From: Victivallis sp. Marseille-Q1083
Lineage (GTDB): Bacteria; Verrucomicrobiota; Lentisphaeria; Victivallales; Victivallaceae
NCBI RefSeq assembly: GCF_903645315.1
Contig: NZ_CAHJXL010000001.1
Span: 2,346,001 to 2,410,000 of the forward strand
DNA length: 64,000 nucleotides
Direction of reading: 5' to 3'
A program made the translations under genes and the position numbers. Shown here in pieces: positions 1 through 64,000 of the stretch (its first letter is position 1; every line of letters starts with the position of its first letter). Under the pieces are notes generated by a model. It made no database searches, was not told the origin of the DNA, and was given only the letters and a program-made list of their open reading frames with translations.

Positions 1-341
1 CATTTCACACTTATCGTCCGCCGGCAGCCAAACAATTTCCGCCGGGAAGTCGTTCAATTAAAGAACTTGAGCCCATTAACTTAATTCAACATCGCCGATT
101 ATTCAAGCCGTCCGGGCACTTTTTTTGCGAGAATCGCGGTCCGGGGACGAAGAGAGAGGCTAAAAATTCGCCTTCCCGGCGCTTTTTTGTTGCCTTTCCG
201 GATTGACAGCCGCCCGGCCGGCGGTATATTGCTGACGAAGCCGGCTTGTCCGGCCGGGCTGCGTCCGGGTTGGCTGGGACCGGATGCCGAGTTGCCGGGG
301 AGCGCAGGAGGCGATTGCAACGCAGGAAAGGAAGGTGGCCT
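1..341. other. Left-edge stretch without a recognisable gene
   Basis: No open frame here looks like a gene. Frames in this interval are antisense or out-of-frame and rich in Arg and Pro, typical of chance reading in GC-rich DNA. A T-run after a short GC-rich segment (near 115-125) and another near 180-190 could belong to terminators of a gene left of the window, but neither stem is convincing. The last 20 bases carry the ribosome binding site of the next gene. Confidence 0.5.
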
Positions 342-680
342 ATGACCGATGAACAAGGTGAAGTCAAAGAAATTGCGGTGGAATACCGGATGAGCAGCAC
401 CTCCGACGGCCGCGGCTGGATCATTACGCCGGTACTGCATGCTTTGTCCTCGGTTCCGCGGCTGCTGATCGCTTCGCTGGAAATCGACGGGCATGAATTG
501 GTGCCGAGTTGCCGGATCGATTTGAAGGAGGGCGATAACCGGGTGGAATTGCCGGTGATGCGGGTGCTCAGTCCGCCCGGCTGTGAACTGGAAAACGGCC
601 GGATTTACCAATTTGTCCTGAAAATTCATTCGCGTTTCGGCGTCGAACTGATTCTCGAACAGCATTTGCCGTTGGGCTGA
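342..680 (+). CDS. Hypothetical small protein, possibly beta-strand rich
   Basis: A 112-residue cytosolic protein of unknown function. I place the start at the ATG at 342 because a purine-rich ribosome binding site (AGGAAAGGAAGG) precedes it by a few bases. The frame stays open upstream to 246, but that extension is Arg-rich and has no binding site. There is no signal peptide or membrane segment. Hydrophobic and charged residues alternate in the second half (SRIDLKEGDNRVELPVMRVL region), suggesting beta strands. It lies 52 bases upstream of the inositol-phosphatase-family gene on the same strand, so the two may be co-transcribed. No known family was recognised. Confidence 0.7.
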   Translation: MTDEQGEVKEIAVEYRMSSTSDGRGWIITPVLHALSSVPRLLIASLEIDGHELVPSCRIDLKEGDNRVELPVMRVLSPPGCELENGRIYQFVLKIHSRFGVELILEQHLPLG

Positions 681-732
681 TTTGTAAAACCTTTGGAAAA
701 CTGTATATTGAATCCGCAACGGAAGGAATGAT

Positions 733-1584
733 ATGACAGGCTATGAAGTAACTTCTCTGGTGGAGTTGTGTCGGGCGGCCGGCGAGATTGCTTATCGCTA
801 TTACGACGACCCGCCGCAGGAATTGAAGCAGGACCTTTCGGTGGTCACCGCGGCGGACCGGGCGATCGAACAATTTCTGGCAGCGGAATTCGACCGGCCG
901 GAAAATGGCAGTTATCTGATCGGGGAAGAAACGGTCGGCTTGCGCGATGAAGCGTATCTGGCGGCGGCTTTGGAGGCGGAATACTGCTGGATTGTCGATC
1001 CGATCGACGGCACGGCGCCTTATGCGACCCATTTCCCGGCCTGGGGGATTTCGATCGGCCTGATGCGGCGCGGCGTGCTGAGCGACGGCGCGATTTATCT
1101 GCCGGAGCAGGACCGGCTGCTGATTACCGAAAATGAGCTGGTCTGGGAATATCGCGGGATCAGGGCCGGGCAGCCGGAGCGCCGGCCGTTCGAGTTCGTC
1201 ACCCCGCCGCTGGAATCCGGCCGGCCGGTCGGAATTCCGCAGCGCTACGCCAAACACGGTGAAATTTCGTTCAGCAACCAGGTTTACGTCTGGTCCTGCT
1301 GTGTGGCCTCCTTTTACTACTTGTTCCAGGGCAAGTTGCTGGGATATTTGGTGTTTGCCAAACTCTGGGACATCGCCGCCGCGATGGCGATGCTGGCGCG
1401 CAGCAACTGGTGCATCCGCTCGACGGCCGGCCGGCCGTATGCCCTGGATTGGCGGCGCGGCGACTTCCGGCTGCAGCCGGGTGATGCGCACCGTTGGGAA
1501 TTGACCAGTCCGCTGGCGATCGGGGCGACGGAGGAGATCGTTTCCTATCTTTTGGCAAATGTGAATTTGCCGGAAAAACAATAA
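733..1584 (+). CDS. Inositol monophosphatase family protein
   Basis: A 283-residue Mg2+-dependent sugar- or inositol-phosphate phosphatase of the FIG/IMPase superfamily. Family hallmarks seen are K-x-D-x-S-V-V-T-x-A-D near residues 32-42, the metal-binding acidic pair in GEET (65-66), the DPIDGT motif at 89-94, and a C-terminal W-D-x-A-A near 214-218. In the family these residues bind two or three Mg2+ ions and the phosphate. The substrate could be inositol-1-phosphate, histidinol-phosphate or 3'-phosphoadenosine phosphate; the sequence does not decide. The ATG follows GGAAGG. The stop is 18 bases before rimO, so this probably begins a short operon with rimO and pgsA. Confidence 0.9.
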   Translation: MTGYEVTSLVELCRAAGEIAYRYYDDPPQELKQDLSVVTAADRAIEQFLAAEFDRPENGSYLIGEETVGLRDEAYLAAALEAEYCWIVDPIDGTAPYATHFPAWGISIGLMRRGVLSDGAIYLPEQDRLLITENELVWEYRGIRAGQPERRPFEFVTPPLESGRPVGIPQRYAKHGEISFSNQVYVWSCCVASFYYLFQGKLLGYLVFAKLWDIAAAMAMLARSNWCIRSTAGRPYALDWRRGDFRLQPGDAHRWELTSPLAIGATEEIVSYLLANVNLPEKQ

Positions 1585-1602
1585 GTTTTGGATCAGTGAT
1601 TT

Positions 1603-2970
1603 ATGGCAAAGCGAAAAGGAGCATCCCAAAGCGCCGCCGGCGGAGTATTTCTGGTCAGCCTGGGCTGTCCGAAGAATTTTGTTGATACCGAGGTGATGGC
1701 CGGCGGTCTGGTGAGCAGCGGTATCCGGTTGACTTTCGATCAGGAGGAGGCGGATACCGTCTTGATCAATACCTGTGCGTTTATCCCGGAAGCGCGGGAC
1801 GAAACGGTCGATGCGATCATGGAGGCGATCGATTGGAAAGCGGCTGGAAGCGGCCGCCGGGTCGTCGTCACCGGCTGCCTGATTCAATGGGACAAGGATC
1901 AGGAGTTCCGCAGTGAGTTTCCGGAGGTCGATCTGTGGTGCGGTGTGGACGAGGTGCCGCATCTGGCCGAACGGCTGCGGGAGTTGCGGCGGTCGCCGGC
2001 CGGGGCGTTGCCGGAAGTGTTCAGTTGTGCCGAACCGGCTTACCTGTACGACGAAACGACGCCGCGGCTGCAGTTGACTTTGCCGCACCTGGCCTATCTG
2101 AAAATTGCCGACGGCTGCGACAACCGCTGCAGTTATTGCAGCATCCCGAATATTCGCGGCAGTCTGCGCAGCCGTTCGATCGGCTCGGCGGTGGCGGAGG
2201 CGGAAAATTTGCGGCGGAATGGCGTCAGGGAACTGATCGTCATCGCCCAGGATGTCACCGCTTTCGGCCATGACCGGCAGGATGGGACGACGTTGGCCGG
2301 ACTGCTCCGGGAATTGGACCGGCTGCCGGGAAAATTCTGGATCCGTCTGCTGTACACCCATCCGGCCCATTTCACCGATGAATTGATCGAAGTGCTGGCG
2401 TCGTCGAACCATGTGTTGCCCTACCTGGATATCCCGCTGCAGCATATCGACGATGGAATTTTGCGCCGGATGGGGCGCAAAGTGACGCGGGGGCAGGTGG
2501 AAATGCTGCTGTCGCGTCTGCGGCAGGCGATTCCGGAGCTGACCTTGCGGACGACGTTCATCACCGGTTTTCCGGGCGAAGGCGACCGGGAATATGAAGC
2601 GTTGAAGGAGTTCGTCGGCCGGATGAAGTTCGAACGGCTCGGTGTATTCGCCTATTCGCCGGAACCGAATACGCCGGCGGCAGATTTTCCGGAGCAGGTC
2701 GATCTGGAAGTTGCCGAACAGCGGGCGGCGGAGCTGCTGGATTTGCAGCAGGCGTTGTCGCAGCGGTACAATGAGGCTTGGGTCGGCCGGGAACTGGAAG
2801 TGCTGGTCGATGCGGTGGAAGGGTGCCGGGCGACGGCGCGGAGCCGGATGGATGCGCCGGAAATCGACAATATCGTAACCGTGAAGGCTTCGCGGGAGTT
2901 GCGGCCGGGCGGCTTTTACAAGGTCAGGATTACCGGTGGCGACGAATTCGATCTGACGGCGGAATTATAA
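1603..2970 (+). CDS. rimO: Ribosomal protein S12 methylthiotransferase RimO
   Basis: A 455-residue radical-SAM methylthiotransferase. In the family it adds a methylthio group to the conserved Asp of ribosomal protein S12. The N-terminal UPF0004/MTTase domain begins with S-L-G-C-P-K-N and carries the three cysteines expected for one 4Fe-4S cluster (C22, C58, C92). The radical-SAM motif C-x3-C-x2-C is at C172, C176 and C179. The C-terminal ~65 residues form a TRAM domain. The SLGCPKN start and the short NIRGSLRSR segment after the SAM cysteines favour RimO over MiaB. The length is normal for the family. pgsA follows 21 bases downstream on the same strand. Confidence 0.95.
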   Translation: MAKRKGASQSAAGGVFLVSLGCPKNFVDTEVMAGGLVSSGIRLTFDQEEADTVLINTCAFIPEARDETVDAIMEAIDWKAAGSGRRVVVTGCLIQWDKDQEFRSEFPEVDLWCGVDEVPHLAERLRELRRSPAGALPEVFSCAEPAYLYDETTPRLQLTLPHLAYLKIADGCDNRCSYCSIPNIRGSLRSRSIGSAVAEAENLRRNGVRELIVIAQDVTAFGHDRQDGTTLAGLLRELDRLPGKFWIRLLYTHPAHFTDELIEVLASSNHVLPYLDIPLQHIDDGILRRMGRKVTRGQVEMLLSRLRQAIPELTLRTTFITGFPGEGDREYEALKEFVGRMKFERLGVFAYSPEPNTPAADFPEQVDLEVAEQRAAELLDLQQALSQRYNEAWVGRELEVLVDAVEGCRATARSRMDAPEIDNIVTVKASRELRPGGFYKVRITGGDEFDLTAEL

Positions 2971-2991
2971 GCGGTGGAAAGGAGAGAGACA

Positions 2992-3615
2992 ATGAAACGG
3001 AATCTGCCGAATATCCTGACGGTGGCGCGTATCGTTCTGATTTTCATCTTTTTGATTTTGGCGGCCAATGCCGGGGATGTCGACAGTACGACGCTGTCGA
3101 CCCGGGATCTGGTGATTCGGATCATTGCCGGCTGCCTGGCGATTATCGCCGGGGCGACTGATTTTCTCGACGGTTATCTGGCGCGCCGCTGGAAGGTGGT
3201 GACCGATTTCGGCGCCCTGATGGATCCGCTGGCCGATAAAATTTTCGTGACGGCGACGATGCTGATCGTCGTGGAATTCCGGTTGATGCCGGCCTGGATT
3301 GCGGTGGTGGTGATCTCCCGGGAGTTCATGGTGACCGGCTTGCGGATGCTGGCGGTGAAAAAGGGGGTGGTGATCAGTGCCGACCGCTGGGGAAAGTTGA
3401 AGACGGCGATGCAGATGGTCATGCTGTTCCTGGCCGGGATTTCCTGGGTCAATCTCTATGATCTGCGGGTCGATGTGGTGTGGGGAATCCGGCTGTGGTA
3501 TGTCTGGCTGGTATTTTTGTGGGCGATCGCGTTGATTACCGTCGGTTCCGGCCTCGGATATTTCATCAAATACCGGGCGCTGATCCGGCCGGACGAGCCG
3601 GTGGAAAACAATTGA
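2992..3615 (+). CDS. pgsA: CDP-diacylglycerol--glycerol-3-phosphate 3-phosphatidyltransferase
   Basis: A 207-residue integral membrane enzyme that makes phosphatidylglycerol phosphate, the first committed step of phosphatidylglycerol and cardiolipin synthesis. The CDP-alcohol phosphotransferase signature is complete: D57-x2-D60-G61-x2-A64-R65-x8-G74-x3-D78-x3-D82, the four aspartates binding the metal and CDP. About five hydrophobic segments are visible. I use the ATG at 2992, preceded by AAAGGAGAG; a GTG at 2974 is in frame but has no binding site. A loop near residues 27-38 (AGDVDSTTLSTR) is somewhat longer than in E. coli PgsA. A hairpin follows the stop. Confidence 0.93.
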   Translation: MKRNLPNILTVARIVLIFIFLILAANAGDVDSTTLSTRDLVIRIIAGCLAIIAGATDFLDGYLARRWKVVTDFGALMDPLADKIFVTATMLIVVEFRLMPAWIAVVVISREFMVTGLRMLAVKKGVVISADRWGKLKTAMQMVMLFLAGISWVNLYDLRVDVVWGIRLWYVWLVFLWAIALITVGSGLGYFIKYRALIRPDEPVENN

Positions 3616-3623
3616 AAAAATCG

Positions 3624-3655
3624 AATCCCGATTTGCCAAACGGTGAATCGGGATT
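3624..3655 (+). terminator. Stem-loop after pgsA
   Basis: A perfect 10-bp inverted repeat (AATCCCGATT / AATCGGGATT) with a 12-base loop lies nine bases after the pgsA stop. It is followed by ATATTAAA rather than a clean T-run, so it may be a modest intrinsic terminator or a 3'-end stabiliser. It separates the pgsA operon from the tRNA gene. Confidence 0.6.
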
Positions 3656-3678
3656 ATATTAAACCCATTCTATATGCC

Positions 3679-3768
<90 letters not shown>

Positions 3769-3935
3769 TTTTGTTTTATCCAACTGAGAGTAAGTGGTTG
3801 CGGCAGCTTGTGGTGAGACTGTCGTCGCTGGGATAACTGTTGCAGAAACCTTGTTGCCAGGAAGGATGCCGGGCGATTTCAGCCGCCACAATTCTTCGCG
3901 TCCGGCGTTGGCTCGGAAAGGACCGGAAAAATCGA

Positions 3936-5315
3936 TTATTTCGCCGTCTTTTGCAGCTTTGCCACTTTGGGCGTTTTCGTCGGTTTGGGCCGGCGGGGCG
4001 GCGGTTGCGGCGGCGCTGGTTGCCGGATGCCTCTCAGCGGCCAGTAACGGCGGGCCAGCCGCGGCAGTTCGATGGTCGATTGGGGTTCTACTTCGGGCAG
4101 CCTGACCGCGTTGCGCGGAATCGCGCCGGATTTGAACAGCGCCAGTTTGGCCGCCGCCGGACCGATCAATTCATACAGAATGGAGGACGCCAGAACGATG
4201 GTGAGCATGGTGTTGCCGACTTCCGGCGATAGGATTCGCTGCCCCATGAAAGCCAGGCCGATCGCCACGCCGGCTTGCGGAATCAGTGCCAGCCCCAGGT
4301 AATTTTTGATTTCCCGGCTGCTGCCGACCGCGGCACAGCCGAAATAAGCGCCCAGGTATTTGCCGGCGATCCGGATCAGGAAATAGGATACCCCGATCAG
4401 GCCGACCGACCCGAGGATCCGCAGGTCGAAGCTCATACCGGAAACGATGAAGAAAATCGACATCACCGGCGGCGTGAAGCGGTTGATCTGCTTGAACAGC
4501 GTCTTATCCCGCGTCAGGTTGATGTACGTGGCGCCGAAAACCATGCAGGCGAGCAGTGGGGAAATTTCGAAAACATCGCACAAGCCTGAAATGCCGAGCA
4601 GCATGGCCAGCGCCAGGATCAGCCGGTTTTCCCGGCTGCGCTGCGGGGTGAGCAATTTGCTCAGGATGAGCCCGCAGAGAAAACCGATGCCGAGGGCGGC
4701 GAGGTTGTAGACGATTGGCAGCAGGATTCCGGCCAGCGATACTTCGCCCCGCGTATTCTCCAGCGCCATCACCGCGCTGAAAGCGAGCAGGCAGATGACG
4801 TCGTCCAACGCCACCACCTGCAGCAGCGTATTGACGAATTCCCCCTTGGCGCGGTACTGGTTGATGGTCATCATGGTGCTGGCCGGGGCGGTGGCGGTGG
4901 CGATCGCCCCCAGCAGCATCGAAAACAGCCAATCCAGGTTCAGCACCCAGTGCATGAACAGCATGATCAGAATGCCGGCCAGCAGCGCTTCCGCCGCGGT
5001 CACGACGACAATTTTGGCCCCCGTCTGCTTCATCACCTCTTTTTTGAAGAATTTGGCGACGCCGAACGCGATGAAAGCCAGCGCAATGTCGGAGACAAAC
5101 CCCATGTCATGGATCACATGGCGCGGCACCGCATTCAGCACGCAGGGTCCCAGCAGAATCCCGGCCAGAATGTAGCCGGTGACGTTGGGGAGTTTGGCCA
5201 GCTTGGTCAGGCGGGTCACCAGAAAACCGGAAAACAGAATCAGCGACAACGCGACTAGAATCACCGTGGCGTTGTTGAAGTGATCGTAAAATGAACTGAT
5301 GGCTATCGTCGGCAT
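3936..5315 (-). CDS. Cation:proton antiporter (CPA2/Kef type)
   Basis: A 459-residue inner-membrane protein with 12-13 hydrophobic segments, exchanging Na+ or K+ for protons. After a short polar N-terminus, the first helices contain the typical GYILAGILLGP motif of CPA2 antiporters at about residues 46-56. There is no C-terminal TrkA-N nucleotide-binding domain as in KefB/KefC; the protein ends in a ~50-residue Pro/Lys/Arg-rich cytosolic tail, so it is closer to NapA-type antiporters. The ATG at 5315 is preceded on its strand by an AGGA site. The XRE gene just downstream on the same strand (5669-5337) reads toward it, 21 bases away, so the two may form one transcript with the regulator first. 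Confidence 0.88.
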   Translation of the reverse strand: MPTIAISSFYDHFNNATVILVALSLILFSGFLVTRLTKLAKLPNVTGYILAGILLGPCVLNAVPRHVIHDMGFVSDIALAFIAFGVAKFFKKEVMKQTGAKIVVVTAAEALLAGILIMLFMHWVLNLDWLFSMLLGAIATATAPASTMMTINQYRAKGEFVNTLLQVVALDDVICLLAFSAVMALENTRGEVSLAGILLPIVYNLAALGIGFLCGLILSKLLTPQRSRENRLILALAMLLGISGLCDVFEISPLLACMVFGATYINLTRDKTLFKQINRFTPPVMSIFFIVSGMSFDLRILGSVGLIGVSYFLIRIAGKYLGAYFGCAAVGSSREIKNYLGLALIPQAGVAIGLAFMGQRILSPEVGNTMLTIVLASSILYELIGPAAAKLALFKSGAIPRNAVRLPEVEPQSTIELPRLARRYWPLRGIRQPAPPQPPPRRPKPTKTPKVAKLQKTAK

Positions 5316-5336
5316 TCGTGGTTCCTGTTGAAAAAT

Positions 5337-5669
5337 TCAATGTTTCGGGAAGAATCGTTTTACCGGTTCCTCCAGCGCCTTGCCCAGTTTGCCGGCCGCC
5401 TTGCGGGTCAGCTTGCGTTTGCCGTTTTCATAATCGCTGATTGCCGCTTGCGCAATGCCGGATTTCCTGGCGAGTTCGGATTGAGTCAATTCGTGTTTCA
5501 GACGAATGGCGGCCAGCCTTTCGCCGGGCGTTTCCGGCGGTAGCGGCATGGCTTCGCCGCCGCTGACGACTTCGAGGTCAAAATGTTTTTTCAGGCAATC
5601 GAAAACCTCGCTGCCGCCTTCGCCGTTCAGCGCGATTTCCGTATATGGCGACTTGATTACAAGCAGCAT
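5337..5669 (-). CDS. XRE-family helix-turn-helix protein, antitoxin-like
   Basis: A 110-residue cytosolic DNA-binding protein. Residues ~1-45 form a small alpha/beta N-terminal part. Residues ~50-105 are a Cro/CI helix-turn-helix (R-L-A-A-I-R-x3-E-L-T-Q-S-E-L-A-x-K-S-G-I-x3-A-I-S-D-Y-E-N-G). This layout resembles HigA- or HicB-like antitoxins, but no toxin-sized gene adjoins it; the next gene downstream is the antiporter, 21 bases away. It could therefore regulate the antiporter. The upstream region carries an AT-rich imperfect palindrome that may be its own operator. Confidence 0.75.
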   Translation of the reverse strand: MLLVIKSPYTEIALNGEGGSEVFDCLKKHFDLEVVSGGEAMPLPPETPGERLAAIRLKHELTQSELARKSGIAQAAISDYENGKRKLTRKAAGKLGKALEEPVKRFFPKH

Positions 5670-5688
5670 ACAGACGTCCCCTGTGGTT

Positions 5689-5721
5689 AAAATATATCGT
5701 ATAATATCACAAAATATATTA
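5689..5721 (-). promoter_or_regulatory. AT-rich palindrome upstream of the XRE gene
   Basis: AAATATAT and ATATATT arms are separated by about 17 bases that include TATAAT-like sequence. It sits 20-50 bases upstream of the XRE start, where a promoter overlapped by an autoregulatory operator would be expected. AT-rich DNA often gives such arms by chance. Confidence 0.35.
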
Positions 5722-5852
5722 CTTTCAAGCTGGAAATTTATTTAATTTCGACTGTTTGACGGTTAAGCCGTCGTTTGGCGGGAAGCGTTGAACTCGAAAG
5801 TATTGGGGCACGGAGATTTTGAGCACACACCATGAATACGGTCAATTCAGAT

Positions 5853-5880
5853 TTGCAAAACAACCGGAAAATGATATGAT
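5853..5880 (+). promoter_or_regulatory. Sigma-70-type promoter for the MRJP-like gene
   Basis: TTGCAA (5853-5858) and TATGAT (5875-5880) are separated by 16 bases, with a leader of roughly 90 bases before the ATG at 5974. No gene lies in 5670-5973 apart from these control sequences. Confidence 0.5.
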
Positions 5881-5973
5881 AATGAAGGGGATAATTTGGT
5901 CGCTTTTCAATGGTCCGAAAATCATTTTTCGACGGGAAAATGGTAATTTTAACTTTCCGGGAGGAGAAGTGTA

Positions 5974-7041
5974 ATGAAAAAGTTTCTTTGGGCGGCGGTC
6001 TGGGTGGCGGCGGTCTGGGGCGGCGATCCGCTGACGATGCAGGCGGAAACGGTTGAGCCGGTCGCTTCATTTCAGGGAATGCAGGTGACCGGCATCGCCG
6101 TCGCCGACGATGGAAGGATGTTTGTCAATTTTCCAAGATGGCGGGAAGGGGTACCGTATTCGGTCATGGAAATCGGCAGGGACGGGGCCCGGAAGCCTTA
6201 TCCCGACCCGGCGACCAACGCCTGGGAGATCGGCGATGAAGTCGTGCCGGATCGTTTCATCTGCGTGCAGTCGGTGGTCGCCCACGGTGGCCGGCTGTAT
6301 GTGCTCGACACCAAAAATCCGCTGATGAAAGGCATTGTCGCGCCGCCGACGATTTATGTTTACGACCTGAATACGGATGCCTTGGTCAGGACCTACCCGT
6401 TGACGGAAGCGGTTCACTTGAATTCCTATGTCAACGATTTGCGCGTCGACGACAAAAACGACAAAATTTATCTGACCGATTCCGGCGCGCCGGGGCTGAT
6501 CGTCCTGGATCTTGTTTCAGGCGGGAATTACCGGCTGCTCGATCATCATCCGTTCACGACCGCTGAAGTGGATCAACTGACGATCGGCGGGGTGAAATAC
6601 GCCGGCAGGGTGCATGCCGACGGCATTGCGCTGGACCGCGAACACGACATCCTTTATTTTCATCCGCTTTCCGGCTATACGCTGTACGGCATTCCGACCG
6701 GACAGCTGATCGAGCGCCGGATTGATGAGAAAAATATTTTCAAGCTGAAAACGCCCGCGCCCGACGGCATGATCATGGCGGAAAACGGCGACCTTATTAT
6801 GGGGGACCTGGAAAAGAATGCGATTGTTTACCTGACGCCGGACCGGAAGGAATTGCGGACTCTGGCGGCCGATGGCGGTATTTGCTGGCCGGATACCTTC
6901 GCGATCTATGACGGCTTTCTGTATTTTACCAACTCGCGCATTCATGAAGCGCAGGGGGATATTTCGCGGATGGTATTTTCCGTCGACCGGGTTGCACTGC
7001 CGGATAACCAGAAAATTTTTGAGAAGGAGGGAGCGTTATGA
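5974..7041 (+). CDS. Exported MRJP/yellow-like beta-propeller protein
   Basis: A 355-residue protein with an N-terminal signal peptide (MKKFLWAAVWVAAVWG, likely cleaved near AQA at about 22-26) followed by a six-bladed beta-propeller of the major royal jelly protein / Yellow type, related to SMP-30 lactonases. Family-like segments include the DDGRMFVNFPRW stretch near residue 45, VNDLRVD near 155, and late D-G-I-A-L-D and T-N-S-R motifs. Bacterial members are of uncertain function; some are annotated as L-dopachrome tautomerase-related or gluconolactonase-like. The ATG follows GGGAGGAGAAG, a strong binding site. The stop overlaps the next gene by four bases (ATGA), so the two are translationally coupled. 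Confidence 0.85.
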   Translation: MKKFLWAAVWVAAVWGGDPLTMQAETVEPVASFQGMQVTGIAVADDGRMFVNFPRWREGVPYSVMEIGRDGARKPYPDPATNAWEIGDEVVPDRFICVQSVVAHGGRLYVLDTKNPLMKGIVAPPTIYVYDLNTDALVRTYPLTEAVHLNSYVNDLRVDDKNDKIYLTDSGAPGLIVLDLVSGGNYRLLDHHPFTTAEVDQLTIGGVKYAGRVHADGIALDREHDILYFHPLSGYTLYGIPTGQLIERRIDEKNIFKLKTPAPDGMIMAENGDLIMGDLEKNAIVYLTPDRKELRTLAADGGICWPDTFAIYDGFLYFTNSRIHEAQGDISRMVFSVDRVALPDNQKIFEKEGAL

Positions 7042-7664
7042 AAGTACTGTTGCTGAATGGAAGCCCGCACCGGGATGGTTGTGTATTCACCGCGCTGAGC
7101 GAGGTCGCCGAGGCGTTGCGGAGCAATGGCGTGGAATCGGAATTCTTTCAGATCGGCAACCGGGCGGTCCAGGGCTGTATCGGCTGTCTGCACTGTGCCG
7201 ACGGCAACGACGGCTGCGTATTCAAGGAGCCGCTTTATACCGAGCTGGTGGCGCAATGCCGGGGCTGTGACGGCATTGTGATCGGGGCGCCGGTTTATTA
7301 TGCCGGACCGCCGGGAAGCCTCTGTGCGCTCCTCGACCGGTTGTTCTTTTCGGCGGGAAAATATTTGAAATATAAGCCGGGCGCCTGTGTGGTCAACTGC
7401 CGGCGCGGCGGAGCGAGCGCCGCTTTCGACCGGCTGAACAAATATTTTACGATCAATCAGATGCCGGTGGCGTCATCGCAGTATTGGAACTCGACGCACG
7501 GTTTTACGCCCGACGAAGTCCGCCGTGATCTGGAAGGGCTGCAGACGATGCGGACGCTCGGCAACAACCTGGCTTATCTGTTGAAGAGTGTTGCGAAGGC
7601 GGAGGTGGTACGTCCGGAACCGGAAGAACCGGTCTATACCAATTTTATCGGAACGACTCAATAG
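7038..7664 (+). CDS. Flavodoxin-like NADPH-dependent FMN reductase
   Basis: A 208-residue cytosolic flavoprotein. The N-terminus has the FMN phosphate-binding pattern L-L-N-G-S-P-H-R-D-G (residues 5-14). A cysteine-bearing segment C-I-G-C-L-H-C (about 53-59) is typical of iron-sulfur-flavoprotein-like or multimeric flavodoxin WrbA-type reductases, and the G-A-P-V-Y-Y motif (about 83-88) contacts the isoalloxazine ring. It probably passes electrons from NAD(P)H to FMN and on to a quinone or other acceptor. Its start overlaps the MRJP-like gene by four bases, implying a shared redox or detoxification role, which is inference. Confidence 0.87.
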   Translation: MKVLLLNGSPHRDGCVFTALSEVAEALRSNGVESEFFQIGNRAVQGCIGCLHCADGNDGCVFKEPLYTELVAQCRGCDGIVIGAPVYYAGPPGSLCALLDRLFFSAGKYLKYKPGACVVNCRRGGASAAFDRLNKYFTINQMPVASSQYWNSTHGFTPDEVRRDLEGLQTMRTLGNNLAYLLKSVAKAEVVRPEPEEPVYTNFIGTTQ

Positions 7665-7910
7665 TACGGCATTTCTTGCAACCGTAAAGTGACGCCTTGC
7701 TCCATCTGGGAGGAATAAGTCAGTTTCGACCGGTAAATATTTGCTTTCCTGCGGCAGATGGTTTCGCCGCTCTTGCCGTTGATTGGAAGCGTCGATGCGT
7801 TGGAGTCTGAAAACGCCCGCCGGCGGCTGTGATCCGGTGTGGGGGTAGCCTTGATGCCGTTCAGGCGTAATGGTTCCGATGTCATTGCGGCTCAGGCTGA
7901 AAAATCAACG

Positions 7911-7952
7911 AAAGTCAGGTTGACTTCCGCTTCCGGAAGGCAACCTGACTTT
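7911..7952 (-). terminator. Intrinsic terminator after the GH36 gene
   Basis: A 12-bp perfect inverted repeat (AAAGTCAGGTTG / CAACCTGACTTT), with inner pairing of CTTCC and GGAAG, begins six bases beyond the GH36 stop. On the minus strand it is followed by a T-rich run (CGTTGATTTTTC). The remaining 7665-7910 has no gene that I can support. Confidence 0.85.
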
Positions 7953-7958
7953 CTGAAG

Positions 7959-10448
7959 TTATCGGTCCAGTTTCCGGTAGAAATAGAGTGCCATTGAACG
8001 CGGCTCTGACAGCTCCACCGGAAATTCCGCCAATTCATTGCCGGAAACGGTGACCTTTTCTCCCCGGAAGCACTCCAGCTCGTAGTGCTTTTCCGGATTG
8101 ATATTCCGTAAATCAAGCGTGCGCCGGGTTTCGTCACCGTCCGGCCGGCGGAAAACAGCGAAGAATCCCGAACCCTTTTCCGGCGCATGGCATTGATAGG
8201 CGTAAAAATTCCGGCGCGACTCCGGCGCCGGAGTCAGCAAGTGGAAATCGAAGTAAAAATATGCCATCATCCGCTTCGCCGTCTCCAGAACTTCCCGGTA
8301 CCACTTGAAGTCGAACCCGTCGTTCACTTCGCCCATGCCGGCGTTCACTCCCGAAGCTACTCCGGAAAAAACGCCGTAATCGTCGCCTGAAATCACCGTC
8401 GTGCCGCCGGCATGCAGCGGCACCCATTCGGAAAGGTAGGGAATCTCATTGTGGTTGGCTTCACTGCAGTCGTACATGGGCCGTCCCAGCATATCGGAAC
8501 GGAAGAGGCAGATACTGCGTGAGTTGGTTTCAAAATCAATGCGGCGGCCGCCCGAGGCGCAATTGTCAATCAGCATGTCGGGGAAACGCTCGCGCAATGT
8601 ATCCCAGAAACGGTACAAGCCGGCAATGTATTTCATCTCGGTTACCCCCACCCGGTCGGGCGCGTCGTTGTCGGCCCAGAAGGGGATGGTGTTGAAGTTG
8701 AAGTCCTGACGATAATAGTCGATTCCCTCTTCACGCACCAGCCGTTCCACTTCGCCGATCGCCCAGTCACAAGCGGCCTCGTTTCCCAGATTCAGCAGGA
8801 GATTGCCGTCATCGGCCGGCGTGGTCAGCAGCCACTCCGGATGTTCCGCCGCCACCGGGGTTCCCGGCATCACCCGTTCGATTTCCACCCACAGCAGAAA
8901 TTTCATTCCGGCCCGGCGGATCGCCTCGGCCACGGGAAGGAAACCGCCGGGATGGGGAACCCGGTTCACCCGCCAATTGCCCACCGTGCAAGCCCAATCG
9001 CTCGCACCATACTCCGTTGGAGAAACCGGCCGGTCAACGCCGAACCAGCCGGCATCCACCCAGAAAGTGTCGAAAGGCAATTCGTAGCGTTCCTTCTGAT
9101 CGATTATCTGCATCATTCCATCGGAGGACTGCCCTCCCCAGGCGAAACGCGGCAACGGCGTTTGCATCACACTGCCGTCGGCCCGGCGGGGCGAATGATA
9201 CTTTAGCAGAAAACGCCGCAATTGATTCTGGCCGTCCTCTACACTCATGCCCTGGCGGTGATGAATGAATATCGACGGCTGGCGCAGACACTCGCCGGGA
9301 AGCACCCGGAAGTGGGTCTTCGGCATCCCGGCTTCGATCAGGAGCTGGTCGTCGCCGTGCCGCAAATCGGCATACCATGCGCCGCTCCAGCCGATGCCGA
9401 AATTGAGACCTTCCGTTTCCGTGACATCCACGCCGAAAAAAGGCAGCCAAGCCGCCGAACTGCGTCCCTCGTCGGTATCCAGCCGCCAATGATTTTCCGG
9501 ATAACGCGGCCGCAGCCACACCGTTCCCCGGGTGAAATCGCTCTGCGCGTTCTTGCTGCCCACTGTCCGGCGCAATGCCACGTCACGCTGTGGAAACCTG
9601 CAATCGAATGCGTATGGATGGGACAGATAACCTGTTGAGCGGTCTTCCAGAGCCAGGCGCAGCGAGAGCGACCGGAAATCGTCGATTATCCGGCTGGGCT
9701 GCGCTCCCGGGTTCAATACCTCCGGCAACCATTCGATCACCGGGAAATCACGATAGACCGTCACCGTAGTGCGCACGGTCAAAGTCCCATCGGCATCGGT
9801 TTCTTCCATTTGCCAGCGTGTCAGTTCGGACGTTTCCGCCAACTGCCGGACTTCGCGCCGCGCCGTCGTCATCTCGCCGCCACCGTCATAAACGAAAGCC
9901 GCCGCCGGCCGAAACTCGAAAGCGGCGAAATCTGGAGCGGCCAGCTTCCGGCCGTCCGCCAGCGTTACCGCCGGATCGCACCAATTAAAATTGGCCATCG
10001 GCGGAATTCCGGGGAAGTCCGCCGGCAACGCAGTATCGAGCGACCGCAGCCTGATCGCGGTTGCACCGTTCAAATCCGCTTGCAGAAGGAAGGGCGCCTG
10101 GTCGCCCCGCAGCTCCGGCGACCGGGCCAGCTCCCGCCCGGCGTCGTCTTCGACGATGAAGCGAGCCAGCGAATGAAACGGCAAACCGGCCTGAACTCCG
10201 ACCCAGGCCTTGAAACGCTTTCCCGGCGACGGAAGATGCAGGACCAAAAGACTCTGGGCATGATCGCCCCAGCCGGCCCCATAACTCCGCTCGCCGATCT
10301 TCAAAGGCGCTCCGCCCACGGAACAGCCGCACCGCACTACACTTCCCCAGCCGATCCGCCGGGTTTCGATCGCCGCTCCCTTTGCCGGCTTCAGAATCGA
10401 ATTCGCCGTCGCCTCGATAAAGTTTTCCAACTGCATGAATACCCCCAT
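7959..10448 (-). CDS. Alpha-galactosidase, GH36 family
   Basis: An 829-residue glycoside hydrolase of clan GH-D, expected to release terminal alpha-linked galactose by a retaining mechanism. An N-terminal beta-sandwich (to ~300) precedes the TIM barrel. The barrel carries the nucleophile motif Y-Y-R-Q-D-F-N with Asp near 582 and the acid/base motif D-N-C-A-S-G-G-R-R with Asp near 628. The C-terminal ~100 residues form a beta domain. No signal peptide is visible, so it is probably cytosolic and acts on imported oligosaccharides. A second in-frame ATG at 10436 follows GGGGGT and may be the true start. It is the last gene of the leftward cassette that starts with the GntR-type regulator at 14703. 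Confidence 0.9.
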   Translation of the reverse strand: MGVFMQLENFIEATANSILKPAKGAAIETRRIGWGSVVRCGCSVGGAPLKIGERSYGAGWGDHAQSLLVLHLPSPGKRFKAWVGVQAGLPFHSLARFIVEDDAGRELARSPELRGDQAPFLLQADLNGATAIRLRSLDTALPADFPGIPPMANFNWCDPAVTLADGRKLAAPDFAAFEFRPAAAFVYDGGGEMTTARREVRQLAETSELTRWQMEETDADGTLTVRTTVTVYRDFPVIEWLPEVLNPGAQPSRIIDDFRSLSLRLALEDRSTGYLSHPYAFDCRFPQRDVALRRTVGSKNAQSDFTRGTVWLRPRYPENHWRLDTDEGRSSAAWLPFFGVDVTETEGLNFGIGWSGAWYADLRHGDDQLLIEAGMPKTHFRVLPGECLRQPSIFIHHRQGMSVEDGQNQLRRFLLKYHSPRRADGSVMQTPLPRFAWGGQSSDGMMQIIDQKERYELPFDTFWVDAGWFGVDRPVSPTEYGASDWACTVGNWRVNRVPHPGGFLPVAEAIRRAGMKFLLWVEIERVMPGTPVAAEHPEWLLTTPADDGNLLLNLGNEAACDWAIGEVERLVREEGIDYYRQDFNFNTIPFWADNDAPDRVGVTEMKYIAGLYRFWDTLRERFPDMLIDNCASGGRRIDFETNSRSICLFRSDMLGRPMYDCSEANHNEIPYLSEWVPLHAGGTTVISGDDYGVFSGVASGVNAGMGEVNDGFDFKWYREVLETAKRMMAYFYFDFHLLTPAPESRRNFYAYQCHAPEKGSGFFAVFRRPDGDETRRTLDLRNINPEKHYELECFRGEKVTVSGNELAEFPVELSEPRSMALYFYRKLDR

Positions 10449-10506
10449 TGAATTGCTGCGTTCGGAAATTCACTATCCACATCTCATATGCTGGATGCCG
10501 CCGTCT

Positions 10507-11907
10507 TTATTTTAACCGTTCCCGGATTTTCTCGATATAAGAATCGGCCAGATTCGTTTCATAAGTCTTACTCAATACTTCTTTCATGGCTTCGGCGGCG
10601 GTTTCCTGCGCCGCCGGACTCTTCTGCGCCAGTTCGAGGATACGCCAATCCTGGATGCCCCGGAACCAGGCAAGCTGACGGACGCTGGCCTGCGGGCCGC
10701 GGCTTCCTTCATAGATGACCGAGTAATCGCTGCGGTCATTGTCGAAATCATCCCACATGGAGGCGTTTGCTCCATAGCCGACATCATCGTAACTCCAGTA
10801 CCCGGCACCGATCCCGCCGCGCTGCAGCGCCCGCCACAGCATCAGCCGGTACGACGCATACGGCGAATAGGTACGGTTGCTGACCGCATAGAACAACAGT
10901 TCCTGCGGTTTGCGGCCGCCTTCGCGAATCGTTTTCATCTGTTCGGGGATGGCGCCAAAAGAAGGCGACCACAAATTGACATACGGATTCATCATATCCA
11001 GAACCTGAAGTGGAATTCCGTCATAGAAGGTACAGAATATTTTCTGCTTCGGAGCATGTTTGGCTATAAGTCTGGCCAGCGGCAGAATATTTTTTGCCCG
11101 CGCCATATCGGGCTCATCGGTGATATACCACCCATAATTCGATTCGTCGATGCCTTGAGCGGCAAGATATTCGCGAATTTGTGTCAATACCTGCAGAAAA
11201 TTCCGTTCCACGATTTCCCCGCTGACTTTTCCATACCCGTAACCATTCAGTGTATCAGGCGCAGGGACCACCATATAGATTTGATCTTTGACTCCGAACA
11301 CCCCGATCAGCCGGTCCATTTCACGAAAATCCGGCGCTCCGATCAGATTCCCCGACTCATCAGTTTCAAGGGACAGTCCCGATGGGCAGATCAAATGTAC
11401 GTTCGAACCATTCCGCTTCTGATCCAGCAGCACGGCGTGGCGATAAGCGTCACTTTGTCCATAACCGCTCACTGACATGTAATTGTAGTAGTGAAAATTC
11501 AAGGAGTATGGCTTGCCGTCGCGCGGCAATTCGACCGGCATGATCTGCAGCTCCACGGGCACCGTTTTCGCCCATGCTCTTTCGACCGTCGGTTTGATCT
11601 GCAGGCTGAAAGTCCAGTTTCCGGGTTCCAATGCGGCGGTATCGATGGTCAGATAGATGATCTCATTTTCCCCTTGACGGCAATCAATTATGTCGTGAAT
11701 GTCCACGTCGGCCAAAGCGTCGCGCTGAGTGGAGCCGGTACGCAACGCGGTCTCGACAAGCCGCCGGACGGCAACGGCATCCTCCGGCCGGACCTGCCGG
11801 TTTTCGTCCGTGGCGGCGACGATTTTCGAAAGCTCGACCCGGAAGCGTACTGCCTTGTCCCAGGCATTGCCAATCCCGACCGCCAGTGTAACGACTTCAC
11901 CGTGCAA
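10507..11907 (-). CDS. DUF4091 glycoside-hydrolase-like domain (C-terminal half of a frameshifted gene)
   Basis: A 466-residue frame starting at a poor TTG. The reading frame stays open upstream to about 12005, where it joins the preceding CBM9 frame by a -1 step, so this is the second half of one ~779-residue protein. It covers a beta-sandwich and a TIM-barrel-like region with the DUF4091 ending (W-F-R-G-I-Q-D-W-R-I-L-E). Family members are exported enzymes or binding proteins of Bacteroidota, Planctomycetota and Lentisphaerota with poorly known activity. Whether an intact protein is made depends on the frameshift near 11997-12005. It sits 58 bases upstream of the GH36 gene in the same orientation. 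Confidence 0.75.
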   Translation of the reverse strand: MHGEVVTLAVGIGNAWDKAVRFRVELSKIVAATDENRQVRPEDAVAVRRLVETALRTGSTQRDALADVDIHDIIDCRQGENEIIYLTIDTAALEPGNWTFSLQIKPTVERAWAKTVPVELQIMPVELPRDGKPYSLNFHYYNYMSVSGYGQSDAYRHAVLLDQKRNGSNVHLICPSGLSLETDESGNLIGAPDFREMDRLIGVFGVKDQIYMVVPAPDTLNGYGYGKVSGEIVERNFLQVLTQIREYLAAQGIDESNYGWYITDEPDMARAKNILPLARLIAKHAPKQKIFCTFYDGIPLQVLDMMNPYVNLWSPSFGAIPEQMKTIREGGRKPQELLFYAVSNRTYSPYASYRLMLWRALQRGGIGAGYWSYDDVGYGANASMWDDFDNDRSDYSVIYEGSRGPQASVRQLAWFRGIQDWRILELAQKSPAAQETAAEAMKEVLSKTYETNLADSYIEKIRERLK

Positions 11908-11912
11908 TGCCG

Positions 11913-12845
11913 TCAGCTCGAAATTCCGATGCGAGGCTTCCGGCAGCGGCAGAAATGTCGATTGGGGAACTTGCCATGGGTTGGCAGGCCAGACATAAAA
12001 TTTTCTTTGGGATAATTTTCCCGGATCGCCCGCCGGGTTTCCTGGGCGAGCTTTGCCAGAAATCCATTGTAGTCGTCGGCATTGCGGATGTTTTCGGACT
12101 GCGTCGCGAGTTCCCGGTACATCTCCCTGACTTTCGGCTGCCGGGCGTTGTTCAGCGGGGACTCCGACAGTTCCGCCCGCGCGCCATCCTGAAAACTCCC
12201 GACGACCAGCACCGGAAATTCATCGCGTTGGTGAAAACTGCCGCCCAGCGGCATCAGCGACTGGTAATGATCTTTGCCGTTGGCCGCTACCCGACACACA
12301 TTCATGGCGATCCGGTCACCGCTTTTCAACCCGTCCCATAATCCGATCGATTCCAGTGGAATCTTGATTTCCGCTGTGTAGCCGGCATCGCTTTCCACCA
12401 TGGCGAACGGCCATGGAAACGCATAATCCGCCGGATTGCTGATCCCGATTTCCGATTGCGACTTGCCAAACGGATCAATGCTGAAATGGTAATATAATTT
12501 TTCTTTTACCTTGGGGGCGATAAATATTTCTATTGTTTCGTAATCATAATGGAATATGTCATCTTCTGCCGGAGGAGTCAATTCTTCGGGCACAGTCACT
12601 TTGCAGGCGACATAAATGGATTTGCCGTCGGTGAACATGAATGCTTCGGTCGCGGGATCGGCCGGGCGGGCGGCATCGTTAGCGCTGAGTTTATCAAAAC
12701 GGGCATCTTGGTATAGCACCTCATCCAATCTGCCGTCCACCTCCAGTCGGCCGGACAGCAGCGGCAATTCGGCGACTTCCGCCGCGCCGGCCATCATGCC
12801 GAAGACCATCGATAATCCCCATGCCAATTGCTTCAACCGATTCAT
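11913..12845 (-). CDS. Signal peptide plus CBM9-like domain (N-terminal half of a frameshifted gene)
   Basis: A 310-residue frame. Residues 1-22 are a signal peptide (N-R-L-K-Q-L-A-W-G-L-S-M-V-F-G then A-G-A-A). Residues ~30-220 look like a family 9 carbohydrate-binding module (Y-Q-D-A-R-F-D, Y-D-Y-E-T-I-E-I-F-I-A and G-Y-T-A-E-I-K-I-P segments). The last ~25 residues in this frame are nonsense-like, and a -1 shift at GAAAATTTTATG (around 12000) joins it to the DUF4091 frame downstream. The ATG is preceded by AAGGAG. Either a one-base deletion in the T4 run or -1 frameshifting on A-AAT-TTT explains the split. It follows the pseudopilin gene in the same operon. Confidence 0.75.
   Translation of the reverse strand: MNRLKQLAWGLSMVFGMMAGAAEVAELPLLSGRLEVDGRLDEVLYQDARFDKLSANDAARPADPATEAFMFTDGKSIYVACKVTVPEELTPPAEDDIFHYDYETIEIFIAPKVKEKLYYHFSIDPFGKSQSEIGISNPADYAFPWPFAMVESDAGYTAEIKIPLESIGLWDGLKSGDRIAMNVCRVAANGKDHYQSLMPLGGSFHQRDEFPVLVVGSFQDGARAELSESPLNNARQPKVREMYRELATQSENIRNADDYNGFLAKLAQETRRAIRENYPKENFMSGLPTHGKFPNRHFCRCRKPRIGISS
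11997..12005 (-). other. Frameshift point: A-AAT-TTT heptamer within GAAAATTTT
   Basis: In the CBM9 frame the codons are GAA AAT TTT ATG. A -1 slip of the tRNAs on AAT and TTT re-pairs on AAA and TTT, and the next codon becomes TAT, which is exactly the DUF4091 frame. The heptamer fits X-XXY-YYZ. A single missing T in the T4 run would look the same. Confidence 0.6.
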
Positions 12846-12981
12846 GACAATAATCTCCTTGGTTCTCGCTCGATCCGATTCGCTGGTAAAGGCATGGCGC
12901 CAAACAGCGTCTTCCCGGAATTTGCGCAGCAGTCCCCGCCGCGTCCGCGTGTATTTTTCCTTACGTTTCTTTCAATTGCCA

Positions 12982-13590
12982 TCATTTGCTGTCATTGCCC
13001 ATCCAGGTACGCCAATCCACCGCCATTGCCCGGGTAAGATCCGTAACGCTTCCGTCTGCCAGCGAAACGTTGGCCCGGTTGTTATGCCGAAGCATCAGCG
13101 GATACCAGTCGCGATCGAAAGTATTGTAGGTAATTGCCGCGTCGCTGTCCGCCACATCCGCGTCCCAGTTGATCGTCGAACCGTCGCCGTACATCACCGG
13201 ATTGCCGATGACGGCGGCACGTTTTTTCATGTTCGCCTCTCCCGCGTAACCGAAAGCATCGATATTCAAACCGTAAGAAAACCAGCCATAATCGATCTTG
13301 TGATAACTCACCGACGGGCAAACCAGCACCGCTTCCGGCAGATACGCTTCCTTGATAAAAACCTGGGGCCATTGGCCGTGTTCCCAGTCGGAAAGATAGA
13401 CGGGGAAAATCCAATCTTCCCAGTCGTCGGAATAGAGAATCGATCCCAGAGCCACCTGCTTTAAATTCGACTTGCATTTGGTGCTCATCGCCGCAGCCTT
13501 GGCTTTGCCCAGGGCCGGCAGCAGCATGCTGGCAAGAATGGCTATAATAGCAATAACGACCAGCAGTTCAATCAATGTAAACTTTTTCAT
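12982..13590 (-). CDS. Prepilin-type leader protein with H-x9-DG domain (pseudopilin 1)
   Basis: A 202-residue protein. The N-terminus MKK then FTLIELLVV gives a type IV prepilin-like leader with Glu at mature position 5 and a ~20-residue hydrophobic helix. The residue before the predicted cleavage is Lys, not Gly. The C-terminal [12 protein letters not shown] motif matches the prepilin-type processing-associated H-x9-DG domain common in Planctomycetota and Lentisphaerota. Such proteins are expected to be inserted in the inner membrane and processed by a PilD-like peptidase. AAGGAG precedes the ATG. It lies between its regulator (48 bases upstream) and a carbohydrate-binding protein; a dedicated role in surface display or export of the cassette's hydrolases is inferred. 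Confidence 0.88.
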
Positions 13591-13638
13591 ACCATCTCCT
13601 TTGGTTTGGCCCGTCGGGCTTGTTTTTTTCGTATCATG

Positions 13639-14703
13639 TCATCTCCCGGATAACGGCCTGGTACTGGCCCGGCAAACCAGTTTCGGCCGCAGAAACAGGG
13701 AGAATACATCCTCTTCCGGAGTTCCGTCCAGTTTTCGATTTAAAAGATAGACGGCTTGCGCGGCGAATTGATCTAGGTTGAAGTCGATCGCGGTCAGCGG
13801 CACCAAATATTCCGTTTCCGGCAGAAGGTTGTTGCAGCCGACCACCGAAACCTCTTCGGGGATTCGGAGGTTCCGCCCCAGAAGCGCTTGAATCGCCCCC
13901 TGGGCAAGCTGGTCGGTGGCGCAGAGCAGCGCATCGAACTCCGACTCATCCACCAGGCGCAAGACCCGTTCATAACCGTGCAGACTCGAATAGCCGGCGG
14001 CCAGAGCTTGCCCGGGCGAGAATTCCAACCCCAGCTCGTGAAGCGCCAGTCGAAATCCCAGATAGCGCATACTTGTTTCCAGATGCTCCTGCGCCAGCGG
14101 AGAATTCCAGTGGAAATTGCCCAGATAAATGATTTTGCGGCACCCCGTCGCGTACAAGTGGCGCATGGCCATCATCATGCCGGAAATCATATCGGTTGCC
14201 ACATAGGTGTCCTCACGAGGAAATTCATTGCCCAGAACTACATAAGGAACTCCAATCCGACGCAGTTCCCCGGCCTCGGCCCCGTAACCGCACAAAATCA
14301 ACGCATCCATGCTTCTCAGGTCGGATTCCATCGTGGCCAATTCGAAATGATCTCCGCCGGTCACGAACAAAGTCGGCGAATATCCCCGTTGCCGCAATTC
14401 CGGACTCATCCGAATTGCCATGGTGTGGAAAAACTGCGAATAATCGGCCTCCGGCACCAGCAGGCCGACTTTGCGAATCCGCAGGGCTTCTCCGATGAAA
14501 GTGCCGGAACCGTGCCGGCGTTTCAAAAAACCGCTGTCTTCCAATAAGCTGACCGCCCGGCGCACGGTCGTAACGGACACCTGATATTCCTTGGACAGTT
14601 GCTTTTCGGTCGGAATTCGTTCACCCGGCAGCCGCCCCCGAATATATTGATCGAAAATCTGTTGACGGGTCTGCTGAGTACAATCGGTTTTTGAATTATT
14701 CAT
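13639..14703 (-). CDS. GntR-type regulator with LacI-like sugar-binding domain
   Basis: A 354-residue transcription factor. Residues ~10-75 are a GntR winged helix (Q-Q-I-F-D-Q-Y-I-R-G, P-T-E-K-Q-L-S-K-E-Y-Q-V-S-V-T-T-V-R-R-A, H-G-S-G-T-F-I). Residues ~80-345 are a periplasmic-binding-protein fold as in LacI/GalR (peripla_BP_3), expected to bind a sugar released by the cassette. This AraR-like architecture usually represses the adjacent operon until the inducer binds. It heads a leftward operon with pseudopilin 1, the CBM9/DUF4091 protein and GH36. A clear promoter and a CAAAG-N10-CTTTG palindrome lie upstream. Confidence 0.9.
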   Translation of the reverse strand: MNNSKTDCTQQTRQQIFDQYIRGRLPGERIPTEKQLSKEYQVSVTTVRRAVSLLEDSGFLKRRHGSGTFIGEALRIRKVGLLVPEADYSQFFHTMAIRMSPELRQRGYSPTLFVTGGDHFELATMESDLRSMDALILCGYGAEAGELRRIGVPYVVLGNEFPREDTYVATDMISGMMMAMRHLYATGCRKIIYLGNFHWNSPLAQEHLETSMRYLGFRLALHELGLEFSPGQALAAGYSSLHGYERVLRLVDESEFDALLCATDQLAQGAIQALLGRNLRIPEEVSVVGCNNLLPETEYLVPLTAIDFNLDQFAAQAVYLLNRKLDGTPEEDVFSLFLRPKLVCRASTRPLSGR

Positions 14704-14736
14704 ATCTTTTGGTTCATGTCATATTATAAATTATAT

Positions 14737-14756
14737 CAAAGTCATCAATCTCTTTG
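14737..14756 (-). promoter_or_regulatory. Candidate GntR operator (CAAAG-N10-CTTTG)
   Basis: A 5-bp inverted repeat with a 10-base spacer immediately downstream of the -10 element of the regulator's promoter, between promoter and start codon. The position suits autorepression. The arms are short, so chance is possible. Confidence 0.35.
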
Positions 14757-14759
14757 GAT

Positions 14760-14788
14760 AGTATAGGATATTTTCAAACAAAAGTCAA
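14760..14788 (-). promoter_or_regulatory. Sigma-70-type promoter of the GntR cassette
   Basis: On the minus strand TTGACT (14788-14783) and TATACT (14765-14760) are separated by exactly 17 bases. The leader to the ATG is about 50 bases. Confidence 0.8.
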
Positions 14789-15140
14789 CCCCCCGGCAAA
14801 AAAAATCCGGTAAAAAATTCAGAAAATTCAGATGCTTTTTAAGCCATGACAATACCGGAGAAATTTTTTGATCGGCCGCGAACCCCCCTGGGGGCCGGAA
14901 TGATATTGCCGGTGAAGCGGCTTTTAACCGTCGCAGCCGGGTCAGGAATTGCTTGGCAGGGAGCGCATCGACAGCGCCGCCGGCTTCGTTCAGAGCGTGT
15001 TCCGGAGGTTTGAATGCCTGATAATGAAGGTGAAGGGATTTGAGTCTGCCGCGGGGCGCGGCCGAATGGTTTTTCCGAAACGCGCCCCAGGGCCGGTGAA
15101 TTTCCTGACGGATACAAACAAATCGTCAGGCTTCATCTGG
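14789..15140. other. Intergenic region with a short palindrome after the RND gene
   Basis: No gene is supported. CCTGACG (15104-15110) and CGTCAGG (15124-15130) form a 7-bp stem just past the RND pump stop, possibly a weak terminator for the efflux operon, although no T-run follows on either strand. Confidence 0.4.
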
Positions 15141-18100
15141 TTATTTCGCCGGTTTGCCGGCCGCCCTCCTGCTGTTTTTCTTCACGGTTTCCCGGGTTTT
15201 CTGAAAAACGGCGAACATCGGCGGAATGAAGGCGACGCCGATCAGCGTCGCCGTCAGCATGCCCCAGAAGGTCGTGGTGCCGATCACCCGGCGGCTTTCG
15301 GCGCCGGCACCGGAAGCGAACAATAGCGGCATGACGCCGATGATGAAGCTCCAGGCGGTCATCAGCACGGCGCGGTAACGGTAATTGGCGCCGTTGATGG
15401 CGGACCGGGCGATCGATTTGCCGACGTTGCGTTCCTGCATCGAGAATTCGACCATCAGAATGGTGCTTTTGGCACACAACCCGATCAGCATGATCAACCC
15501 GAGCTGCGCGTAGATGTCCAGCAGCATGCCGTTGAAATACAGCGCGGCGATGCCGCCCAGCGAGGCAAAGGCGACGGAGAGGATCACCGGCATCGGAATC
15601 GTCCAGGATTCGTATTGGGCGACCAGGAAGAGGTAGCCGAAAATCACCGCCAGCGTCATCAGCAGCACGATCCGGCCGTCGTTGTTCTTTTCCTGATAGC
15701 TCATATCGGTCCAACTGACGGCGTATTCCTTGCCGAAGTTGTTGGAGGTCAACTCTTCGAGGTCGTCCATGATGCGGGTGCTGGACGCGCCCGGCATCGG
15801 GATGACGGTGACGCCGGCCGACAGGTTCTGGTTGAAGCGTTCCAGCTTCTGCGCGCCCAGTGTGACTTTCGCTTCGGCGATCGCGGTCAGCGGAACCATT
15901 TGGCCGTAATCGTTCTGGATCATCAGCTCTTCAAGGTCATTCAATGTGGAGCGGTCCTGGCCGTCGAGCTGGAGCTTGACCTTGAAAGAATAACCGTACA
16001 GATTGAAGTCGTTGACATAGAGCGACGCCAGATTGCTCTGCAGCGCGGTGAAAATGCGGCTGATCGGCACGCCGAGCGCCTCCGCCTTGTCCCGGTCGAT
16101 GTCGAGATGGAGCTGCGGCGTCCGGGCGTTGAACGAACTGAAGGCGTACTGGATGTCGGGCATCTGTTGTTTGTCGTTGAGCATATCGAGCAGCTTGCCG
16201 AGCTGCTGTTCGAATTCCTGCGGGGTATCGTTGCCGGAGGTGCGGAGCGCGAAGGTGACGCCGCCGGTGACGCCCAGCCCCATGATGGCCGGCGGCTGGA
16301 AGGCGCGCACCTGGGCTTGCGGAATTTGTTCGCCGATCGCCATGATCCGGTCGCGCAGCGCCTGAATCGACAGCTCCGGCGTTTTGCGCAGATCCCAGTC
16401 ATCGAGGGTGACGATGGCGAAACCGAGGTTTTCGCTGGCGCCGCTCATCAGCGAATAGCCGGCGACGGTGACGATATCTTTGACGCCCTTGAGCTGCAGA
16501 CATTTTTCATTGAACAACGCCATCGCCTTGTCGGTACGCTCCAGGGAAGCGCCGGGCGGCAATTCCAGTTCGCAGAACAAACTGCCTTTGTCCTCGTCCG
16601 GCAGGAAGCCGCCACGCAGGCCCTTGAGCAAAAAGACGTTGGCCGCCAGGACGGCGAGGACGAGGATGACCGTCAGGTAAAACCGCCGGATCATGAATCT
16701 GGAAAATCCGATATAACCTTTTTTGGTCGCGTCCAGGGAAGCGTCGAACCAGCGGAACAGGATGAATTTCCGGCGTTCGGCCGCCGCGGCCGGTTTCAGG
16801 ATGAGCGCGCAAAGCGCCGGGCTGAGGGTCAGGGCGTTGAACGCCGAGATGCACAGCGCGACGCACATCGTCACCGCGAACTGCAGATAAATCGTGCCGA
16901 CGATGCCGCCGTAAAAACCGATCGGCGCATAGATGGCTGCGGAGACCAGCGTGGCGGCGATGACCGGGCTGGTGATCTGTTTCATACTTTTGGCGGTGGC
17001 TTCCGGCGGCGGGAGCTTCTCCTCTTCGATGATCCGCATGGTGTTTTCGACGACGACGATCGCATTGTCGACCAGGCTGCCGATGACGAGGATCAGACCG
17101 AATAGGGTCAGCACGTTGATGGAATATCCCAGCAGCGCCATGACGAAGAAGGTGCCGAGCAATGAGACCGGGATGGCCACCGCTGGAACCACGGTGGCAC
17201 GCCAATCCTGCAGAAAGAGGTAAGTGATGGCGATGACCAGCAGCAGCGTGATGACCAGCGTCGTCGCGATTTCCCGGACATTGACCAGAATGTAATTGCT
17301 CGGGTCGTAGGCGTGGACGGCTTCGACGCCCTCCGGAAAACGTTTTTTCAGTTCGTCGAGCAGTTGGTTGGCGTTTCTGACCAGTTCGACGGCGTTGGCG
17401 CCGTCCTGGCGGTAGATGGCCATGGCGACGCTGGGCTGCCCGTTGAAGTAGCCTTCATCCGTGTAGCGTTCGGCGCCGAGTTCGAGCCGGGCGATGTCGC
17501 CGAGCCGGATCTGTTCGCCTTCCGGTGCGGCGGCGACGACGATGTCGGCGAATTCCTCCGGCGTTTTCAGCCGGCCGGTGACGTCGAGCTTGAGTTGCAG
17601 ATAAGGATTGGATTTTTCGCCGCCCAGCGTACCGGCGGCGGCCGGAATGTTCTGCGAATTGAGTTTGGCGATGATGACTTCCGGCGTGAGGTTCAGCGCG
17701 GACATCTTGAGCGGATCCAGCCAGATGCGCATGCTGTAGTTGCGTTCGCCGAGGATTTCCACCGAACCGAGGCCGGGCAGCCGGGCGAAGATATCCTTGA
17801 CGTTCATTCGTACATAATTGGCCAGTTCCAAATGCGAAAGCGTCGTGCCGTCGGTCTGAAACGAATAGACGCCGGCCATATCGGTGGACTGTTTTTTGGT
17901 GACGATGCCGATCTGTTTGACGGTGTCCGGCAGTTGGGCTTCGGCGCGCTGGACGGCGTTCTGGACGTTGACCTGGGCGATATCGGAGCTGATGCCGGGC
18001 CTGAAGGTCAGCGTCAGCGTGTAGTTGCCGTTGTTGTCGCTTTCGGATTTGAAATAGAGCAGGTCCTCGATGCCGTTGATCTGTTCCTCGATGACGCTGG

Positions 18101-18287
18101 CGACCGTCTCGGCGATCACCTGCGAGGTGGCGCCGGGGTACATGGCGGTGACTTTCACCGTCGGCGGAGCGATTTCCGGATATTCGGCGATCGGCAGCCG
18201 GAAGAGACAGATTGTGCCGACCAGCACGGTGACGATCGAGATGACGAAGGCGAATTTCGGGCGTTTGATGAAAATTTCGGCAAACAT
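15141..18287 (-). CDS. RND efflux pump inner-membrane subunit (AcrB/HAE1 family)
   Basis: A 1048-residue proton-driven drug exporter, the usual length for HAE1 pumps. The N-terminus F-I-K-R-P-x-F-A leads into TM1. The two large periplasmic porter/docking regions follow, with PEIAPPTVKV and SATYPGA-like segments near residues 38-55 and the V-D-N-A-I-V-V-V-E-N motif in TM4. The first Asp of the proton-relay pair is kept but the second position is Asn, a variant also seen in other HAE1 members. It should form a trimer that takes amphiphilic compounds from the membrane and periplasm and works with the adaptor gene seven bases upstream plus an outer-membrane channel not encoded here. The ATG is preceded by GTGAGGAA. 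Confidence 0.93.
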   Translation of the reverse strand: MFAEIFIKRPKFAFVISIVTVLVGTICLFRLPIAEYPEIAPPTVKVTAMYPGATSQVIAETVASVIEEQINGIEDLLYFKSESDNNGNYTLTLTFRPGISSDIAQVNVQNAVQRAEAQLPDTVKQIGIVTKKQSTDMAGVYSFQTDGTTLSHLELANYVRMNVKDIFARLPGLGSVEILGERNYSMRIWLDPLKMSALNLTPEVIIAKLNSQNIPAAAGTLGGEKSNPYLQLKLDVTGRLKTPEEFADIVVAAAPEGEQIRLGDIARLELGAERYTDEGYFNGQPSVAMAIYRQDGANAVELVRNANQLLDELKKRFPEGVEAVHAYDPSNYILVNVREIATTLVITLLLVIAITYLFLQDWRATVVPAVAIPVSLLGTFFVMALLGYSINVLTLFGLILVIGSLVDNAIVVVENTMRIIEEEKLPPPEATAKSMKQITSPVIAATLVSAAIYAPIGFYGGIVGTIYLQFAVTMCVALCISAFNALTLSPALCALILKPAAAAERRKFILFRWFDASLDATKKGYIGFSRFMIRRFYLTVILVLAVLAANVFLLKGLRGGFLPDEDKGSLFCELELPPGASLERTDKAMALFNEKCLQLKGVKDIVTVAGYSLMSGASENLGFAIVTLDDWDLRKTPELSIQALRDRIMAIGEQIPQAQVRAFQPPAIMGLGVTGGVTFALRTSGNDTPQEFEQQLGKLLDMLNDKQQMPDIQYAFSSFNARTPQLHLDIDRDKAEALGVPISRIFTALQSNLASLYVNDFNLYGYSFKVKLQLDGQDRSTLNDLEELMIQNDYGQMVPLTAIAEAKVTLGAQKLERFNQNLSAGVTVIPMPGASSTRIMDDLEELTSNNFGKEYAVSWTDMSYQEKNNDGRIVLLMTLAVIFGYLFLVAQYESWTIPMPVILSVAFASLGGIAALYFNGMLLDIYAQLGLIMLIGLCAKSTILMVEFSMQERNVGKSIARSAINGANYRYRAVLMTAWSFIIGVMPLLFASGAGAESRRVIGTTTFWGMLTATLIGVAFIPPMFAVFQKTRETVKKNSRRAAGKPAK

Positions 18288-18294
18288 GATTTCC

Positions 18295-19401
18295 TCACTT
18301 CACCGCTTCCGGCGCGACCGGGGTGACAACCATGCCCGGTTTCACCTTGTGAGTGCCGTCGATGATGACTTGCTCCGAGCCGTCGAGCCCTTCCAGAATG
18401 ATTTGCAGCCCTTCGGCGACCGAACCGGCCTTGACGGGACGCTGAACCACTTTCCGCTCGTCGTCGAGAATATAGACGCAATAACCCTCTCCGGTCACAA
18501 TCAAGGCGGACGGCACGATGGCGAAAAATGCTTTTTCCGCTTTGGCGGAAACCAGCGCGGTGACGAAACTGCCCGGAATCAGTTGGCGATCCCGGTTTTC
18601 GAAGGTCGCCCACAGCGTGATGGTATTGCTGGTCGAATTGACCTTGTTGTCGATCAGGGTAATGCTGGCGGTTTCGTCGTAGATGGTGTTGTCGGCGAGC
18701 TGAATGCGGACGACCGCTTTGTCCCGGATTCCCTCCATGCCGCCGAAATCGCGCCGGAAAACCCGCTCGCTCAAACTGAAGCGGACGTAAATCGGCGCAA
18801 TCATTTCAATGTCGGTCAACTTGCCGCCCTGCGGGGTGATCAAATTGCCCTCGGTAAAGACGCTTTTGCCGATGCGGCCGGTGATCGGTGCATAAATTCT
18901 GGTGTAGGACAGCGTATTTTCCGCATCGGTCAGACTGGCGGCGAGCTGTTTGAGATTGGCCTGTGCCGAATCGATTTCCAGCACCGCTTTGTCGTGCGAG
19001 GAAACTGCCACCGCGTTGCTTTCCAACAGCGTACTGTTGCGTTTGAATTCGGCGTCCGCATAACGCAGCGAAGCCTCCAGCAGTTCTTGCTGGGCTTTCA
19101 GCCCATCCACGGCCGCGCGGTAGGTGGTGTCTTCCAGCTCGTAAAGCAGGTCGCCCTCCTGAACCATCGTTCCTTCGGTGAAGTTGATCTTCAGCAAAGT
19201 GCCGGTAATGCGCGGCATGAGGTCGACGTGTTTGATCGCTTCCACCGAGCCGACGTAACGTCTGGGCGCCGCTTCCGCGACCGTTTTAACGGAATCGACG
19301 ATCACCAGCGGTGGCGCGTTGTCCGTTTCGGCGGCGTGCGTCAATCCGGCACCCCACAAAAATACGGCAGCAATTCCCGATAGCAACAGTCGTGACGTCA
19401 T
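18295..19401 (-). CDS. RND efflux periplasmic adaptor (AcrA/MFP family)
   Basis: A 368-residue membrane-fusion protein linking the RND pump to the outer-membrane channel. A signal peptide (residues 1-23, ending A-E-T) lacks a lipobox Cys, so the protein is probably soluble and periplasmic. The order is: first half of the barrel-sandwich domain, an alpha-hairpin (about 90-150) with S-H-D-K-A-V-L-E-I-D, second lipoyl half with the I-Y-A-P-I-T-G-R-I-G motif near 165, then beta-barrel and membrane-proximal domains. A very strong GGGAGGAAAC binding site precedes the ATG. It begins a two-gene leftward operon and is divergent from the MarR gene, its likely repressor. Confidence 0.92.
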   Translation of the reverse strand: MTSRLLLSGIAAVFLWGAGLTHAAETDNAPPLVIVDSVKTVAEAAPRRYVGSVEAIKHVDLMPRITGTLLKINFTEGTMVQEGDLLYELEDTTYRAAVDGLKAQQELLEASLRYADAEFKRNSTLLESNAVAVSSHDKAVLEIDSAQANLKQLAASLTDAENTLSYTRIYAPITGRIGKSVFTEGNLITPQGGKLTDIEMIAPIYVRFSLSERVFRRDFGGMEGIRDKAVVRIQLADNTIYDETASITLIDNKVNSTSNTITLWATFENRDRQLIPGSFVTALVSAKAEKAFFAIVPSALIVTGEGYCVYILDDERKVVQRPVKAGSVAEGLQIILEGLDGSEQVIIDGTHKVKPGMVVTPVAPEAVK

Positions 19402-19541
19402 GTTTCCTCCCTGTCCGTGACAGATATTGTTTGATTGCAGTAAGAATAATGGTCAATTATATTGGTTCTATTGCGAACTATTTTAATATATGTTTAAACT
19501 TTGGAAAGACAAATCGATTTTTGATTTTTTTGTTTGAAAAG

Positions 19542-19571
19542 TATTGTAAACGCGGTGAGGTTTACTATATT
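19542..19571 (+). promoter_or_regulatory. marR promoter overlapped by an inverted repeat
   Basis: GTAAAC (19546-19551) and GTTTAC (19560-19565) form an inverted repeat, extended to ATTGTAAAC / GTTTACTAT with one mismatch. It lies over a promoter with TTGTAA (19544-19549), a 16-base spacer and TATATT (19566-19571). This is a good candidate MarR operator controlling marR and perhaps the divergent efflux operon. A shorter GTTC-N6-GAAC repeat is at 19465-19478. Confidence 0.5.
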
Positions 19572-19621
19572 AATTCCAGCGATAAAGGTTTTGCTGCGGA
19601 CGGTTTTTGGTTCGGAGAGAC

Positions 19622-19645
19622 ATGAGAACATTTGGGGGCAAGTGA
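19622..19645 (+). other. Seven-codon upstream frame with a strong ribosome binding site
   Basis: ATG AGA ACA TTT GGG GGC AAG TGA follows CGGAGAGAC. It may be a leader peptide, or the true marR start put out of frame: removing one G from the G5 run makes this ATG in frame with the MarR coding region. Neither downstream in-frame ATG (19653, 19671) has a good binding site. Confidence 0.4.
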
Positions 19646-19652
19646 CCAGAAG

Positions 19653-20141
19653 ATGAAAGACGTGGCCGCCATGCGGGAACTGACGGTGGATATTTATACC
19701 ATCAGCCGGTGTACGCACAACTATTATGCGCGCGAATTGCGGAAACTTCACATCACGATGGGGCAGTTCCCGTTTATCATGGGCATCGTCGAGAACGACG
19801 GCATTTCGCAGGAAAAGTTGTCGGCGGAGATCATGATCAGCAAGAGCACCACCGCCGCCATCGTCCAGCAACTGCTGAATGCCGGCCTGGTCACCCGCGA
19901 AATCGATCCGCTCGACCGGCGCAACTTCAAACTCCACGCCACCGGCAAAGCGCTGCAACTGGTGCCGAAGATTGAAGAAAGCATCGACCGCTGTCACGAG
20001 ATGATCACCGGGGAGCTGACTGAAATCGAGCGGGATATTTTTGCCAGACTGGTAAAAAAAGTTCGAAACAGAACTGAAATTATCCTGGGACACAAGCGTT
20101 CCGGCAAAAACGTTTCCGGTACCCGGAAAGACGAAGGGTGA
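19653..20141 (+). CDS. MarR-family transcriptional regulator
   Basis: A ~162-residue winged-helix regulator. Residues ~35-110 contain the MarR pattern: L-H-I-T-M-G-Q-F-P-F-I-M, then the recognition helix in S-Q-E-K-L-S-A-E-I-M-I-S-K-S-T-T-A, and the wing D-P-L-D-R-R-N-F-K-L with the conserved D-x-R-D/N-x3 turn. MarR proteins usually bind as dimers to a palindrome and release DNA when a phenolic or other efflux substrate binds. It is divergent from the RND efflux pair and probably represses it. The start is uncertain: ATG 19653 is chosen, TTG 19632 is in frame, and the well-placed ATG at 19622 is one base out of frame. Confidence 0.85.
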   Translation: MKDVAAMRELTVDIYTISRCTHNYYARELRKLHITMGQFPFIMGIVENDGISQEKLSAEIMISKSTTAAIVQQLLNAGLVTREIDPLDRRNFKLHATGKALQLVPKIEESIDRCHEMITGELTEIERDIFARLVKKVRNRTEIILGHKRSGKNVSGTRKDEG

Positions 20142-20424
20142 GATCGCTTTCTAACGTTTGCATAAGCGGTTCGGCACCGTTGACCGCCCGCAACGGCGAA
20201 TCGTTCAAAACCTGAGATTTCCTGAACCGCCACCAGCAGAAATGCCCCGACTCCGCACGCCGGCATCTGACTTCGATCACCTACCGCATTTGCCCCGGAA
20301 ACGCCGCCGGCCGCGCGGCCTGACTTCATATATCGGTAAAGCATTTTTGACGATTGCTCATATTATCATCATATTACCGATTGGAAAAATTCAGGGAAAG
20401 AGTTCGGGCGTTCCCGGCATTCCA

Positions 20425-20453
20425 TTGACAAAAATTTTCTTTTCTCCTATACT
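20425..20453 (+). promoter_or_regulatory. Consensus sigma-70-type promoter of the second GntR cassette
   Basis: A perfect TTGACA (20425-20430), a 17-base spacer and TATACT (20448-20453), with a ~15-20 base leader before the GntR ATG. The region from 20142 to 20424 otherwise has no recognisable gene. Confidence 0.85.
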
Positions 20454-20475
20454 ATTACCAGATCGGAGAAATACC

Positions 20476-21603
20476 ATGAATCGAAAACTGCTCTACGAAA
20501 ACATCGTCGACGACATTCGCGCCCGGATGCGCAGCGGGGAATTGGCCGCGGCCGATCCCCTGCCGCCGGTGCAACAGCTCTGCCGTCACTATCAGGTCAG
20601 CCATATCACCGTGCTGCGCAGCCTGAAGGAGTTGAACGCGGCCGGGGTCATCCACCGCCACGGCCGGGGGTATCGTGTCGCTCCGGTCCTGAAGCTGGAG
20701 GAGGAGTTCGCCTTGAGCTCCCGGGCCACCACCATCGGACTCTTTTTGCGCTCCTACTGGAATGCCCCGGACAACTACTTCAATCAGATCAACCAGGCCA
20801 TCGAGAACGAACTCTTCGCCTCGCGCATGGATACGCTGCGTTCCCACTTCAGCAATGTGTTCAACTACTGCCAGCCCGACTCTTCCGGCGAATACGCCGA
20901 AGCCGATGAGATCCTGCGCCAGATGCTGGCCATCGCCCGGCGCTGCTGCGGTCTCCTGGTCGATGAACGGGTTTCGGACCGGATACTGGCCGGATTCCTG
21001 CAGCACTCCGACGTGCCGGTGGTGGTGGTCAACCGCGCTTCCGAGCTGCCGGTCGGTTCCATCGCCATACCCAACTTCTCCGGCGTCAAGCTGCTGCTGG
21101 ACGCCGTCCTGACCCGGGGCTATACCGACATATTCTTCTGCGGCACCGCCGCCCGGCGTTTTTACAACGACTATCAGCGGTTCCGGGCTCTGGAAGAATT
21201 GACGGCGCAGGAGGAGTACGCCGGGCGCTTCCGGATGCACTGGCATACCGACTGGGAGGTTCCTTTTGAAGTTTATTACCAGAAACTGTATAGCGCACTG
21301 ACCCGGCTCTCTCCGCCGCGCAAGCCGCTGATCTTGGCTCCCAGCGACCTTCTGGCGCTGGAACTTTACAAACGGCTTTCCACCCGGGACTGCGAAGTTG
21401 GCCGGGACTACGGACTTTGCGGCTTCTACGGGAGCCCCGTGACTCTTCCCGGCGGCCGGATCATCACTTCGGTCCGGGTCAACACCGACGCCGTCGGCAG
21501 CAGCGCAGTGAAGCTGCTGCTCAAATTCGTCCACAACCCGTGGTGCGAACGCAAAGAAGGAAAGGAGGTCGGAGCCGAACTGGTCTACGGCGATACCGCC
21601 TGA
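20476..21603 (+). CDS. GntR-type regulator with LacI-like sugar-binding domain (second copy)
   Basis: A 375-residue regulator built like the one at 13639: GntR winged helix at residues ~1-75 ([31 protein letters not shown]) and a LacI-type ligand-binding domain from ~80. The frame is open upstream to 20158, but the ATG at 20476 is chosen because GGAGAA precedes it and a consensus promoter ends just before. The wing H-G-R-G-Y replaces the usual H-G-x-G-T-F. It heads an operon with pseudopilin 2 (82 bases on) and the DUF4838 protein, and probably responds to a sugar released by that enzyme. Confidence 0.9.
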
Positions 21604-21685
21604 CCGGTGCCGGCACAAAAAAAACGGATTCATCGTCCCATCCCGTCAATTCCCGAAACCATCAACCCGGAAAGGATCCCGAACC

Positions 21686-22375
21686 ATGAAAACCAAAAAA
21701 ATCACACTGATAGAACTCTTGGTGGTGATTGCAATCATCGCCATCCTGGCCAGCATGTTGCTTCCCGCCCTAGCCAAGGCGCGGACCGCGGCGCAACTGA
21801 CCAAATGCGTCGGCAACCTCAAGCAGCTCGGACTGTCGTTCACATTGTACGCCAATGACAATCTGGATCAATTGCCGCCTTATTTCGACGCGAACGGAAT
21901 CGCCTGGAGCGATTCCACCGAGCGGGGAGTTCTGACCGCCTATCTCTTCCCGGCCGGAACCGACATCAACATTCATATCGGAGCGGTCAAAGTGCGCGAC
22001 GGCAAACGCCATCCCATGGGTTGCGCCGCGTTGAACGTGTCGGTCAATCCGGCCGCCGATGCGGGCGACAGCCGATACGGCTACGGCTACAATCTGGGAG
22101 CCTGGGCTCCGGTATCCCTCTCCGGCTGCCGCTATCCCTCTCTGTTGCTGCTGATCGGAGAAACCGACCATCCCTGGGGCTCGTTCGTCAATTACACCGC
22201 CGACGCTCCGCCGGCCTATCCCCATAACCGCCGGGGCGCCTTTACCTTCACCGACGGCCATACTTCGACCTATGGTACCGGGCAATTACCCAATGAAGCC
22301 CGGGGAGACAACGGCGTCGACTGTTATGTAAGCAACCTTTACAATCCGAATCCAAGCGTGTTCTTTCAATATTGA
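21686..22375 (+). CDS. Prepilin-type leader protein with H-x9-DG domain (pseudopilin 2)
   Basis: A 229-residue protein with leader MKTKK before ITLIELLVV. Glu is at mature position 5 and a long hydrophobic helix runs to residue ~30. The residue before predicted cleavage is Lys and the first mature residue is Ile, not the usual Gly/Phe pair. The [10 protein letters not shown] segment follows, as in related pseudopilins, and the C-terminal [12 protein letters not shown] matches the H-x9-DG domain. The ATG is preceded by AAAGGA. It sits between the GntR regulator and the DUF4838 gene (69 bases downstream) in a three-gene operon. Confidence 0.88.
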
Positions 22376-22444
22376 AGCATAATTCTCGACTGGGAAAAGC
22401 ACTTTCCGGCCCAACCCGGCTCCGACCGGAGAAAGTCATCTGCC

Positions 22445-24760
22445 ATGAAACGTTTTTTCATCCTGTTTCTTCTCTCCTTCCGCAGCATCGTTTTCGCCGA
22501 CTTGATCGCCACCGGTGAATCTCCCTCGCCGCTGGAAGAAACCGCCGCTTTCGAGTTGCAGAACTTCATGCAGTCAGTCACCGGACGCGAATTCACAGTG
22601 GTCCGGGAGAGCGAACTGGCCGGGCGCATCCCGGAAATCTACCTGGGACAGACCGGTTTCGCCCGGGACCACCGGATCGACGGCCTTGCAGCACAGGACG
22701 AGGAATGGATTTTGCGTACCTGCGAAGAGAGCCTCGTCATTACCGGCGGTCGTCCGGCGGGCACCCTCTACGGAGTCTACGCCTTTCTGGAAAAACTCGG
22801 CGTCGCCTTTCTGACCGAGGACGAGACCGTGATTCCGCGGTGCCCGGACTGGCGGCCGGAACTGATCGACGGGCGCGGCGAACCCGCTTTTCGTGGCCGG
22901 GAGATCTATGATGAACGTCCCTATCACTTCATCCGGCAGGAGGCCGCGCCGGAAGTGCGCCGGCGCTACTGGCTTTTCAAGTTGCGCAGCCGCATCAACG
23001 GCGCATCGGCTTTCGGGGAAGAGATACTGTACCGCGCCCGGTTCCTGCAACGTACCGACCGCACTCCCTTCTGCCACAACTTCTATCGCTACGTGCCGCC
23101 CGAAACATACTTCGCGGAACACCCCGAATACTTCACCCTCGGTCCCGACGGCAAACGCACCACCGCCGCTTATGTCGGCCAGCTCTGCCTGAGCCATCCC
23201 GACCTGGTTCCCATCGCTCTGGAGTCACTGCGGGAATTCATCCGGCGCGACCGGGCCGAGCTGCCGCCGGAGCAATGGCCGACCTTTTACGACATCTCCC
23301 AGAACGACGGCGGCAACACCATGTGCGGCTGTGAAAACTGCCGCAAAATCGTGGAAGAGGAGGACGGCGAGTCCGGTCTGCTGCTGCGCTTCATCAATCC
23401 GATCGCCTCCGCCATCCGCCGCGACTATCCCGAGCTGACCATCCGCACCTTCGCCTACAGCTTTACCGCCGGACCGCCGCGCCTGACCCGGCCCGAATCC
23501 AACGTCTTGCTGCAGTATTGCGCCGGAGGCAGTTGTTACCGGCCTATGGCCGAAGCCGATTTCCGGGAGTTGGCCGAATGGAACCGGCAGGGCGCGACTT
23601 TTGCGCTCTGGGATTACTGGAACATGGGGATGTTCTTCAATCCGCCACGTCCGGAAACCATGGTCGACGCCATTGCTCCCGATCTGCGGCGTTTTCGGGA
23701 TAACCGGGTCACGGCGCTTTTTCTGGAGGCCGAGAAAAATCCGGTCACGCCGCAGAATTTCATCGAGTTGCAGTATTATCTGGCGTCGCGCCTGATGGTC
23801 GATCCGGATCTGGACGACCGGAAGCTGATCGCGGAGTACATGACCCATTACTACGGTCCGGCCGCTCCGCTCATGACCCGTTATCTGGACCGGCTGCGGG
23901 AGGGAGTCGCGCAGGATCTCACTCCCGGCCCCGCCTGGGAACGCCGCTGGCGCTACCTCGACGGTCAATTCATGCTGGACAACTATCGCTTGCTCCTGGA
24001 AGCGGAGGCGGCGGCGCAGTCGCCCCGCTTCCAGGCCCGGGTGCGGGCGGAAACCATCCCTCTTTTCTGGCAGATCGTCTACTGGCGGCAGGAGACTGAA
24101 GCCGACTTCCGGGAGCACGGTATCTCCGTTGACGCCGTCCGCGACCAGTTGAAAAACAACATTCTGGAATACCTGGACCGGACCGATTGCGTCAATCCCG
24201 GTTATTTCCGGGAACGCTTCGCCGGCCAGTTCGAGATCCTCGAAGCCAATCTGACCGCCCCCGAGCCTTTTCGCGCCATCGAGCCCAAGTATGTCTTCGG
24301 CTATCCGCAGCAGAACGATCCCGGCCCGGAGTTTCAATGTTCCGTCACTGCCGATCCGGATTCTATTCCCGGAAAAACCCTGCTGTCGCGCCATCCCAAC
24401 CAGGTTCCCGGCGACGGCAATCTTTTCGGCACCTATGATTTTGCGGTCAAAGACGGCAAAAATCTGCTGGTCGCGCCCGAAGACGAAGCCTACCACTGGT
24501 ATCGCATTCCTGAAATTACGCTGGGCAGCAATTGCCTCTTTTTCGCCCATCGCTGGCATCTGCAGATCAACCTCTCCCAGGCCTACGCCATCCCCAACGC
24601 GGAAAACAGCGAGGATAACTGCTGGGACCTCTGGTTTCACGCCCGTTTTACCGGTCCCGCCTGGATTCCCGGTTCCGCCGCGGCCAATACCATTGCAGTG
24701 GATATGGTGATCCTCACCCGCCCCGGAACCGCCGAATCGATCAGGCGGAAGCTGAAGTAA
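22445..24760 (+). CDS. Exported DUF4838 family glycan-degrading protein
   Basis: A 771-residue protein with a signal peptide (residues 1-18, ending V-F-A). Residues ~20-125 resemble the small alpha/beta domain preceding the barrels of GH20, GH67 and GH84 enzymes (F-E-L-Q-N-F-M-Q-S-V-T-G, then G-G-R-P-A-G-T-L-Y-G-V-Y-A-F-L-E). The DUF4838 region follows, with S-Q-N-D-G-G-N near 290 and C-x2-C-E-N-C near 300, and a beta-sandwich C-terminus. DUF4838 proteins are widespread in glycan-utilisation loci but little characterised; a beta- or alpha-glucuronidase-like TIM barrel is plausible. The sugar specificity cannot be read from the sequence. It closes the regulator-pseudopilin-hydrolase cassette. 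Confidence 0.82.
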   Translation: MKRFFILFLLSFRSIVFADLIATGESPSPLEETAAFELQNFMQSVTGREFTVVRESELAGRIPEIYLGQTGFARDHRIDGLAAQDEEWILRTCEESLVITGGRPAGTLYGVYAFLEKLGVAFLTEDETVIPRCPDWRPELIDGRGEPAFRGREIYDERPYHFIRQEAAPEVRRRYWLFKLRSRINGASAFGEEILYRARFLQRTDRTPFCHNFYRYVPPETYFAEHPEYFTLGPDGKRTTAAYVGQLCLSHPDLVPIALESLREFIRRDRAELPPEQWPTFYDISQNDGGNTMCGCENCRKIVEEEDGESGLLLRFINPIASAIRRDYPELTIRTFAYSFTAGPPRLTRPESNVLLQYCAGGSCYRPMAEADFRELAEWNRQGATFALWDYWNMGMFFNPPRPETMVDAIAPDLRRFRDNRVTALFLEAEKNPVTPQNFIELQYYLASRLMVDPDLDDRKLIAEYMTHYYGPAAPLMTRYLDRLREGVAQDLTPGPAWERRWRYLDGQFMLDNYRLLLEAEAAAQSPRFQARVRAETIPLFWQIVYWRQETEADFREHGISVDAVRDQLKNNILEYLDRTDCVNPGYFRERFAGQFEILEANLTAPEPFRAIEPKYVFGYPQQNDPGPEFQCSVTADPDSIPGKTLLSRHPNQVPGDGNLFGTYDFAVKDGKNLLVAPEDEAYHWYRIPEITLGSNCLFFAHRWHLQINLSQAYAIPNAENSEDNCWDLWFHARFTGPAWIPGSAAANTIAVDMVILTRPGTAESIRRKLK

Positions 24761-25181
24761 AACGGTTTCCGGCCGGAGCCGGGGATTCACCTGCAGCGGC
24801 GGGATGTGTGTGCGGCAAAAAGTCTCAACGCTGTCGATTGCGGCAGCGAATCGTTGAAGATTTGGGCCCTTTCCGATGGCGGAACTTGAAAACGGCCGCC
24901 ATTCCCAACAAACCGATTTCCCCCAGTGCTAAAATTGCGGCACCGTTTCATCGGGGTAAAAATCCGCCCAGGGGTGTTCCCAAAGAAATGGTGAACTCAC
25001 ATCTTTTTGGATCGATATGGTATGGGGCCGGGGTGGGGGGAAGCCAAAATAGTTTCTGTTTTTGCGGAATCCGTTTTGCGGCGGCTTGATAAATGTCCTC
25101 TTGATGGATATGGTATGGGGGAGGCGGCCTCGATGAGCGGTCGTCTTGGGGGAGAACCATTTAATTCAGTGAAGGAGAATC
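24761..25181. other. Intergenic region with a short direct repeat
   Basis: No gene is supported. The 14-base string GATATGGTATGGGG occurs at 25014-25027 and again at 25107-25120. The ribosome binding site of the serine hydrolase (GAAGGAG) is at the right end. Confidence 0.45.
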
Positions 25182-27212
25182 ATGAAACGATTGATGGCGT
25201 GTGTTGTAATGTGGGGTCTGGGGATGGCGGTATTGTCCGCCGGGGTGATTCCCTTGAACAAATGGAAGGTGATCGGGCCGATTCCGGAAGCCGCTTATGT
25301 GGAAGCCGAGGCGGATCGTTTTCTGGCTGAGCCGCTGGAGGAGGTTTGCGGGGTGAAGGCGGCCGACTATGTCAATCCGCGCAATCCGGAAGGGGATGGC
25401 CTGTATTTTCTCGACTTCTTCGGTGAAGTTCCCCACGGCAAGGCGATGGCTTACGCCGCGGTGGAGGTGGAAGCCGAAGCCGGGTACTATGTTTTTACGT
25501 TGAACACCGATTTCTCGGCCGAGATATTCGTGAACGGCGAATCCCGTTGCAAAGCGTTCGGCGACTCGTGGGGGAACGTTTTCTTCGCGAAATTCCATGA
25601 GGGCGCCAACCGCATTGCGGTGAAGAGCTATCATGAAGAGGGCTATTGGGCGGTGGTGCTTGCCGTGGTTGAGGGGCCGCTGGATGAGGAGGAATACCGG
25701 CAGGCGCTGGCGGAAAATACGCTGCGGCAGCGCATTGTGGATTTTTCCTATAACAGTCTGACCATCGGCGGCTATTTTGTCGGAACGGTCGGGACAAAGC
25801 CGGAATTGACCTGGGACAATCCGGCCAATGCGACGGAGATGTTCGGGAAAAATCCCCAGCAGATTACCTGGTTCGACGAAACGATGCAGGCGACCGAAGA
25901 TTTCCGCGACAGCGGCTTGTATTACGCGCTGCTGGAAACGGAAACGGCGGACGGCAAGCCTTACAAGGCGCTTTTCAGTTATTATCTGTTGCCGGAGGGC
26001 TGGAAAGAGGATCCGGAAATTGTCGAATTTGCCGGGAATTTCCAGTGGCAGGAGCCGTTCGACGGCTTCCAGACGACCTGGACGGCCATTCCGCAGCGGC
26101 TGAAGCTTTTCCGGGACAGCGCCGGGACGGATTTGGGCCTTGCGTCAAAACCCGGCGTGGCTCCGGCGGTGGTGGCCTGGCGCCAGCGTGCTTTTCCGGT
26201 GGAAACGGTTCGGCTTGCTCCGCCGATCGAATTGACAAAAGCCGCTCCTGCGTTGCGCTATGGCAGCGAGGAGGAGGCCGGCTTTCTGCCCGGCAGCCGG
26301 GAAAAATTCGATGCGCTTTGCCGGGAGCTGTATGAAAAAACCCGGAAAGCCTTTTACACCGTCATCGCCCGCAACGGCGTGATCGTCTATGCCAGGGGGT
26401 ACGGCGAACTGGCCGGGAAGCCGATCAATATCGCTACGCCGTGTTCGATGGCCAGCATGTCCAAACTTTTTACCGGGTTGTTGTTTGCCCGTTTTCTGGA
26501 CCAGGGCCTGATGGAGCTGGATGAAGACATGTCGCGTTTCATGCCGGCGTTGGCCGGCACGCCGGAATGGAAACTGACGCCGCGCCGCTGCTTCAACCAT
26601 ACCAGCAATTTTACCGGACACGGCAATTTCGGCGGCATCCGCAACCCGCTGGGCGAATACGGCATCGCCTGTTGGCTGCCGGTGGTCAAACCCGGTTCCG
26701 CCTGGAGTTACAACGGAGTCGGCCCCAATTTGATGGGCATGTATATGATGAATGCCACTGCGTTGCCGATCGACCGGCTTTTCGCCGAGAATTATTACCG
26801 TCAACTGGGAATCACCTCGATGAGCGGCGACGATCAGGGCGGCGGTTATCTGGCCAGTGCGGACGACCTGGCGAAACTTGCGCAACTGCTGCTGAATCGG
26901 GGCAGCTACGGCAAATGGCAATTTTTCGAGCCGAAAACCTATGAATTGCTGATGCCGCGCAATCTGGCGGAAGACAATCCGGGAACTTCGATCGAAGGGT
27001 ATTACGGAGTGGGCATCCAGCCGTTCTGGCCGCCGGCGGCGGGGGAAGACGACATCGCCTATTACGGGCACGGCGCCGCGAGCGGCACGGTGTTCAGTTT
27101 CGATCCGAAATACCAGACGATGGTGATCCAGGCCCGCGATGAAAATTCGGAAGCCAACGACGAATACCGCAAAAAGCTGGAACAGCTGGTCTGGGATTCG
27201 GTGGCCAGGTAG
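25182..27212 (+). CDS. Exported serine hydrolase of the beta-lactamase/EstB family
   Basis: A 676-residue protein with a signal peptide (1-20). Residues ~20-180 form a galactose-binding-like beta-sandwich. Residues ~360-670 are a class C beta-lactamase-type serine hydrolase (PF00144). The S-x-x-K active site is at S425-K428 in S-M-S-K-L, the tyrosine in W-S-Y-N-G is Y510, and Y-G-H-G-A-A-S-G near residue 626 replaces KTG, as in esterase and penicillin-binding-protein relatives. The likely activity is an esterase or peptidase outside the cytoplasm; beta-lactam resistance is not implied. GAAGGAG precedes the ATG. The large N-terminal extension is unusual for the family. Confidence 0.85.
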   Translation: MKRLMACVVMWGLGMAVLSAGVIPLNKWKVIGPIPEAAYVEAEADRFLAEPLEEVCGVKAADYVNPRNPEGDGLYFLDFFGEVPHGKAMAYAAVEVEAEAGYYVFTLNTDFSAEIFVNGESRCKAFGDSWGNVFFAKFHEGANRIAVKSYHEEGYWAVVLAVVEGPLDEEEYRQALAENTLRQRIVDFSYNSLTIGGYFVGTVGTKPELTWDNPANATEMFGKNPQQITWFDETMQATEDFRDSGLYYALLETETADGKPYKALFSYYLLPEGWKEDPEIVEFAGNFQWQEPFDGFQTTWTAIPQRLKLFRDSAGTDLGLASKPGVAPAVVAWRQRAFPVETVRLAPPIELTKAAPALRYGSEEEAGFLPGSREKFDALCRELYEKTRKAFYTVIARNGVIVYARGYGELAGKPINIATPCSMASMSKLFTGLLFARFLDQGLMELDEDMSRFMPALAGTPEWKLTPRRCFNHTSNFTGHGNFGGIRNPLGEYGIACWLPVVKPGSAWSYNGVGPNLMGMYMMNATALPIDRLFAENYYRQLGITSMSGDDQGGGYLASADDLAKLAQLLLNRGSYGKWQFFEPKTYELLMPRNLAEDNPGTSIEGYYGVGIQPFWPPAAGEDDIAYYGHGAASGTVFSFDPKYQTMVIQARDENSEANDEYRKKLEQLVWDSVAR

Positions 27213-27354
27213 GTTTCCGTTTCGCATGATTTTTACTTTCGGGCATCGATCCGGAATGGCGGCTCACCCGCGGTGAAAACCTTGCCGTCCGGTTGTAAAC
27301 TGGCCGGTGCGGCATTATCTTATCTTCCGACGGAACAACCGGTGGAGGCTGAAT

Positions 27355-27627
27355 GTGAAAAAGGCGAAAAGTGAGCTGCGCGGCATTCCCGGCGTCGGCG
27401 AGAACATCGAACAGGATTTGCTCAATCTGGGCTATTCGACGCTGGAGTCGCTGAAAGGGCAGGATCCAGAGGAAATGTACCGGCGGGATTGCCGGCTGAA
27501 AGGTTTTCAGGAGGACAAATGCCAGTTGTACGTTTACCGGCTGGCGGTTTACTTCGCCGAGCACGCGCAGCCGGAGCCGGATAAGTTGAAGTGGTGGAAC
27601 TGGAAAGAGGCGCCGCCGGAACGTTGA
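27355..27627 (+). CDS. Helix-hairpin-helix protein of the Cdd1 family
   Basis: A 90-residue cytosolic protein starting at GTG 27355, preceded by GGTGGAGG. It contains a DNA-binding helix-hairpin-helix (L-R-G-I-P-G-V-G-E-N-I-E-Q-D-L-L-N-L-G-Y) and the Cdd1-type continuation (L-K-G-Q-D-P-E-E-M-Y, C-Q-L-Y-V-Y-R-L-A-V-Y-F-A). Pfam calls the family 'pathogenicity locus' after the Clostridium difficile gene, but its function is unknown; nucleic-acid binding is likely. The EamA transporter gene starts 31 bases downstream on the same strand. Confidence 0.85.
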   Translation: MKKAKSELRGIPGVGENIEQDLLNLGYSTLESLKGQDPEEMYRRDCRLKGFQEDKCQLYVYRLAVYFAEHAQPEPDKLKWWNWKEAPPER

Positions 27628-27657
27628 GAACGATTGCGGGAAAGGGGCGGGATTGCG

Positions 27658-28524
27658 ATGCTTGAAGTCATCGGGGTCGTCGGCGTCCGGATTTTTTCCA
27701 ATACGTATGCCAATGTGCTGCAGAAACGGCTGATCGGCCGGGCCGGGATTCCGGCGCTGCCGATTAATTTCGCAGTCTACCTGCTGCTGGGTTTGGCGAT
27801 GTCGCCGGCGATCTTTCTGGGCGATTGGCACTGGAGCCGGGAACTGTTCGGCTATGCCTGCGCGGTCGGGATTTGCGGGGCCGCCGGCAACGGTTTTCTG
27901 GTGGCGGCGCTCCGCTCGGGTGAACTCTCGGTACTGGGGCCGATCAATGCCTGGAAGCCGGTGGTCGGCATGATTTTCGGTTTGCTGCTGCTGCACGAAT
28001 TGCCGACGGCCGCCGGTTTGACCGGGCTGGCGCTGATCATCGTCGGCAGTTATTTCGTACTCGGCGCCGATGAACGGGGATTCCGGCTCCGGACGTTGTT
28101 GCGGCGCGATATCGTCCTGCGTTTTCTGGCGCTGCTTTTTTCCGGAATCGAGGCGGTATTTCTGAAGAAAACGGTGCTGCTTTCCAGCGTCGTCGGCAGT
28201 TTCCTGATCTGGTGCTGGTTCGGCGCGTTTTTCTCATTGGCCGGCTTGCTGCTGGTGCGGCCGGAAACCGGAACCGCGGTGCGGCTGCGGGCCGGTTTCC
28301 GGGAATTGCTGGCGCTGGCATTGATGTTCGGGATAATGCAGTATTCCACCAATCTGGCCTTCAAGCTGCTGCCGGTCGGGCCGGCATTGGCGCTCTTTCA
28401 GCTGTCCGGCGCGCTGAATCTCTGGTTCGGCTGGAAACTCTTTCAGGAGAGACATATGGGCATGAAGATCGCCGGGACGGCGATTGTGCTGCTCGGCGCC
28501 GCGCTGATTATCCTGGGCGGATGA
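27658..28524 (+). CDS. EamA/DMT-family transporter
   Basis: A 288-residue inner-membrane protein with ten hydrophobic segments in two EamA repeats, the layout of the drug/metabolite transporter superfamily. The second repeat ends with a typical W-F-G-W-K-L-F-Q-E-R pattern (I-x-G-E-x3-conserved glutamate region). Substrate may be an amino acid, sugar or metabolite; sequence alone does not tell. I place the start at the ATG at 27658, because upstream in-frame codons to 27634 lack a binding site and are hydrophilic. It shares a transcript with the Cdd1-like gene. Confidence 0.85.
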   Translation: MLEVIGVVGVRIFSNTYANVLQKRLIGRAGIPALPINFAVYLLLGLAMSPAIFLGDWHWSRELFGYACAVGICGAAGNGFLVAALRSGELSVLGPINAWKPVVGMIFGLLLLHELPTAAGLTGLALIIVGSYFVLGADERGFRLRTLLRRDIVLRFLALLFSGIEAVFLKKTVLLSSVVGSFLIWCWFGAFFSLAGLLLVRPETGTAVRLRAGFRELLALALMFGIMQYSTNLAFKLLPVGPALALFQLSGALNLWFGWKLFQERHMGMKIAGTAIVLLGAALIILGG

Positions 28525-28643
28525 ACTGGCCAATCCGTAATGCCGTCGCCCAGGCCGGTAAGTCACGCCGATCGGGGCGCAGCCGGACCCGGCGGTCGAC
28601 GCCAATAAGCTGACCGCCGGCGGATCCATCGGTTTTTCCGGCC

Positions 28644-29786
28644 TTATCGCGGCCGGAAATTCGGAACGGCCAGCAGCTTACCGCCGCAATTGGCCGATTC
28701 GGCCGCCAGAATGGCCGGCGCGGCAGTTTCGACCGCGTCGTAGACATCCATCGGCAGCGGCCGGTTTTCGACGATCGCCCGCAGAAAGGTGTCCACCGGT
28801 TTGAAATCGGCGCCGCCGTGGCCGGTGGCCATCTCTTCGGGGGTGGCGCCGAGCGGGGTGGTCGACAACTCCACCGGCCGGTAGTCGCTCTGGCCGGGAT
28901 CCCATTGCCGGAAACTGTCGCCGGTATGACGCGGCGTGGTCACGGATCGTTTGCTGCCGCGCAATTCATACCAGTGGGCGAAGCAGGCGCCGCGCGAGGG
29001 ACTCGGCAGCGAAAAACCGGCGCCGACCAGCAGCACGGTGTCCTTGGCGGTGTGCATCAGCGCATATTCGATGTCGCGGGAAGCCAGTTCGCCGGCATAA
29101 CTCTGCGGCCGCGTTCCCATGCAACTGACCGAGACGACCCGGTCGTCGAGGATTTTCAGCAGCGGACTCAGGGTATGCGGCAGATAGAGAATCGCGTCCG
29201 GCCACAGCCGACTGCGCCAGGAGGGCGCAACCCGCCGGCCGGGCGGCCGGGCGTTCCGGCGGATCGTTTCGCCGGTATCGAGATCCAGCCAGTTGTCCCA
29301 GACCGGTTCGTAGTGGACGTATTCGCCTTGCGCCAGGCAGACGTGGCCCAGTTCGCCGGCCCGGTTCATGCGGGCATATTCTTCGACGAAGCCCCAGTAG
29401 CGGGCCTGTTCCATCAACTGGTACTTTCGGCCGGTCCGTTCTACCGTCTCGACCAGACGTTCACACTCCGCCAGGGTGAAGGCCGCCGGAACTTCGGTGC
29501 AGACATGCCAGCCATTTTCCATCGCCCGGCAGGCGAGGTCGATTTGTTCGAACGGATTGCCGGAGAAGAACAAGGCATCCGCCGGCGCTTGCCGCAGCAT
29601 GTCATCCGGGGTGTCGTGGATGACGGCGTCCGGCAGGTGCAGTTCCCGTTGCGCCGCTTCGGCGATGTGACGGTAATGGTCCGACAGGGCGACGATTTCA
29701 CACTGCGGATGGTGTTGGAACAGGGCGGCGACCGCTTTGCCGCGGGGGCCGCAGCCGGCCCAGGCGAGTCTGACTTTTTTGGGCAT
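28644..29786 (-). CDS. Gfo/Idh/MocA-family oxidoreductase
   Basis: A 381-residue NAD(P)-dependent sugar dehydrogenase-type protein. The N-terminal Rossmann fold begins R-L-A-W-A-G-C-G-P-R-G. The motif C-T-E-V-P near residue 96 takes the place of the usual E-K-P, with Val for the catalytic Lys, so the chemistry may differ from typical dehydrogenases. The C-terminal alpha/beta domain follows from ~125. The ATG at 29786 is chosen; the frame continues upstream to 30548 but that is antisense-like Arg-rich sequence inside the neighbouring gene. It is 11 bases downstream of the NodB-like gene, in one operon. Confidence 0.88.
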   Translation of the reverse strand: MPKKVRLAWAGCGPRGKAVAALFQHHPQCEIVALSDHYRHIAEAAQRELHLPDAVIHDTPDDMLRQAPADALFFSGNPFEQIDLACRAMENGWHVCTEVPAAFTLAECERLVETVERTGRKYQLMEQARYWGFVEEYARMNRAGELGHVCLAQGEYVHYEPVWDNWLDLDTGETIRRNARPPGRRVAPSWRSRLWPDAILYLPHTLSPLLKILDDRVVSVSCMGTRPQSYAGELASRDIEYALMHTAKDTVLLVGAGFSLPSPSRGACFAHWYELRGSKRSVTTPRHTGDSFRQWDPGQSDYRPVELSTTPLGATPEEMATGHGGADFKPVDTFLRAIVENRPLPMDVYDAVETAAPAILAAESANCGGKLLAVPNFRPR

Positions 29787-29797
29787 GATTTTTTCCT

Positions 29798-31498
29798 TCA
29801 ATGGGTGATGGCTGAGGATTCGATGATCAAAGTGGCGCGGTCGCGGCCGGCCGGCAGCTCCAGGGCCAGATAATCGGCCTTCCAGCGTCTGACCGGTCTG
29901 GCTTCGAGCCCGCCGTCGGTCCTGACGCTTCGCAAGCCGGCCTGGACCGGGATGAGCACGGTTACGGCGCCGGCGAGGTTGGACAGATGCCAATTGCCGT
30001 CGCCGGTCCGCTCCATGACGATTTGCCGCCGGCGGTCCTGAAAATCGCACCAGTCGTCGCCGTTGTAGACCGGCACCCGGTTTGCGGCCAGTTGCCGCAG
30101 GCAGTCGTCCATCAGCGGCTTGCTGTAACGAGTGTAACTGATCGGATGGGAGGAGAAGGACATCGCGGTGTAATGTTCGTCCAGGCTCGCCTGCAGCATC
30201 CGGCCGAAATCGGCGGCCAACGGCCTGTGGTCGGCGTGGATGAGTTCTTCCAGCGTCGCGTCGTCGAAAGTCATCGCCGGCTGCTGGTAACAGTCGTGGA
30301 TGGTTCCGGCGTCGTCGATGAATTTCATCGGCCGGCCGGAACCGCACAGATAGCGGTTCAGCAGTTCGACCGGAATGGAAAGATAGGCGTGCAGCATCCG
30401 GAAGCCGGCAGTCTGAAAGAGCGGAACCCAGTCCTGGTATCCCTGCCAGGGGGCGCAGTGGCACTGCAGCGAGGGACTGCAACGGCCGTAACGACGCTTG
30501 AAATCGGCGGTTTCGGCGGCGATGACGGCCGGAAAGGCGAAATACCACTCCTCCTCGCCGCTGCGGTGCGGATTGAGATGCGGGGCGAAGGTGTGGCCGC
30601 GGCGGCGCAGTTCGGCCACTTGCGCTTCGGTCAACTGGGTGTCGGCCATCAAATTGAACGTAATGCCGCCGCCGTGGGCTTCGACTGCCCGGCCCAGCGC
30701 ATCGAAATCCTCCCAGCTCGAATCATCGTCGTCGCTGGAAAATACCGCGGCGGAACACTGGTCGGCCCGTTCGTAATACCACAGCCGCGGCAGCGGCAGC
30801 GGTGACAGTTCGGTCAGCAAATTGGCGAGAAATTGCGCCTGCAGATCGGCTTGCGGCCGATGGGCCAGCCGCCGGTCGAGAACGTCAACGAACAAATCGG
30901 CGCTGTGGGACCACCAGAACCAGCGGCCCAGCGTCGCATAGCCGGCCAGCGCCGGATCACCGAACCGCAGCCGGACGATGGTCTGCGGCAGGTCGTAGAA
31001 GAAAACCGCGATCCGTCCGGCGCCGCGCCGCAGGGAGACGACTGCCGGTTCCGGCAGCGGCTGGCGCTCCCGGTCGACGGCCGCGGCCAGAATGCTGCCG
31101 TCCGGTGCCGGCGGCCGCGCGTGGCAATTCAGGATGCCGTGGGTCTGCAGCGGCGTGCCGCCGCCGTGGCTGTCGTCGGGCAACTGCAGATAAAAATCGC
31201 GCCGAATCTGCCGCAGCGGCTGGAGGCCGAGCGCCAGGCTCAAGCGGTCGGACGGCTGAAAGACGACCAGACCGGCGCCTAGCTCGACCGCCGCCAGCAA
31301 AGCGGCGATCTCCGCCTGCCTGAGATAACAGCGGGTCAGAACGATGAGGCTCTGACCGTCGAAGTGCGGCAGCGGCTCCGTGTCGAGGTCGACGGTCCGG
31401 AAGGAGTTGAATCCTTCCGCGGCCAGGATCTCGCGGGTGGCGTTGCCGAACGTGTTGACCGTTTGCCCCGAATGGATCAGAAGATAATGTGCATTCAT
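29798..31498 (-). CDS. NodB-fold (polysaccharide-deacetylase-like) protein
   Basis: A 566-residue protein starting at the ATG at 31498 (M-N-A-H-Y). The first ~200 residues look like a glutamine-amidotransferase-like alpha/beta domain (L-L-I-H-S-G-Q, then L-I-V-L-T-R-C-Y-L-R). The middle part carries S-S-D-D-D-D-S-S-W and later H-T-F-A-P-H-L-N-P-H, the Asp-rich and His motifs of carbohydrate-esterase family 4 metal sites. There is no signal peptide, so it is probably cytosolic. Substrate is unknown; a glycan-modifying role fits the operon with the downstream Gfo/Idh/MocA oxidoreductase. An AraC regulator lies divergently upstream. Confidence 0.7.
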   Translation of the reverse strand: MNAHYLLIHSGQTVNTFGNATREILAAEGFNSFRTVDLDTEPLPHFDGQSLIVLTRCYLRQAEIAALLAAVELGAGLVVFQPSDRLSLALGLQPLRQIRRDFYLQLPDDSHGGGTPLQTHGILNCHARPPAPDGSILAAAVDRERQPLPEPAVVSLRRGAGRIAVFFYDLPQTIVRLRFGDPALAGYATLGRWFWWSHSADLFVDVLDRRLAHRPQADLQAQFLANLLTELSPLPLPRLWYYERADQCSAAVFSSDDDDSSWEDFDALGRAVEAHGGGITFNLMADTQLTEAQVAELRRRGHTFAPHLNPHRSGEEEWYFAFPAVIAAETADFKRRYGRCSPSLQCHCAPWQGYQDWVPLFQTAGFRMLHAYLSIPVELLNRYLCGSGRPMKFIDDAGTIHDCYQQPAMTFDDATLEELIHADHRPLAADFGRMLQASLDEHYTAMSFSSHPISYTRYSKPLMDDCLRQLAANRVPVYNGDDWCDFQDRRRQIVMERTGDGNWHLSNLAGAVTVLIPVQAGLRSVRTDGGLEARPVRRWKADYLALELPAGRDRATLIIESSAITH

Positions 31499-31746
31499 GA
31501 CTTTCCATCGTTGGGTTGAGATGGCTGCGCCGGAATGGCGGCAGTTCCATTTGTTTTTTCGTCGCAATGACTTCCTTCATAGTATAGCCGGAATCGGCGC
31601 GGAAATGAATGAATGTTTTTACTGAAAAGATGAATAAAATTACTGAAATGGAGGTGAAAGCCAAGCGCGGTCCGCAACTTCGACCGTTTATGCAACCGGT
31701 GGTGTTCCGGATTTCCCGAACTTGATTTGCTTCCCGGCCGTTTCAT

Positions 31747-32676
31747 ATGTATTATAACGTAAGCGGAATGAATATTTTTACTGATGATATGAGCAAGAGC
31801 GTCCAGAATACTTTTTACTATCCGGAGATGGCTGACCGCCGGGGCCGGGAGATGCCGCCTTTGAACCTTTTTTTCGAGTTCGCCGACGGTGCCCGGTCGC
31901 TGGTGGTTTGCGAACAGACTTCCGGCTGGCGGAGCATGCCGTTCAACCTGATCGGTTTTCAGATGGCGGGACGGCCGGAGGAGCCCGCTTACCGGGTCGA
32001 AGTGTCCGGCGAGCGGGACCGGCTGGTACCGGGCGGCGAACTTTTTCTGATACCGGGCGGCACGTTTCACCGCATCACCAACATCGCCGGCCGGCCCTTT
32101 TTCTGCGCCTGGCTGCATTTCCGGCTGACGGTGCTGCAATCGCTGGAAATTGCGGATTTGTATCAATTGCCGCCGAAGATCGGCGAGCCGGCCGCCGAAC
32201 GGCTGCGGCGCATTTTGCTGACGCTGGTCGATACGCCGTCGCCGGGGGATTTGCACGAGGCGGTGCAGTTGCAGCTGCTCGGCGGCGAACTGGCCCGGGA
32301 GTTGTTGACGCTGGCCGAGCCGAAGGAGATTTCCGCTTTGTGGCACAGCAACATGTACCGGATGCTGCCGGTGTTCAAGCGGCTTGCCAACGTGGAGAAT
32401 GGCCGGCCGGCTACCGCCGAACTGGCTGCCGCCGCCAATTTGTCCGCGTCCCGGTTCCTTGCCATTTTCCGTTCGTTGACCGGTACGTCGCCCGGACGGT
32501 ATTTCGAACAGGGACGCATCCGGCGTTCCTGCATCCTGCTGCGGTCGTCCCGGTTGACGATCAACGAGATTGCCGACCGGCTCGGATATGCCGATGCTTT
32601 TCATTTCAGCCGGCATTTCAAAGCGGCGATGGGCGTGAGTCCGTCAGCTTACCGGGCGAAAAACTGGCATTTCTGA
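31747..32676 (+). CDS. AraC-family transcriptional regulator
   Basis: A ~309-residue regulator. Residues ~30-130 resemble a cupin-like ligand-binding domain (V-P-G-G-E-L-F-L-I-P-G-G-T-F-H-R). The last ~100 residues are the double helix-turn-helix (A-A-N-L-S-A-S-R-F-L-A-I-F-R, then L-T-I-N-E-I-A-D-R-L-G-Y-A-D-A-F-H-F-S-R-H-F-K). AraC regulators of this form activate sugar genes when ligand binds. It is divergent from the NodB-like/Gfo-Idh operon across 248 bases and probably controls it. Start is uncertain: ATG 31747 gives the longest form, and 31768, preceded by GCGGA, is also reasonable. Confidence 0.85.
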   Translation: MYYNVSGMNIFTDDMSKSVQNTFYYPEMADRRGREMPPLNLFFEFADGARSLVVCEQTSGWRSMPFNLIGFQMAGRPEEPAYRVEVSGERDRLVPGGELFLIPGGTFHRITNIAGRPFFCAWLHFRLTVLQSLEIADLYQLPPKIGEPAAERLRRILLTLVDTPSPGDLHEAVQLQLLGGELARELLTLAEPKEISALWHSNMYRMLPVFKRLANVENGRPATAELAAAANLSASRFLAIFRSLTGTSPGRYFEQGRIRRSCILLRSSRLTINEIADRLGYADAFHFSRHFKAAMGVSPSAYRAKNWHF

Positions 32677-32799
32677 GCTGGTTTGTTTTTTTCCGCCTGT
32701 CCTGCTGTTCGGCGCTGATTGCGAAGCGATAGAATGGATAACGATTCTCGCCGGCACGCACGTCCAGCGTCCGGATTTTCCGGTCGTGATCGGGATTTT

Positions 32800-33015
32800 T
32801 GAATCGTCCGATGCCGGTCTGCCGAAACTGATTCCATCGTTTTCAAATTGATCGCCGTTCTCCTCTTTGACATGGCCGTCGAGCTTCAGTCAGTTCGCCT
32901 TTGGGGTGTGAATCGGGCCGAAGCCATGGGAGTAATCGGTGCCGTGGGGGCAGGGGACCGCATCGGCGCCGTTGGCGACGTCGCCGGACATGGTTGGTGC
33001 TGCGGATGAGTTGCG
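32800..33015 (-). pseudogene. Decayed pseudopilin C-terminus with in-frame TGA
   Basis: Read on the minus strand this stretch gives S-G-D-V-A-N-G-A, then H-G-F-G-P-I-H-T-P-K-A-N-stop-L-K-L-D-G-H-V, then N-G-D-Q-F-E-N-D. It matches the C-terminus of the intact pseudopilin at 35626-36318 ([20 protein letters not shown], then N-G-D-Q-F-E-N-D) nearly residue for residue, with TGA at 32890-32892 where the intact copy has TGC for Cys. No N-terminal leader remains, and the fragment begins right after the phosphoesterase gene ends. The rest of 32677-33048 has no other gene. Confidence 0.8.
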
Positions 33016-33048
33016 AACCTGCCGGTCCGCGCGGTCGGACTTCCGGAA

Positions 33049-35490
33049 TTACCGTCCGGCAAAGGCGAACAAGCGGCCGGCCAGATCGGCGATATAAATC
33101 CGTTGTCCATCGGTCGCCGGGGCCGTCAACACCGGCGAGCCCAGCGGAAATTGCCGGATCACGGACCCGTCAGCCAGATTGATGAGGTAAAATATCCCGT
33201 CGTTCGCGCCGAAAACGCCTTGATCGCCGATCGCCAGCAAGCCGCCGTCGATGGTGCGGGCGTGGCGATGGTAAGCCGCCGTGTCCAGCAGGCCGACCTG
33301 TTGGGCCTCGAACCGCCAGCGTTGCTTCCCGGTTGTCTTGTCGAAAGCGCAAAGTCCCCGGTCGGTAGTGCCGGCCAGAATCAGCTCCGGCGTAATCACC
33401 AGTGGCGCGGCGCTGCGCAAATCCTCGCCGGTGGCAATGCGGCGCGCCTCTTTACCGCTGGAGGGGTCCACCGCCACGATGTCGTTTTCGGATTTGAACC
33501 AGATCAGGCCGTCGGCGTAAACCGGCGTGGCGGTCAATATCCGGTCCCGGCCTTCATCATATTTCCACCGCAGTTTGCCGTTCCGGCGGTCGTGCGCAAA
33601 AAGACCCGCCCAGTTCGAGCAGCCGATCACCACGTCGCCGGCGACGGTCGGCGCTCCGGTGAATGACTGCGGCGCCGGCCAAGCTTCGTTGCGCCAGATG
33701 ACGCTGCCGTTCCGGGCGTCGACGGCCCGGAACGACGGGCCGCTGCCGGCATAGATGACGCCGTCGGCACAGACCACGCCGCTGTTAGTCGGATTCAACT
33801 GCCACGGCGGGATTTCCCGCCAGACTTCTTTGCCGTCTGCCGCCCGGTAGGCGTACAGTGTCCCGCGGGTGTCGTTCAGATAGATTTTGCCGTCGCCATA
33901 GGCCAGCGCGCCTTTGACTGAAGTGCCGATCCTGTTACTCCAGAGTAAGTGACCGGATACCGCGTCATAAGCGTAAAGCCGGGCTTCGGTACCGTTGGAA
34001 TCGTCGTGGCTGGCGATGAAGACCCGGCCTTCGGCGACCACCGGCGAGCAGCGGGCGAACTCTTCGCCGCTGGCGGCAAACCACTGCAATTGCAGTGTCT
34101 GGCAGCGATGGCCGCCGGGCAGGTAACCGTTATGGCCGCAGTCGCCCAGCAGATTGTGCCATTCCCGATTGCCGGCTGGAGCGGCGGTCACGCCGGGCAG
34201 CAACGGCGCCCGGCGTTCTTCGACGGTTCCGTCCGAAAATTCTCCGCGCACCGTCACCGTCGCGGCGGCGTCCGGCCGAGCCGGCAGCGCCGGCAGCGCA
34301 GCTTGATAGCTCCAGGAATTTACTGGCTTCAAGTCCGTTTCGATACTTTCGCCATCCTCCGTTTGAATGGCCGCGGTCATTTTGACGACCGTTCCGCCCG
34401 AATGGTAGGCGGTGGCCAGAATGGCCAACTCATCCGGTTCGCCGGGCCGGACCAGGCCGGGAACGGTGAGTTGCAGATGATGCGACAGACCGCTCCAGAC
34501 CAGTTGCCCGGTCATCTCGCCGGTCGGCGCGATGGCGATTAAACGAACGCAGTTCGGATCGTATTCGATGCCGCCCTTGTTCGGCGCGTTGGTGCAGAAC
34601 GCCCGCAGCGGGCTGTTCGAATAATTCCGCGCCATATTGTGGTGGGCGTGGCCGTAGATCGCTCCGGTCAAATGGTACTGTTCCAGATCCACCTGCCTGC
34701 CGTCGTGCCCGGCGACGATCATGCTGTCCCGCCAGTCGGGCAGATAGTGGCCGATCAGCACTTTCGGCTGTTCCGGCGGCAATTCCTTCATAAGTCCGTC
34801 GAGCCAATCGCCGTAATCGGCCAGGTCGTAGGGCAGCGGCGTTTCTCCGTAGTGGATCGGCGCGGCGATGAAAATGATGCCGCCGCGTTCGAACGAATAC
34901 CAGAACGGCCCGAGATAATCCTGATAGTTGCGGCCATCGGGCTGCGGCGGCACCAGGTCGTGGTTGCCGACGGTGTAGAATACCTCGCGTCCCATCGTTC
35001 CGGCGTTGAACTCCCGGGCATGGACCGCGATGTCGGGAAAACGGCACAGATCGCCGGTCGCCAGATAGAAATCGACGTTTTCCAGTTCGCCGCGCTCTTT
35101 TACTTCCGGCAGCCAGTCGAGATTGGGACTCTCCTGGTCGGCCACCTGCAGAATCCGCACGCCGGCGGCGGCGGGAACGCGGGTCAATGCAAAATCGAAC
35201 GTTTCGCCGGCCAGAAAGCGGTAAAAGCAGCGGACGCGGAATTCGGAGGGAACATGCAGCATTGCGAAGCGCGCGTCCGGCGCCGGTTCCATTGCAAAGG
35301 TGCCATCGGCACCGCTGCGGACGAATTGAAAACCGTCGCTCAACAGCAGGTTCGGCAGCGGCAAGTCGCCGGCATCGAAAACACCGTTGGCATTGACATC
35401 CTCGAATACCCGGCCGGTAATGGCTCCGGTCGCCCCGGCGCTGCCGAGCAGCAAGCAACTGCCCAGCAGCAACTGCCATTTCTTCATCAT
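33049..35490 (-). CDS. Exported calcineurin-like phosphoesterase fused to PQQ-type beta-propeller
   Basis: An 813-residue protein. A signal peptide (1-23) and a short beta-sandwich (G-R-V-F-E-D-V-N-A-N-G-V-F-D, SdrD/Cna-like) are followed by a metallophosphoesterase (to ~400) with G-D-L-C, G-N-H-D-L, I-G-H-Y and G-H-A-H-H motifs. The first metal motif reads D-Q-E where most members have D-x-H. The second half holds repeated PQQ-like blades with A-Y-D-A-V-S-G-H-L-L-W, A-Y-R-A-A-D-G-K-E-V-W and D-K-T-T-G-K-Q-R-W cores. A second ATG overlaps at 35487. It belongs to the LacI cassette, downstream of pseudopilin 3. The substrate, a phosphate ester or glycan phosphate, is unknown. Confidence 0.85.
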   Translation of the reverse strand: MMKKWQLLLGSCLLLGSAGATGAITGRVFEDVNANGVFDAGDLPLPNLLLSDGFQFVRSGADGTFAMEPAPDARFAMLHVPSEFRVRCFYRFLAGETFDFALTRVPAAAGVRILQVADQESPNLDWLPEVKERGELENVDFYLATGDLCRFPDIAVHAREFNAGTMGREVFYTVGNHDLVPPQPDGRNYQDYLGPFWYSFERGGIIFIAAPIHYGETPLPYDLADYGDWLDGLMKELPPEQPKVLIGHYLPDWRDSMIVAGHDGRQVDLEQYHLTGAIYGHAHHNMARNYSNSPLRAFCTNAPNKGGIEYDPNCVRLIAIAPTGEMTGQLVWSGLSHHLQLTVPGLVRPGEPDELAILATAYHSGGTVVKMTAAIQTEDGESIETDLKPVNSWSYQAALPALPARPDAAATVTVRGEFSDGTVEERRAPLLPGVTAAPAGNREWHNLLGDCGHNGYLPGGHRCQTLQLQWFAASGEEFARCSPVVAEGRVFIASHDDSNGTEARLYAYDAVSGHLLWSNRIGTSVKGALAYGDGKIYLNDTRGTLYAYRAADGKEVWREIPPWQLNPTNSGVVCADGVIYAGSGPSFRAVDARNGSVIWRNEAWPAPQSFTGAPTVAGDVVIGCSNWAGLFAHDRRNGKLRWKYDEGRDRILTATPVYADGLIWFKSENDIVAVDPSSGKEARRIATGEDLRSAAPLVITPELILAGTTDRGLCAFDKTTGKQRWRFEAQQVGLLDTAAYHRHARTIDGGLLAIGDQGVFGANDGIFYLINLADGSVIRQFPLGSPVLTAPATDGQRIYIADLAGRLFAFAGR

Positions 35491-35625
35491 GGTCCTCTGT
35501 CTTTATTTTGTCGTTATGACGGCGTTGAAGTTTGCAGTGTCGGCAATCGAAGGCGGTTGTCCGGGGCGGACAACCGTCTTATCATGCCGACCGCCTGGTC
35601 TATTTGAAGCAGCCGGCCGGAGGCT

Positions 35626-36318
35626 TCACGGACGATGGCCGTAACGGTACCATTTGTTTTCCGGTTTGTCGAAAATGATCTCATCGTTTTCGAACTGATC
35701 GCCGTTTACCCCTTCGACGTGGCCGTCGAGCTTCAGGCAGTTCGCTTTTTTGTTGTGGATCAGGCCGAAGCCCCAGGCGTAGGTATTGCCGCGTTCCGCA
35801 TGCTCGGTATAGTTGCCGTTGGCGGCTACGCTGCAGAAAATAAATTGGGAACCATCGGCGGCGGCGACATCGCCGAACAGGACGACATCGGACGGATTGG
35901 TCGGTTCGGTGCTCTTAATGGCAATCAGATAGCGCGAATGAACATAGTTTATTTTGTACCCGTTTTCGGCGTTCGGATCGCCCCAGATGCTGCCGACCGA
36001 ATTGGTCGGGCATTGCAGCAGATTGTTCAGCTCGCCGAGGCCTTCTCCGCTGTAAATCTGCTTCCCGCTGTACCACCAGCCCAGGTCGAGGAACCAGTAG
36101 CCGGGGCCGGCCGCCCAGCCGTCAGGCAGGGTCCAGTCGTCATTGTCGTTCAAATACAGATTGTAGACGACCCCGGCCTGCTTCAGGTTGTTGGTGCATT
36201 TGATCTCCTGGGCTTTGGCTTTCGCTTTGCCGAGCGCCGGCAGCAGCATGCTGGCGAGAATTGCAATAATCGCGATGACGACGAGCAGTTCAATCAATGT
36301 GAATTTCCATTTCTTCAT
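35626..36318 (-). CDS. Prepilin-type leader protein with H-x9-DG domain (pseudopilin 3)
   Basis: A 230-residue protein with leader MKKWK before FTLIELLVV, Glu at mature position 5, and a hydrophobic helix with [12 protein letters not shown]. Lys occupies the residue before cleavage. The C-terminal [12 protein letters not shown] matches H-x9-DG. A GGAAAAG binding site precedes the ATG. It follows the LacI gene by 52 bases and precedes the phosphoesterase-PQQ gene (135 bases), all leftward. The decayed fragment at 32800-33015 is a close relative, so the cassette probably once had two pseudopilins or arose from a duplication. Confidence 0.88.
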
Positions 36319-36370
36319 TTTTTCTTTTCCTTTCGTTGATGGTTGCGTTTTTTATTTAGAGTTGGAACAC

Positions 36371-37465
36371 TTAATCTTCATTCACGGCTGCGGTGCGCTG
36401 CCCAGCGGAAGTTCCGGGTACCGGGCCGGTGGAATCCCGCATGATCAGCTCACCGGCCCGGTAGAAAGCGAGAAAAGCCTGCCGGACTTCTTCCCGGCTC
36501 TTCCTGCCTTCCAGAAGATCGAGCAGATTTTCCGCCGCGGTCGTGCCGGTTTCATAGAGCAGATCGTCGGTGGCGGTCAGCGGGATGATGCCCTGGCGGC
36601 TCAACGCGCTGTCGGAGGCGACGATGCTGATATGATCGGGGCAGCGCTTGCCGTGGCGCAGCAGATGACGCAGGAAGCCGGTGCAGAACTGATCGTTGGC
36701 GATCAATGCCGTCGGCGGTTCGAGCTGATGAAGCCAGCCTTCGGCGAAAATTTCACCGTCGATGAATTCGTCGACCGCGCTGTAAAACGCCAGGCACAAC
36801 TCGAGGTCGTGGTAGCGTCGGTCCATTTTCAGCGTGCGGAGCGCCTGCTGGTAAACCGTCATCGTATCCTGATAATGATAGGGCACCAACAGTTTGCGGT
36901 GTCCCAGCCTGTAGAGATAGGCGATGATCTTGAGTAGCGTCGAATAGCTGTCCGATTTCAGCGACAGCACATCGTCCGGATAGTCGCCGCCGATGATGAC
37001 GAACGGGGTGCCGGTGTCCTGGATCTTCCGGATCACCGTCAGGTCGGTCGCCCCGGCGGCAATCAGGCCGTCGACATTGCGCTGCCAGATGTTGACCGGG
37101 ATGATGAAGTTGTTCAGCATGGACAGATCGTAGGTGGTGACCACCAGATGATAGTCGCGGCGTTTGCAGACTTCGGCGATCGCCGACAGGATCGAACTGA
37201 AGTAACTGTTGGCCAGGCCGAGCGTCACTTTGCTGGAAATCAGAAAGCCGATCTGGAACGATTTGCGGGTCGACAGCGCCCGGGCCGACCGCTGCGGGAC
37301 GTAGTGATATTTGTCCACGACGCCCAGCACCCGTTCGCGGGTGGCGCGGCTGATTTGCGGCCGGTTGTTCAACGCAGCGGAAACCGCCGAAATCGAAACG
37401 CCGGCCAGTTTCGCGATATCGCCGATCTTCAACGGCCTTTTTTCGTCGATTTCACCTTCGATCAT
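36371..37465 (-). CDS. LacI-family transcriptional regulator
   Basis: A ~364-residue repressor. Residues ~10-65 hold the LacI helix-turn-helix and hinge (I-G-D-I-A-K-L-A-G-V-S-I-S-A-V-S-A-A-L-N-N-R-P, then Y-V-P-Q-R-S-A-R-A-L), followed by a peripla_BP-type sugar-binding domain. The ATG at 37465 is chosen; an open frame to 37522 adds a polar extension. It is divergent from the GH20 gene. The shared 371-base region holds three copies of CTAAA(A/T)CG(T/A)TTTAG, one over its own transcription start, so it probably represses both itself and GH20. Confidence 0.92.
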   Translation of the reverse strand: MIEGEIDEKRPLKIGDIAKLAGVSISAVSAALNNRPQISRATRERVLGVVDKYHYVPQRSARALSTRKSFQIGFLISSKVTLGLANSYFSSILSAIAEVCKRRDYHLVVTTYDLSMLNNFIIPVNIWQRNVDGLIAAGATDLTVIRKIQDTGTPFVIIGGDYPDDVLSLKSDSYSTLLKIIAYLYRLGHRKLLVPYHYQDTMTVYQQALRTLKMDRRYHDLELCLAFYSAVDEFIDGEIFAEGWLHQLEPPTALIANDQFCTGFLRHLLRHGKRCPDHISIVASDSALSRQGIIPLTATDDLLYETGTTAAENLLDLLEGRKSREEVRQAFLAFYRAGELIMRDSTGPVPGTSAGQRTAAVNED

Positions 37466-37561
37466 CTTTTCATTGCTCCAGTCATGAAACGGCTGAACTT
37501 CCAAGCGGATCCGGAAAGCCAAGACATTCCTTTTTTTTGTTCAATTTTGAGGGTGTTGATG

Positions 37562-37575
37562 CTAAATCGTTTTAG
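37562..37575. promoter_or_regulatory. LacI-type operator O1 (CTAAATCGTTTTAG)
   Basis: A near-perfect palindrome with the central CG that LacI-family repressors recognise. It lies just after the -10 element of the LacI gene promoter, where binding would block autotranscription. Confidence 0.75.
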
Positions 37576-37585
37576 TGTTATAAGA

Positions 37586-37614
37586 ATATTACCAAAAATT
37601 TTTAAAAAAGTCAA
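37586..37614 (-). promoter_or_regulatory. Promoter of the LacI cassette
   Basis: On the minus strand TTGACT (37614-37609), a 17-base spacer and TAATAT (37591-37586). O1 lies just downstream. Confidence 0.75.
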
Positions 37615-37669
37615 CCCCCTTGTCAATTTTTTTCCATTTTTTTCCAGCATTTTTTTTTCGCTTGGAAGA

Positions 37670-37698
37670 TTGATTTTTCTAAAACGATTTACTATATT
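37670..37698 (+). promoter_or_regulatory. Promoter of the GH20 gene
   Basis: TTGATT (37670-37675), a 17-base spacer containing operator O2, and TATATT (37693-37698). Operator O3 lies 13 bases downstream. The untranslated leader is about 130 bases. Confidence 0.7.
37679..37692. promoter_or_regulatory. LacI-type operator O2 (CTAAAACGATTTAC)
   Basis: Same 14-base pattern as O1, placed exactly inside the spacer between the -35 and -10 of the GH20 promoter, so occupancy would exclude RNA polymerase. Confidence 0.75.
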
Positions 37699-37711
37699 AA
37701 GAAATCGCGAC

Positions 37712-37725
37712 TCAAATCGTTTTAG
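37712..37725. promoter_or_regulatory. LacI-type operator O3 (TCAAATCGTTTTAG)
   Basis: Third copy of the pattern, 13 bases past the GH20 -10 element, near the expected transcription start. O2 and O3 are 33 bases apart centre to centre, about three helical turns, which would put bound dimers on the same face. Confidence 0.7.
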
Positions 37726-37836
37726 TGCCTCGAGTGCGGACAACCGGCGCTGTCGTTCATGGTGAACGATGGCGTTTCCGGTTTGACTGTCAACGGAAAA
37801 ACTTTCGTCTTTCTCTTATATAAAGGAATCAGAGGC

Positions 37837-40548
37837 ATGAAACGAAAACTGTGGATTTTGTCGCTTCTTATCTTCTGTTGCTGCTGCTGCAGTTGGGCCG
37901 GCGAGGCGTGGACCTTGCGCGGCAGTTTGGACCGGAAAGGTCTGCACCTGGCAAACGGCCTGGAAACGATCTCGCTGGGGTCGCGGGTCATCGCGGTCGA
38001 TCCGGCCTGGAAACACCGTTTCTTTCTGCAGGACAGTCCGGTGGCGGTGACGACGGTGGAAAACGGTATGGTGATCACTTCGGCCGGGCCGGCCGGAGAT
38101 GCGGTGCTCGAGGAGTATTCGCTGCAGTTGAATGGCAGCCGGGCGCTGCTGACGCTGCGGATGAGTTTACCCGAAGCGATGCCGACGACGGTCGAATACA
38201 CCGCGATGCTGCCGGCTCCGGCATTGCTGGCCGGGGCGTCATATCGGGCGGAACTATGGGATGGCCGGCAGGTTTCCGGCGCGATTCCGGAGAAATGGAC
38301 CGACCGGCATAATCCGGAGACGCTACTGGAAGATATTCGCAAGGTCACTTTTATCAATCGCTACGGTTATGCCAGGATCGTCATTGAAGTGCTCGAAGGC
38401 GGCGCGTTGCGTCTGGTCGACCGCCGGGCGATTCCGTTTGAAAATCAAGAATGTTTCTGGCTCGGCGGGGAAATGCCGCTGACGACCGCAGGCCTGGCCA
38501 GCCGGATCGCGGTGACTTACGATCGCCCGGAGATCGTTTATGCCGAACCGCAACCGGGCGGCGCGTTGCCGGACGCATTGCCGGGAACGGCGGTGAAAAG
38601 GGTGGCCGGGGCGTCGATGCCGCCGTTTCCGTTGTTGCCGCAGCCGAAGGAAATCGTGCCGGGAACGGGGGAATTGCGGCTGCCGGAGGTGATTTCTATG
38701 TCAATCACCGGAGCGGCGGAAGCCGACCGCGGCCGGTTGCAGCGGGCGGCGGCGCGACTGTTCGGCCGGGAGACCGGCGCGACGGTAACGGCGGCAGCGG
38801 CCGGCGAGGCGCTGCTGAAAATTACGGTTGCCGACGCTCCGGCGCTGCCGGTTTCTCCGGACGGCTATCAACTGGCGATCGACTCCAGCGGCATTGCGAT
38901 CGATTCCCGCAGCGCCCGCGGCGCGTTTTACGGCTTGCAGACGATTCGCGGGCTGCTGCGCGACGGTGCGATTGCCGTCCGGACCATCCGGGATTATCCG
39001 GATCTGGAGTTTCGCGGCATTCATCTGCTGGTCGACGATCACTCGCTGGCGGTACAGGGGGAATTGATCGAGAAAGTCCTGGCGCCGTTGAAGATCAATC
39101 ATCTGGTGCTTGAGTGCGAGTACGCCGCCTGGGATGCGACGAAGGAACTGCACCGGCCGCAGGCGATCAGCAAGGCGGATTTGCGCGAACTGATCGAGCT
39201 GGCCGAGGAGAATTTTATCGAGGTGTCGCCGCTGCTGCAGACGCTCGGTCACTGTGAGTGGCTGTTTGTCGACGGCAAAAATCTGGATATGGCCGAAGAT
39301 GTTTCGTTCCCGTATGCGTACAACGTCTCCAACCCGGAGGTCTATGAGCTGATGACGGCGATTCTGGACGAAATTCGCGAAATGTTCCCGAACGCCCGCT
39401 ATCTGCATATCGGCCACGATGAGGTGAATATCTTTCTGAATTTCCCGAAACGGCCGGAAAATATCGCCCGCGGCATGGCGGAAATCGTCTACGACGACGT
39501 GATGTTCTATCACCGCTACGCAACCGGGCACGGCTGGCGGCTGATGATGTGGCACGACATGTTTGCCACCCATCAGGAGAATCCGGATATCGCCGGAGCG
39601 AGCGATACGCCGGAAAATCTGTCGGCTTTGCGCGACCGGTTGCCGAAGGACATCGTTTTTGCCGTCTGGCGTTACGAGCCGGAAACGGTCTATTTCGCCG
39701 ATGCGGCGGCGTTGCTGCAGGAAGGCTTCGAGGTGATCGGCTGTCCGTGGAACGCCTATGGCAATATCGAGAACCTGGCCCGGTTCTGCCGGGAACACGG
39801 GGCGCTCGGTCTGCTGCAAACCTCGTGGACCGGCTATTTCGGCAATCAAAAATTGTTGGACAGTGAATTTCCGCAGGTTTCCGCCTATGTCCGGGCGGCC
39901 ACCCGGAGCTGGAACGGCGCCGATGCCGCCAACGGGTATGACGATAATTTGGTGCTCGGCGAATTGCTGCGGCGGGGGGAAGCCCGTCCGTCCGGTCCCG
40001 GCGAATGGATCGATCTCGGAGCGGTGGCGAATTTGGAATTGACGGCGGAAGCCAACCCGTTCCTCAATCATCGCCTGTACGGGTTGGAGCAGTTGACGCC
40101 CGGGCCGTTCAACGTGGGCGACGGATCATTTGACCTGGCCGGCCGCGATGGTAAATTGATGGCGGTCGCGGTGCGGTCGCGGCTGCATCCGGATTTTCCG
40201 GCGGCGGTGTCGCTGCCGTTGAATCGCCGGGGCAAAGCGCTCTATTTTTTACAGTGGAGCATCGCTTGCGGCCAGAAAACGTTGACCGGGGTCGGCCGTT
40301 GGCTGGTGCGCTACCGGGATGGCGCCGAAGTGGAAATTCCGCTGCTGTACGGCAAGACGATTTATGATCCGCTCGCTCCGTTCAACTACCGTTTTTCCGG
40401 TTCCAACTGCCGGGAGCTGGGGGAAGGGCGGCTGTGGTTTACCCGCTGGGACAATCCGTATCCGGAAAAGGAGATCGCTTCGCTGACGCTGCAGAGCGGC
40501 CCGGCGGAATATCCGGTCTGTCTGTTGGCTTTGAGCCTGGAACAGTGA
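37837..40548 (+). CDS. Exported beta-N-acetylhexosaminidase, GH20 family
   Basis: A 903-residue enzyme. The signal peptide has five consecutive cysteines (I-F-C-C-C-C-C-S-W-A-G) encoded by a TGC-rich repeat. After an N-terminal beta domain, the GH20b-like domain starts near residue 260 (P-Q-P-K-E-I) and the TIM barrel near 380. The catalytic pair is D528-E529 in H-I-G-H-D-E-V-N, as in GH20 enzymes where Asp-Glu directs substrate-assisted hydrolysis of N-acetylhexosamine. The C-terminal ~250 residues are a beta-rich extension. I chose ATG 37837 (AAGGAATCAGAGG upstream) over the in-frame ATG at 37759, which would bury the signal peptide. It is controlled from the O2/O3 promoter by the divergent LacI protein. 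Confidence 0.92.
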   Translation: MKRKLWILSLLIFCCCCCSWAGEAWTLRGSLDRKGLHLANGLETISLGSRVIAVDPAWKHRFFLQDSPVAVTTVENGMVITSAGPAGDAVLEEYSLQLNGSRALLTLRMSLPEAMPTTVEYTAMLPAPALLAGASYRAELWDGRQVSGAIPEKWTDRHNPETLLEDIRKVTFINRYGYARIVIEVLEGGALRLVDRRAIPFENQECFWLGGEMPLTTAGLASRIAVTYDRPEIVYAEPQPGGALPDALPGTAVKRVAGASMPPFPLLPQPKEIVPGTGELRLPEVISMSITGAAEADRGRLQRAAARLFGRETGATVTAAAAGEALLKITVADAPALPVSPDGYQLAIDSSGIAIDSRSARGAFYGLQTIRGLLRDGAIAVRTIRDYPDLEFRGIHLLVDDHSLAVQGELIEKVLAPLKINHLVLECEYAAWDATKELHRPQAISKADLRELIELAEENFIEVSPLLQTLGHCEWLFVDGKNLDMAEDVSFPYAYNVSNPEVYELMTAILDEIREMFPNARYLHIGHDEVNIFLNFPKRPENIARGMAEIVYDDVMFYHRYATGHGWRLMMWHDMFATHQENPDIAGASDTPENLSALRDRLPKDIVFAVWRYEPETVYFADAAALLQEGFEVIGCPWNAYGNIENLARFCREHGALGLLQTSWTGYFGNQKLLDSEFPQVSAYVRAATRSWNGADAANGYDDNLVLGELLRRGEARPSGPGEWIDLGAVANLELTAEANPFLNHRLYGLEQLTPGPFNVGDGSFDLAGRDGKLMAVAVRSRLHPDFPAAVSLPLNRRGKALYFLQWSIACGQKTLTGVGRWLVRYRDGAEVEIPLLYGKTIYDPLAPFNYRFSGSNCRELGEGRLWFTRWDNPYPEKEIASLTLQSGPAEYPVCLLALSLEQ

Positions 40549-40747
40549 GCGGAAACATGGCCGGGTCGGGTCTAGTTGGATAAAAATCAAGTATATTTTG
40601 AAAAAAAATTGAACCGCTTTGATTGGTTGGAAATGGTGGATTCCAACTGCTGATTTCTCGTGGAAGAGTAAATTTGCATAAAATCTTATTTTGAGCTTGT
40701 AAAACGTAAATATTTCAAAAAAATCTATTTCCACCGCCGAGGTGTAT

Positions 40748-40776
40748 TGACTTTTTTATTTTTTTTTGCTATACTT
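40748..40776 (+). promoter_or_regulatory. Promoter of the second LacI cassette
   Basis: TTGACT (40748-40753), a 17-base T-rich spacer and TATACT (40771-40776), the same elements and spacing as at 14760-14788. Confidence 0.85.
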
Positions 40777-40803
40777 ACATCAAACGATAAATATGAATTA
40801 ATA

Positions 40804-40813
40804 GAAGCGCTTC
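40804..40813. promoter_or_regulatory. LacI-type operator (GAAGCGCTTC)
   Basis: A perfect 10-base palindrome with central CG, between the promoter and the LacI ATG. It differs from the CTAAA-type operator at 37.6 kb, so the two paralogous repressors probably recognise different sites. Confidence 0.65.
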
Positions 40814-40828
40814 GATTTTAAAAAGTAT

Positions 40829-41869
40829 ATGGAAAATAAACGTTTCAACATCGGTGATATCGCCAAACTGGCCGGCGTTTCGTTGTCGACCGTTTCGGGT
40901 GTCATCAATAACCGGCCGAACGTCAAGCCGGCGACTCGGGACCGTATCCTGCAGGTGATCAAAGAGTGCAACTATGTTCCGCAGAGTTCGGCCCGGGCGC
41001 TTGCCGGCAAACGTTCGAAACGGCTCTGTTTTCTGGTTTCCAGCAATGTTACGCTCGGCATGGCCAACGTTTACTTCAGCACCATCCTTTCCGGCGTCAA
41101 CGCGGTCTGCCAGGCCGGCGGTTACCAGGTCGTCGTCGGCACTTATGATTTGAGCAACATTTCCCGTTTCATCCTGCCGCCGGATCTGGCGTCGAACAGC
41201 AGCGACGGGCTGATTCTAGCCGGGTTGACCGACATCGCGGTCATCCGGGAAATCCAGAAGACCGGCATTCCTTTCATTATCATCAACGGCGATTATCCGG
41301 ACCCGGATATATTGACTTTGAACAGCCATGAGTCAATTTCCCTGACCAATATGCTGCTTCATCTGCTCAAGCTCGGACATCGCCGTATCATCATTCCGCA
41401 TACCGCTGCCTACAGCTTTCAAGCCTACCAGCGGGTGCTCGCCGCCTTGCAGCGGCTGGACAACTATCTGGATACCGAATTGATTCCCTGGCAGCATGAA
41501 CTGGATGAATTCGCGGCCGGGCGACTGTTGGCCAACGAGTGGCTGCTGCAGCGGCAGCAGTTTACCGGCCTGATTGCCAACGATCAATTTGCCATCGCCT
41601 TCCTGCACGAATTTCTCCAGCTTGGCGGCCGCTGCCCGGCCGATGTCAGCATCGTCGCCACTGAAAACTATTTTCTGCAATATTGCCAGGTTCCGCTGAC
41701 CGCCCTTGATGAGCGGGTTTTTGAAGTTGGCTGCCATGCCGCTACCCATCTGCTGGACCTGCTGGAAGGCAAACGATCCTTCGAAGAAGTTCGGCATGAG
41801 ATTGCCACTAAACCGATCATTACTAAGTTGATCGTCCGCGAATCGACTGCACCGCGATTTAAGGAGTGA
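40829..41869 (+). CDS. LacI-family transcriptional regulator (second copy)
   Basis: A 346-residue repressor, paralogous to the LacI protein at 36371-37465 over its whole length (I-G-D-I-A-K-L-A-G-V-S in both; Y-V-P-Q-x-S-A-R-A-L in both). The recognition helix reads S-L-S-T-V-S-G-V-I rather than S-I-S-A-V-S-A-A-L, consistent with a different operator. The ligand domain shares S-S-x-V-T-L-G-x-A-N-x-Y-F-S. The ATG at 40829 has no strong binding site. It leads a cassette of a decayed pseudopilin, a GH84-like enzyme, a truncated EEP protein and an alpha/alpha-toroid protein. Confidence 0.92.
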   Translation: MENKRFNIGDIAKLAGVSLSTVSGVINNRPNVKPATRDRILQVIKECNYVPQSSARALAGKRSKRLCFLVSSNVTLGMANVYFSTILSGVNAVCQAGGYQVVVGTYDLSNISRFILPPDLASNSSDGLILAGLTDIAVIREIQKTGIPFIIINGDYPDPDILTLNSHESISLTNMLLHLLKLGHRRIIIPHTAAYSFQAYQRVLAALQRLDNYLDTELIPWQHELDEFAAGRLLANEWLLQRQQFTGLIANDQFAIAFLHEFLQLGGRCPADVSIVATENYFLQYCQVPLTALDERVFEVGCHAATHLLDLLEGKRSFEEVRHEIATKPIITKLIVRESTAPRFKE

Positions 41870-41903
41870 ATTCTCCTCTTTGGTCAACTAAAGAGGAATA
41901 GAA

Positions 41904-42316
41904 ATGAAAAAAACTGTAATGAAAGAACAACCGGAGAAAGGCATTGCAGATTTCCTGCATCAATAACTTGAAAACTCTTAATTTGGGACATATTCTATAT
42001 GCCAACGATTACGATGACATGGTTCCGGCCGGATATTCCGGAGGCCGTTTTTGGCCGACTGCTTTAGAGTATGCCGGAGTGCTCATGGCGCCGCCAGAAT
42101 TCGGTGAGAAAAGTGATTGGGTCTGTCCGGCCAATGTTCATGTTCCATCTTCTTCAAGTTGGTTTTCCAGTTATGCCCGTATTCGGAATACGCCGCATTA
42201 ATCCGCTGGCGATTAATCTGGCCTTTTGGGATGGCCATGCCGCATTGACTGGACGTAACGATATTTGTAAGGAAACCACCGATGATGGCAATGCCGTCTG
42301 CAATTTTAAACTGTGA
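41904..42316 (+). pseudogene. Decayed pseudopilin gene lacking its leader and helix
   Basis: An ATG with an AAGAGGAATAG binding site at 41904 opens a 20-codon frame that stops at 41964. In a second frame the sequence reads I-S-C-I-N-N-L-K-T-L-N-L-G-H-I-L-Y-A-N-D-Y-D-D-M, the conserved part just after the helix of pseudopilins. After another shift near 42195 it reads L-A-I-N-L-A-F-W-D-G-H, the H-x9-DG-like end. The hydrophobic FTLIELL part is missing. The position, 35 bases after the LacI stop, matches the pseudopilin position of the other cassettes, so this is a broken member of that series. Confidence 0.8.
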
Positions 42317-42393
42317 TTGTTTCGTTGAAAACAGAATTATCCCTGCTTCTTTGCTGAAGCAGGGTTGCTCATTCATAATGACGAGGAAATCGA

Positions 42394-44568
42394 ATGCGCT
42401 ATTTTTTGCTTATGGCTGTATTGCTTGGGGGGATTGTTGCTCAGGCTTCTGCCCCGGTTGATCAATTAATCCCGTTACCGCAGCAGGTGGGCGACACCTG
42501 GCGGCGCCTGAGTGGTTCCTGGCAGTTTGAGTATGATGCTGACATCCCCTTGCTGGAGCTCGGAGTGAATTACCTGTCCGAACGTTTGATTGAGGCCGGC
42601 AGTCCGCAGGGCGGGCCGGTTCGGATTCAGGTTGGCTTATTGAGTGAGCCAGGCATCCGGAAACGGCTGCCGGATGCTCAAAAGCTGCTCTTGACACTGC
42701 CGGGGGAGGGCTATGTCATTCGTCCGACTGGCGATGGCGTTCTGGTGGCCGGCCGGACGCCCCGCGGCGCCTATTACGGTTTGATGACGCTGGCGCAGCT
42801 TGTCGATTCGGCAGGCCTTTGGGTGGCTGATATTCTCGACTATCCGGTCTGGAATCGTCGCTATTTCGGCGATTATGATTTCGGCGGCGCCGAGGGGTAT
42901 CTGGCGTTGTCGCGAAGGAAAATCAACGGCTTCGGGTTACAATGGCGCGATGAATGGCAGAAATTTCAGCCGGAACAATTGCAGAAGCAATGTGCGGCAA
43001 TGGCCGAGGCGGCCGAAAGCGGCCTGATGGATTTCATGCTGCTGATGCATTTGTATTCTTCCTGGGGAGCTCGGGAACTTCCGCAGTTCTGCCACAGCAA
43101 TCCGGCGCATGTCGAGCAGTTGATCGCCAAATTGCGCACAATGGCCAGGTGTGGCGTAGGCCATATCATGATTTGCGCTGACGATTGGACTCCGGTGAAA
43201 GACGGTAAATATATTCTGCCGACCGAGGAAGATAATCAGGCTTTTCCCGATGCGGCAAGTGCTCATGCCGCACTGATGAACCGGATTGTCGAAGAATTGA
43301 AACCGGAATTTCCGGCTCTGGAGTTTTCGCTTTGTCCGCCGCCTTACTCATTGTCACACGGCAACTCGGACCAGCGAATGGCACTGCGGCAGTACTTGAC
43401 TGAAGTCCATCGTCTGACCGAACCGGAAGTCAGACTGGTCTGGACCGGCCGCCACATTGTATCCGCCTCGGTGGCCCGCGACGATTACAATGAATTTGTC
43501 GGCTATCTGCCGGGCCGCCGGTTGTTTCTGTGGGACAACAGCGATTGCATCGAATCGGAATTTCCGCTCTGGCGGACGGTATTCTATCCCGGTTTCGAAT
43601 CTGACAGCGATGGTTTGATCTTTCTCAATTCCCATGCGCTTGGCGTGGCTGACAAGGCTTCGTTTATCTGGGAAAACAATGACTATTTGTGGAATCCCCG
43701 CCGGTATGAACCTGATCGTTCGTTCAAAGCGGCAGTTTCCCAGTTGTACGGCACTGCGGCGGTTGAGCCGTTGACGCAGTTGCGGCATGATGTGATCCAG
43801 TTGATGCACAATACGCCGGCGGATGCCAGTGTGCGGCAGGCCGCCCTTGATCGAATCAAAGTGGAACTGGCCGATGTCAAAACGTTGGGATTCTCGCCTT
43901 CGCGCCTGATGCGGATTTTGGAGGAAAAAGAGCAGGTATGGCATGCGGAGGTGCCGGAAATTACGATTCCGGTTCTCGAAATCGCCGACTTGCCGGTCGA
44001 ACCGGATCAATTGTCTGACGATTTCTGGGCGCGCGGTACCCGGTTGCAGCTTCTGCCGAACCATGGCGGTGCCGAGGTGTCCGCCGAATACCGGACGGAA
44101 GTGACGCTGCTGATCGCCAACGATTGTCTGTATATGCGTTCAACCCAGGAACAGCCGGCTTTGGATAAAATTCCGGAAGTCGCCTATGTGGAAGCGGCCA
44201 ATACAATCTGGCATTATCCGGAGATCATTGAGGTTTTCCTGCTGCCGCGTGAAGATGGAGATGCTTACGTGCATATGGGCTTTGATTTTGCCGGCCGCCG
44301 GGCCGGGGAATATAAACAAGGTGAAAAATGGCTGCCGGATTGGAAAGTGGCCGTTGAAGGCCGGGAAGACGGCTGGAGTGCCGTACTCCGGGTTCCGTTG
44401 TCCGAATTGGAACGCCTTCATCCCGAGGTGCCGTCACCGGATGCGGTTTGGCGTATGAATATCTTCCGGATTCCTTTCCAGGGACCGGTGCAGAGTCTTT
44501 CGCCGAGCAACCGTTTCCATGCGACGGAATTGTTTGCCCGTGTGCATTTTTCGAGCGGACAGGAATAG
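42394..44568 (+). CDS. Exported GH84-like beta-N-acetylglucosaminidase
   Basis: A 724-residue enzyme with a signal peptide (1-20, ending A-S-A). Residues ~25-140 are a GH20b-like alpha/beta domain (L-I-P-L-P-Q-Q, then G-R-T-P-R-G-A-Y-Y-G-L-M-T-L). Residues ~145-430 resemble the GH84 barrel, with the acidic pair D263-D264 in I-M-I-C-A-D-D-W matching the catalytic Asp-Asp of O-GlcNAcase/hyaluronidase-type enzymes. A C-terminal ~170-residue beta-sandwich resembles CBM9. It should release N-acetylglucosamine from glycans or O-GlcNAc proteins. Assignment to GH84 is by motif only. The next gene starts immediately after the stop. Confidence 0.8.
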   Translation: MRYFLLMAVLLGGIVAQASAPVDQLIPLPQQVGDTWRRLSGSWQFEYDADIPLLELGVNYLSERLIEAGSPQGGPVRIQVGLLSEPGIRKRLPDAQKLLLTLPGEGYVIRPTGDGVLVAGRTPRGAYYGLMTLAQLVDSAGLWVADILDYPVWNRRYFGDYDFGGAEGYLALSRRKINGFGLQWRDEWQKFQPEQLQKQCAAMAEAAESGLMDFMLLMHLYSSWGARELPQFCHSNPAHVEQLIAKLRTMARCGVGHIMICADDWTPVKDGKYILPTEEDNQAFPDAASAHAALMNRIVEELKPEFPALEFSLCPPPYSLSHGNSDQRMALRQYLTEVHRLTEPEVRLVWTGRHIVSASVARDDYNEFVGYLPGRRLFLWDNSDCIESEFPLWRTVFYPGFESDSDGLIFLNSHALGVADKASFIWENNDYLWNPRRYEPDRSFKAAVSQLYGTAAVEPLTQLRHDVIQLMHNTPADASVRQAALDRIKVELADVKTLGFSPSRLMRILEEKEQVWHAEVPEITIPVLEIADLPVEPDQLSDDFWARGTRLQLLPNHGGAEVSAEYRTEVTLLIANDCLYMRSTQEQPALDKIPEVAYVEAANTIWHYPEIIEVFLLPREDGDAYVHMGFDFAGRRAGEYKQGEKWLPDWKVAVEGREDGWSAVLRVPLSELERLHPEVPSPDAVWRMNIFRIPFQGPVQSLSPSNRFHATELFARVHFSSGQE

Positions 44569-45159
44569 TTGAACAAATCGATTGTCAATCTACATTCTTT
44601 TCTGGCCGGCCGGGGCGGTTATCACTACCTGTTTGGCGTCGCCAGCTTGCGGCCCGGTGGAGAATATGGCAATGTGGTAAGGTCCAAGCACAAGCTTGCG
44701 CGCATCGGATTGATTGATTTGCCGTCCAACCATTATGAAAGCCGTTCTGCCCTGGTGGTAAAGGTGTTGGCTCCCAATCCCTATTATGTGGCGGGGACGC
44801 ATTTGACTTTTGAAGATACGCCGGAGATGGAAACGGTGCGTGTCGAGGCGATTGATAAGATTGTTGGCTACATCAAAGCAAAGCGGTTGCAGCCGGTCAT
44901 GCTGATGGGAGATTTGAATTCTCCGGCCGACGGCAAAGTTGTTGCCCGGTTGCGGGAACACGGTTTTGTCGTTACGAATGACACGGTTCCCGGCGAATTG
45001 TCCTGGCCGGCCGACCGGCCTGAGATCCTGCTTGATTACATGGCATGTTATCCGGCGGATCGGGTCAAGATTATAAATCATCGGGTTGTGGATGAGCCAC
45101 AGGTTTCAGACCACCGCCCGGTATTTTCCACGATTAAATTCAACGAAAAAAAGGAATGA
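44569..45159 (+). CDS. Endonuclease/exonuclease/phosphatase family protein, N-terminally truncated
   Basis: A 196-residue frame beginning at TTG right after the GH84-like stop, with AGGA just upstream. The C-terminal EEP motifs are intact: G-D-L-N-S-P (about 123-128) and S-D-H-R-P near 183. Full-length relatives (~250-270 residues) start with an N-terminal T-F-N-x-R and Q-E-V-D metal site that is absent here, so this copy lacks the first ~60 residues and is probably inactive or the remnant of a deletion joining the two genes. EEP enzymes cleave phosphodiesters in nucleic acids or lipids. It overlaps the next gene by four bases. Confidence 0.65.
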   Translation: MNKSIVNLHSFLAGRGGYHYLFGVASLRPGGEYGNVVRSKHKLARIGLIDLPSNHYESRSALVVKVLAPNPYYVAGTHLTFEDTPEMETVRVEAIDKIVGYIKAKRLQPVMLMGDLNSPADGKVVARLREHGFVVTNDTVPGELSWPADRPEILLDYMACYPADRVKIINHRVVDEPQVSDHRPVFSTIKFNEKKE

Positions 45160-47231
45160 TGATGATTGCACTGGTGACATCGGGGGCAAATGATCTGAGC
45201 GAAGTGTTGACGCAATCCGGCCTGTGTTGCCGGGCCTTTGCCGCTCCGGAGCAGGCGTTGCGGGAAACTGAAACGGGCGATGCGCTGCTGCTGCTGGCGG
45301 ACGGCTGGCCGGACCGGCCGACCGTATTGCCGGAGAGCGTCGCCGCCGCCGCCAGGGAAGGGACGCGCCGGGTTTTGATCGAATTCCCCGCGGCTCTGCC
45401 CGGCTGTCCGGCGGCGGAAACCCGGGCAATCGAATTTGAGCGCGGCGTCGTTGCCGCCGATTGTTTCGGGCCGGAGTTGGCGGCCGGCCGGATCGTCATG
45501 CTGCACGATTGCCGTTTCCGGACCTTTGCGGCAGCCGACCCGGTATTGGTGCTGGCCCGGGTGGCCGGTTTCGATACGGCGGTTTACGGTTTGCCGGAGG
45601 AGCGGTTCCCGGTGCTGTATTTCGACCGGGAAAATCAACTCTGGGTGGCGACGGCCAGATTGAGTAGATTCGTCACCTCCCGGTTCGCGCCCGGCGATGC
45701 CTGGCCGGTGATCTGGCGCTGGCTGCTGCAGGAACTCAGTGGCGAAACGATTCCGCCGTTGACGGTGATCCCGCAGGTCGCGCCGACCGGTTCGCCGGCG
45801 CTGGCAATTGGCGCGGAAGAGGAACGGCGGGCGGCGGGACGGGGGACCGCCTGGGTTGAAAAGGCCCGGCTGTTTATCGGACCGGACTGGTCCGGCCGCT
45901 ATCCGGTCGGCAGCAACGGTTATCCGGACGGCGTCGATCGCAGCCCGGCTGCCAAAGGGTTCAGTTGCGGCGACGGTTCATTGGGGATGATCGAGGGGGT
46001 CAACTCGATGATTTATCATGACGGAACGCAGAATTACCGCTATACGGTGCGTGCCGACTGCATGGGCGAAGCATCGCTGGCGCTGGCGCTTGGCGGCGTG
46101 ACGGCGGACGTGGAGCGCTGGCGGCGTTTCAGCGCCAATCTCAATGGCTACGTCTTTTTCGACAGTTACTTTGCGCAGCGGCGTCGGGCGGAACCGGACA
46201 GCGCCAGCTATGGACTGGTGGCCTGGATGGGCAACGATGTCAACGGCGGCGTTTACTATGGCGACGACAATGCCCGGCTGCTGCTCGGTTCACTGGGGGC
46301 GGCGGCACTGCTGCGTGACGGCCGCTGGCTGGAGCCGGCGGTGCGCTGTCTGCTGGCCAATCTGCGGACGACCGGACCGGAGGGCTTCCGGGGCGAGCGG
46401 CTTGAGGACGACGATTTGCAGCGGAACGGCTGGCGGCATTATCGCCAATTGTCCCGGACCCATTATGCGCCGCATTTCGAAAGCTGGTTGTGGGCGTGTT
46501 ATCTGGCCGCCTACGCCGGCAGCGGTTTCCGGCCGCTGCTGGATTGTGCGGAAACCGGCCTCCGGAATATGATGGCCGCCTATCCGGAGCGCTGGAAATG
46601 GACCAACGGCATCCAGCAGGAACGGGCGCGCCTGCTGCTGCCGCTGGCTTTTCTGGTGCGGGTGGAGGATACGGCGGAACACCGGAACTGGCTCGCTTTC
46701 ATGGTCGACGAGCTGCTGCGCCATCAGGACGGCCTCTCCGGGGCGATTCAGGAGCAGGTGGGCGAACCGGGAACCGGCATGTTCGGACCTTGCGCCTCCA
46801 ATGAAGCGTACGGCAAAACCGAAGCGCCGCTGATCCAGGACAATGCCGACCCGTTGAGCGATCTGTTGTACACGGCCAATTTCGCTTTCATCGGCCTGCA
46901 TGAAGCGGCCGCGGCGACCGGCGAACTTCGCTGGACGGCGGCGGAAGACAAACTGGCCGCTTTTCTCTGCCGGATTCAGGCGGCATCGCCGGTGCATCCG
47001 GATCTGGACGGCGCCTGGTTCCGGGCCTTTGATTTCCGGCGGCACGATTACTGGGCCAGCAACGCGGATACCGGCTGGGGGGCCTGGAGTGTGGAATCGG
47101 GTTGGACTCAGGCGTGGATTGCCGCGACCTTGTGGCTGCGGCAGCGGCGGCAGTCATTGTGGGAGTTGTACGGTGCGCTGGAGTGGCGGGAGACGGTGAA
47201 ACGCTGCGCCGCCGGACTGGAGTTGTTGTAA
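45156..47231 (+). CDS. Large alpha/alpha-toroid protein of unknown activity
   Basis: A 691-residue protein without signal peptide. Residues ~1-230 form an alpha/beta domain (A-L-V-T-S-G-A-N-D, then V-M-L-H-D-C-R-F). From about residue 280 the sequence is rich in aromatic and helical pairs (Y-G-L-V-A-W-M-G-N-D, W-L-W-A-C-Y-L-A-A-Y, W-G-A-W-S-V-E-S-G-W-T-Q-A-W), the look of an (alpha/alpha)6 barrel as in many glycosidases and lyases. No family could be named. Several ATGs overlap at 45156-45164; the binding site AAGGA favours one of them. It ends the LacI/GH84 cassette and is followed by a strong bidirectional hairpin. Confidence 0.65.
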   Translation: MMMIALVTSGANDLSEVLTQSGLCCRAFAAPEQALRETETGDALLLLADGWPDRPTVLPESVAAAAREGTRRVLIEFPAALPGCPAAETRAIEFERGVVAADCFGPELAAGRIVMLHDCRFRTFAAADPVLVLARVAGFDTAVYGLPEERFPVLYFDRENQLWVATARLSRFVTSRFAPGDAWPVIWRWLLQELSGETIPPLTVIPQVAPTGSPALAIGAEEERRAAGRGTAWVEKARLFIGPDWSGRYPVGSNGYPDGVDRSPAAKGFSCGDGSLGMIEGVNSMIYHDGTQNYRYTVRADCMGEASLALALGGVTADVERWRRFSANLNGYVFFDSYFAQRRRAEPDSASYGLVAWMGNDVNGGVYYGDDNARLLLGSLGAAALLRDGRWLEPAVRCLLANLRTTGPEGFRGERLEDDDLQRNGWRHYRQLSRTHYAPHFESWLWACYLAAYAGSGFRPLLDCAETGLRNMMAAYPERWKWTNGIQQERARLLLPLAFLVRVEDTAEHRNWLAFMVDELLRHQDGLSGAIQEQVGEPGTGMFGPCASNEAYGKTEAPLIQDNADPLSDLLYTANFAFIGLHEAAAATGELRWTAAEDKLAAFLCRIQAASPVHPDLDGAWFRAFDFRRHDYWASNADTGWGAWSVESGWTQAWIAATLWLRQRRQSLWELYGALEWRETVKRCAAGLELL

Positions 47232-47250
47232 ACCGTCTGTTATATGAAGT

Positions 47251-47283
47251 GTCCCCCGAAAGTCAGGCAGACTTTCGGGGGAC
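47251..47283. terminator. Strong hairpin between convergent genes
   Basis: GTCCCCCGAAAGTC and GACTTTCGGGGGAC form a perfect 14-bp stem with a 5-base loop, followed on the plus strand by ATTTTCTC. It separates the convergent alpha/alpha-toroid and DUF4091 genes and can end transcripts from both sides. Confidence 0.85.
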
Positions 47284-47328
47284 ATTTTCTCACCGGCCAG
47301 CCGTTCGCGACTGCTCGGCGGCTTGCCT

Positions 47329-49755
47329 TCAACGTTTCGGAATGGCCGCTTCGATTTCGGCGGCAATCCGGCGGCGGACCTGTTCCAGCCGGACCGGATC
47401 GCGCGAGAAATCGGTCATCGAGCGGCTGATCGCTTCGACATGGGGCAATACCGCGTCGCGGCCGCGCAGCCGGGCAAGGATGGCCAGATATTCGTAATCC
47501 TCGATGCCGTCGCGCAGGCTGATCATCCGGATGCCGGCGACCGGACCGTCCGGCGTCGGGTAGAGCAGGTTGCCGTCGCCGCTGGCGACGAATCCGGTGG
47601 TCTGCCAGTCGAGAAACGGCTGCCAGCGCGCAATCTGCCGGTTGAACGACCAGTCCTGATTCATATGCCAGTAGAGCAGGCCGTCGCTTTCGAATTGCCA
47701 GCCCTGCCAGGCGAGCAGCCGCCCCTCGATCAGCGGGTAATCGATCGCGGCGAAATTCGCGTAAGGATAACGCGGATCGTAACAGACGTACCACCAGACC
47801 TCTTTGCCTTTCCGTCGCAGCTCGGCGGAATGCTGCGGATCGTAATCCGGCGACAGCGGACAGTAACAGTCGAGCCAGTCCTGGTATTCCGGCCCCTGAT
47901 TGCGGCACTGCTCGTACAGATAACGCGCCGTCGACAGCGTTTTCAATTCCGAATAACGTTCCTTGACGAACCGGAAGGTCTGCTTGATCACTTCATCGTA
48001 TTCCGGGCCGCGCTCATCGAAACCGTAGAGATAACCGTCGGCGGCCAGATTGTTCCGCTTCAATTCCCCGACATAATCGTCCAGCCGTTGGGCGATCGAC
48101 CGATTGAAGTCATCGCCATAGGCGTCGACCGGACTGGTTGCCACCCACAGCGCCTCGCTGCCTTCCTCGATCGGCGTGACCAGATTGGTGACGCAGAAGG
48201 CGTTCATGCCGCGTGACCGGGCGTAGAGCAGATCGGTGACCGCCGGCGGTTCGACCCGGGAAATATCATCCGGATTGAGTTTGTAATCCAGCATGATGTC
48301 GAGCAGTTTGCGGCGCAGTTCCGGCGTGATCTCCGGCCAGACGCAACGGGTGAAGCCGTCCATCTGGGCAAAGGCGGTCCGCATGGTCGGCCGAACCGGC
48401 AGCTCGAACGAATAGACCTGCAGGGTGACCGGGAAAGCGGCGACGGTCTGACCGGCGCTTTTCACTTCGACCGTTCCCCGGTAAAGGCCGGCTGGCTGGT
48501 CGGCGGCGGCGTTGAATTCCAGCCAGACGCTTTGCGTATAACCGCCGCGCAGTGTGAAACTATCCTGTGGAATCAACGGTTCCGGCGTCCAGCCCGGCCG
48601 CGACGCATGCGGGTCGCCCGGATGGAAGGACGGAGTCGGGCTCCAGAGGTTGGCGCCGAGATAACAGCGGATGGCCGAGGCGGGAAAGCGGGCGCCGTCT
48701 TCGGCGACCAGATCACCGGCGATAATTTGCAGATCCAGCGTTTCCCGGCGCGGCAGCCGCAGCGCCAGTTGGGCATTTTCCCGTTCCCGGCGGGCCAGCG
48801 CCAGATCGATGACGGTGCCGTCGCCGTCGGTCTTCAATTCGTCCGGATAGAGTCGCCGGGCTGCCGGCACGGTCCAGGCTTCCAGAGCGGCAATGTCGGG
48901 TTGAGCTTCGCCCGACGGCGCCGCATAACGAAAAGTCATGGCAGTTTCGCCGTTGAACGTGGTCAGCTCCACTTCTTCCGGCCGGCGGTCATCGGTTGGG
49001 TGCCAGTGAAAGAGCACGTCGGTCGGATGCCAGCGGGCCAGCGTCTCCTCTGCCGGCTTGTCCAGCACGGCGATTTCTTCGCCGCCGGCCAGCAGCCGGC
49101 AACGCCAGCCGGGCCGGTTGTCACCGAGCTGGGCGCGGATCAGCAAACCGTCCGAACAGGGCTGGTCGGAGCAGACCTGGACGGAATTGGGCAGCAGATT
49201 GGCCAATTCCGGCACCGGGTTGCGCGACAGTTTCAGGTCGTCGAACCATACCCTGCCGCCCTGGCCGTCACGGATCAATGCGAACAATTTGATCTGTTTG
49301 ACCGGCTTGACCGGCTGGAAAAATCCGGCGGCATATTCCCAGTCGTGGGCAGTCGGCCGCCAGTTGGCATAGGCGCCGTAGTGGAAGGTGCCGTCTTCGT
49401 AGGCGATGTCCAGTTGCAGTTGGTAAGTGGCGGTGGCGGTCCGTTCGCACCTGCTCCAGCCGCTGAAAAAAATCGGCCGGGTATCGGGCTGTTCGTAATC
49501 GACGGTCTGGCAGAGGCCGAGCACCGCCGTCGTATCGCTGGAGGCCAGAAAAGAACGTTTCCCGCCATGGGCGGTGGAATCGTCCACCTTGCCGCCGTCG
49601 CCATAGGCGGTCCAGCCGGCCGGGAATCCGGCCGGATCGATGGCTTCAAGGCCTGGGTTGACCAACTGGTTGTCGCCGGTACACGACGATATGGCTGCCG
49701 TGAAATTCGTCGAACTTGACAGCAGAAGGCCGGCTATGACAGTTTTAAAAAACAT
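47329..49755 (-). CDS. Exported DUF4091 family protein
   Basis: An 808-residue protein starting at the ATG 49755 (GGAG nine bases upstream); the in-frame extension to 49866 is polar and unlikely. A signal peptide ends at T-A-A near residue 20. A galactose-binding-like domain follows (L-V-N-P-G-L-E, then W-E-Y-A-A-G-F-F). The middle is a beta-sandwich, and the DUF4091 region at the C-terminus carries the family ending L-R-D-G-I-E-D-Y-E-Y-L-A-I-L-A-R-L. DUF4091 proteins occur in glycan loci of Bacteroidota and Lentisphaerota; activity is uncertain. It follows pseudopilin 4 by 23 bases and is a paralog of the split protein at 10507-12845. Confidence 0.85.
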   Translation of the reverse strand: MFFKTVIAGLLLSSSTNFTAAISSCTGDNQLVNPGLEAIDPAGFPAGWTAYGDGGKVDDSTAHGGKRSFLASSDTTAVLGLCQTVDYEQPDTRPIFFSGWSRCERTATATYQLQLDIAYEDGTFHYGAYANWRPTAHDWEYAAGFFQPVKPVKQIKLFALIRDGQGGRVWFDDLKLSRNPVPELANLLPNSVQVCSDQPCSDGLLIRAQLGDNRPGWRCRLLAGGEEIAVLDKPAEETLARWHPTDVLFHWHPTDDRRPEEVELTTFNGETAMTFRYAAPSGEAQPDIAALEAWTVPAARRLYPDELKTDGDGTVIDLALARRERENAQLALRLPRRETLDLQIIAGDLVAEDGARFPASAIRCYLGANLWSPTPSFHPGDPHASRPGWTPEPLIPQDSFTLRGGYTQSVWLEFNAAADQPAGLYRGTVEVKSAGQTVAAFPVTLQVYSFELPVRPTMRTAFAQMDGFTRCVWPEITPELRRKLLDIMLDYKLNPDDISRVEPPAVTDLLYARSRGMNAFCVTNLVTPIEEGSEALWVATSPVDAYGDDFNRSIAQRLDDYVGELKRNNLAADGYLYGFDERGPEYDEVIKQTFRFVKERYSELKTLSTARYLYEQCRNQGPEYQDWLDCYCPLSPDYDPQHSAELRRKGKEVWWYVCYDPRYPYANFAAIDYPLIEGRLLAWQGWQFESDGLLYWHMNQDWSFNRQIARWQPFLDWQTTGFVASGDGNLLYPTPDGPVAGIRMISLRDGIEDYEYLAILARLRGRDAVLPHVEAISRSMTDFSRDPVRLEQVRRRIAAEIEAAIPKR

Positions 49756-49778
49756 TTCAACACTCCGGAATGATGGCG

Positions 49779-50546
49779 TCAGCGAACCGGCGTTTCCCGG
49801 CCGGTGGCGATATAAAGGCCGCTGGCACCGTTCAACGGGCTCCACAACTTTTCCCACAGCAGCCATTCGGCGGCGACGACCGATTCGGCATGACCATCGA
49901 TGGCTACCATGTTGGCGCGGTTGTTGTGCCGGCCGGCCACCGCATAGGCGTTCATGCTGGTTCCCTTCAAAGTCGGCCAGCAGCCGGCATCGACGCTCAA
50001 TAGAATGCTTTCATGCCAGTTTTCCATGCCGGCGGCGACACCTTCGCTTTTCGGATAACTGTCGGCGGCATACATCAGCGAAGACGCCGTACCGAAGGAA
50101 GCCAATTCGACGGCTTTGTGCGGCTTGTGCCACCAGTTGCGGCCGCTGAGCTCGTAGGTGGCGACGATGCCGGTGCTGTTGTAGTTGATGCCGTAGCAGC
50201 CTTCGTCCTCGTCGAGGATGGTGTCCCAGTCGGTGCCTTTGCCGGCGGCGGCCGGGCAGACGACGCTGCCGGAGCCGTAACCATACTCCTCCTTCAGAAT
50301 GCCGTAATAGGACCACCAGCCGTTGTCGCGTACCAGATTCGGACTCAATACCCAGTCGTCGTAATCATTCTGATAAAGCGCGTTGGTGGTACCGAGCTGT
50401 TTCAGGTTGTTCAGGCATTTGATTGATTGCGCCGTCGCCTTGGCCTTGCCGAGCGCCGGCAGCAGCATGCTGGCGAGAATGGCGATGATGGCGATCACGA
50501 CCAGCAGTTCGATCAGTGTGAAATTCTTTCGGGACTGATTTTGCAT
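49779..50546 (-). CDS. Prepilin-type leader protein with H-x9-DG domain (pseudopilin 4)
   Basis: A 255-residue protein starting at ATG 50546 (AAAGGA upstream). The leader MQNQSRKN precedes FTLIELLVV, so the residue before cleavage is Asn rather than Gly; Glu is at mature position 5. A hydrophobic helix and [12 protein letters not shown] follow, then [10 protein letters not shown]. The [12 protein letters not shown] motif near residue 220 is the H-x9-DG signature, and a ~30-residue tail extends beyond it. It leads a leftward operon with the DUF4091 gene and is divergent from an AraC regulator. Confidence 0.88.
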
Positions 50547-50650
50547 TTTGACATCCTTTCCTATTTTGGATTTGTTCAAATGATATGACAATCAGCTATT
50601 CGGCCGGTTGCCGGCGGCAATTCGGGACAGTTCGCTGATATCCAAATATA

Positions 50651-50679
50651 TATTTAGCGAAAATTTGCAAATAAGTCAA
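50651..50679 (-). promoter_or_regulatory. Promoter of the pseudopilin-DUF4091 operon
   Basis: On the minus strand TTGACT (50679-50674), a 17-base spacer and TAAATA (50656-50651). Confidence 0.7.
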
Positions 50680-50735
50680 TGGCCATTTATGTTAAAAACA
50701 GTTACTCGTATAGCACGAAAGGATACTGATGCAAA

Positions 50736-51557
50736 ATGTCGGAAACGAGTGCCATCCCGTCTTTGCTCTTCTCCCATGCCGGCATCGGTGCCGGCAAGGC
50801 ATTTTTCGGCGGCCACAATCATGACGGCACGGAACTGGTCTTTGTTCGCCGGGGACATTGCGAATCGGTTTTCAGCCGGGAGCAGAACAGCCGTGAATCG
50901 CTGCGGCTGACCGCCGGCGTGCACGATCTGTACGTCATTCCGCCGCGGCTCTATCACAATCAGATCAACCTGGAGACGACCGAAACGCTCTATCTGGTTT
51001 TTCAGGCCAGCCGCGAGTTGTTCGACAGTACGCTGCGGATCATCCATGTGACGGACGAACTGGTGGAAAACTGGCTGGAGTTGATCGTCAGACTGGACGA
51101 TGAACTGCAGTTTGAACAATGCCGCGGACTGCTCTATGCCTTGCTGAACCGGTTGAAGGAGGCCGAACGGTCACAGCGGGCGGACGACAGGTTTCCGCCG
51201 CAATTGAACCGGGCTTTGGCCTTCATTGAACGCAATCTGGCCGACGGCGAACTCTCCCAGAAGGAAATTGCCCGCTCGGCAGTGATCAGCGTCAGTTACC
51301 TGAAGAAGTTGTTTCTGCACCGTCTCGGCACCAGTCCGATGACTTATGTTCAGGACCTGCGGATGTATCGCGCCAGACAGTTGCTGCGCAACCGCTATTT
51401 GTTCATTTCGGAAGTCGGCGTAAAGTGCGGCTATCCGTCGGCGAATTATTTTTCCCGGGTATTCCGCCGGCATCACAATATTTCCCCGGAGGAGTTTCGC
51501 CGTTATCTGGACACCGGGGTGGAACGGGAGGACGATCAGCCGCAACATTTTATTTGA
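50736..51557 (+). CDS. AraC-family transcriptional regulator (second copy)
   Basis: A 273-residue regulator. The first ~170 residues hold a cupin-like part (F-G-G-H-N-H-D-G-T-E-L-V-F-V near 24-37, then V-I-P-P-R-L-Y-H-N near 67) of the AraC ligand-binding type. The C-terminus is the double HTH (S-V-S-Y-L-K-K-L-F-L-H-R-L-G, then F-I-S-E-V-G-V-K-C-G-Y-P-S-A-N-Y-F-S-R-V-F-R). AAAGGA lies upstream of the ATG. It is divergent from the pseudopilin/DUF4091 operon across 189 bases and probably activates it. A MATE gene ends convergently 18 bases downstream. Confidence 0.88.
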   Translation: MSETSAIPSLLFSHAGIGAGKAFFGGHNHDGTELVFVRRGHCESVFSREQNSRESLRLTAGVHDLYVIPPRLYHNQINLETTETLYLVFQASRELFDSTLRIIHVTDELVENWLELIVRLDDELQFEQCRGLLYALLNRLKEAERSQRADDRFPPQLNRALAFIERNLADGELSQKEIARSAVISVSYLKKLFLHRLGTSPMTYVQDLRMYRARQLLRNRYLFISEVGVKCGYPSANYFSRVFRRHHNISPEEFRRYLDTGVEREDDQPQHFI

Positions 51558-51575
51558 TCCGGTGCCGGGCAGGGG

Positions 51576-52973
51576 TCAGCATTCCGCCTCGCCGGCGGCG
51601 GCCGGCGCCGGATTGCCGCCGCACCGCGCCTTCAATTCCCGGAAGAACAGAAACACAAACGGAAGGCAGCAACCGGCCGAAAGGATGTCCGCACAGGTCT
51701 GGGTGATCTGCACGCCGGTCAACTGGAAAAAGTGCGGCAGAATGACGATCAGCGGCAGGAAAAAGATTCCCTGCCGGCACAGCGACAGGAACGTCGCCGA
51801 CGCCGATTTGCCGAGCGATTGAAACAGCATGTTGGTGATGACGACCAACGGCTGCAGCGGCAGGACGAGACATTGGGCCCGGAAGGCGAAGGCGCCGATG
51901 GCGACCACCGCCTCGTCGTTACGAAAGAACGCGATGATTTCCGGTGCGAAAAGAAAGGCGACGCTGCCGCCGAGCAGCAAGCCGACCGTGCCGGTTTTGA
52001 GACAGAAGAAATAGGCTTCTTTGACCCGCTCATACCGTTTGGCGCCGTAGTTGTAGCCGACCACCGGCTGAAACCCCTGCCCGAAGCCCAGCAGCACCGA
52101 CAGCAGCAGAAAGAAAATCCGTCCGACGATCGACATGGCGGCGACGGCGGCGTCGCCGTAAACGGCGGCATTGACGTTGAGCGCGACGGTGGCGACGCTG
52201 GCCAGGCTTTGGCGGCAGAACGACGGCAGCCCGGTTTTGATGATGTCGAGCTGGGTGGTCCAGTGCCAGGAGATGTGGCGGAAGGAAAGCCTGGTGATGC
52301 TCCGTCCGGAAAGAAAGCAGAACAGCAGAATGCCGAAACTGACGCACTGGCTGAGCAGGGTGGCGATGGCGGCGCCGGAAATGCCCCAGCGCAGGACGAA
52401 AATGAAAATCGGGTCGAGGGCGATGTTCAGCAAGCCGCCGAGTCCGAGTCCGACCATCGACAGCACCGCTTTGCCTTCCGCCCGCAGGATGTTGTTCATG
52501 ACGAACGAACAGCACATGGTCGCCGCGCCGAAGAAAATGTAACGCGCATAGGCGCTGGCGAACGGCAGAATGGTGGGGGTGGCGCCCAGCAGGCGCATCA
52601 ACGGCGCGTTGAACACCAGGCCCGATACGGCCAGTAAAATTCCTGCCGCCGCCGCCATGAAAAAAGCCGTCGAGGCGAAGGCGTCGGCCGCCGGCTTGTC
52701 CTGGCGGCCCAGGGCGCGGGACACCAGACTGCCGGAACCCATGCCGAGTGTGAAGCCGATCGACTGAATGATCGCCATGATCGCAAAGACGATGCCGACC
52801 GCGCCGGTGGCGCTGGTGCCGAGTTTGGCGACGAAAAAGGTGTCGGCCATATTGTAGACCGCCGAAATCAGCATGCTGAAAATGGTCGGGATCGCCAGAG
52901 AGATGACCAGCCGGGGAATCGGCGTTTCGGTCATCCGCTGAAATTGGCGTTGTTCCGCTGCGGTTCGTGCCAT
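51576..52973 (-). CDS. MATE-family multidrug efflux transporter
   Basis: A 465-residue inner-membrane antiporter with twelve hydrophobic helices in two MATE repeats. The first repeat contains P-T-I-F-S-M-L-I-S-A-V-Y-N-M-A-D near residues 30-45 and G-S-G-S-L-V-S-R-A-L-G-R near 80-91, the conserved NorM/DinF-type segments; the second repeat has V-V-G-Y-N-Y-G-A near 272. It exports cationic drugs or metabolites in exchange for Na+ or H+. It is the second gene of a leftward operon whose first gene is the MarR regulator, separated by only eight bases, which implies autoregulated control. Confidence 0.92.
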   Translation of the reverse strand: MARTAAEQRQFQRMTETPIPRLVISLAIPTIFSMLISAVYNMADTFFVAKLGTSATGAVGIVFAIMAIIQSIGFTLGMGSGSLVSRALGRQDKPAADAFASTAFFMAAAAGILLAVSGLVFNAPLMRLLGATPTILPFASAYARYIFFGAATMCCSFVMNNILRAEGKAVLSMVGLGLGGLLNIALDPIFIFVLRWGISGAAIATLLSQCVSFGILLFCFLSGRSITRLSFRHISWHWTTQLDIIKTGLPSFCRQSLASVATVALNVNAAVYGDAAVAAMSIVGRIFFLLLSVLLGFGQGFQPVVGYNYGAKRYERVKEAYFFCLKTGTVGLLLGGSVAFLFAPEIIAFFRNDEAVVAIGAFAFRAQCLVLPLQPLVVITNMLFQSLGKSASATFLSLCRQGIFFLPLIVILPHFFQLTGVQITQTCADILSAGCCLPFVFLFFRELKARCGGNPAPAAAGEAEC

Positions 52974-52981
52974 GGCTGCCC

Positions 52982-53413
52982 CTAAAATTTCATCCGGTTG
53001 CCGGTCAGGTTCTCATACATGCGGCAGAGGTAGATTTCGAACTGCCGCTGCTCTTCGGCGGAAAAATTCTGCAGTGAAATCGCGTTGACCGCTTCAAAAC
53101 GTTCGGCCAGTTCCCGATAAATGCGGCGTCCCCTGGCGGTGATGCCGATACCGGCGGCGCGTTTGTCGCCATCGACGTCGTTGCGGACGATCAGCCGGTT
53201 TTCCTCCATGTTGTTCAATAACTTGGAAATGGTCGCCGGATCGATGTCGCAGGCGTCGGCCAGCTCTTTCTGCCGGCAGTTGTCGTGCAGCGCCAGAAAA
53301 TGAAGGATTTTCGGCTGGCCGGGCGACAGGCCGATTTCGAGAATCAAAGGACGAATCCGGTTCTTCTGCGCGTTGAACACCTTTAACACCAGCAGATTGA
53401 ACGGTATTTTCAT
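52982..53413 (-). CDS. MarR-family transcriptional regulator (second copy)
   Basis: A 143-residue winged-helix repressor. I place the start at ATG 53413 (M-K-I-P-F-N-L); the open frame continues upstream to 53590 but lacks a family match there. Family features include L-S-P-G-Q-P-K-I-L-H-F-L, the recognition helix in C-D-I-D-P-A-T-I-S-K-L-L and the wing D-V-D-G-D-K-R-A-A-G-I (usually D-x-R-D-x-R). It probably represses its own operon with the MATE gene eight bases downstream and is released by a drug-like ligand. Confidence 0.87.
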   Translation of the reverse strand: MKIPFNLLVLKVFNAQKNRIRPLILEIGLSPGQPKILHFLALHDNCRQKELADACDIDPATISKLLNNMEENRLIVRNDVDGDKRAAGIGITARGRRIYRELAERFEAVNAISLQNFSAEEQRQFEIYLCRMYENLTGNRMKF

Positions 53414-53619
53414 GATAGTTGGCTTTCTAATGGTTGCAAAGCTAACTATATCGCCAAAACCTTTTTTGTCAAGTCGATTGGCGTTTTCGTTTGACCGGTC
53501 TTTTTTGATTGGGAATTCCCGGAAACAATGGACTGCCGGAAAAAGGCCGACCGGCCCGCTCCCGGCAGGAGCCAGGGAACGAACCGGCATCGGCCGAATT
53601 TTTCGGGAGGCTTTCCCGG

Positions 53620-56600
53620 TTACTGTTTGGTGATTTTGACCATAACCGTCGCGCCGTTGATATCCAGGGCGGTGCCCTGCAGACCGGGGGTCCGGGTCAA
53701 TTGCACCGCCTGCGTTTCGGTTTTGATGTAAGCGGCGAAGTCGACCGGCGCCCGTTCGAATTCCGGCAGCTCGAAATCGTATTCGACCGCGATGCGGTCG
53801 GCCACCGCCAGATTCAGCTCTTTGCGCAGATTCTGGATCCGGCTGACCAGCTCGCGGGCGAATCCTTCGGCTTCCAGTTCCGGCGTCAGTTTGGTTTCCA
53901 GCGCGATGGTGATGCCGTCGCCGGTTGCTACCGTCAGGCCGGGTTTTTCCTCGCGCTGAATGACCAGATCGTCACCGGTCAGCAGTACGACCGTGCCGTC
54001 CGGCAGCGGCAGCTCGTACAATTTGCCGCGCAGGATTTCACCGATTTGCGACGAAGTCAGCGCCGTGATGGCGGCGGCGGCCGCTTTCATATTCTTGCCC
54101 AGCCGGGCGCCGAGCACTTTGAAATTGGCTTTGGCCGAGCGGTGCACCAGTTGTTCTTCATCGTCGCCCAGTTCGATTTTCTTGACGTTGAGCTCCTCGG
54201 CGATGATGCCGGTGGTTCCGGCCAGCATGCGCCGGATGGCCGGATCGGCGACGACGATGACGGCGCGCGCCAACGGCTGGCGAACCTTCAAATTGCTCTG
54301 CGTCCGCAGGTAGCGGCCAAGCGAGACGGCGGTCATCGTACTGCGCATCTGCTGCTCCAGTTCGACATCCCGCCGCTCGAGGGCAGCGGTCGGAAAATCG
54401 CACAGGTGCACCGATTCCGGCATCGACTCGGTCCGCAAATTCCGGTACATCGCTTCGGTGGTGAGCGGAATAAACGGCGCCGCCACTTTGGCGAAGGTGA
54501 CCAGCACATGATGCAGAGTCGCGTAGGCTTCCTGCTTGTCCGCATCGTTCTGGCTCTTCCAGAAACGGCGGCGGCTACGGCGGATATACCAGTTGGTCAG
54601 GTCGTCGACAAATTGGCTGAAACGGTTGGCGGCTTTCTGCAAATTGTAGTGATCCAGTTCGTGCCCGATCTCCTCGACCATCTGCGAAAGAGAACTTAAT
54701 ATCCAGCGGTCGAGCACGTTGGACGGCTGCAGCGGCGGCGCGGCGTCGGCGTTCGGCGCGTAGTGGTCGACATTGGCGTAGGTGACGAAGAAACTGTAGG
54801 CGTTCCACATCGGAATCATCACGCCGCGCAGCACTTCCCGGATGCCGCTCTCGGAAAATTTGAGGTCTTCGGCCCGGACCACCTGGCTCCCGAGCATGAA
54901 CAGCCGCAGGGCGTCGGCGCCGTACTGGTTGACGACCTCCATCGGGTCCGGATAATTTTTCTTGCGCTTCGACATTTTCTGGCCGTCTTCCGCCAGGATC
55001 AGGCCGTTGACGACGACATTTTCAAACGGCGGCTGATTGAACAGTGCCGCGCCGAGCACCACCAGCGTATAAAACCAGCCGCGGGTCTGGTCCAATCCCT
55101 CGGCGATGAAATCGGCCGGGTAATTGGCTTCGAACCGCTCCTTATTCTCGAACGGATAATGATTCTGGGCATACGGCATCGAACCGCTTTCAAACCAGCA
55201 GTCCAGCACCTCCGGTACCCGGGTCAGCGGCGATTTGCCGCTCGGCGACGGAATTTCCAACCGGTCGACGAAATGCTTGTGCAGATCGGTGATTTTCCGG
55301 CCGGTCAACCGTTCGAGCTCGGCCACCGAACCGACGCAGATCGCTTCGCCTTCGGCATTGCGCCAGATCGGCAGCGGCGTGCCCCAGTAACGGTTGCGGC
55401 TGATCGCCCAGTCGCGGGCATTTTCCAGCCATTTGCCGAAACGGCCGTCTTTGAGATGGGCCGGCACCCAGTTGATCTTCCGGTTGGCATTGATCATCTT
55501 TTCCTTGATCCGGTCGATCCGGACGAACCAGGTGGAGACCGCCCGGTAGATCAACGGCACGTCGTCCCGCCAGCAGTGCGGGTAATTGTGCCGGATGGTG
55601 CCGCGGTGCACCAGTTTGCCCTCGTCCTTGAGCCGGCGGATGATATCGTTGTCGACCGACTTGACCGGCCGGCCTTCGTAGTCGGGCACTTCGGCGGTGA
55701 AGCAGCATTGTTCGTCGACCGGACAGACTTCCGGCATCCGGTACTGTTTGCAGACCGCTGCGTCGTCTTCGCCGAAGCCCGGCGCGGTATGGACGATGCC
55801 GGTGCCGTCTTCCGTGCTGACGAAATCGCCGCACATCACCTTGAAAGCGCCCTGGTGTTCCAGCTCGGCAAAGTACGGGAACAACGGTTCATACCGCCGG
55901 AATTCCAGCGCCTTGCCTTTGAAGCGTTCGACGATGTTCGGCTGCTCTTTGTAGTAGGCCTTGACCCGCGCTTCCGCCATGATATAGAAGTCGCCGTCGT
56001 CCTCGATCCGGACATAATCGATGTCCGGACCGACGACCAGACCCATGTTGCTCGGCAGGGTCCACGGCGTCGTCGTCCAGGCCAGGAAATAGGTGTTGGC
56101 GTCGTCGGCGGCCTTGAAACGGATGGTGATTGCCGGGTCGCACACCTCGGCGTAGCCCTGGTTGGCCTCGAAATTGGACAGCGGCGTCGCGCAACGCGGA
56201 CAATACGGCAGGATTTTGTATCCCTCGTAGATCAGATCCTGATCCCACAGCGACTTGAATACCCACCAGATCGACTCCATGTAGTCGCGGTCCATCGTCC
56301 GGTAGCCGTTGCGGAAATCGACCCAGCGGCCCATCCGGGTGACGATCTTTTCCCATTCGGCGGTATACCGCAGCACGATCGACCGGCAGGCTTCGTTGAA
56401 TTTGTCGATCCCGTAATGTTCGATCTCTTTTTTGCTGCTCAAATGCAGCTCTTTTTCCATTTCATTTTCGACCGGCAGCCCGTGGCAGTCCCAGCCGAAG
56501 GTCCGCCGGGCGTATTTGCCGCGCATCGTCTGGTAACGCGGCACGACATCCTTGATGGTGCCGGCCAGCAGATGGCCGTAATGCGGCAGTCCGGTGGCGA

Positions 56601-56745
56601 ACGGCGGGCCGTCGTAAAAGACGAATTCCGGCGCGCCCCGGCGCTGTTCCAGCGATTTTTCAAAAATTTTCCGAGCTTGCCAAAATTCCAGAACTTCACA
56701 TTCCACGTCCGGAAAGTGAACTTGATTGCTGACTTCCTTAAACAT
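53620..56745 (-). CDS. ileS: Isoleucyl-tRNA synthetase
   Basis: A 1041-residue class I aminoacyl-tRNA synthetase charging tRNA-Ile. The HIGH motif is H55-Y-G-H58 in P-H-Y-G-H-L-L-A-G and the KMSKS loop is K-M-S-K-R near residue 590. A CP1 editing domain (about 190-390), an anticodon-binding domain and a long C-terminal region follow. The length and KMSKR are typical of the eukaryote-like IleS2 branch, which in other bacteria is often insensitive to mupirocin; whether that holds here is inference. No zinc-finger tail typical of E. coli IleS is seen. It overlaps the upstream membrane-protein gene at TAATG. Confidence 0.95.
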   Translation of the reverse strand: MFKEVSNQVHFPDVECEVLEFWQARKIFEKSLEQRRGAPEFVFYDGPPFATGLPHYGHLLAGTIKDVVPRYQTMRGKYARRTFGWDCHGLPVENEMEKELHLSSKKEIEHYGIDKFNEACRSIVLRYTAEWEKIVTRMGRWVDFRNGYRTMDRDYMESIWWVFKSLWDQDLIYEGYKILPYCPRCATPLSNFEANQGYAEVCDPAITIRFKAADDANTYFLAWTTTPWTLPSNMGLVVGPDIDYVRIEDDGDFYIMAEARVKAYYKEQPNIVERFKGKALEFRRYEPLFPYFAELEHQGAFKVMCGDFVSTEDGTGIVHTAPGFGEDDAAVCKQYRMPEVCPVDEQCCFTAEVPDYEGRPVKSVDNDIIRRLKDEGKLVHRGTIRHNYPHCWRDDVPLIYRAVSTWFVRIDRIKEKMINANRKINWVPAHLKDGRFGKWLENARDWAISRNRYWGTPLPIWRNAEGEAICVGSVAELERLTGRKITDLHKHFVDRLEIPSPSGKSPLTRVPEVLDCWFESGSMPYAQNHYPFENKERFEANYPADFIAEGLDQTRGWFYTLVVLGAALFNQPPFENVVVNGLILAEDGQKMSKRKKNYPDPMEVVNQYGADALRLFMLGSQVVRAEDLKFSESGIREVLRGVMIPMWNAYSFFVTYANVDHYAPNADAAPPLQPSNVLDRWILSSLSQMVEEIGHELDHYNLQKAANRFSQFVDDLTNWYIRRSRRRFWKSQNDADKQEAYATLHHVLVTFAKVAAPFIPLTTEAMYRNLRTESMPESVHLCDFPTAALERRDVELEQQMRSTMTAVSLGRYLRTQSNLKVRQPLARAVIVVADPAIRRMLAGTTGIIAEELNVKKIELGDDEEQLVHRSAKANFKVLGARLGKNMKAAAAAITALTSSQIGEILRGKLYELPLPDGTVVLLTGDDLVIQREEKPGLTVATGDGITIALETKLTPELEAEGFARELVSRIQNLRKELNLAVADRIAVEYDFELPEFERAPVDFAAYIKTETQAVQLTRTPGLQGTALDINGATVMVKITKQ

Positions 56746-57464
56746 TACTCTTCTTCCGTATGATTGGCGGCGTCCGGTTCGAACGACGCGATATTTTCGT
56801 ATTTCAGGCGGATGCGCTTGCCGGTATCGGAAACGACGAAGCCGGCCAGGGTATCCTGAATGTTGGTGACGGCATCCATCCGGTATTCCGTCCCGTCCTT
56901 CATCACCACCCGGAACGGTCCCTGGCGAATGCCTTCCGCGTCCGGCTCGAGGTTTTCGAAGAAATCGCGGTCGAACAGCACGTCGTCATACATCTCTTCG
57001 TCGAAACCGCCGCCGGCATTGGCGTCGTCGTTGCCGAGCGACGCTTCGACTTCGGCGGCGATCGCCTCCTCATCGACATCCTCGCCGCGCCGCTCCCGGC
57101 GGGCGACGTCGTTCTGCATCCGGATATTTTTCAACCGGGAGGTCAGGCCGTCCACCAGCGGATTTTCTTCTTCCTGCGCGGCGCGGGTCTGTTCATCGAT
57201 CTTTTCGATGTGTTCGATGTGCTTGGCCAGTTGAATCGGGTAATAATAAGGCATCACCAGTCCGAGCAGGAAATGCTTGGCCAGCGGATGGTTGGCCAGC
57301 TCGGCGACGGTGGCGGCGTAAAAACCGCTGGCCAGCCAGGCTGAAATCAGGATGAAATACAGAATGAGGAAAATAATGGAAATCCACCAGCATGACGTCA
57401 ACAACAGTTCAAGATATTCGGCCAGGCGCCCGAGGACCCCTTCTGCAAACTCTAAATGTCCCAT
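56745..57464 (-). CDS. Membrane-anchored protein of unknown function
   Basis: A 239-residue protein. Residues ~22-55 contain one or two membrane segments (C-W-W-I-S-I-I-F-L-I-L-Y-F-I-L-I). The rest is cytosolic: an acidic, coiled-coil-prone stretch (about 85-165), then a short beta-rich end (F-R-V-V-M-K-D-G-T-E-Y-R-M-D) that looks like an SH3- or Sm-like fold. No family was recognised. The stop overlaps the ileS start (TAATG), so ileS is translationally coupled to it. It may be a lineage-specific protein. Confidence 0.75.
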   Translation of the reverse strand: MGHLEFAEGVLGRLAEYLELLLTSCWWISIIFLILYFILISAWLASGFYAATVAELANHPLAKHFLLGLVMPYYYPIQLAKHIEHIEKIDEQTRAAQEEENPLVDGLTSRLKNIRMQNDVARRERRGEDVDEEAIAAEVEASLGNDDANAGGGFDEEMYDDVLFDRDFFENLEPDAEGIRQGPFRVVMKDGTEYRMDAVTNIQDTLAGFVVSDTGKRIRLKYENIASFEPDAANHTEEE

Positions 57465-57643
57465 ATTGTTATCCCATCCGTTTTCAACTTGTAATCATTA
57501 TCTCAAGATGATACTATAAAGCCGTTTCGGTCGTTTTTCGAGCCGAAAAATCATCTTTCCCGCCGCTTTTTTGCAAAATCGGCCCGGGTCGGCCTGGAAA
57601 CTGCGGCGGCGGGAGGCCGGAATGCCCCTTGGACGGCCTTGTT

Positions 57644-59818
57644 TCAAGGCGACCGGGGAGGGCGGCGCGGCGGCAGGTAATATTCCAGATCGGGCGCCGG
57701 CGGCGGCGCGGCGTCGTAGGCCTGGAAGCAAGCCAGATAGGCGTTGTCATTGTTCGGCGCCAGCAGGTAGGACTGGAAAGCCAGCCGTTGCGCCGTCGCC
57801 GGATTGCCGGCGCGCCGGTAGTTGTTGGCCAGTTCGGCCAGTTCGTCGGACCGGCGGGCGGCGCCCGGCGGAATGAATTTGAACAATTTGAAATATCGTT
57901 TCAGGCTCTGCAGTTCCGGCGGCAGCTCCAATTCGACGAAGTGCTTCAAATATTTCGGCTCCGCCTCCATCATCGCCGCAGTGGAGGCCGGGTTGATCCG
58001 AAGCGAACCGGACATGTAGCGATAGGAGTAGATATGCGGATCCTCCAGCGCCATGCCGGTGGCGAAAATCATCAGCGACACCTGATGGTCCGCACAAAAT
58101 GCGGCAAACTGCGCCTCCGGCGCGTTGAACAGCAGCTCGATGTAATCTTTGATATTGCCGCGGACTGTCTCCAGCTCGAATTTCGGCTGCACGATAATCC
58201 GGGCGCCGCAGTAACCTTTCAACAGCGAGCTGACATCCAGATTGGCCAGAATCACTTGATTCCGGCAGTCGAAGCGGCGTAAATAGGAGATCAGTTGACA
58301 CAGTTCGCCGATGTCCGGCGGATATTGCCGGCGGCCGCTGAAGCTGGCCGCCCCCTCCCAGTACAGCCCGGCGAGAACGGCGAGAATCAGCAGCGCCCGG
58401 CTCCAATGGCGCCGCAGCGTTCGCCAGGCGGCCAGCAGCAGAAACGGCAATGCCGCCGAAAGGAACAACGCGGCGAAGACGTGGAAGCGGACGAAGAAGA
58501 TGAAGAACAGAAAAGTGACGACGGCCAGCAGCGCCAACGGCAGAAATTGCGGCGCCACCCGGCGCAGTTGGCGGCGGCCGCGCCGCCAGCCGGCGAGGAG
58601 GATGGTCAGCAGGACGCCGCCGAACAGGATGCCGGGGAAAAAGGTCCGGACGATACTCCAGGTCGCCGAATGCAGTTCCGGGGTCCACAGAAAACGCTGG
58701 TCGAAATTGAGCAGCGCCGGATCAGCCGGTTTGACGTTGTGGAATTTGAGTTTGGCCCAGGCCAGGTCCTGGAAATGGCGGTAACTGCCGCCGAATTCGG
58801 AGTGCTGCGACAGCCCGTACCAGATGGCGACGGTTGCCGCTACCGCCAACAGGATTGCCGCGGCCCGCCGCCGGTAGCCGCCGGGCCGCCACGGCAGCAG
58901 GTTGGCCAGAATCGCCACCGGATAAATGCCGAGTATCACCGGCGACAGCAGGAAACCGTGGGCGATGTTGTACGGCATGAACAACGCGGCGTTGACCATG
59001 CCGATTTCCGACACCAGCAGCATATTGCGCCGCCGAGCACTCGGAATGCCGCCGAGGAGGAGGCGCGCCACTTCGGCGACGCCCCACAAGCCGAGCAGGA
59101 ATTGGCCGGCATCCCACAATGATACCGCCAGAAAAGCGAGGATCGCCGCCAGGATCGGATAACCGGAACGTTGCCGCCGGCTGCCGGCGGCCATCACCGC
59201 GAACCAGCCGACGATGACCGGCATTGCAAACGGTCCCTGCAGCAGGTCCTGGCCGGTGTAGCGGGCGACTGCCGCCGGCGCGACAATGTTGACCAGGGCG
59301 CCGGTCAGCGCCCAGGGCCAGGGACAGCGGCAGGCCAGCAGCCACAAAAAAATCAGACCGGGAATCAGCGCGATCCAGCCGAGCAGGCAGCAGCGCATGA
59401 AGGCGGTTTCCGCCGGATTGTCTTCAAAGGCGGTCTCCGCCGGCGGCGGATTGCCGGCCAGCCAGCGGCGCAGTTTGACTGCGTAGCCGAGCGTATATTC
59501 CAGCCCCAGCGACATCTGTTCTGAAACCTGGTAGCGTTCGGCGCCGACCAGTTGCGGATCGTAACCGGCGATCGGTTTGCCGTCGGCAACCTGATTGATG
59601 TAGGAATACATGATGGCGCTTTCGACCAGAAACGGCGTCGCCAGGCCGCCGGCCGCCCGGTTCAGTTTGGCCATATCCTGCCGGGCGATCAGGCCGCGAA
59701 AGCAGAAGGTCGCCGCAAAGCAGAACAGAAAAAGCAGCGCGGTGAACCCGAAACGCCAGCGCCGGCATGGAGAACGAAAAATTTGAAGCATGATCTTATT
59801 CCCTGCCGGCATGTTCAA
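57644..59818 (-). CDS. Polytopic membrane protein resembling GT-C glycosyltransferases
   Basis: A 724-residue protein with about 11-13 hydrophobic segments from residue ~22 to ~460 and a C-terminal soluble part. The first loop is acidic and contains E-x-Y-S-Y-I-N-Q. This layout, many helices plus a large external loop and C-terminal domain, resembles GT-C enzymes that use polyprenyl-phosphate sugars, but no diagnostic motif could be assigned, so the call is tentative. The start overlaps the rpoN stop (ATGA), so it is translated with rpoN. A second ATG at residue 10 is possible. Confidence 0.55.
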   Translation of the reverse strand: MNMPAGNKIMLQIFRSPCRRWRFGFTALLFLFCFAATFCFRGLIARQDMAKLNRAAGGLATPFLVESAIMYSYINQVADGKPIAGYDPQLVGAERYQVSEQMSLGLEYTLGYAVKLRRWLAGNPPPAETAFEDNPAETAFMRCCLLGWIALIPGLIFLWLLACRCPWPWALTGALVNIVAPAAVARYTGQDLLQGPFAMPVIVGWFAVMAAGSRRQRSGYPILAAILAFLAVSLWDAGQFLLGLWGVAEVARLLLGGIPSARRRNMLLVSEIGMVNAALFMPYNIAHGFLLSPVILGIYPVAILANLLPWRPGGYRRRAAAILLAVAATVAIWYGLSQHSEFGGSYRHFQDLAWAKLKFHNVKPADPALLNFDQRFLWTPELHSATWSIVRTFFPGILFGGVLLTILLAGWRRGRRQLRRVAPQFLPLALLAVVTFLFFIFFVRFHVFAALFLSAALPFLLLAAWRTLRRHWSRALLILAVLAGLYWEGAASFSGRRQYPPDIGELCQLISYLRRFDCRNQVILANLDVSSLLKGYCGARIIVQPKFELETVRGNIKDYIELLFNAPEAQFAAFCADHQVSLMIFATGMALEDPHIYSYRYMSGSLRINPASTAAMMEAEPKYLKHFVELELPPELQSLKRYFKLFKFIPPGAARRSDELAELANNYRRAGNPATAQRLAFQSYLLAPNNDNAYLACFQAYDAAPPPAPDLEYYLPPRRPPRSP

Positions 59819-61260
59819 TGCTGCCGGCGCAGATGCGTCGGCAGGATGCCGAGTTCTTCGCGATATTTGGCGACGGTGCGGCGGGCGACGTTGACGCCGG
59901 CGGCTTTGAGCTGCTGGGACAGTTTGTCGTCGCTCAACGGTTTTTCCGGATTTTCCGCCTCGACCAGCGCGCGGATTTTTTCCTTGATGCTCCGGGAGGA
60001 GACATCCTCGCCTTCCGCGTTGCGGTAGCCGCCGGAAAAGAAGAATTTGAACTCGAAGATGCCGTAAGGCGTCTTCAGATATTTGTTGGCGATCGCCCGG
60101 GAAATGGTCGTCTCATGCAAATCAAGTCGGTCGGCGACCTGCTGCATGGTCAACGGCCGCAGGCAGTCGATGCCGCGGGTGAAGAAATCGTGCTGTTCGA
60201 CCGCCAGCGTTTCGGCGATCCGCCGCAACGTGCTCTGGCGGTGCTCCAGATTTTTCAGCAGGTTCTGGGCCGACAGCAGCTTTTCTTTCAGATACGCCCG
60301 GGTTTCCGGCGGCGTTTCCGGATTCTCCAGCATCTCCAGATAGGTTTTGGAAAATCGCAGTTTCGGCAGGTAGTAATCGTGCCCGTGCACCACCGGCTTG
60401 CCGTGTTCCAGGGCGATTTCCAGCTCCGGCACGACGAACACCGGATAATCGGGCGCCAGCGCCTGGCCCGGATGCGGGTCCAGCTCCTTGAGAATTTCCA
60501 GCAATGCCTTCAATTCATCCAGCGAAATGTTCATCGCTTTGGCGGTTTGCGGCAGTTTGTTGCGGGCGATGTCGTCCAGATGGTGTTCGATCAGCGTGTC
60601 CAGCCGCGGATTGTCGATATGGCGCCGGCGCAACTGCAGTTGCAGGCATTCGGCCAGCGTGCGGGCGCCGATGCCGGGCGGATCAAAACTCTGCAGGAGT
60701 TCGATCGCCCGGTCGACGGTGGCGAGATCGCAGCCGGCGGCCATCGCAATGTCGGCCGGATGAGTGACCAGATAACCGTTGTCGTCGACGCTGCCGATCG
60801 CCAGCTCCGCCGCCCGCAGCAGCGGACCGGAGGCGTCGCTCAGATGGAGCTGCTCCAGCAATTGATCCTGCAGCGACGGCTGCTCGACGAGCGAATTGAG
60901 CCAGTAATCGTGCTGCTGCTGTTCTTGCTCCCGGTCGTGATTGACGCTGTCGTAGGTCGGCAGTTCATCCTTCCACTCTTCCGCCAGCTGGGTGCCGGAG
61001 AAATCATCATCTCCTTCGCCGGCCTGCCGGTCGGCGTGACGGATGTCCGCCTCGGTGGCCACCGACAGAGGATCGCCGGAGAGTTCTTCGATCGGATTTT
61101 TTTCCGCTTCGACCAGCGGATTCTGTTCCAGTTCGTTTGCCACCAGTTCCTGCAGTTCCAGCATCGGGGCGATCAGAAATTCCAGCGACTGCATCTGTTG
61201 CGGGGACAGCGTCTGTTCCTGACGCAAAGACTGTTGTTGGGTCAACTGATTGCCGGCCAT
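59815..61260 (-). CDS. rpoN: RNA polymerase sigma-54 factor
   Basis: A 481-residue sigma-54. Region I is Gln- and Leu-rich (L-T-Q-Q-Q-S-L, T-L-S-P-Q-Q-M-Q-S-L-E-F-L), an acidic region II follows (about 60-110), then the core-binding region and the RpoN box A-R-R-T-V-A-K-Y-R-E near residue 460. It directs RNA polymerase to -24/-12 promoters and needs an AAA+ activator. The ATG at 61260 (AGGA upstream) is chosen over the in-frame start at 61299, which adds 13 residues. Sigma-54 often serves nitrogen, flagellar or surface-polysaccharide genes; no activator gene is in the window. Confidence 0.95.
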   Translation of the reverse strand: MAGNQLTQQQSLRQEQTLSPQQMQSLEFLIAPMLELQELVANELEQNPLVEAEKNPIEELSGDPLSVATEADIRHADRQAGEGDDDFSGTQLAEEWKDELPTYDSVNHDREQEQQQHDYWLNSLVEQPSLQDQLLEQLHLSDASGPLLRAAELAIGSVDDNGYLVTHPADIAMAAGCDLATVDRAIELLQSFDPPGIGARTLAECLQLQLRRRHIDNPRLDTLIEHHLDDIARNKLPQTAKAMNISLDELKALLEILKELDPHPGQALAPDYPVFVVPELEIALEHGKPVVHGHDYYLPKLRFSKTYLEMLENPETPPETRAYLKEKLLSAQNLLKNLEHRQSTLRRIAETLAVEQHDFFTRGIDCLRPLTMQQVADRLDLHETTISRAIANKYLKTPYGIFEFKFFFSGGYRNAEGEDVSSRSIKEKIRALVEAENPEKPLSDDKLSQQLKAAGVNVARRTVAKYREELGILPTHLRRQH

Positions 61261-61422
61261 AAAAAATCCTGTTATTCTGCCGCGTTGCGCGGAATCCATG
61301 GTTTATTCTCAAAAACGGGTTGCAATTTACCCTTTTAGAATTTAAATTTGAATGAGTTTTTTTCCAGTCATAAAGCTGGATTTTGAGAAAAATAATATCG
61401 AAAGCCAATTTCACCGAAGACT

Positions 61423-62328
61423 ATGAGCGAATCCTCGAATACGGCGGCGATCACCGCATTGGGCAGCGGCAGCCGCGGCAACGCTTTTGTCGTTCAGTAC
61501 GGCAAAACCGCGATCATGATCGACGGCGGCTTCTCCGCCAGGGAGCTGCTGCGCCGTCTGGAACTTCTCGGCATCGACCCGGCCATCATCCGGGCGATGC
61601 TGCTGACCCACGATCACGATGACCATGTGCGCGGCTGCCGGGTGTTTTGCGACAAACTGAACATCCCGCTGTGCGTGTCCGGCCGGACGGCGGAATACCT
61701 GCGGCCGCGCCGCAAACTGCCGGAAAAGGTGCTGGAATTCGCTCCCGGAGAGACATTCAAGCTCGACGCCTTTCAGGTGCTGCCGTTTCAGGTGCGGCAC
61801 GATGCCATCGATCCGGTCGGTTTCCGGCTGCATTGCGGCGGTTTTCACATCGGCATCGCCACCGACATCGGCCTTTTGACGCTCCTGGCGCAACAGCGGC
61901 TCCACGATTGCGATGCGTTGGTGCTGGAAAGCAACTATGACCAGCAGATGCTGCTCAATTCCCAGCGCAGCATCAGCTTGAAACGCCGGATCATGGGGCG
62001 CAACGGCCATATGAACAATGTCGACGCGGTGGCGGCGCTGGAACAATTGCTGACCCATCGGACCAAGGTGCTGTTTCTCACCCACGTCAGCAGCGAATGC
62101 AACCGTTATTCGCTGGTACGCGAGCTGGGCGCCGCCAAACTCCGGGAATTGTGCCGGGAGGATATTCACTTTTCGGTGATCGAACAGGATACGCCGCAGC
62201 CGCCGGTGACGCTTGCCGCCGCCGTTCCGGAGAAAAAGCCCGGGAAAAGAACGCCGCCGGTGACCGTTGTTCGGGATCCCGTGCAACTGGATTTGTTCGA
62301 CCCTCCGGCCGTACGGGTGGCCAAGTGA
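61423..62328 (+). CDS. YycJ/WalJ-like metallo-beta-lactamase-fold hydrolase
   Basis: A 301-residue cytosolic metal hydrolase. The MBL signature T-H-D-H-D-D-H is at residues ~66-72, preceded by I-D-G-G-F-S near 35 and followed by a later metal Asp in I-G-I-A-T-D-I-G (~148) and a final His in L-T-H-V-S-S-E-C (~225). It matches the YycJ/WalJ branch, which in Firmicutes is linked to cell-wall control and in biochemistry to 5'-3' exonuclease activity. A ~50-residue Pro-rich tail ends in D-L-F-D-P-P. GTGA overlap joins it to the pseudokinase gene, so the two are co-translated. Confidence 0.88.
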   Translation: MSESSNTAAITALGSGSRGNAFVVQYGKTAIMIDGGFSARELLRRLELLGIDPAIIRAMLLTHDHDDHVRGCRVFCDKLNIPLCVSGRTAEYLRPRRKLPEKVLEFAPGETFKLDAFQVLPFQVRHDAIDPVGFRLHCGGFHIGIATDIGLLTLLAQQRLHDCDALVLESNYDQQMLLNSQRSISLKRRIMGRNGHMNNVDAVAALEQLLTHRTKVLFLTHVSSECNRYSLVRELGAAKLRELCREDIHFSVIEQDTPQPPVTLAAAVPEKKPGKRTPPVTVVRDPVQLDLFDPPAVRVAK

Positions 62329-63347
62329 TCGACGAGCGTCTGCTGCAGGTGCCGCCGTTGAAAATGGATTGCCCGAATTGCCGGCAGCGGCTGGATTTGT
62401 CGGATTTGCCGCCGGAGGCCGTGGTGCGCTGTCCGAATTGCCGGCAGCGTTTGACGGTGCCGCGCCAATTTGCCGTCTACCAGCTTTTTGAATTGCTTCA
62501 GCAAAGTGACCGGGCCTCCGTTTATCAGGCTTATGATCCGGCTTTGGACCGGCCGCTGGCGATTAAGATTCTTCATCCCTACAAAGATCCGGCGCTGGTG
62601 GTGCTGCAGCGGGAGATCTTTTACTATGCCGGCCAGATTTCCGCCTGGTTGAATCAGCCGGCCGTCGCCCGGGTTTACAGCGTCGGCGAAGAAGCCGGCC
62701 TGCCGTTTCAGGTGATGGAGCTGTTGACCGCCCGGACGCTTGCCGAGCTCGGCCGGCAGGGAAGCCGTTATGATCTGGAATTGCTGCTGCGCAACCTGGT
62801 CAGTTTGGCCGACGCGCTGGGGGCGGCCGCCGTTTCCGGCGTCGGACACCATGAATTGTGGCCGGGAAATTTGTTGCTGGATGCGGATGGTCTGGTGCGT
62901 ATCCTCAATTTCCGGCCGCCGCCGGACCCGCTGGCCGAACCGGTCATTCCATCGGAAAGCTGTCCGTTCATCCGCTATTTGAGCCCGGAGCGCCTGACCA
63001 TCGGCGAAGAGAGTGTCGCTTCCGATGTTTACAGCCTGGGGGTGATTGCCTATGAATTGCTCAGCGGGGTTCATCCGTTCGAATTGTGCGATCTCGGTGA
63101 AATGATCGACAGCCAGTACCGGAATTCCTTTGTGTCGCTGGCCCGCCGCGAGCCGTCGCTGGATGCGGCGACGGCGGATTTGATCGACCGGATGATCAAT
63201 GGCGAGGTCGGCGGCCGGCCGGAATATCCGGAAATTCAGGTCACTTTTCAAACTGCCCTGGAGCGGGTGATCGAAGCGCGCAATGCGACTGGTTTGTTCG
63301 CCCGGTTGCGGAAATACCTGCCGAGCCTGGAAACGACCGGCTCGTAA
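62325..63347 (+). CDS. Zinc-ribbon protein with a degenerate Ser/Thr kinase domain (probable pseudokinase)
   Basis: A 340-residue protein starting at GTG 62325, overlapping the previous stop. Residues 16-39 hold two C-x2-C knuckles (C16, C19, C36, C39). Residues ~52-310 follow the protein-kinase fold: the beta-3 Lys is K81 (L-A-I-K-I-L), but the glycine loop is replaced by L-L-Q-Q-S-D-R, the HRDLKPxN motif reads H175-H-E-L-W-P-G-N182, and DFG reads N195-F-R. The C-lobe S-P-E-R-L and S-D-V-Y-S-L-G-V-I remain. Loss of the catalytic Asp, Lys and metal Asp suggests a scaffold or nucleotide sensor, not an enzyme. Function with the MBL partner is unknown. Confidence 0.83.
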   Translation: MIDERLLQVPPLKMDCPNCRQRLDLSDLPPEAVVRCPNCRQRLTVPRQFAVYQLFELLQQSDRASVYQAYDPALDRPLAIKILHPYKDPALVVLQREIFYYAGQISAWLNQPAVARVYSVGEEAGLPFQVMELLTARTLAELGRQGSRYDLELLLRNLVSLADALGAAAVSGVGHHELWPGNLLLDADGLVRILNFRPPPDPLAEPVIPSESCPFIRYLSPERLTIGEESVASDVYSLGVIAYELLSGVHPFELCDLGEMIDSQYRNSFVSLARREPSLDAATADLIDRMINGEVGGRPEYPEIQVTFQTALERVIEARNATGLFARLRKYLPSLETTGS

Positions 63348-63429
63348 TACCTTTTCCGTTATTCTCTTTCAAAACAGAGTTTGAACCGCAGTTCGGCGCG
63401 GTCGAACGTCCGGCCTGCGGTCCGCCTGT

Positions 63430-63454
63430 ACCCGGCGGGCGGATTCCGCCGGGT
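63430..63454 (+). terminator. Hairpin after the pseudokinase gene
   Basis: ACCCGGCGG and CCGCCGGGT form a 9-bp stem with a 7-base loop. No T-run follows, so it may act as a weak terminator or RNA-stabilising stem. Confidence 0.4.
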
Positions 63455-63499
63455 GCTCCGTTCCTGCCGGGTATTGTTCCGGATCGGCAGATAAAAAAA

Positions 63500-63519
63500 T
63501 CCCGGCAAATCTGCCGGGA
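63500..63519 (-). terminator. Intrinsic terminator of the PEP-CTERM gene
   Basis: TCCCGGCA and TGCCGGGA form an 8-bp stem with a 4-base loop, followed on the minus strand by a run of seven T. It lies 34 bases past the stop of the PEP-CTERM gene. Confidence 0.85.
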
Positions 63520-63552
63520 CTTTCGATTTTATCAGATGCGGAACAGAGGTGA

Positions 63553-64000
63553 TTACAATTGACGCTCTTTTTTCCTTTTCAGGCCGAACGCGCCGAGTCC
63601 GGCGCCGCCGAGCAACAGCGTGGCCACTACACCGGGAAGCGGCTCGCCAACCGATACTTTGAAGACGTAGTCGGCATTCGCCAAATCATTCGGGCCGAAG
63701 TAGTTGTCCATTGAGAAGCCAACCAGCCAGCTGCCGTCCGCCGCCACCTGCTGACCGACGTAAGTACCGTTGACGCCATTGATGCCCGGGGTCGAATATT
63801 TCTTGACGCCGTCGGCTTCCACCCAGAAACCGACGTTTTCGCCCTGGCCGATCTTGGCGATATCGCCGCTCACCGGATCTCTGAAGACAAAACTGCCGTC
63901 CTGCATCGCCAGCGCTTTATATTCACTGCCGATCTGGTTATTGCTGTCGATCGTGTACATGCCGAATGTAACCGCGGAAGTGGTGTTCGGCGCCTTGACC
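63553..64000 (-). CDS. PEP-CTERM sorting-domain protein (5' end outside the window)
   Basis: The last ~149 residues of an exported protein; the frame continues off the right edge without a clear start. The visible part is a beta-rich, Gly/Asp-rich exported region. It ends in E-P-L-P-G-V, then a hydrophobic helix (V-A-T-L-L-L-G-G-A-G-L-G-A-F-G-L) and a basic tail K-R-K-K-E-R, the layout of the PEP-CTERM signal cleaved by exosortase. Such proteins go to the cell surface or exopolysaccharide. In other bacteria many of these genes depend on sigma-54 and PrsR; rpoN is 3 kb away, which may be coincidence. No exosortase gene is in the window. Confidence 0.82.
   Translation of the reverse strand, partial: VKAPNTTSAVTFGMYTIDSNNQIGSEYKALAMQDGSFVFRDPVSGDIAKIGQGENVGFWVEADGVKKYSTPGINGVNGTYVGQQVAADGSWLVGFSMDNYFGPNDLANADYVFKVSVGEPLPGVVATLLLGGAGLGAFGLKRKKERQL

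Follow-up and report, generated by a model that had tools for sequence, protein, structure and literature searches.

Regulator, pilin and glycan-active enzyme genes form recurrent cassettes in Victivallis and other Lentisphaeria

Gene content of the window

The window, that is, the whole stretch of DNA that was analysed, comprises 64,000 nt of contig NZ_CAHJXL010000001.1 from Victivallis sp. Marseille-Q1083 (the home genome), and all coordinates are window positions. It contains five cassettes, A-E, with the following features:

13639..14703, minus: cassette A regulator, GntR HTH and LacI-type periplasmic-binding sensor domain (Pfam GntR 1.3e-13, Peripla_BP_3 3e-26)
12982..13590, minus: cassette A pilin, 202 aa (N_methyl and TIGR04294 matches, N-helix)
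11913..12845, minus: cassette A CBM9-like protein (CBM9_1 4.8e-9)
10507..11907, minus: cassette A GH123-like protein, under the Pfam cut-off (GH123_cat 5.6e-4, 19.8 bits against 23.1)
7959..10448, minus: cassette A melibiase-type hydrolase with NPCBM domain (Melibiase 2.6e-28, NPCBM 6.1e-13)
20476..21603, plus: cassette B GntR-type regulator (HTH matched by GntR-family models; GntR match also in the genome-wide search)
21686..22375, plus: cassette B pilin, 229 aa (N-helix, H-x9-DG; TIGR02532 17.7 bits against 16.3; no Pfam match)
22445..24760, plus: cassette B DUF4838 / GH67N-like protein (DUF4838 7.3e-60)
25182..27212, plus: beta-lactamase-fold protein downstream of cassette B, membership uncertain (PF00144 4e-22)
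36371..37465, minus: cassette C LacI regulator (LacI 5e-14)
35626..36318, minus: cassette C pilin, 230 aa, structure modelled (profile matches, predicted structure)
33049..35487, minus: cassette C metallophosphoesterase/PQQ-propeller protein (PQQ_2 1.9e-35, Metallophos 5.8e-7)
32815..32976, minus: C-terminal remnant, copy of the cassette C pilin (tblastn with pilin 35626, 2e-13, 57% identity over 54 aa)
40829..41869, plus: cassette D LacI regulator (LacI 1.3e-18)
41932..42138, plus: cassette D pilin remnant that has lost its N-helix (tblastn, 3e-9 for the best match, an own-genome pilin)
42394..44568, plus: cassette D NAGidase, GH84-type (NAGidase 6e-25)
50736..51557, plus: cassette E AraC regulator, divergent (HTH_18 7.3e-20)
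49779..50546, minus: cassette E pilin, 255 aa (profile matches, N-helix, H-x9-DG)
47329..49755, minus: cassette E GH123 hydrolase (GH123_cat 4.6e-19)

The four intact H-x9-DG pilins that an earlier sequence-only reading had placed at 12982, 21686, 35626 and 49779 are all present, each with the N-helix and the exact motif. Regulator and pilin lie on the same strand in cassettes A (GntR at 13639, pilin at 12982, gap 48 bp), B (GntR at 20476, pilin at 21686, 82 bp) and C (LacI at 36371, pilin at 35626, 52 bp). The LacI gene of cassette D (40829-41869) ends about 35 bp upstream of 41904, where that reading began the remnant, and similarity is detectable from 41932. These gaps agree with the 35-82 bases claimed for four cassettes, and the fifth pilin is, as stated, divergent from AraC, at a spacing of 189 bp. 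The short gaps suggest co-transcription; they are based on an initial gene calling that lacked 23 listed pilin sites and 11 regulator sites. Both decayed pilins that had been reported exist, but the one near 32800 is a 54-residue C-terminal piece on the strand opposite to an AraC gene (31747-32676, plus) and belongs to no regulator cassette. In cassette D, the pilin has decayed while the regulator and the hydrolase are retained.

Downstream of the pilins lie the CBM9, GH123-like (below cut-off) and melibiase genes of cassette A, the DUF4838, metallophosphoesterase/PQQ and NAGidase (GH84 type) genes of cassettes B-D, and the GH123 gene of cassette E. Glycoside hydrolases are frequent among the genes downstream of pilins, and an N-terminal hydrophobic segment, which is a crude hydrophobicity proxy for export, is commoner in the downstream proteins. 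With export judged by this proxy, the cassettes combine a local regulator with exported glycan-active enzymes, as in a glycan-utilisation locus in the broad sense. Hydrolases were also found among the control genes from the same stretches.

The pilin proteins

All four window pilins score above the cut-off of TIGR02532, and each has a cleavage/methylation motif and a hydrophobic N-helix. Pilin 12982 alone passes TIGR04294, the curated H-X9-DG model (1/4). In the protein scan with PF07963, 12982 exceeds the cut-off of 21.2, pilins 35626 and 49779 reach 21.0 and 20.8, and 21686 is unmatched. The N-helix is common to the intact pilins of the window, with an ITLIELL... variant in 21686, and of the 99 pilins sampled from the home genome, 87 carry one identical 23-residue N-helix. 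These 87 identical peptides are encoded by 87 different DNA sequences with a codon identity of 0.51 against 0.46 expected, so recent duplication or gene conversion is ruled out as their source. The nearly invariant N-helix of the sampled pilins is under purifying selection.

The home genome contains 198 pilin candidates, of which 150 are listed sites (window pilin 21686 is outside the list and the other three are inside). Copy numbers of such size are unusual among filament subunits, and this favours the view that the pilin is a membrane-anchored scaffold of the periplasm that never polymerises, its helix serving as the anchor and its head keeping the substrate, or the enzyme, at the inner membrane. 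Proteins of the neighbouring family PF07596 are likewise termed solute-binding in the accessible part of PMC2754498. However, the identity of the N-helix in 87/99 pilins exceeds, in our judgement, what a membrane anchor would seem to need, and we regard a scaffold as unlikely.

The heads of the pilins are divergent, with the exact H-x9-DG motif in 70 of 93 own-genome heads. They are rich in tryptophan and tyrosine (median 9.7%; downstream proteins 6.3%, other proteins 5.0%), a feature that is open to other meanings besides glycan binding. Profile matches, and the fold matches listed for the modelled cassette C pilin, come closest to type IV pilins, Thermus PilA4 first. No carbohydrate-binding fold is among the fold matches listed, which does not prove its absence.

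The home genome encodes a PilB/PilT/PilC-like cluster and additional PilT-like ATPases. Searches for SusD (PF07980) and the TonB-dependent barrel (PF00593) gave no matches in the home genome, in line with the proposal of a unit not built on SusCD. Among 14 control genomes, the PF07980 search was positive in one and the PF00593 search in three, Bacteroides being positive in both.

Synteny within and between genomes

In the home genome, 62 of the 150 listed pilin sites are located about one gene downstream of a same-strand GntR, LacI or AraC regulator, and another 15 are divergent from such a regulator. Random placement gave means of 1.9 and 2.2 sites, respectively, and a maximum of seven each in 300 runs. 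A regulator gene of the LacI, GntR or AraC type lies directly before the pilin gene, or divergent from it, about half of the time, and the protein encoded after the pilin is often exported and often glycan-active. At the remaining 73 sites, these regulators are absent from the positions tested. A check of the kind that had been suggested, a search for such synteny across genomes, shows a clearly non-random arrangement both in the home genome and elsewhere in Lentisphaeria: it occurs in Victivallis vadensis, and in a genome from a second genus the regulator is upstream of 35 of 77 pilins, five of them with a 4-bp overlap between regulator and pilin. The genome-wide count and the second genome exclude chance or a local cluster. 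The regulator-pilin arrangement was found at 0/57 of the Verrucomicrobia and other non-Lentisphaeria PVC loci sampled, and the idea of a general trait of such pilins everywhere is unsupported.

The related-locus survey covered 80 loci, with L069, L071 and L132, in which no pilin was called, left uncounted. Anchored gene calling recovered 90 of the 97 listed pilin sites in the loci examined. The tiles from genome G009 were chosen by pilin density only, while own loci L050-L063 had been selected because they contain known regulator-pilin pairs. This selection biases the upstream percentages from own loci, which do not serve as rates here.

Co-inheritance of pilin, enzyme and regulator

Between genomes, similar heads were accompanied by homologous downstream genes in nine pairs, against 0.9 expected (0/3000 shuffles), but by homologous regulators in one, against 0.5 expected, so that no co-inheritance of the regulator is detectable. 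The pilin and the enzyme thus look like an inherited pair, with regulators exchanged between genomes. This is what a dedicated partner of the hydrolase, as postulated from the sequence, would predict; the display, export or docking role assigned to the pilin is one that it might serve. In a larger test within the own genome, pilin and downstream gene were co-inherited in 14 cases against 6.0 expected, a moderate signal (p 0.013). At the strictest cut, the regulator was also co-inherited with the pilin, both in the own genome (3 vs 0.46, p 0.011) and in G009 (1 vs 0.05, p 0.045). Co-duplicated pilin-enzyme pairs inside the genome include cassette E, whose paralogues at own locus L015 are a pilin (L015:4445) with a 56% identical head and an adjoining GH123 protein with 48% identity over 796 aa.

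The regulator, which the sequence-only reading counted as part of the unit, is upstream at many pilin sites. It is nevertheless not a fixed part, as judged from similar pilin-enzyme pairs under different regulators in different genomes, the 73/150 listed sites without one in the positions tested and the decay of the pilin in cassette D.

The pilin gene could instead have a general role in adhesion or at the surface and be carried along as a hitchhiker of sugar operons, with no functional tie to the individual enzyme. In a Mantel test of 32 own-genome triplets, which used the initial gene calling, pilin and downstream-gene similarity were uncorrelated (r 0.007, p 0.46), as hitchhiking would have it, and the pilins without regulators, the lack of such a context in Verrucomicrobia and other groups and the decay in cassette D agree with it. 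The cross-genome co-inheritance with the downstream gene and the co-duplicated pairs speak against hitchhiking, and we consider it very improbable. Regulator and enzyme similarity correlated in the same triplets (r 0.21, p 0.007), a value that is inflated because two of the 32 have an IS110-type transposase as their upstream gene. Only four reciprocal best downstream matches were found between the own genome and G009, with the pilin in the top three for two of them (p 0.25), which are too few.

For one enzyme family, DUF4838, 27 homologue loci (the own locus counted) extend far enough to hold an upstream pilin, and 16 of them have one on the same strand. Taken together, the pilins linked to DUF4838 are no more similar than background, and clearly different heads occur in different genomes. 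A single clade of DUF4838 pilins is unsupported: nine of the 16 best-match another such pilin, a figure confounded by genome relatedness.

These data also bear on whether the head recognises the co-encoded enzyme rather than a glycan, in which case the pilin would be a swappable minor pseudopilin that recruits the enzyme to a type II secretion system (T2SS) or displays it on a filament. Such a role fits the sequence-only proposal, the co-inheritance of pilin and enzyme, the frequent N-terminal hydrophobic segments of the downstream proteins and the four secretin-E-F-G type (T2SS) operons in the home genome. However, these operons have their own small pilin-type genes with different N-helices, and the four window pilins are far under the cut-offs of the curated T2SS pseudopilin models (29.3 bits or less against 44-89), with maxima of 29.3 against 88.85 for GspG, 27.1 against 80 for GspH and 16.9 against 44.35 for GspI. 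The pairing of DUF4838 enzymes with clearly different heads across genomes is also at odds with enzyme recognition, which we regard as doubtful.

A model for the cassettes

The synteny and the pairing of pilin and enzyme are evident in the genomes. We consider it about an even chance (roughly 0.5) that the cassettes are glycan-utilisation operons of Lentisphaeria, in which the pilin heads, carried on a filament core common to all, capture the glycan on which the paired enzyme acts. The cassette regulator would be relieved by a sugar or a sugar derivative, and the pilin would be processed and then, by way of the helix that all share, enter a single type IV-type filament. The aromatic-rich head would capture one kind of glycan and, by holding it or by retraction, deliver it to the hydrolase expressed alongside, whether on the surface or within the periplasm. 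The heads would be interchangeable fishing hooks in place of SusD. It is possible, and put forward more tentatively, that this is a class of polysaccharide utilisation loci (PULs) with a swappable pilin, not SusC/SusD, as its signature gene: at least 150 different heads in a genome, almost all of them carried by the same invariant helix, would be inserted as needed into a single common filament that can retract. Each would bring its glycan to the enzyme of the adjacent gene, and regulators would be freely reshuffled between the pairs. The arrangement suggests an unfamiliar mode of capturing and eating complex sugars, and the model, if true, would account for the use of many glycans by bacteria without SusCD.

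Comparison with known systems

The SusCD PULs of Bacteroidetes have a local regulator, a surface component and glycan enzymes at each locus, and many loci per genome. In contrast, the home genome has no SusD or TonB-dependent barrel match, and their place in the locus is taken by a pilin gene. Substrate-adhesive type IV pili linked to polysaccharide degradation include the chitin-regulated pilus of Vibrio and the pilins of Ruminococcus albus, with one or few pilins per organism, whereas the home genome has at least 150 pilin genes with a common N-helix. The cassette pilins also differ from the T2SS pseudopilins GspG/H/I/J/K in that they are outside a secretion operon, have low GspG/H/I scores and are spread over metabolic cassettes.

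The DUF1559 (PF07596) and H-X9-DG (TIGR04294) families of the PVC group are similar in the type of N-terminus, the H-x9-DG tail and the large numbers of paralogues; the accessible source text gives 68 DUF1559 proteins in P. limnophila and 74 in R. baltica. They are labelled as unknown-function or solute-binding, and the regulator-pilin-enzyme order is unmentioned in the accessible portions of these sources and absent from the Verrucomicrobia and other loci sampled. Our literature search, mainly of openly accessible papers, did not find this arrangement described. The new observation is the co-inheritance of head and downstream gene between genomes, without detectable co-inheritance of the regulator. 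According to the accessible literature, the large pilin-like paralogue families of the PVC group are at best loosely assigned a function; a link between a single pilin and a single enzyme is testable cassette by cassette, for example in Victivallis vadensis DSM 14823.

In Planctomycetes, dextran is bound by pili-like fibres before uptake (Boedeker 2017, PMC5394234), and a 2025 review (PMC12078418) proposes that cell-surface pili of "dedicated pilin-like proteins" act as fishing rods. The accessible parts of these articles name neither a pilin gene nor a regulator nor a cassette that pairs a pilin with an enzyme, and the words "pilin" and "DUF1559" do not occur in that of PMC5394234. The planctomycete fibres resemble what is proposed for the Lentisphaeria cassettes in that polysaccharide is captured by pili-like structures, and the model, if true, would give experimental handles on the fishing-rod idea. 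They differ in that, in Lentisphaeria, individual pilins are linked with individual enzyme genes and, in many cases, with a regulator as well.

Pilin cassettes in the window

The window (G000:C1:2346001-2410000 of a 4.82-Mb genome that is 99.7% complete) contains five pilin cassettes, A to E, in which a GntR, LacI or AraC regulator is combined with a type IV pilin-like protein, here named by its start coordinate, and a downstream enzyme or exported protein. The regulator-pilin gaps and strands described in the sequence-only reading were correct on re-examination. A sixth pilin trace had also been proposed; the pilin sequence is present at this site, but it is only a C-terminal piece of a pilin copy. 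The metallophosphoesterase gene is therefore flanked by a pilin on one side and a pilin scrap on the other. The two remnants are:

32815-32976 (-), C-terminal fragment derived from a copy of pilin 35626, not a regulator cassette
41932-42138 (+), decayed pilin beside the still open LacI and NAGidase genes of the same cassette, a natural case of pilin loss

An AcrB-type RND pump and an HlyD-type adaptor are located between cassettes A and B (15141-19401, -).

Genome-wide synteny of regulators, pilins and enzymes

The pilin cassettes display operon-like spacing, synteny and a pairing of pilin with enzyme. An N_methyl family search of the home genome listed 150 sites (150 scored of 198 candidates). 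This number is likely too low, and the list lacks window pilin 21686. Family searches for the regulator HTH domains identified 58 LacI, 67 GntR and 53 AraC sites. Among the 150 listed pilins, 24 were located behind LacI, 37 behind GntR and one behind AraC, on the same strand and at a distance of about one gene, such that the 125 LacI and GntR sites have 61 pilins behind them. Another 15 pilins were divergent from a regulator (8 AraC, 5 GntR, 2 LacI), and 73 of the 150 had none of the three families at the positions tested. Random placement in 300 runs gave means of 1.9 same-strand and 2.2 divergent arrangements, with a maximum of seven each.

In 60 stretches of the home genome plus the window, where the first gene calling gave 74 canonical pilins, the gap to an upstream gene on the same strand was mostly 10-130 bp and the gap to the next gene mostly below 150 bp. 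The 70 upstream entries (one gene twice), a set biased by our choice of loci L050-L063, matched Peripla_BP_3 (30), GntR (24), LacI (13) and AraC HTH (7). Pfam matches of the 66 downstream proteins included GH123_cat (12), DUF4838 (8), Laminin_G_3 (6), DUF6259 (4), GH42 (3) and GH20b (3). As a control, 66 random genes of 300-1500 residues that did not adjoin a pilin were taken from the same stretches, some of them sitting further along pilin cassettes, and these contained GH20b (6), GH20 (5), GH123_cat (4), GH18 (2) and otherwise mixed families. Since glycan enzymes also occur among the control genes, such stretches are generally rich in glycan-related genes, and the downstream enrichment is a matter of degree. 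By a crude proxy for export, an N-terminal hydrophobic segment, 44 of 75 downstream proteins were positive versus 108 of 305 others; in G009, a second genome from another genus of the same family, the numbers were 47/57 versus 47/146.

IS110-type transposase genes are located 45-48 bp upstream of pilin genes at two loci (L020:13769-14788, -; L027:9121-10140, -), and are possibly a means of shuffling. At L024:6103-9917 (-), consecutive pilin-type genes whose N-helices differ from the canonical one lie next to canonical pilins.

In G009 (150 scored of 283 candidates in the pilin search), 40 stretches contained 77 non-edge pilins, of which 35 were located behind a same-strand LacI or GntR, with a 4-bp regulator-pilin overlap in five of the 35. 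The commonest downstream families were GH5 (9/60), GH42 (8/60) and GH39 (6/60). A further 80 loci, found by similarity to the home pilins, covered Victivallaceae, Victivallales, other Lentisphaeria and also Verrucomicrobia. Among these, a same-strand GntR or LacI preceded 14 of 36 non-edge pilins in Lentisphaeria, and 0 of 57 pilins in Verrucomicrobia and other groups, where one divergent LacI was found. Four of the 14 cases, in three loci, are from Victivallis vadensis DSM 14823, with gaps of 17, 65 and 35 bp (GntR) and 600 bp (LacI).

Conserved helices, variable heads and secretion genes

The N-helix pattern fits 93 of 99 home pilins in the fetched stretches, with identity over 23 residues in 87. 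At the DNA level all 87 helices differ from one another, and their mean codon identity is 0.51 versus 0.46 expected from codon usage. Identical helices despite near-expected codon identity point to long-standing purifying selection on this segment. The heads are 175-231 residues long, and 70 of 93 contain the exact H-x9-DG motif. Tryptophan plus tyrosine make up a median of 9.7% of the head residues, compared to 6.3% for downstream proteins and 5.0% for the remaining proteins. The T2SS operons of the home genome include small pilin-type genes whose N-helices are unlike those of the cassette pilins. We infer that the cassette pilins have one filament core in common.

The T2SSE family had 12 matches in the home genome. 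Matches among 45 picked proteins from five loci were Secretin (4), T2SSG (4), T2SSF (5) and T2SSE (7). Gene order and length suggest four secretin-E-F-G operons (L018, L229, L230, L231) and a PilB-PilB-PilT-PilC-like cluster (L035). Lower-scoring T2SSE matches at G000:C1:605141-607088, 1330954, 1618112 and 2269976-2271934 read as PilT-like, and such further matches look numerous for one genome. SusD and TonB-barrel families had no sites in the home genome, with positive control searches.

Co-inheritance of heads and enzymes

Among 137 genomes of the order, 38 encode a homolog of the DUF4838 protein in the window. Upstream sequence of at least 650 bases was available for 27 fetched loci, the home locus included, and 16 of these have a same-strand pilin ahead of the DUF4838 gene. 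The regulators at these DUF4838-pilin loci differ: GntR in the window, LacI at L222 and L226, divergent AraC at L225 and divergent LacI at L228; no labelled regulator was found at L223 (pilin 8951), L224 and L227.

For an unselected test, 216 Lentisphaeria pilins (home genome, G009 and named loci) were compared, excluding loci chosen by DUF4838. Similar heads (E < 1e-14, at least 100 residues, downstream gene on both sides) were found in 64 pairs of pilins from different genomes; these pairs share members and are hence not all independent. The downstream genes were homologous in nine of them, with one of these matches limited to 149 residues. Shuffling of partners within genomes gave a mean of 0.89 and a maximum of six in 3000 runs, never reaching nine. 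Regulators were homologous in one of 25 similar-head pairs with regulators on both sides, versus 0.47 expected (p 0.40). Four of the nine pairs have labelled regulators on both sides, three from different families and one with two non-matching GntR proteins. For example, L203 (LacI) and L026 (GntR) have heads that are 34% and enzymes that are 52% identical.

Within the home genome, 14 pairs with co-inherited heads and enzymes were observed versus 6.0 expected (p 0.013), and within G009 two versus 0.32 (p 0.04). Four close head pairs in the home genome, co-duplicated with their enzymes, show head/enzyme identities of 66/53%, 56/48% (window pilin 49779 and L015:4445), 47/50% and 45/68%. A first Mantel test on 32 triplets from the home genome gave a negative result for the pilin-enzyme correlation. 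At the strictest cut, regulators are also co-inherited within genomes (home, 3 versus 0.46, p 0.011; G009, 1 versus 0.05, p 0.045), so the regulator swap is a between-genome result. At L055:2890-6829 (+), a tandem GntR-pilin-GntR-pilin array has regulators that are 80% and heads that are 53% identical.

The sequence-only reading regarded each pilin as the partner of its hydrolase. Such a head would recognise the enzyme, for secretion or display, which we consider less likely. We prefer a head that binds glycan, because the heads are rich in aromatic residues and because one enzyme family pairs with different heads in different genomes.

Comparison with known systems

Regulator-pilin-hydrolase operons were not described among the literature matches listed. 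DUF1559 paralogues are reported for P. limnophila, with 68 of unknown function, two of them essential (PMC10632474), and for R. baltica, with 74 genes termed a solute-binding family (PMC2754498). A glycan survey of Planctomycetota mentions Fimbriiglobus pili and chitin adhesion, its main text containing neither “pilin” nor “DUF1559” (PMC11131199); the word “pilin” is absent from the available text on Kiritimatiellales (PMC6388578), and Victivallis appears only as a lipase hit in that on Legionella (PMC6617341). The preference for a glycan-binding head also draws on Planctomycetes, in which pili-like fibres are described as binding dextran (PMC5394234) and pili of dedicated pilin-like proteins have been proposed to act as fishing rods (PMC12078418).
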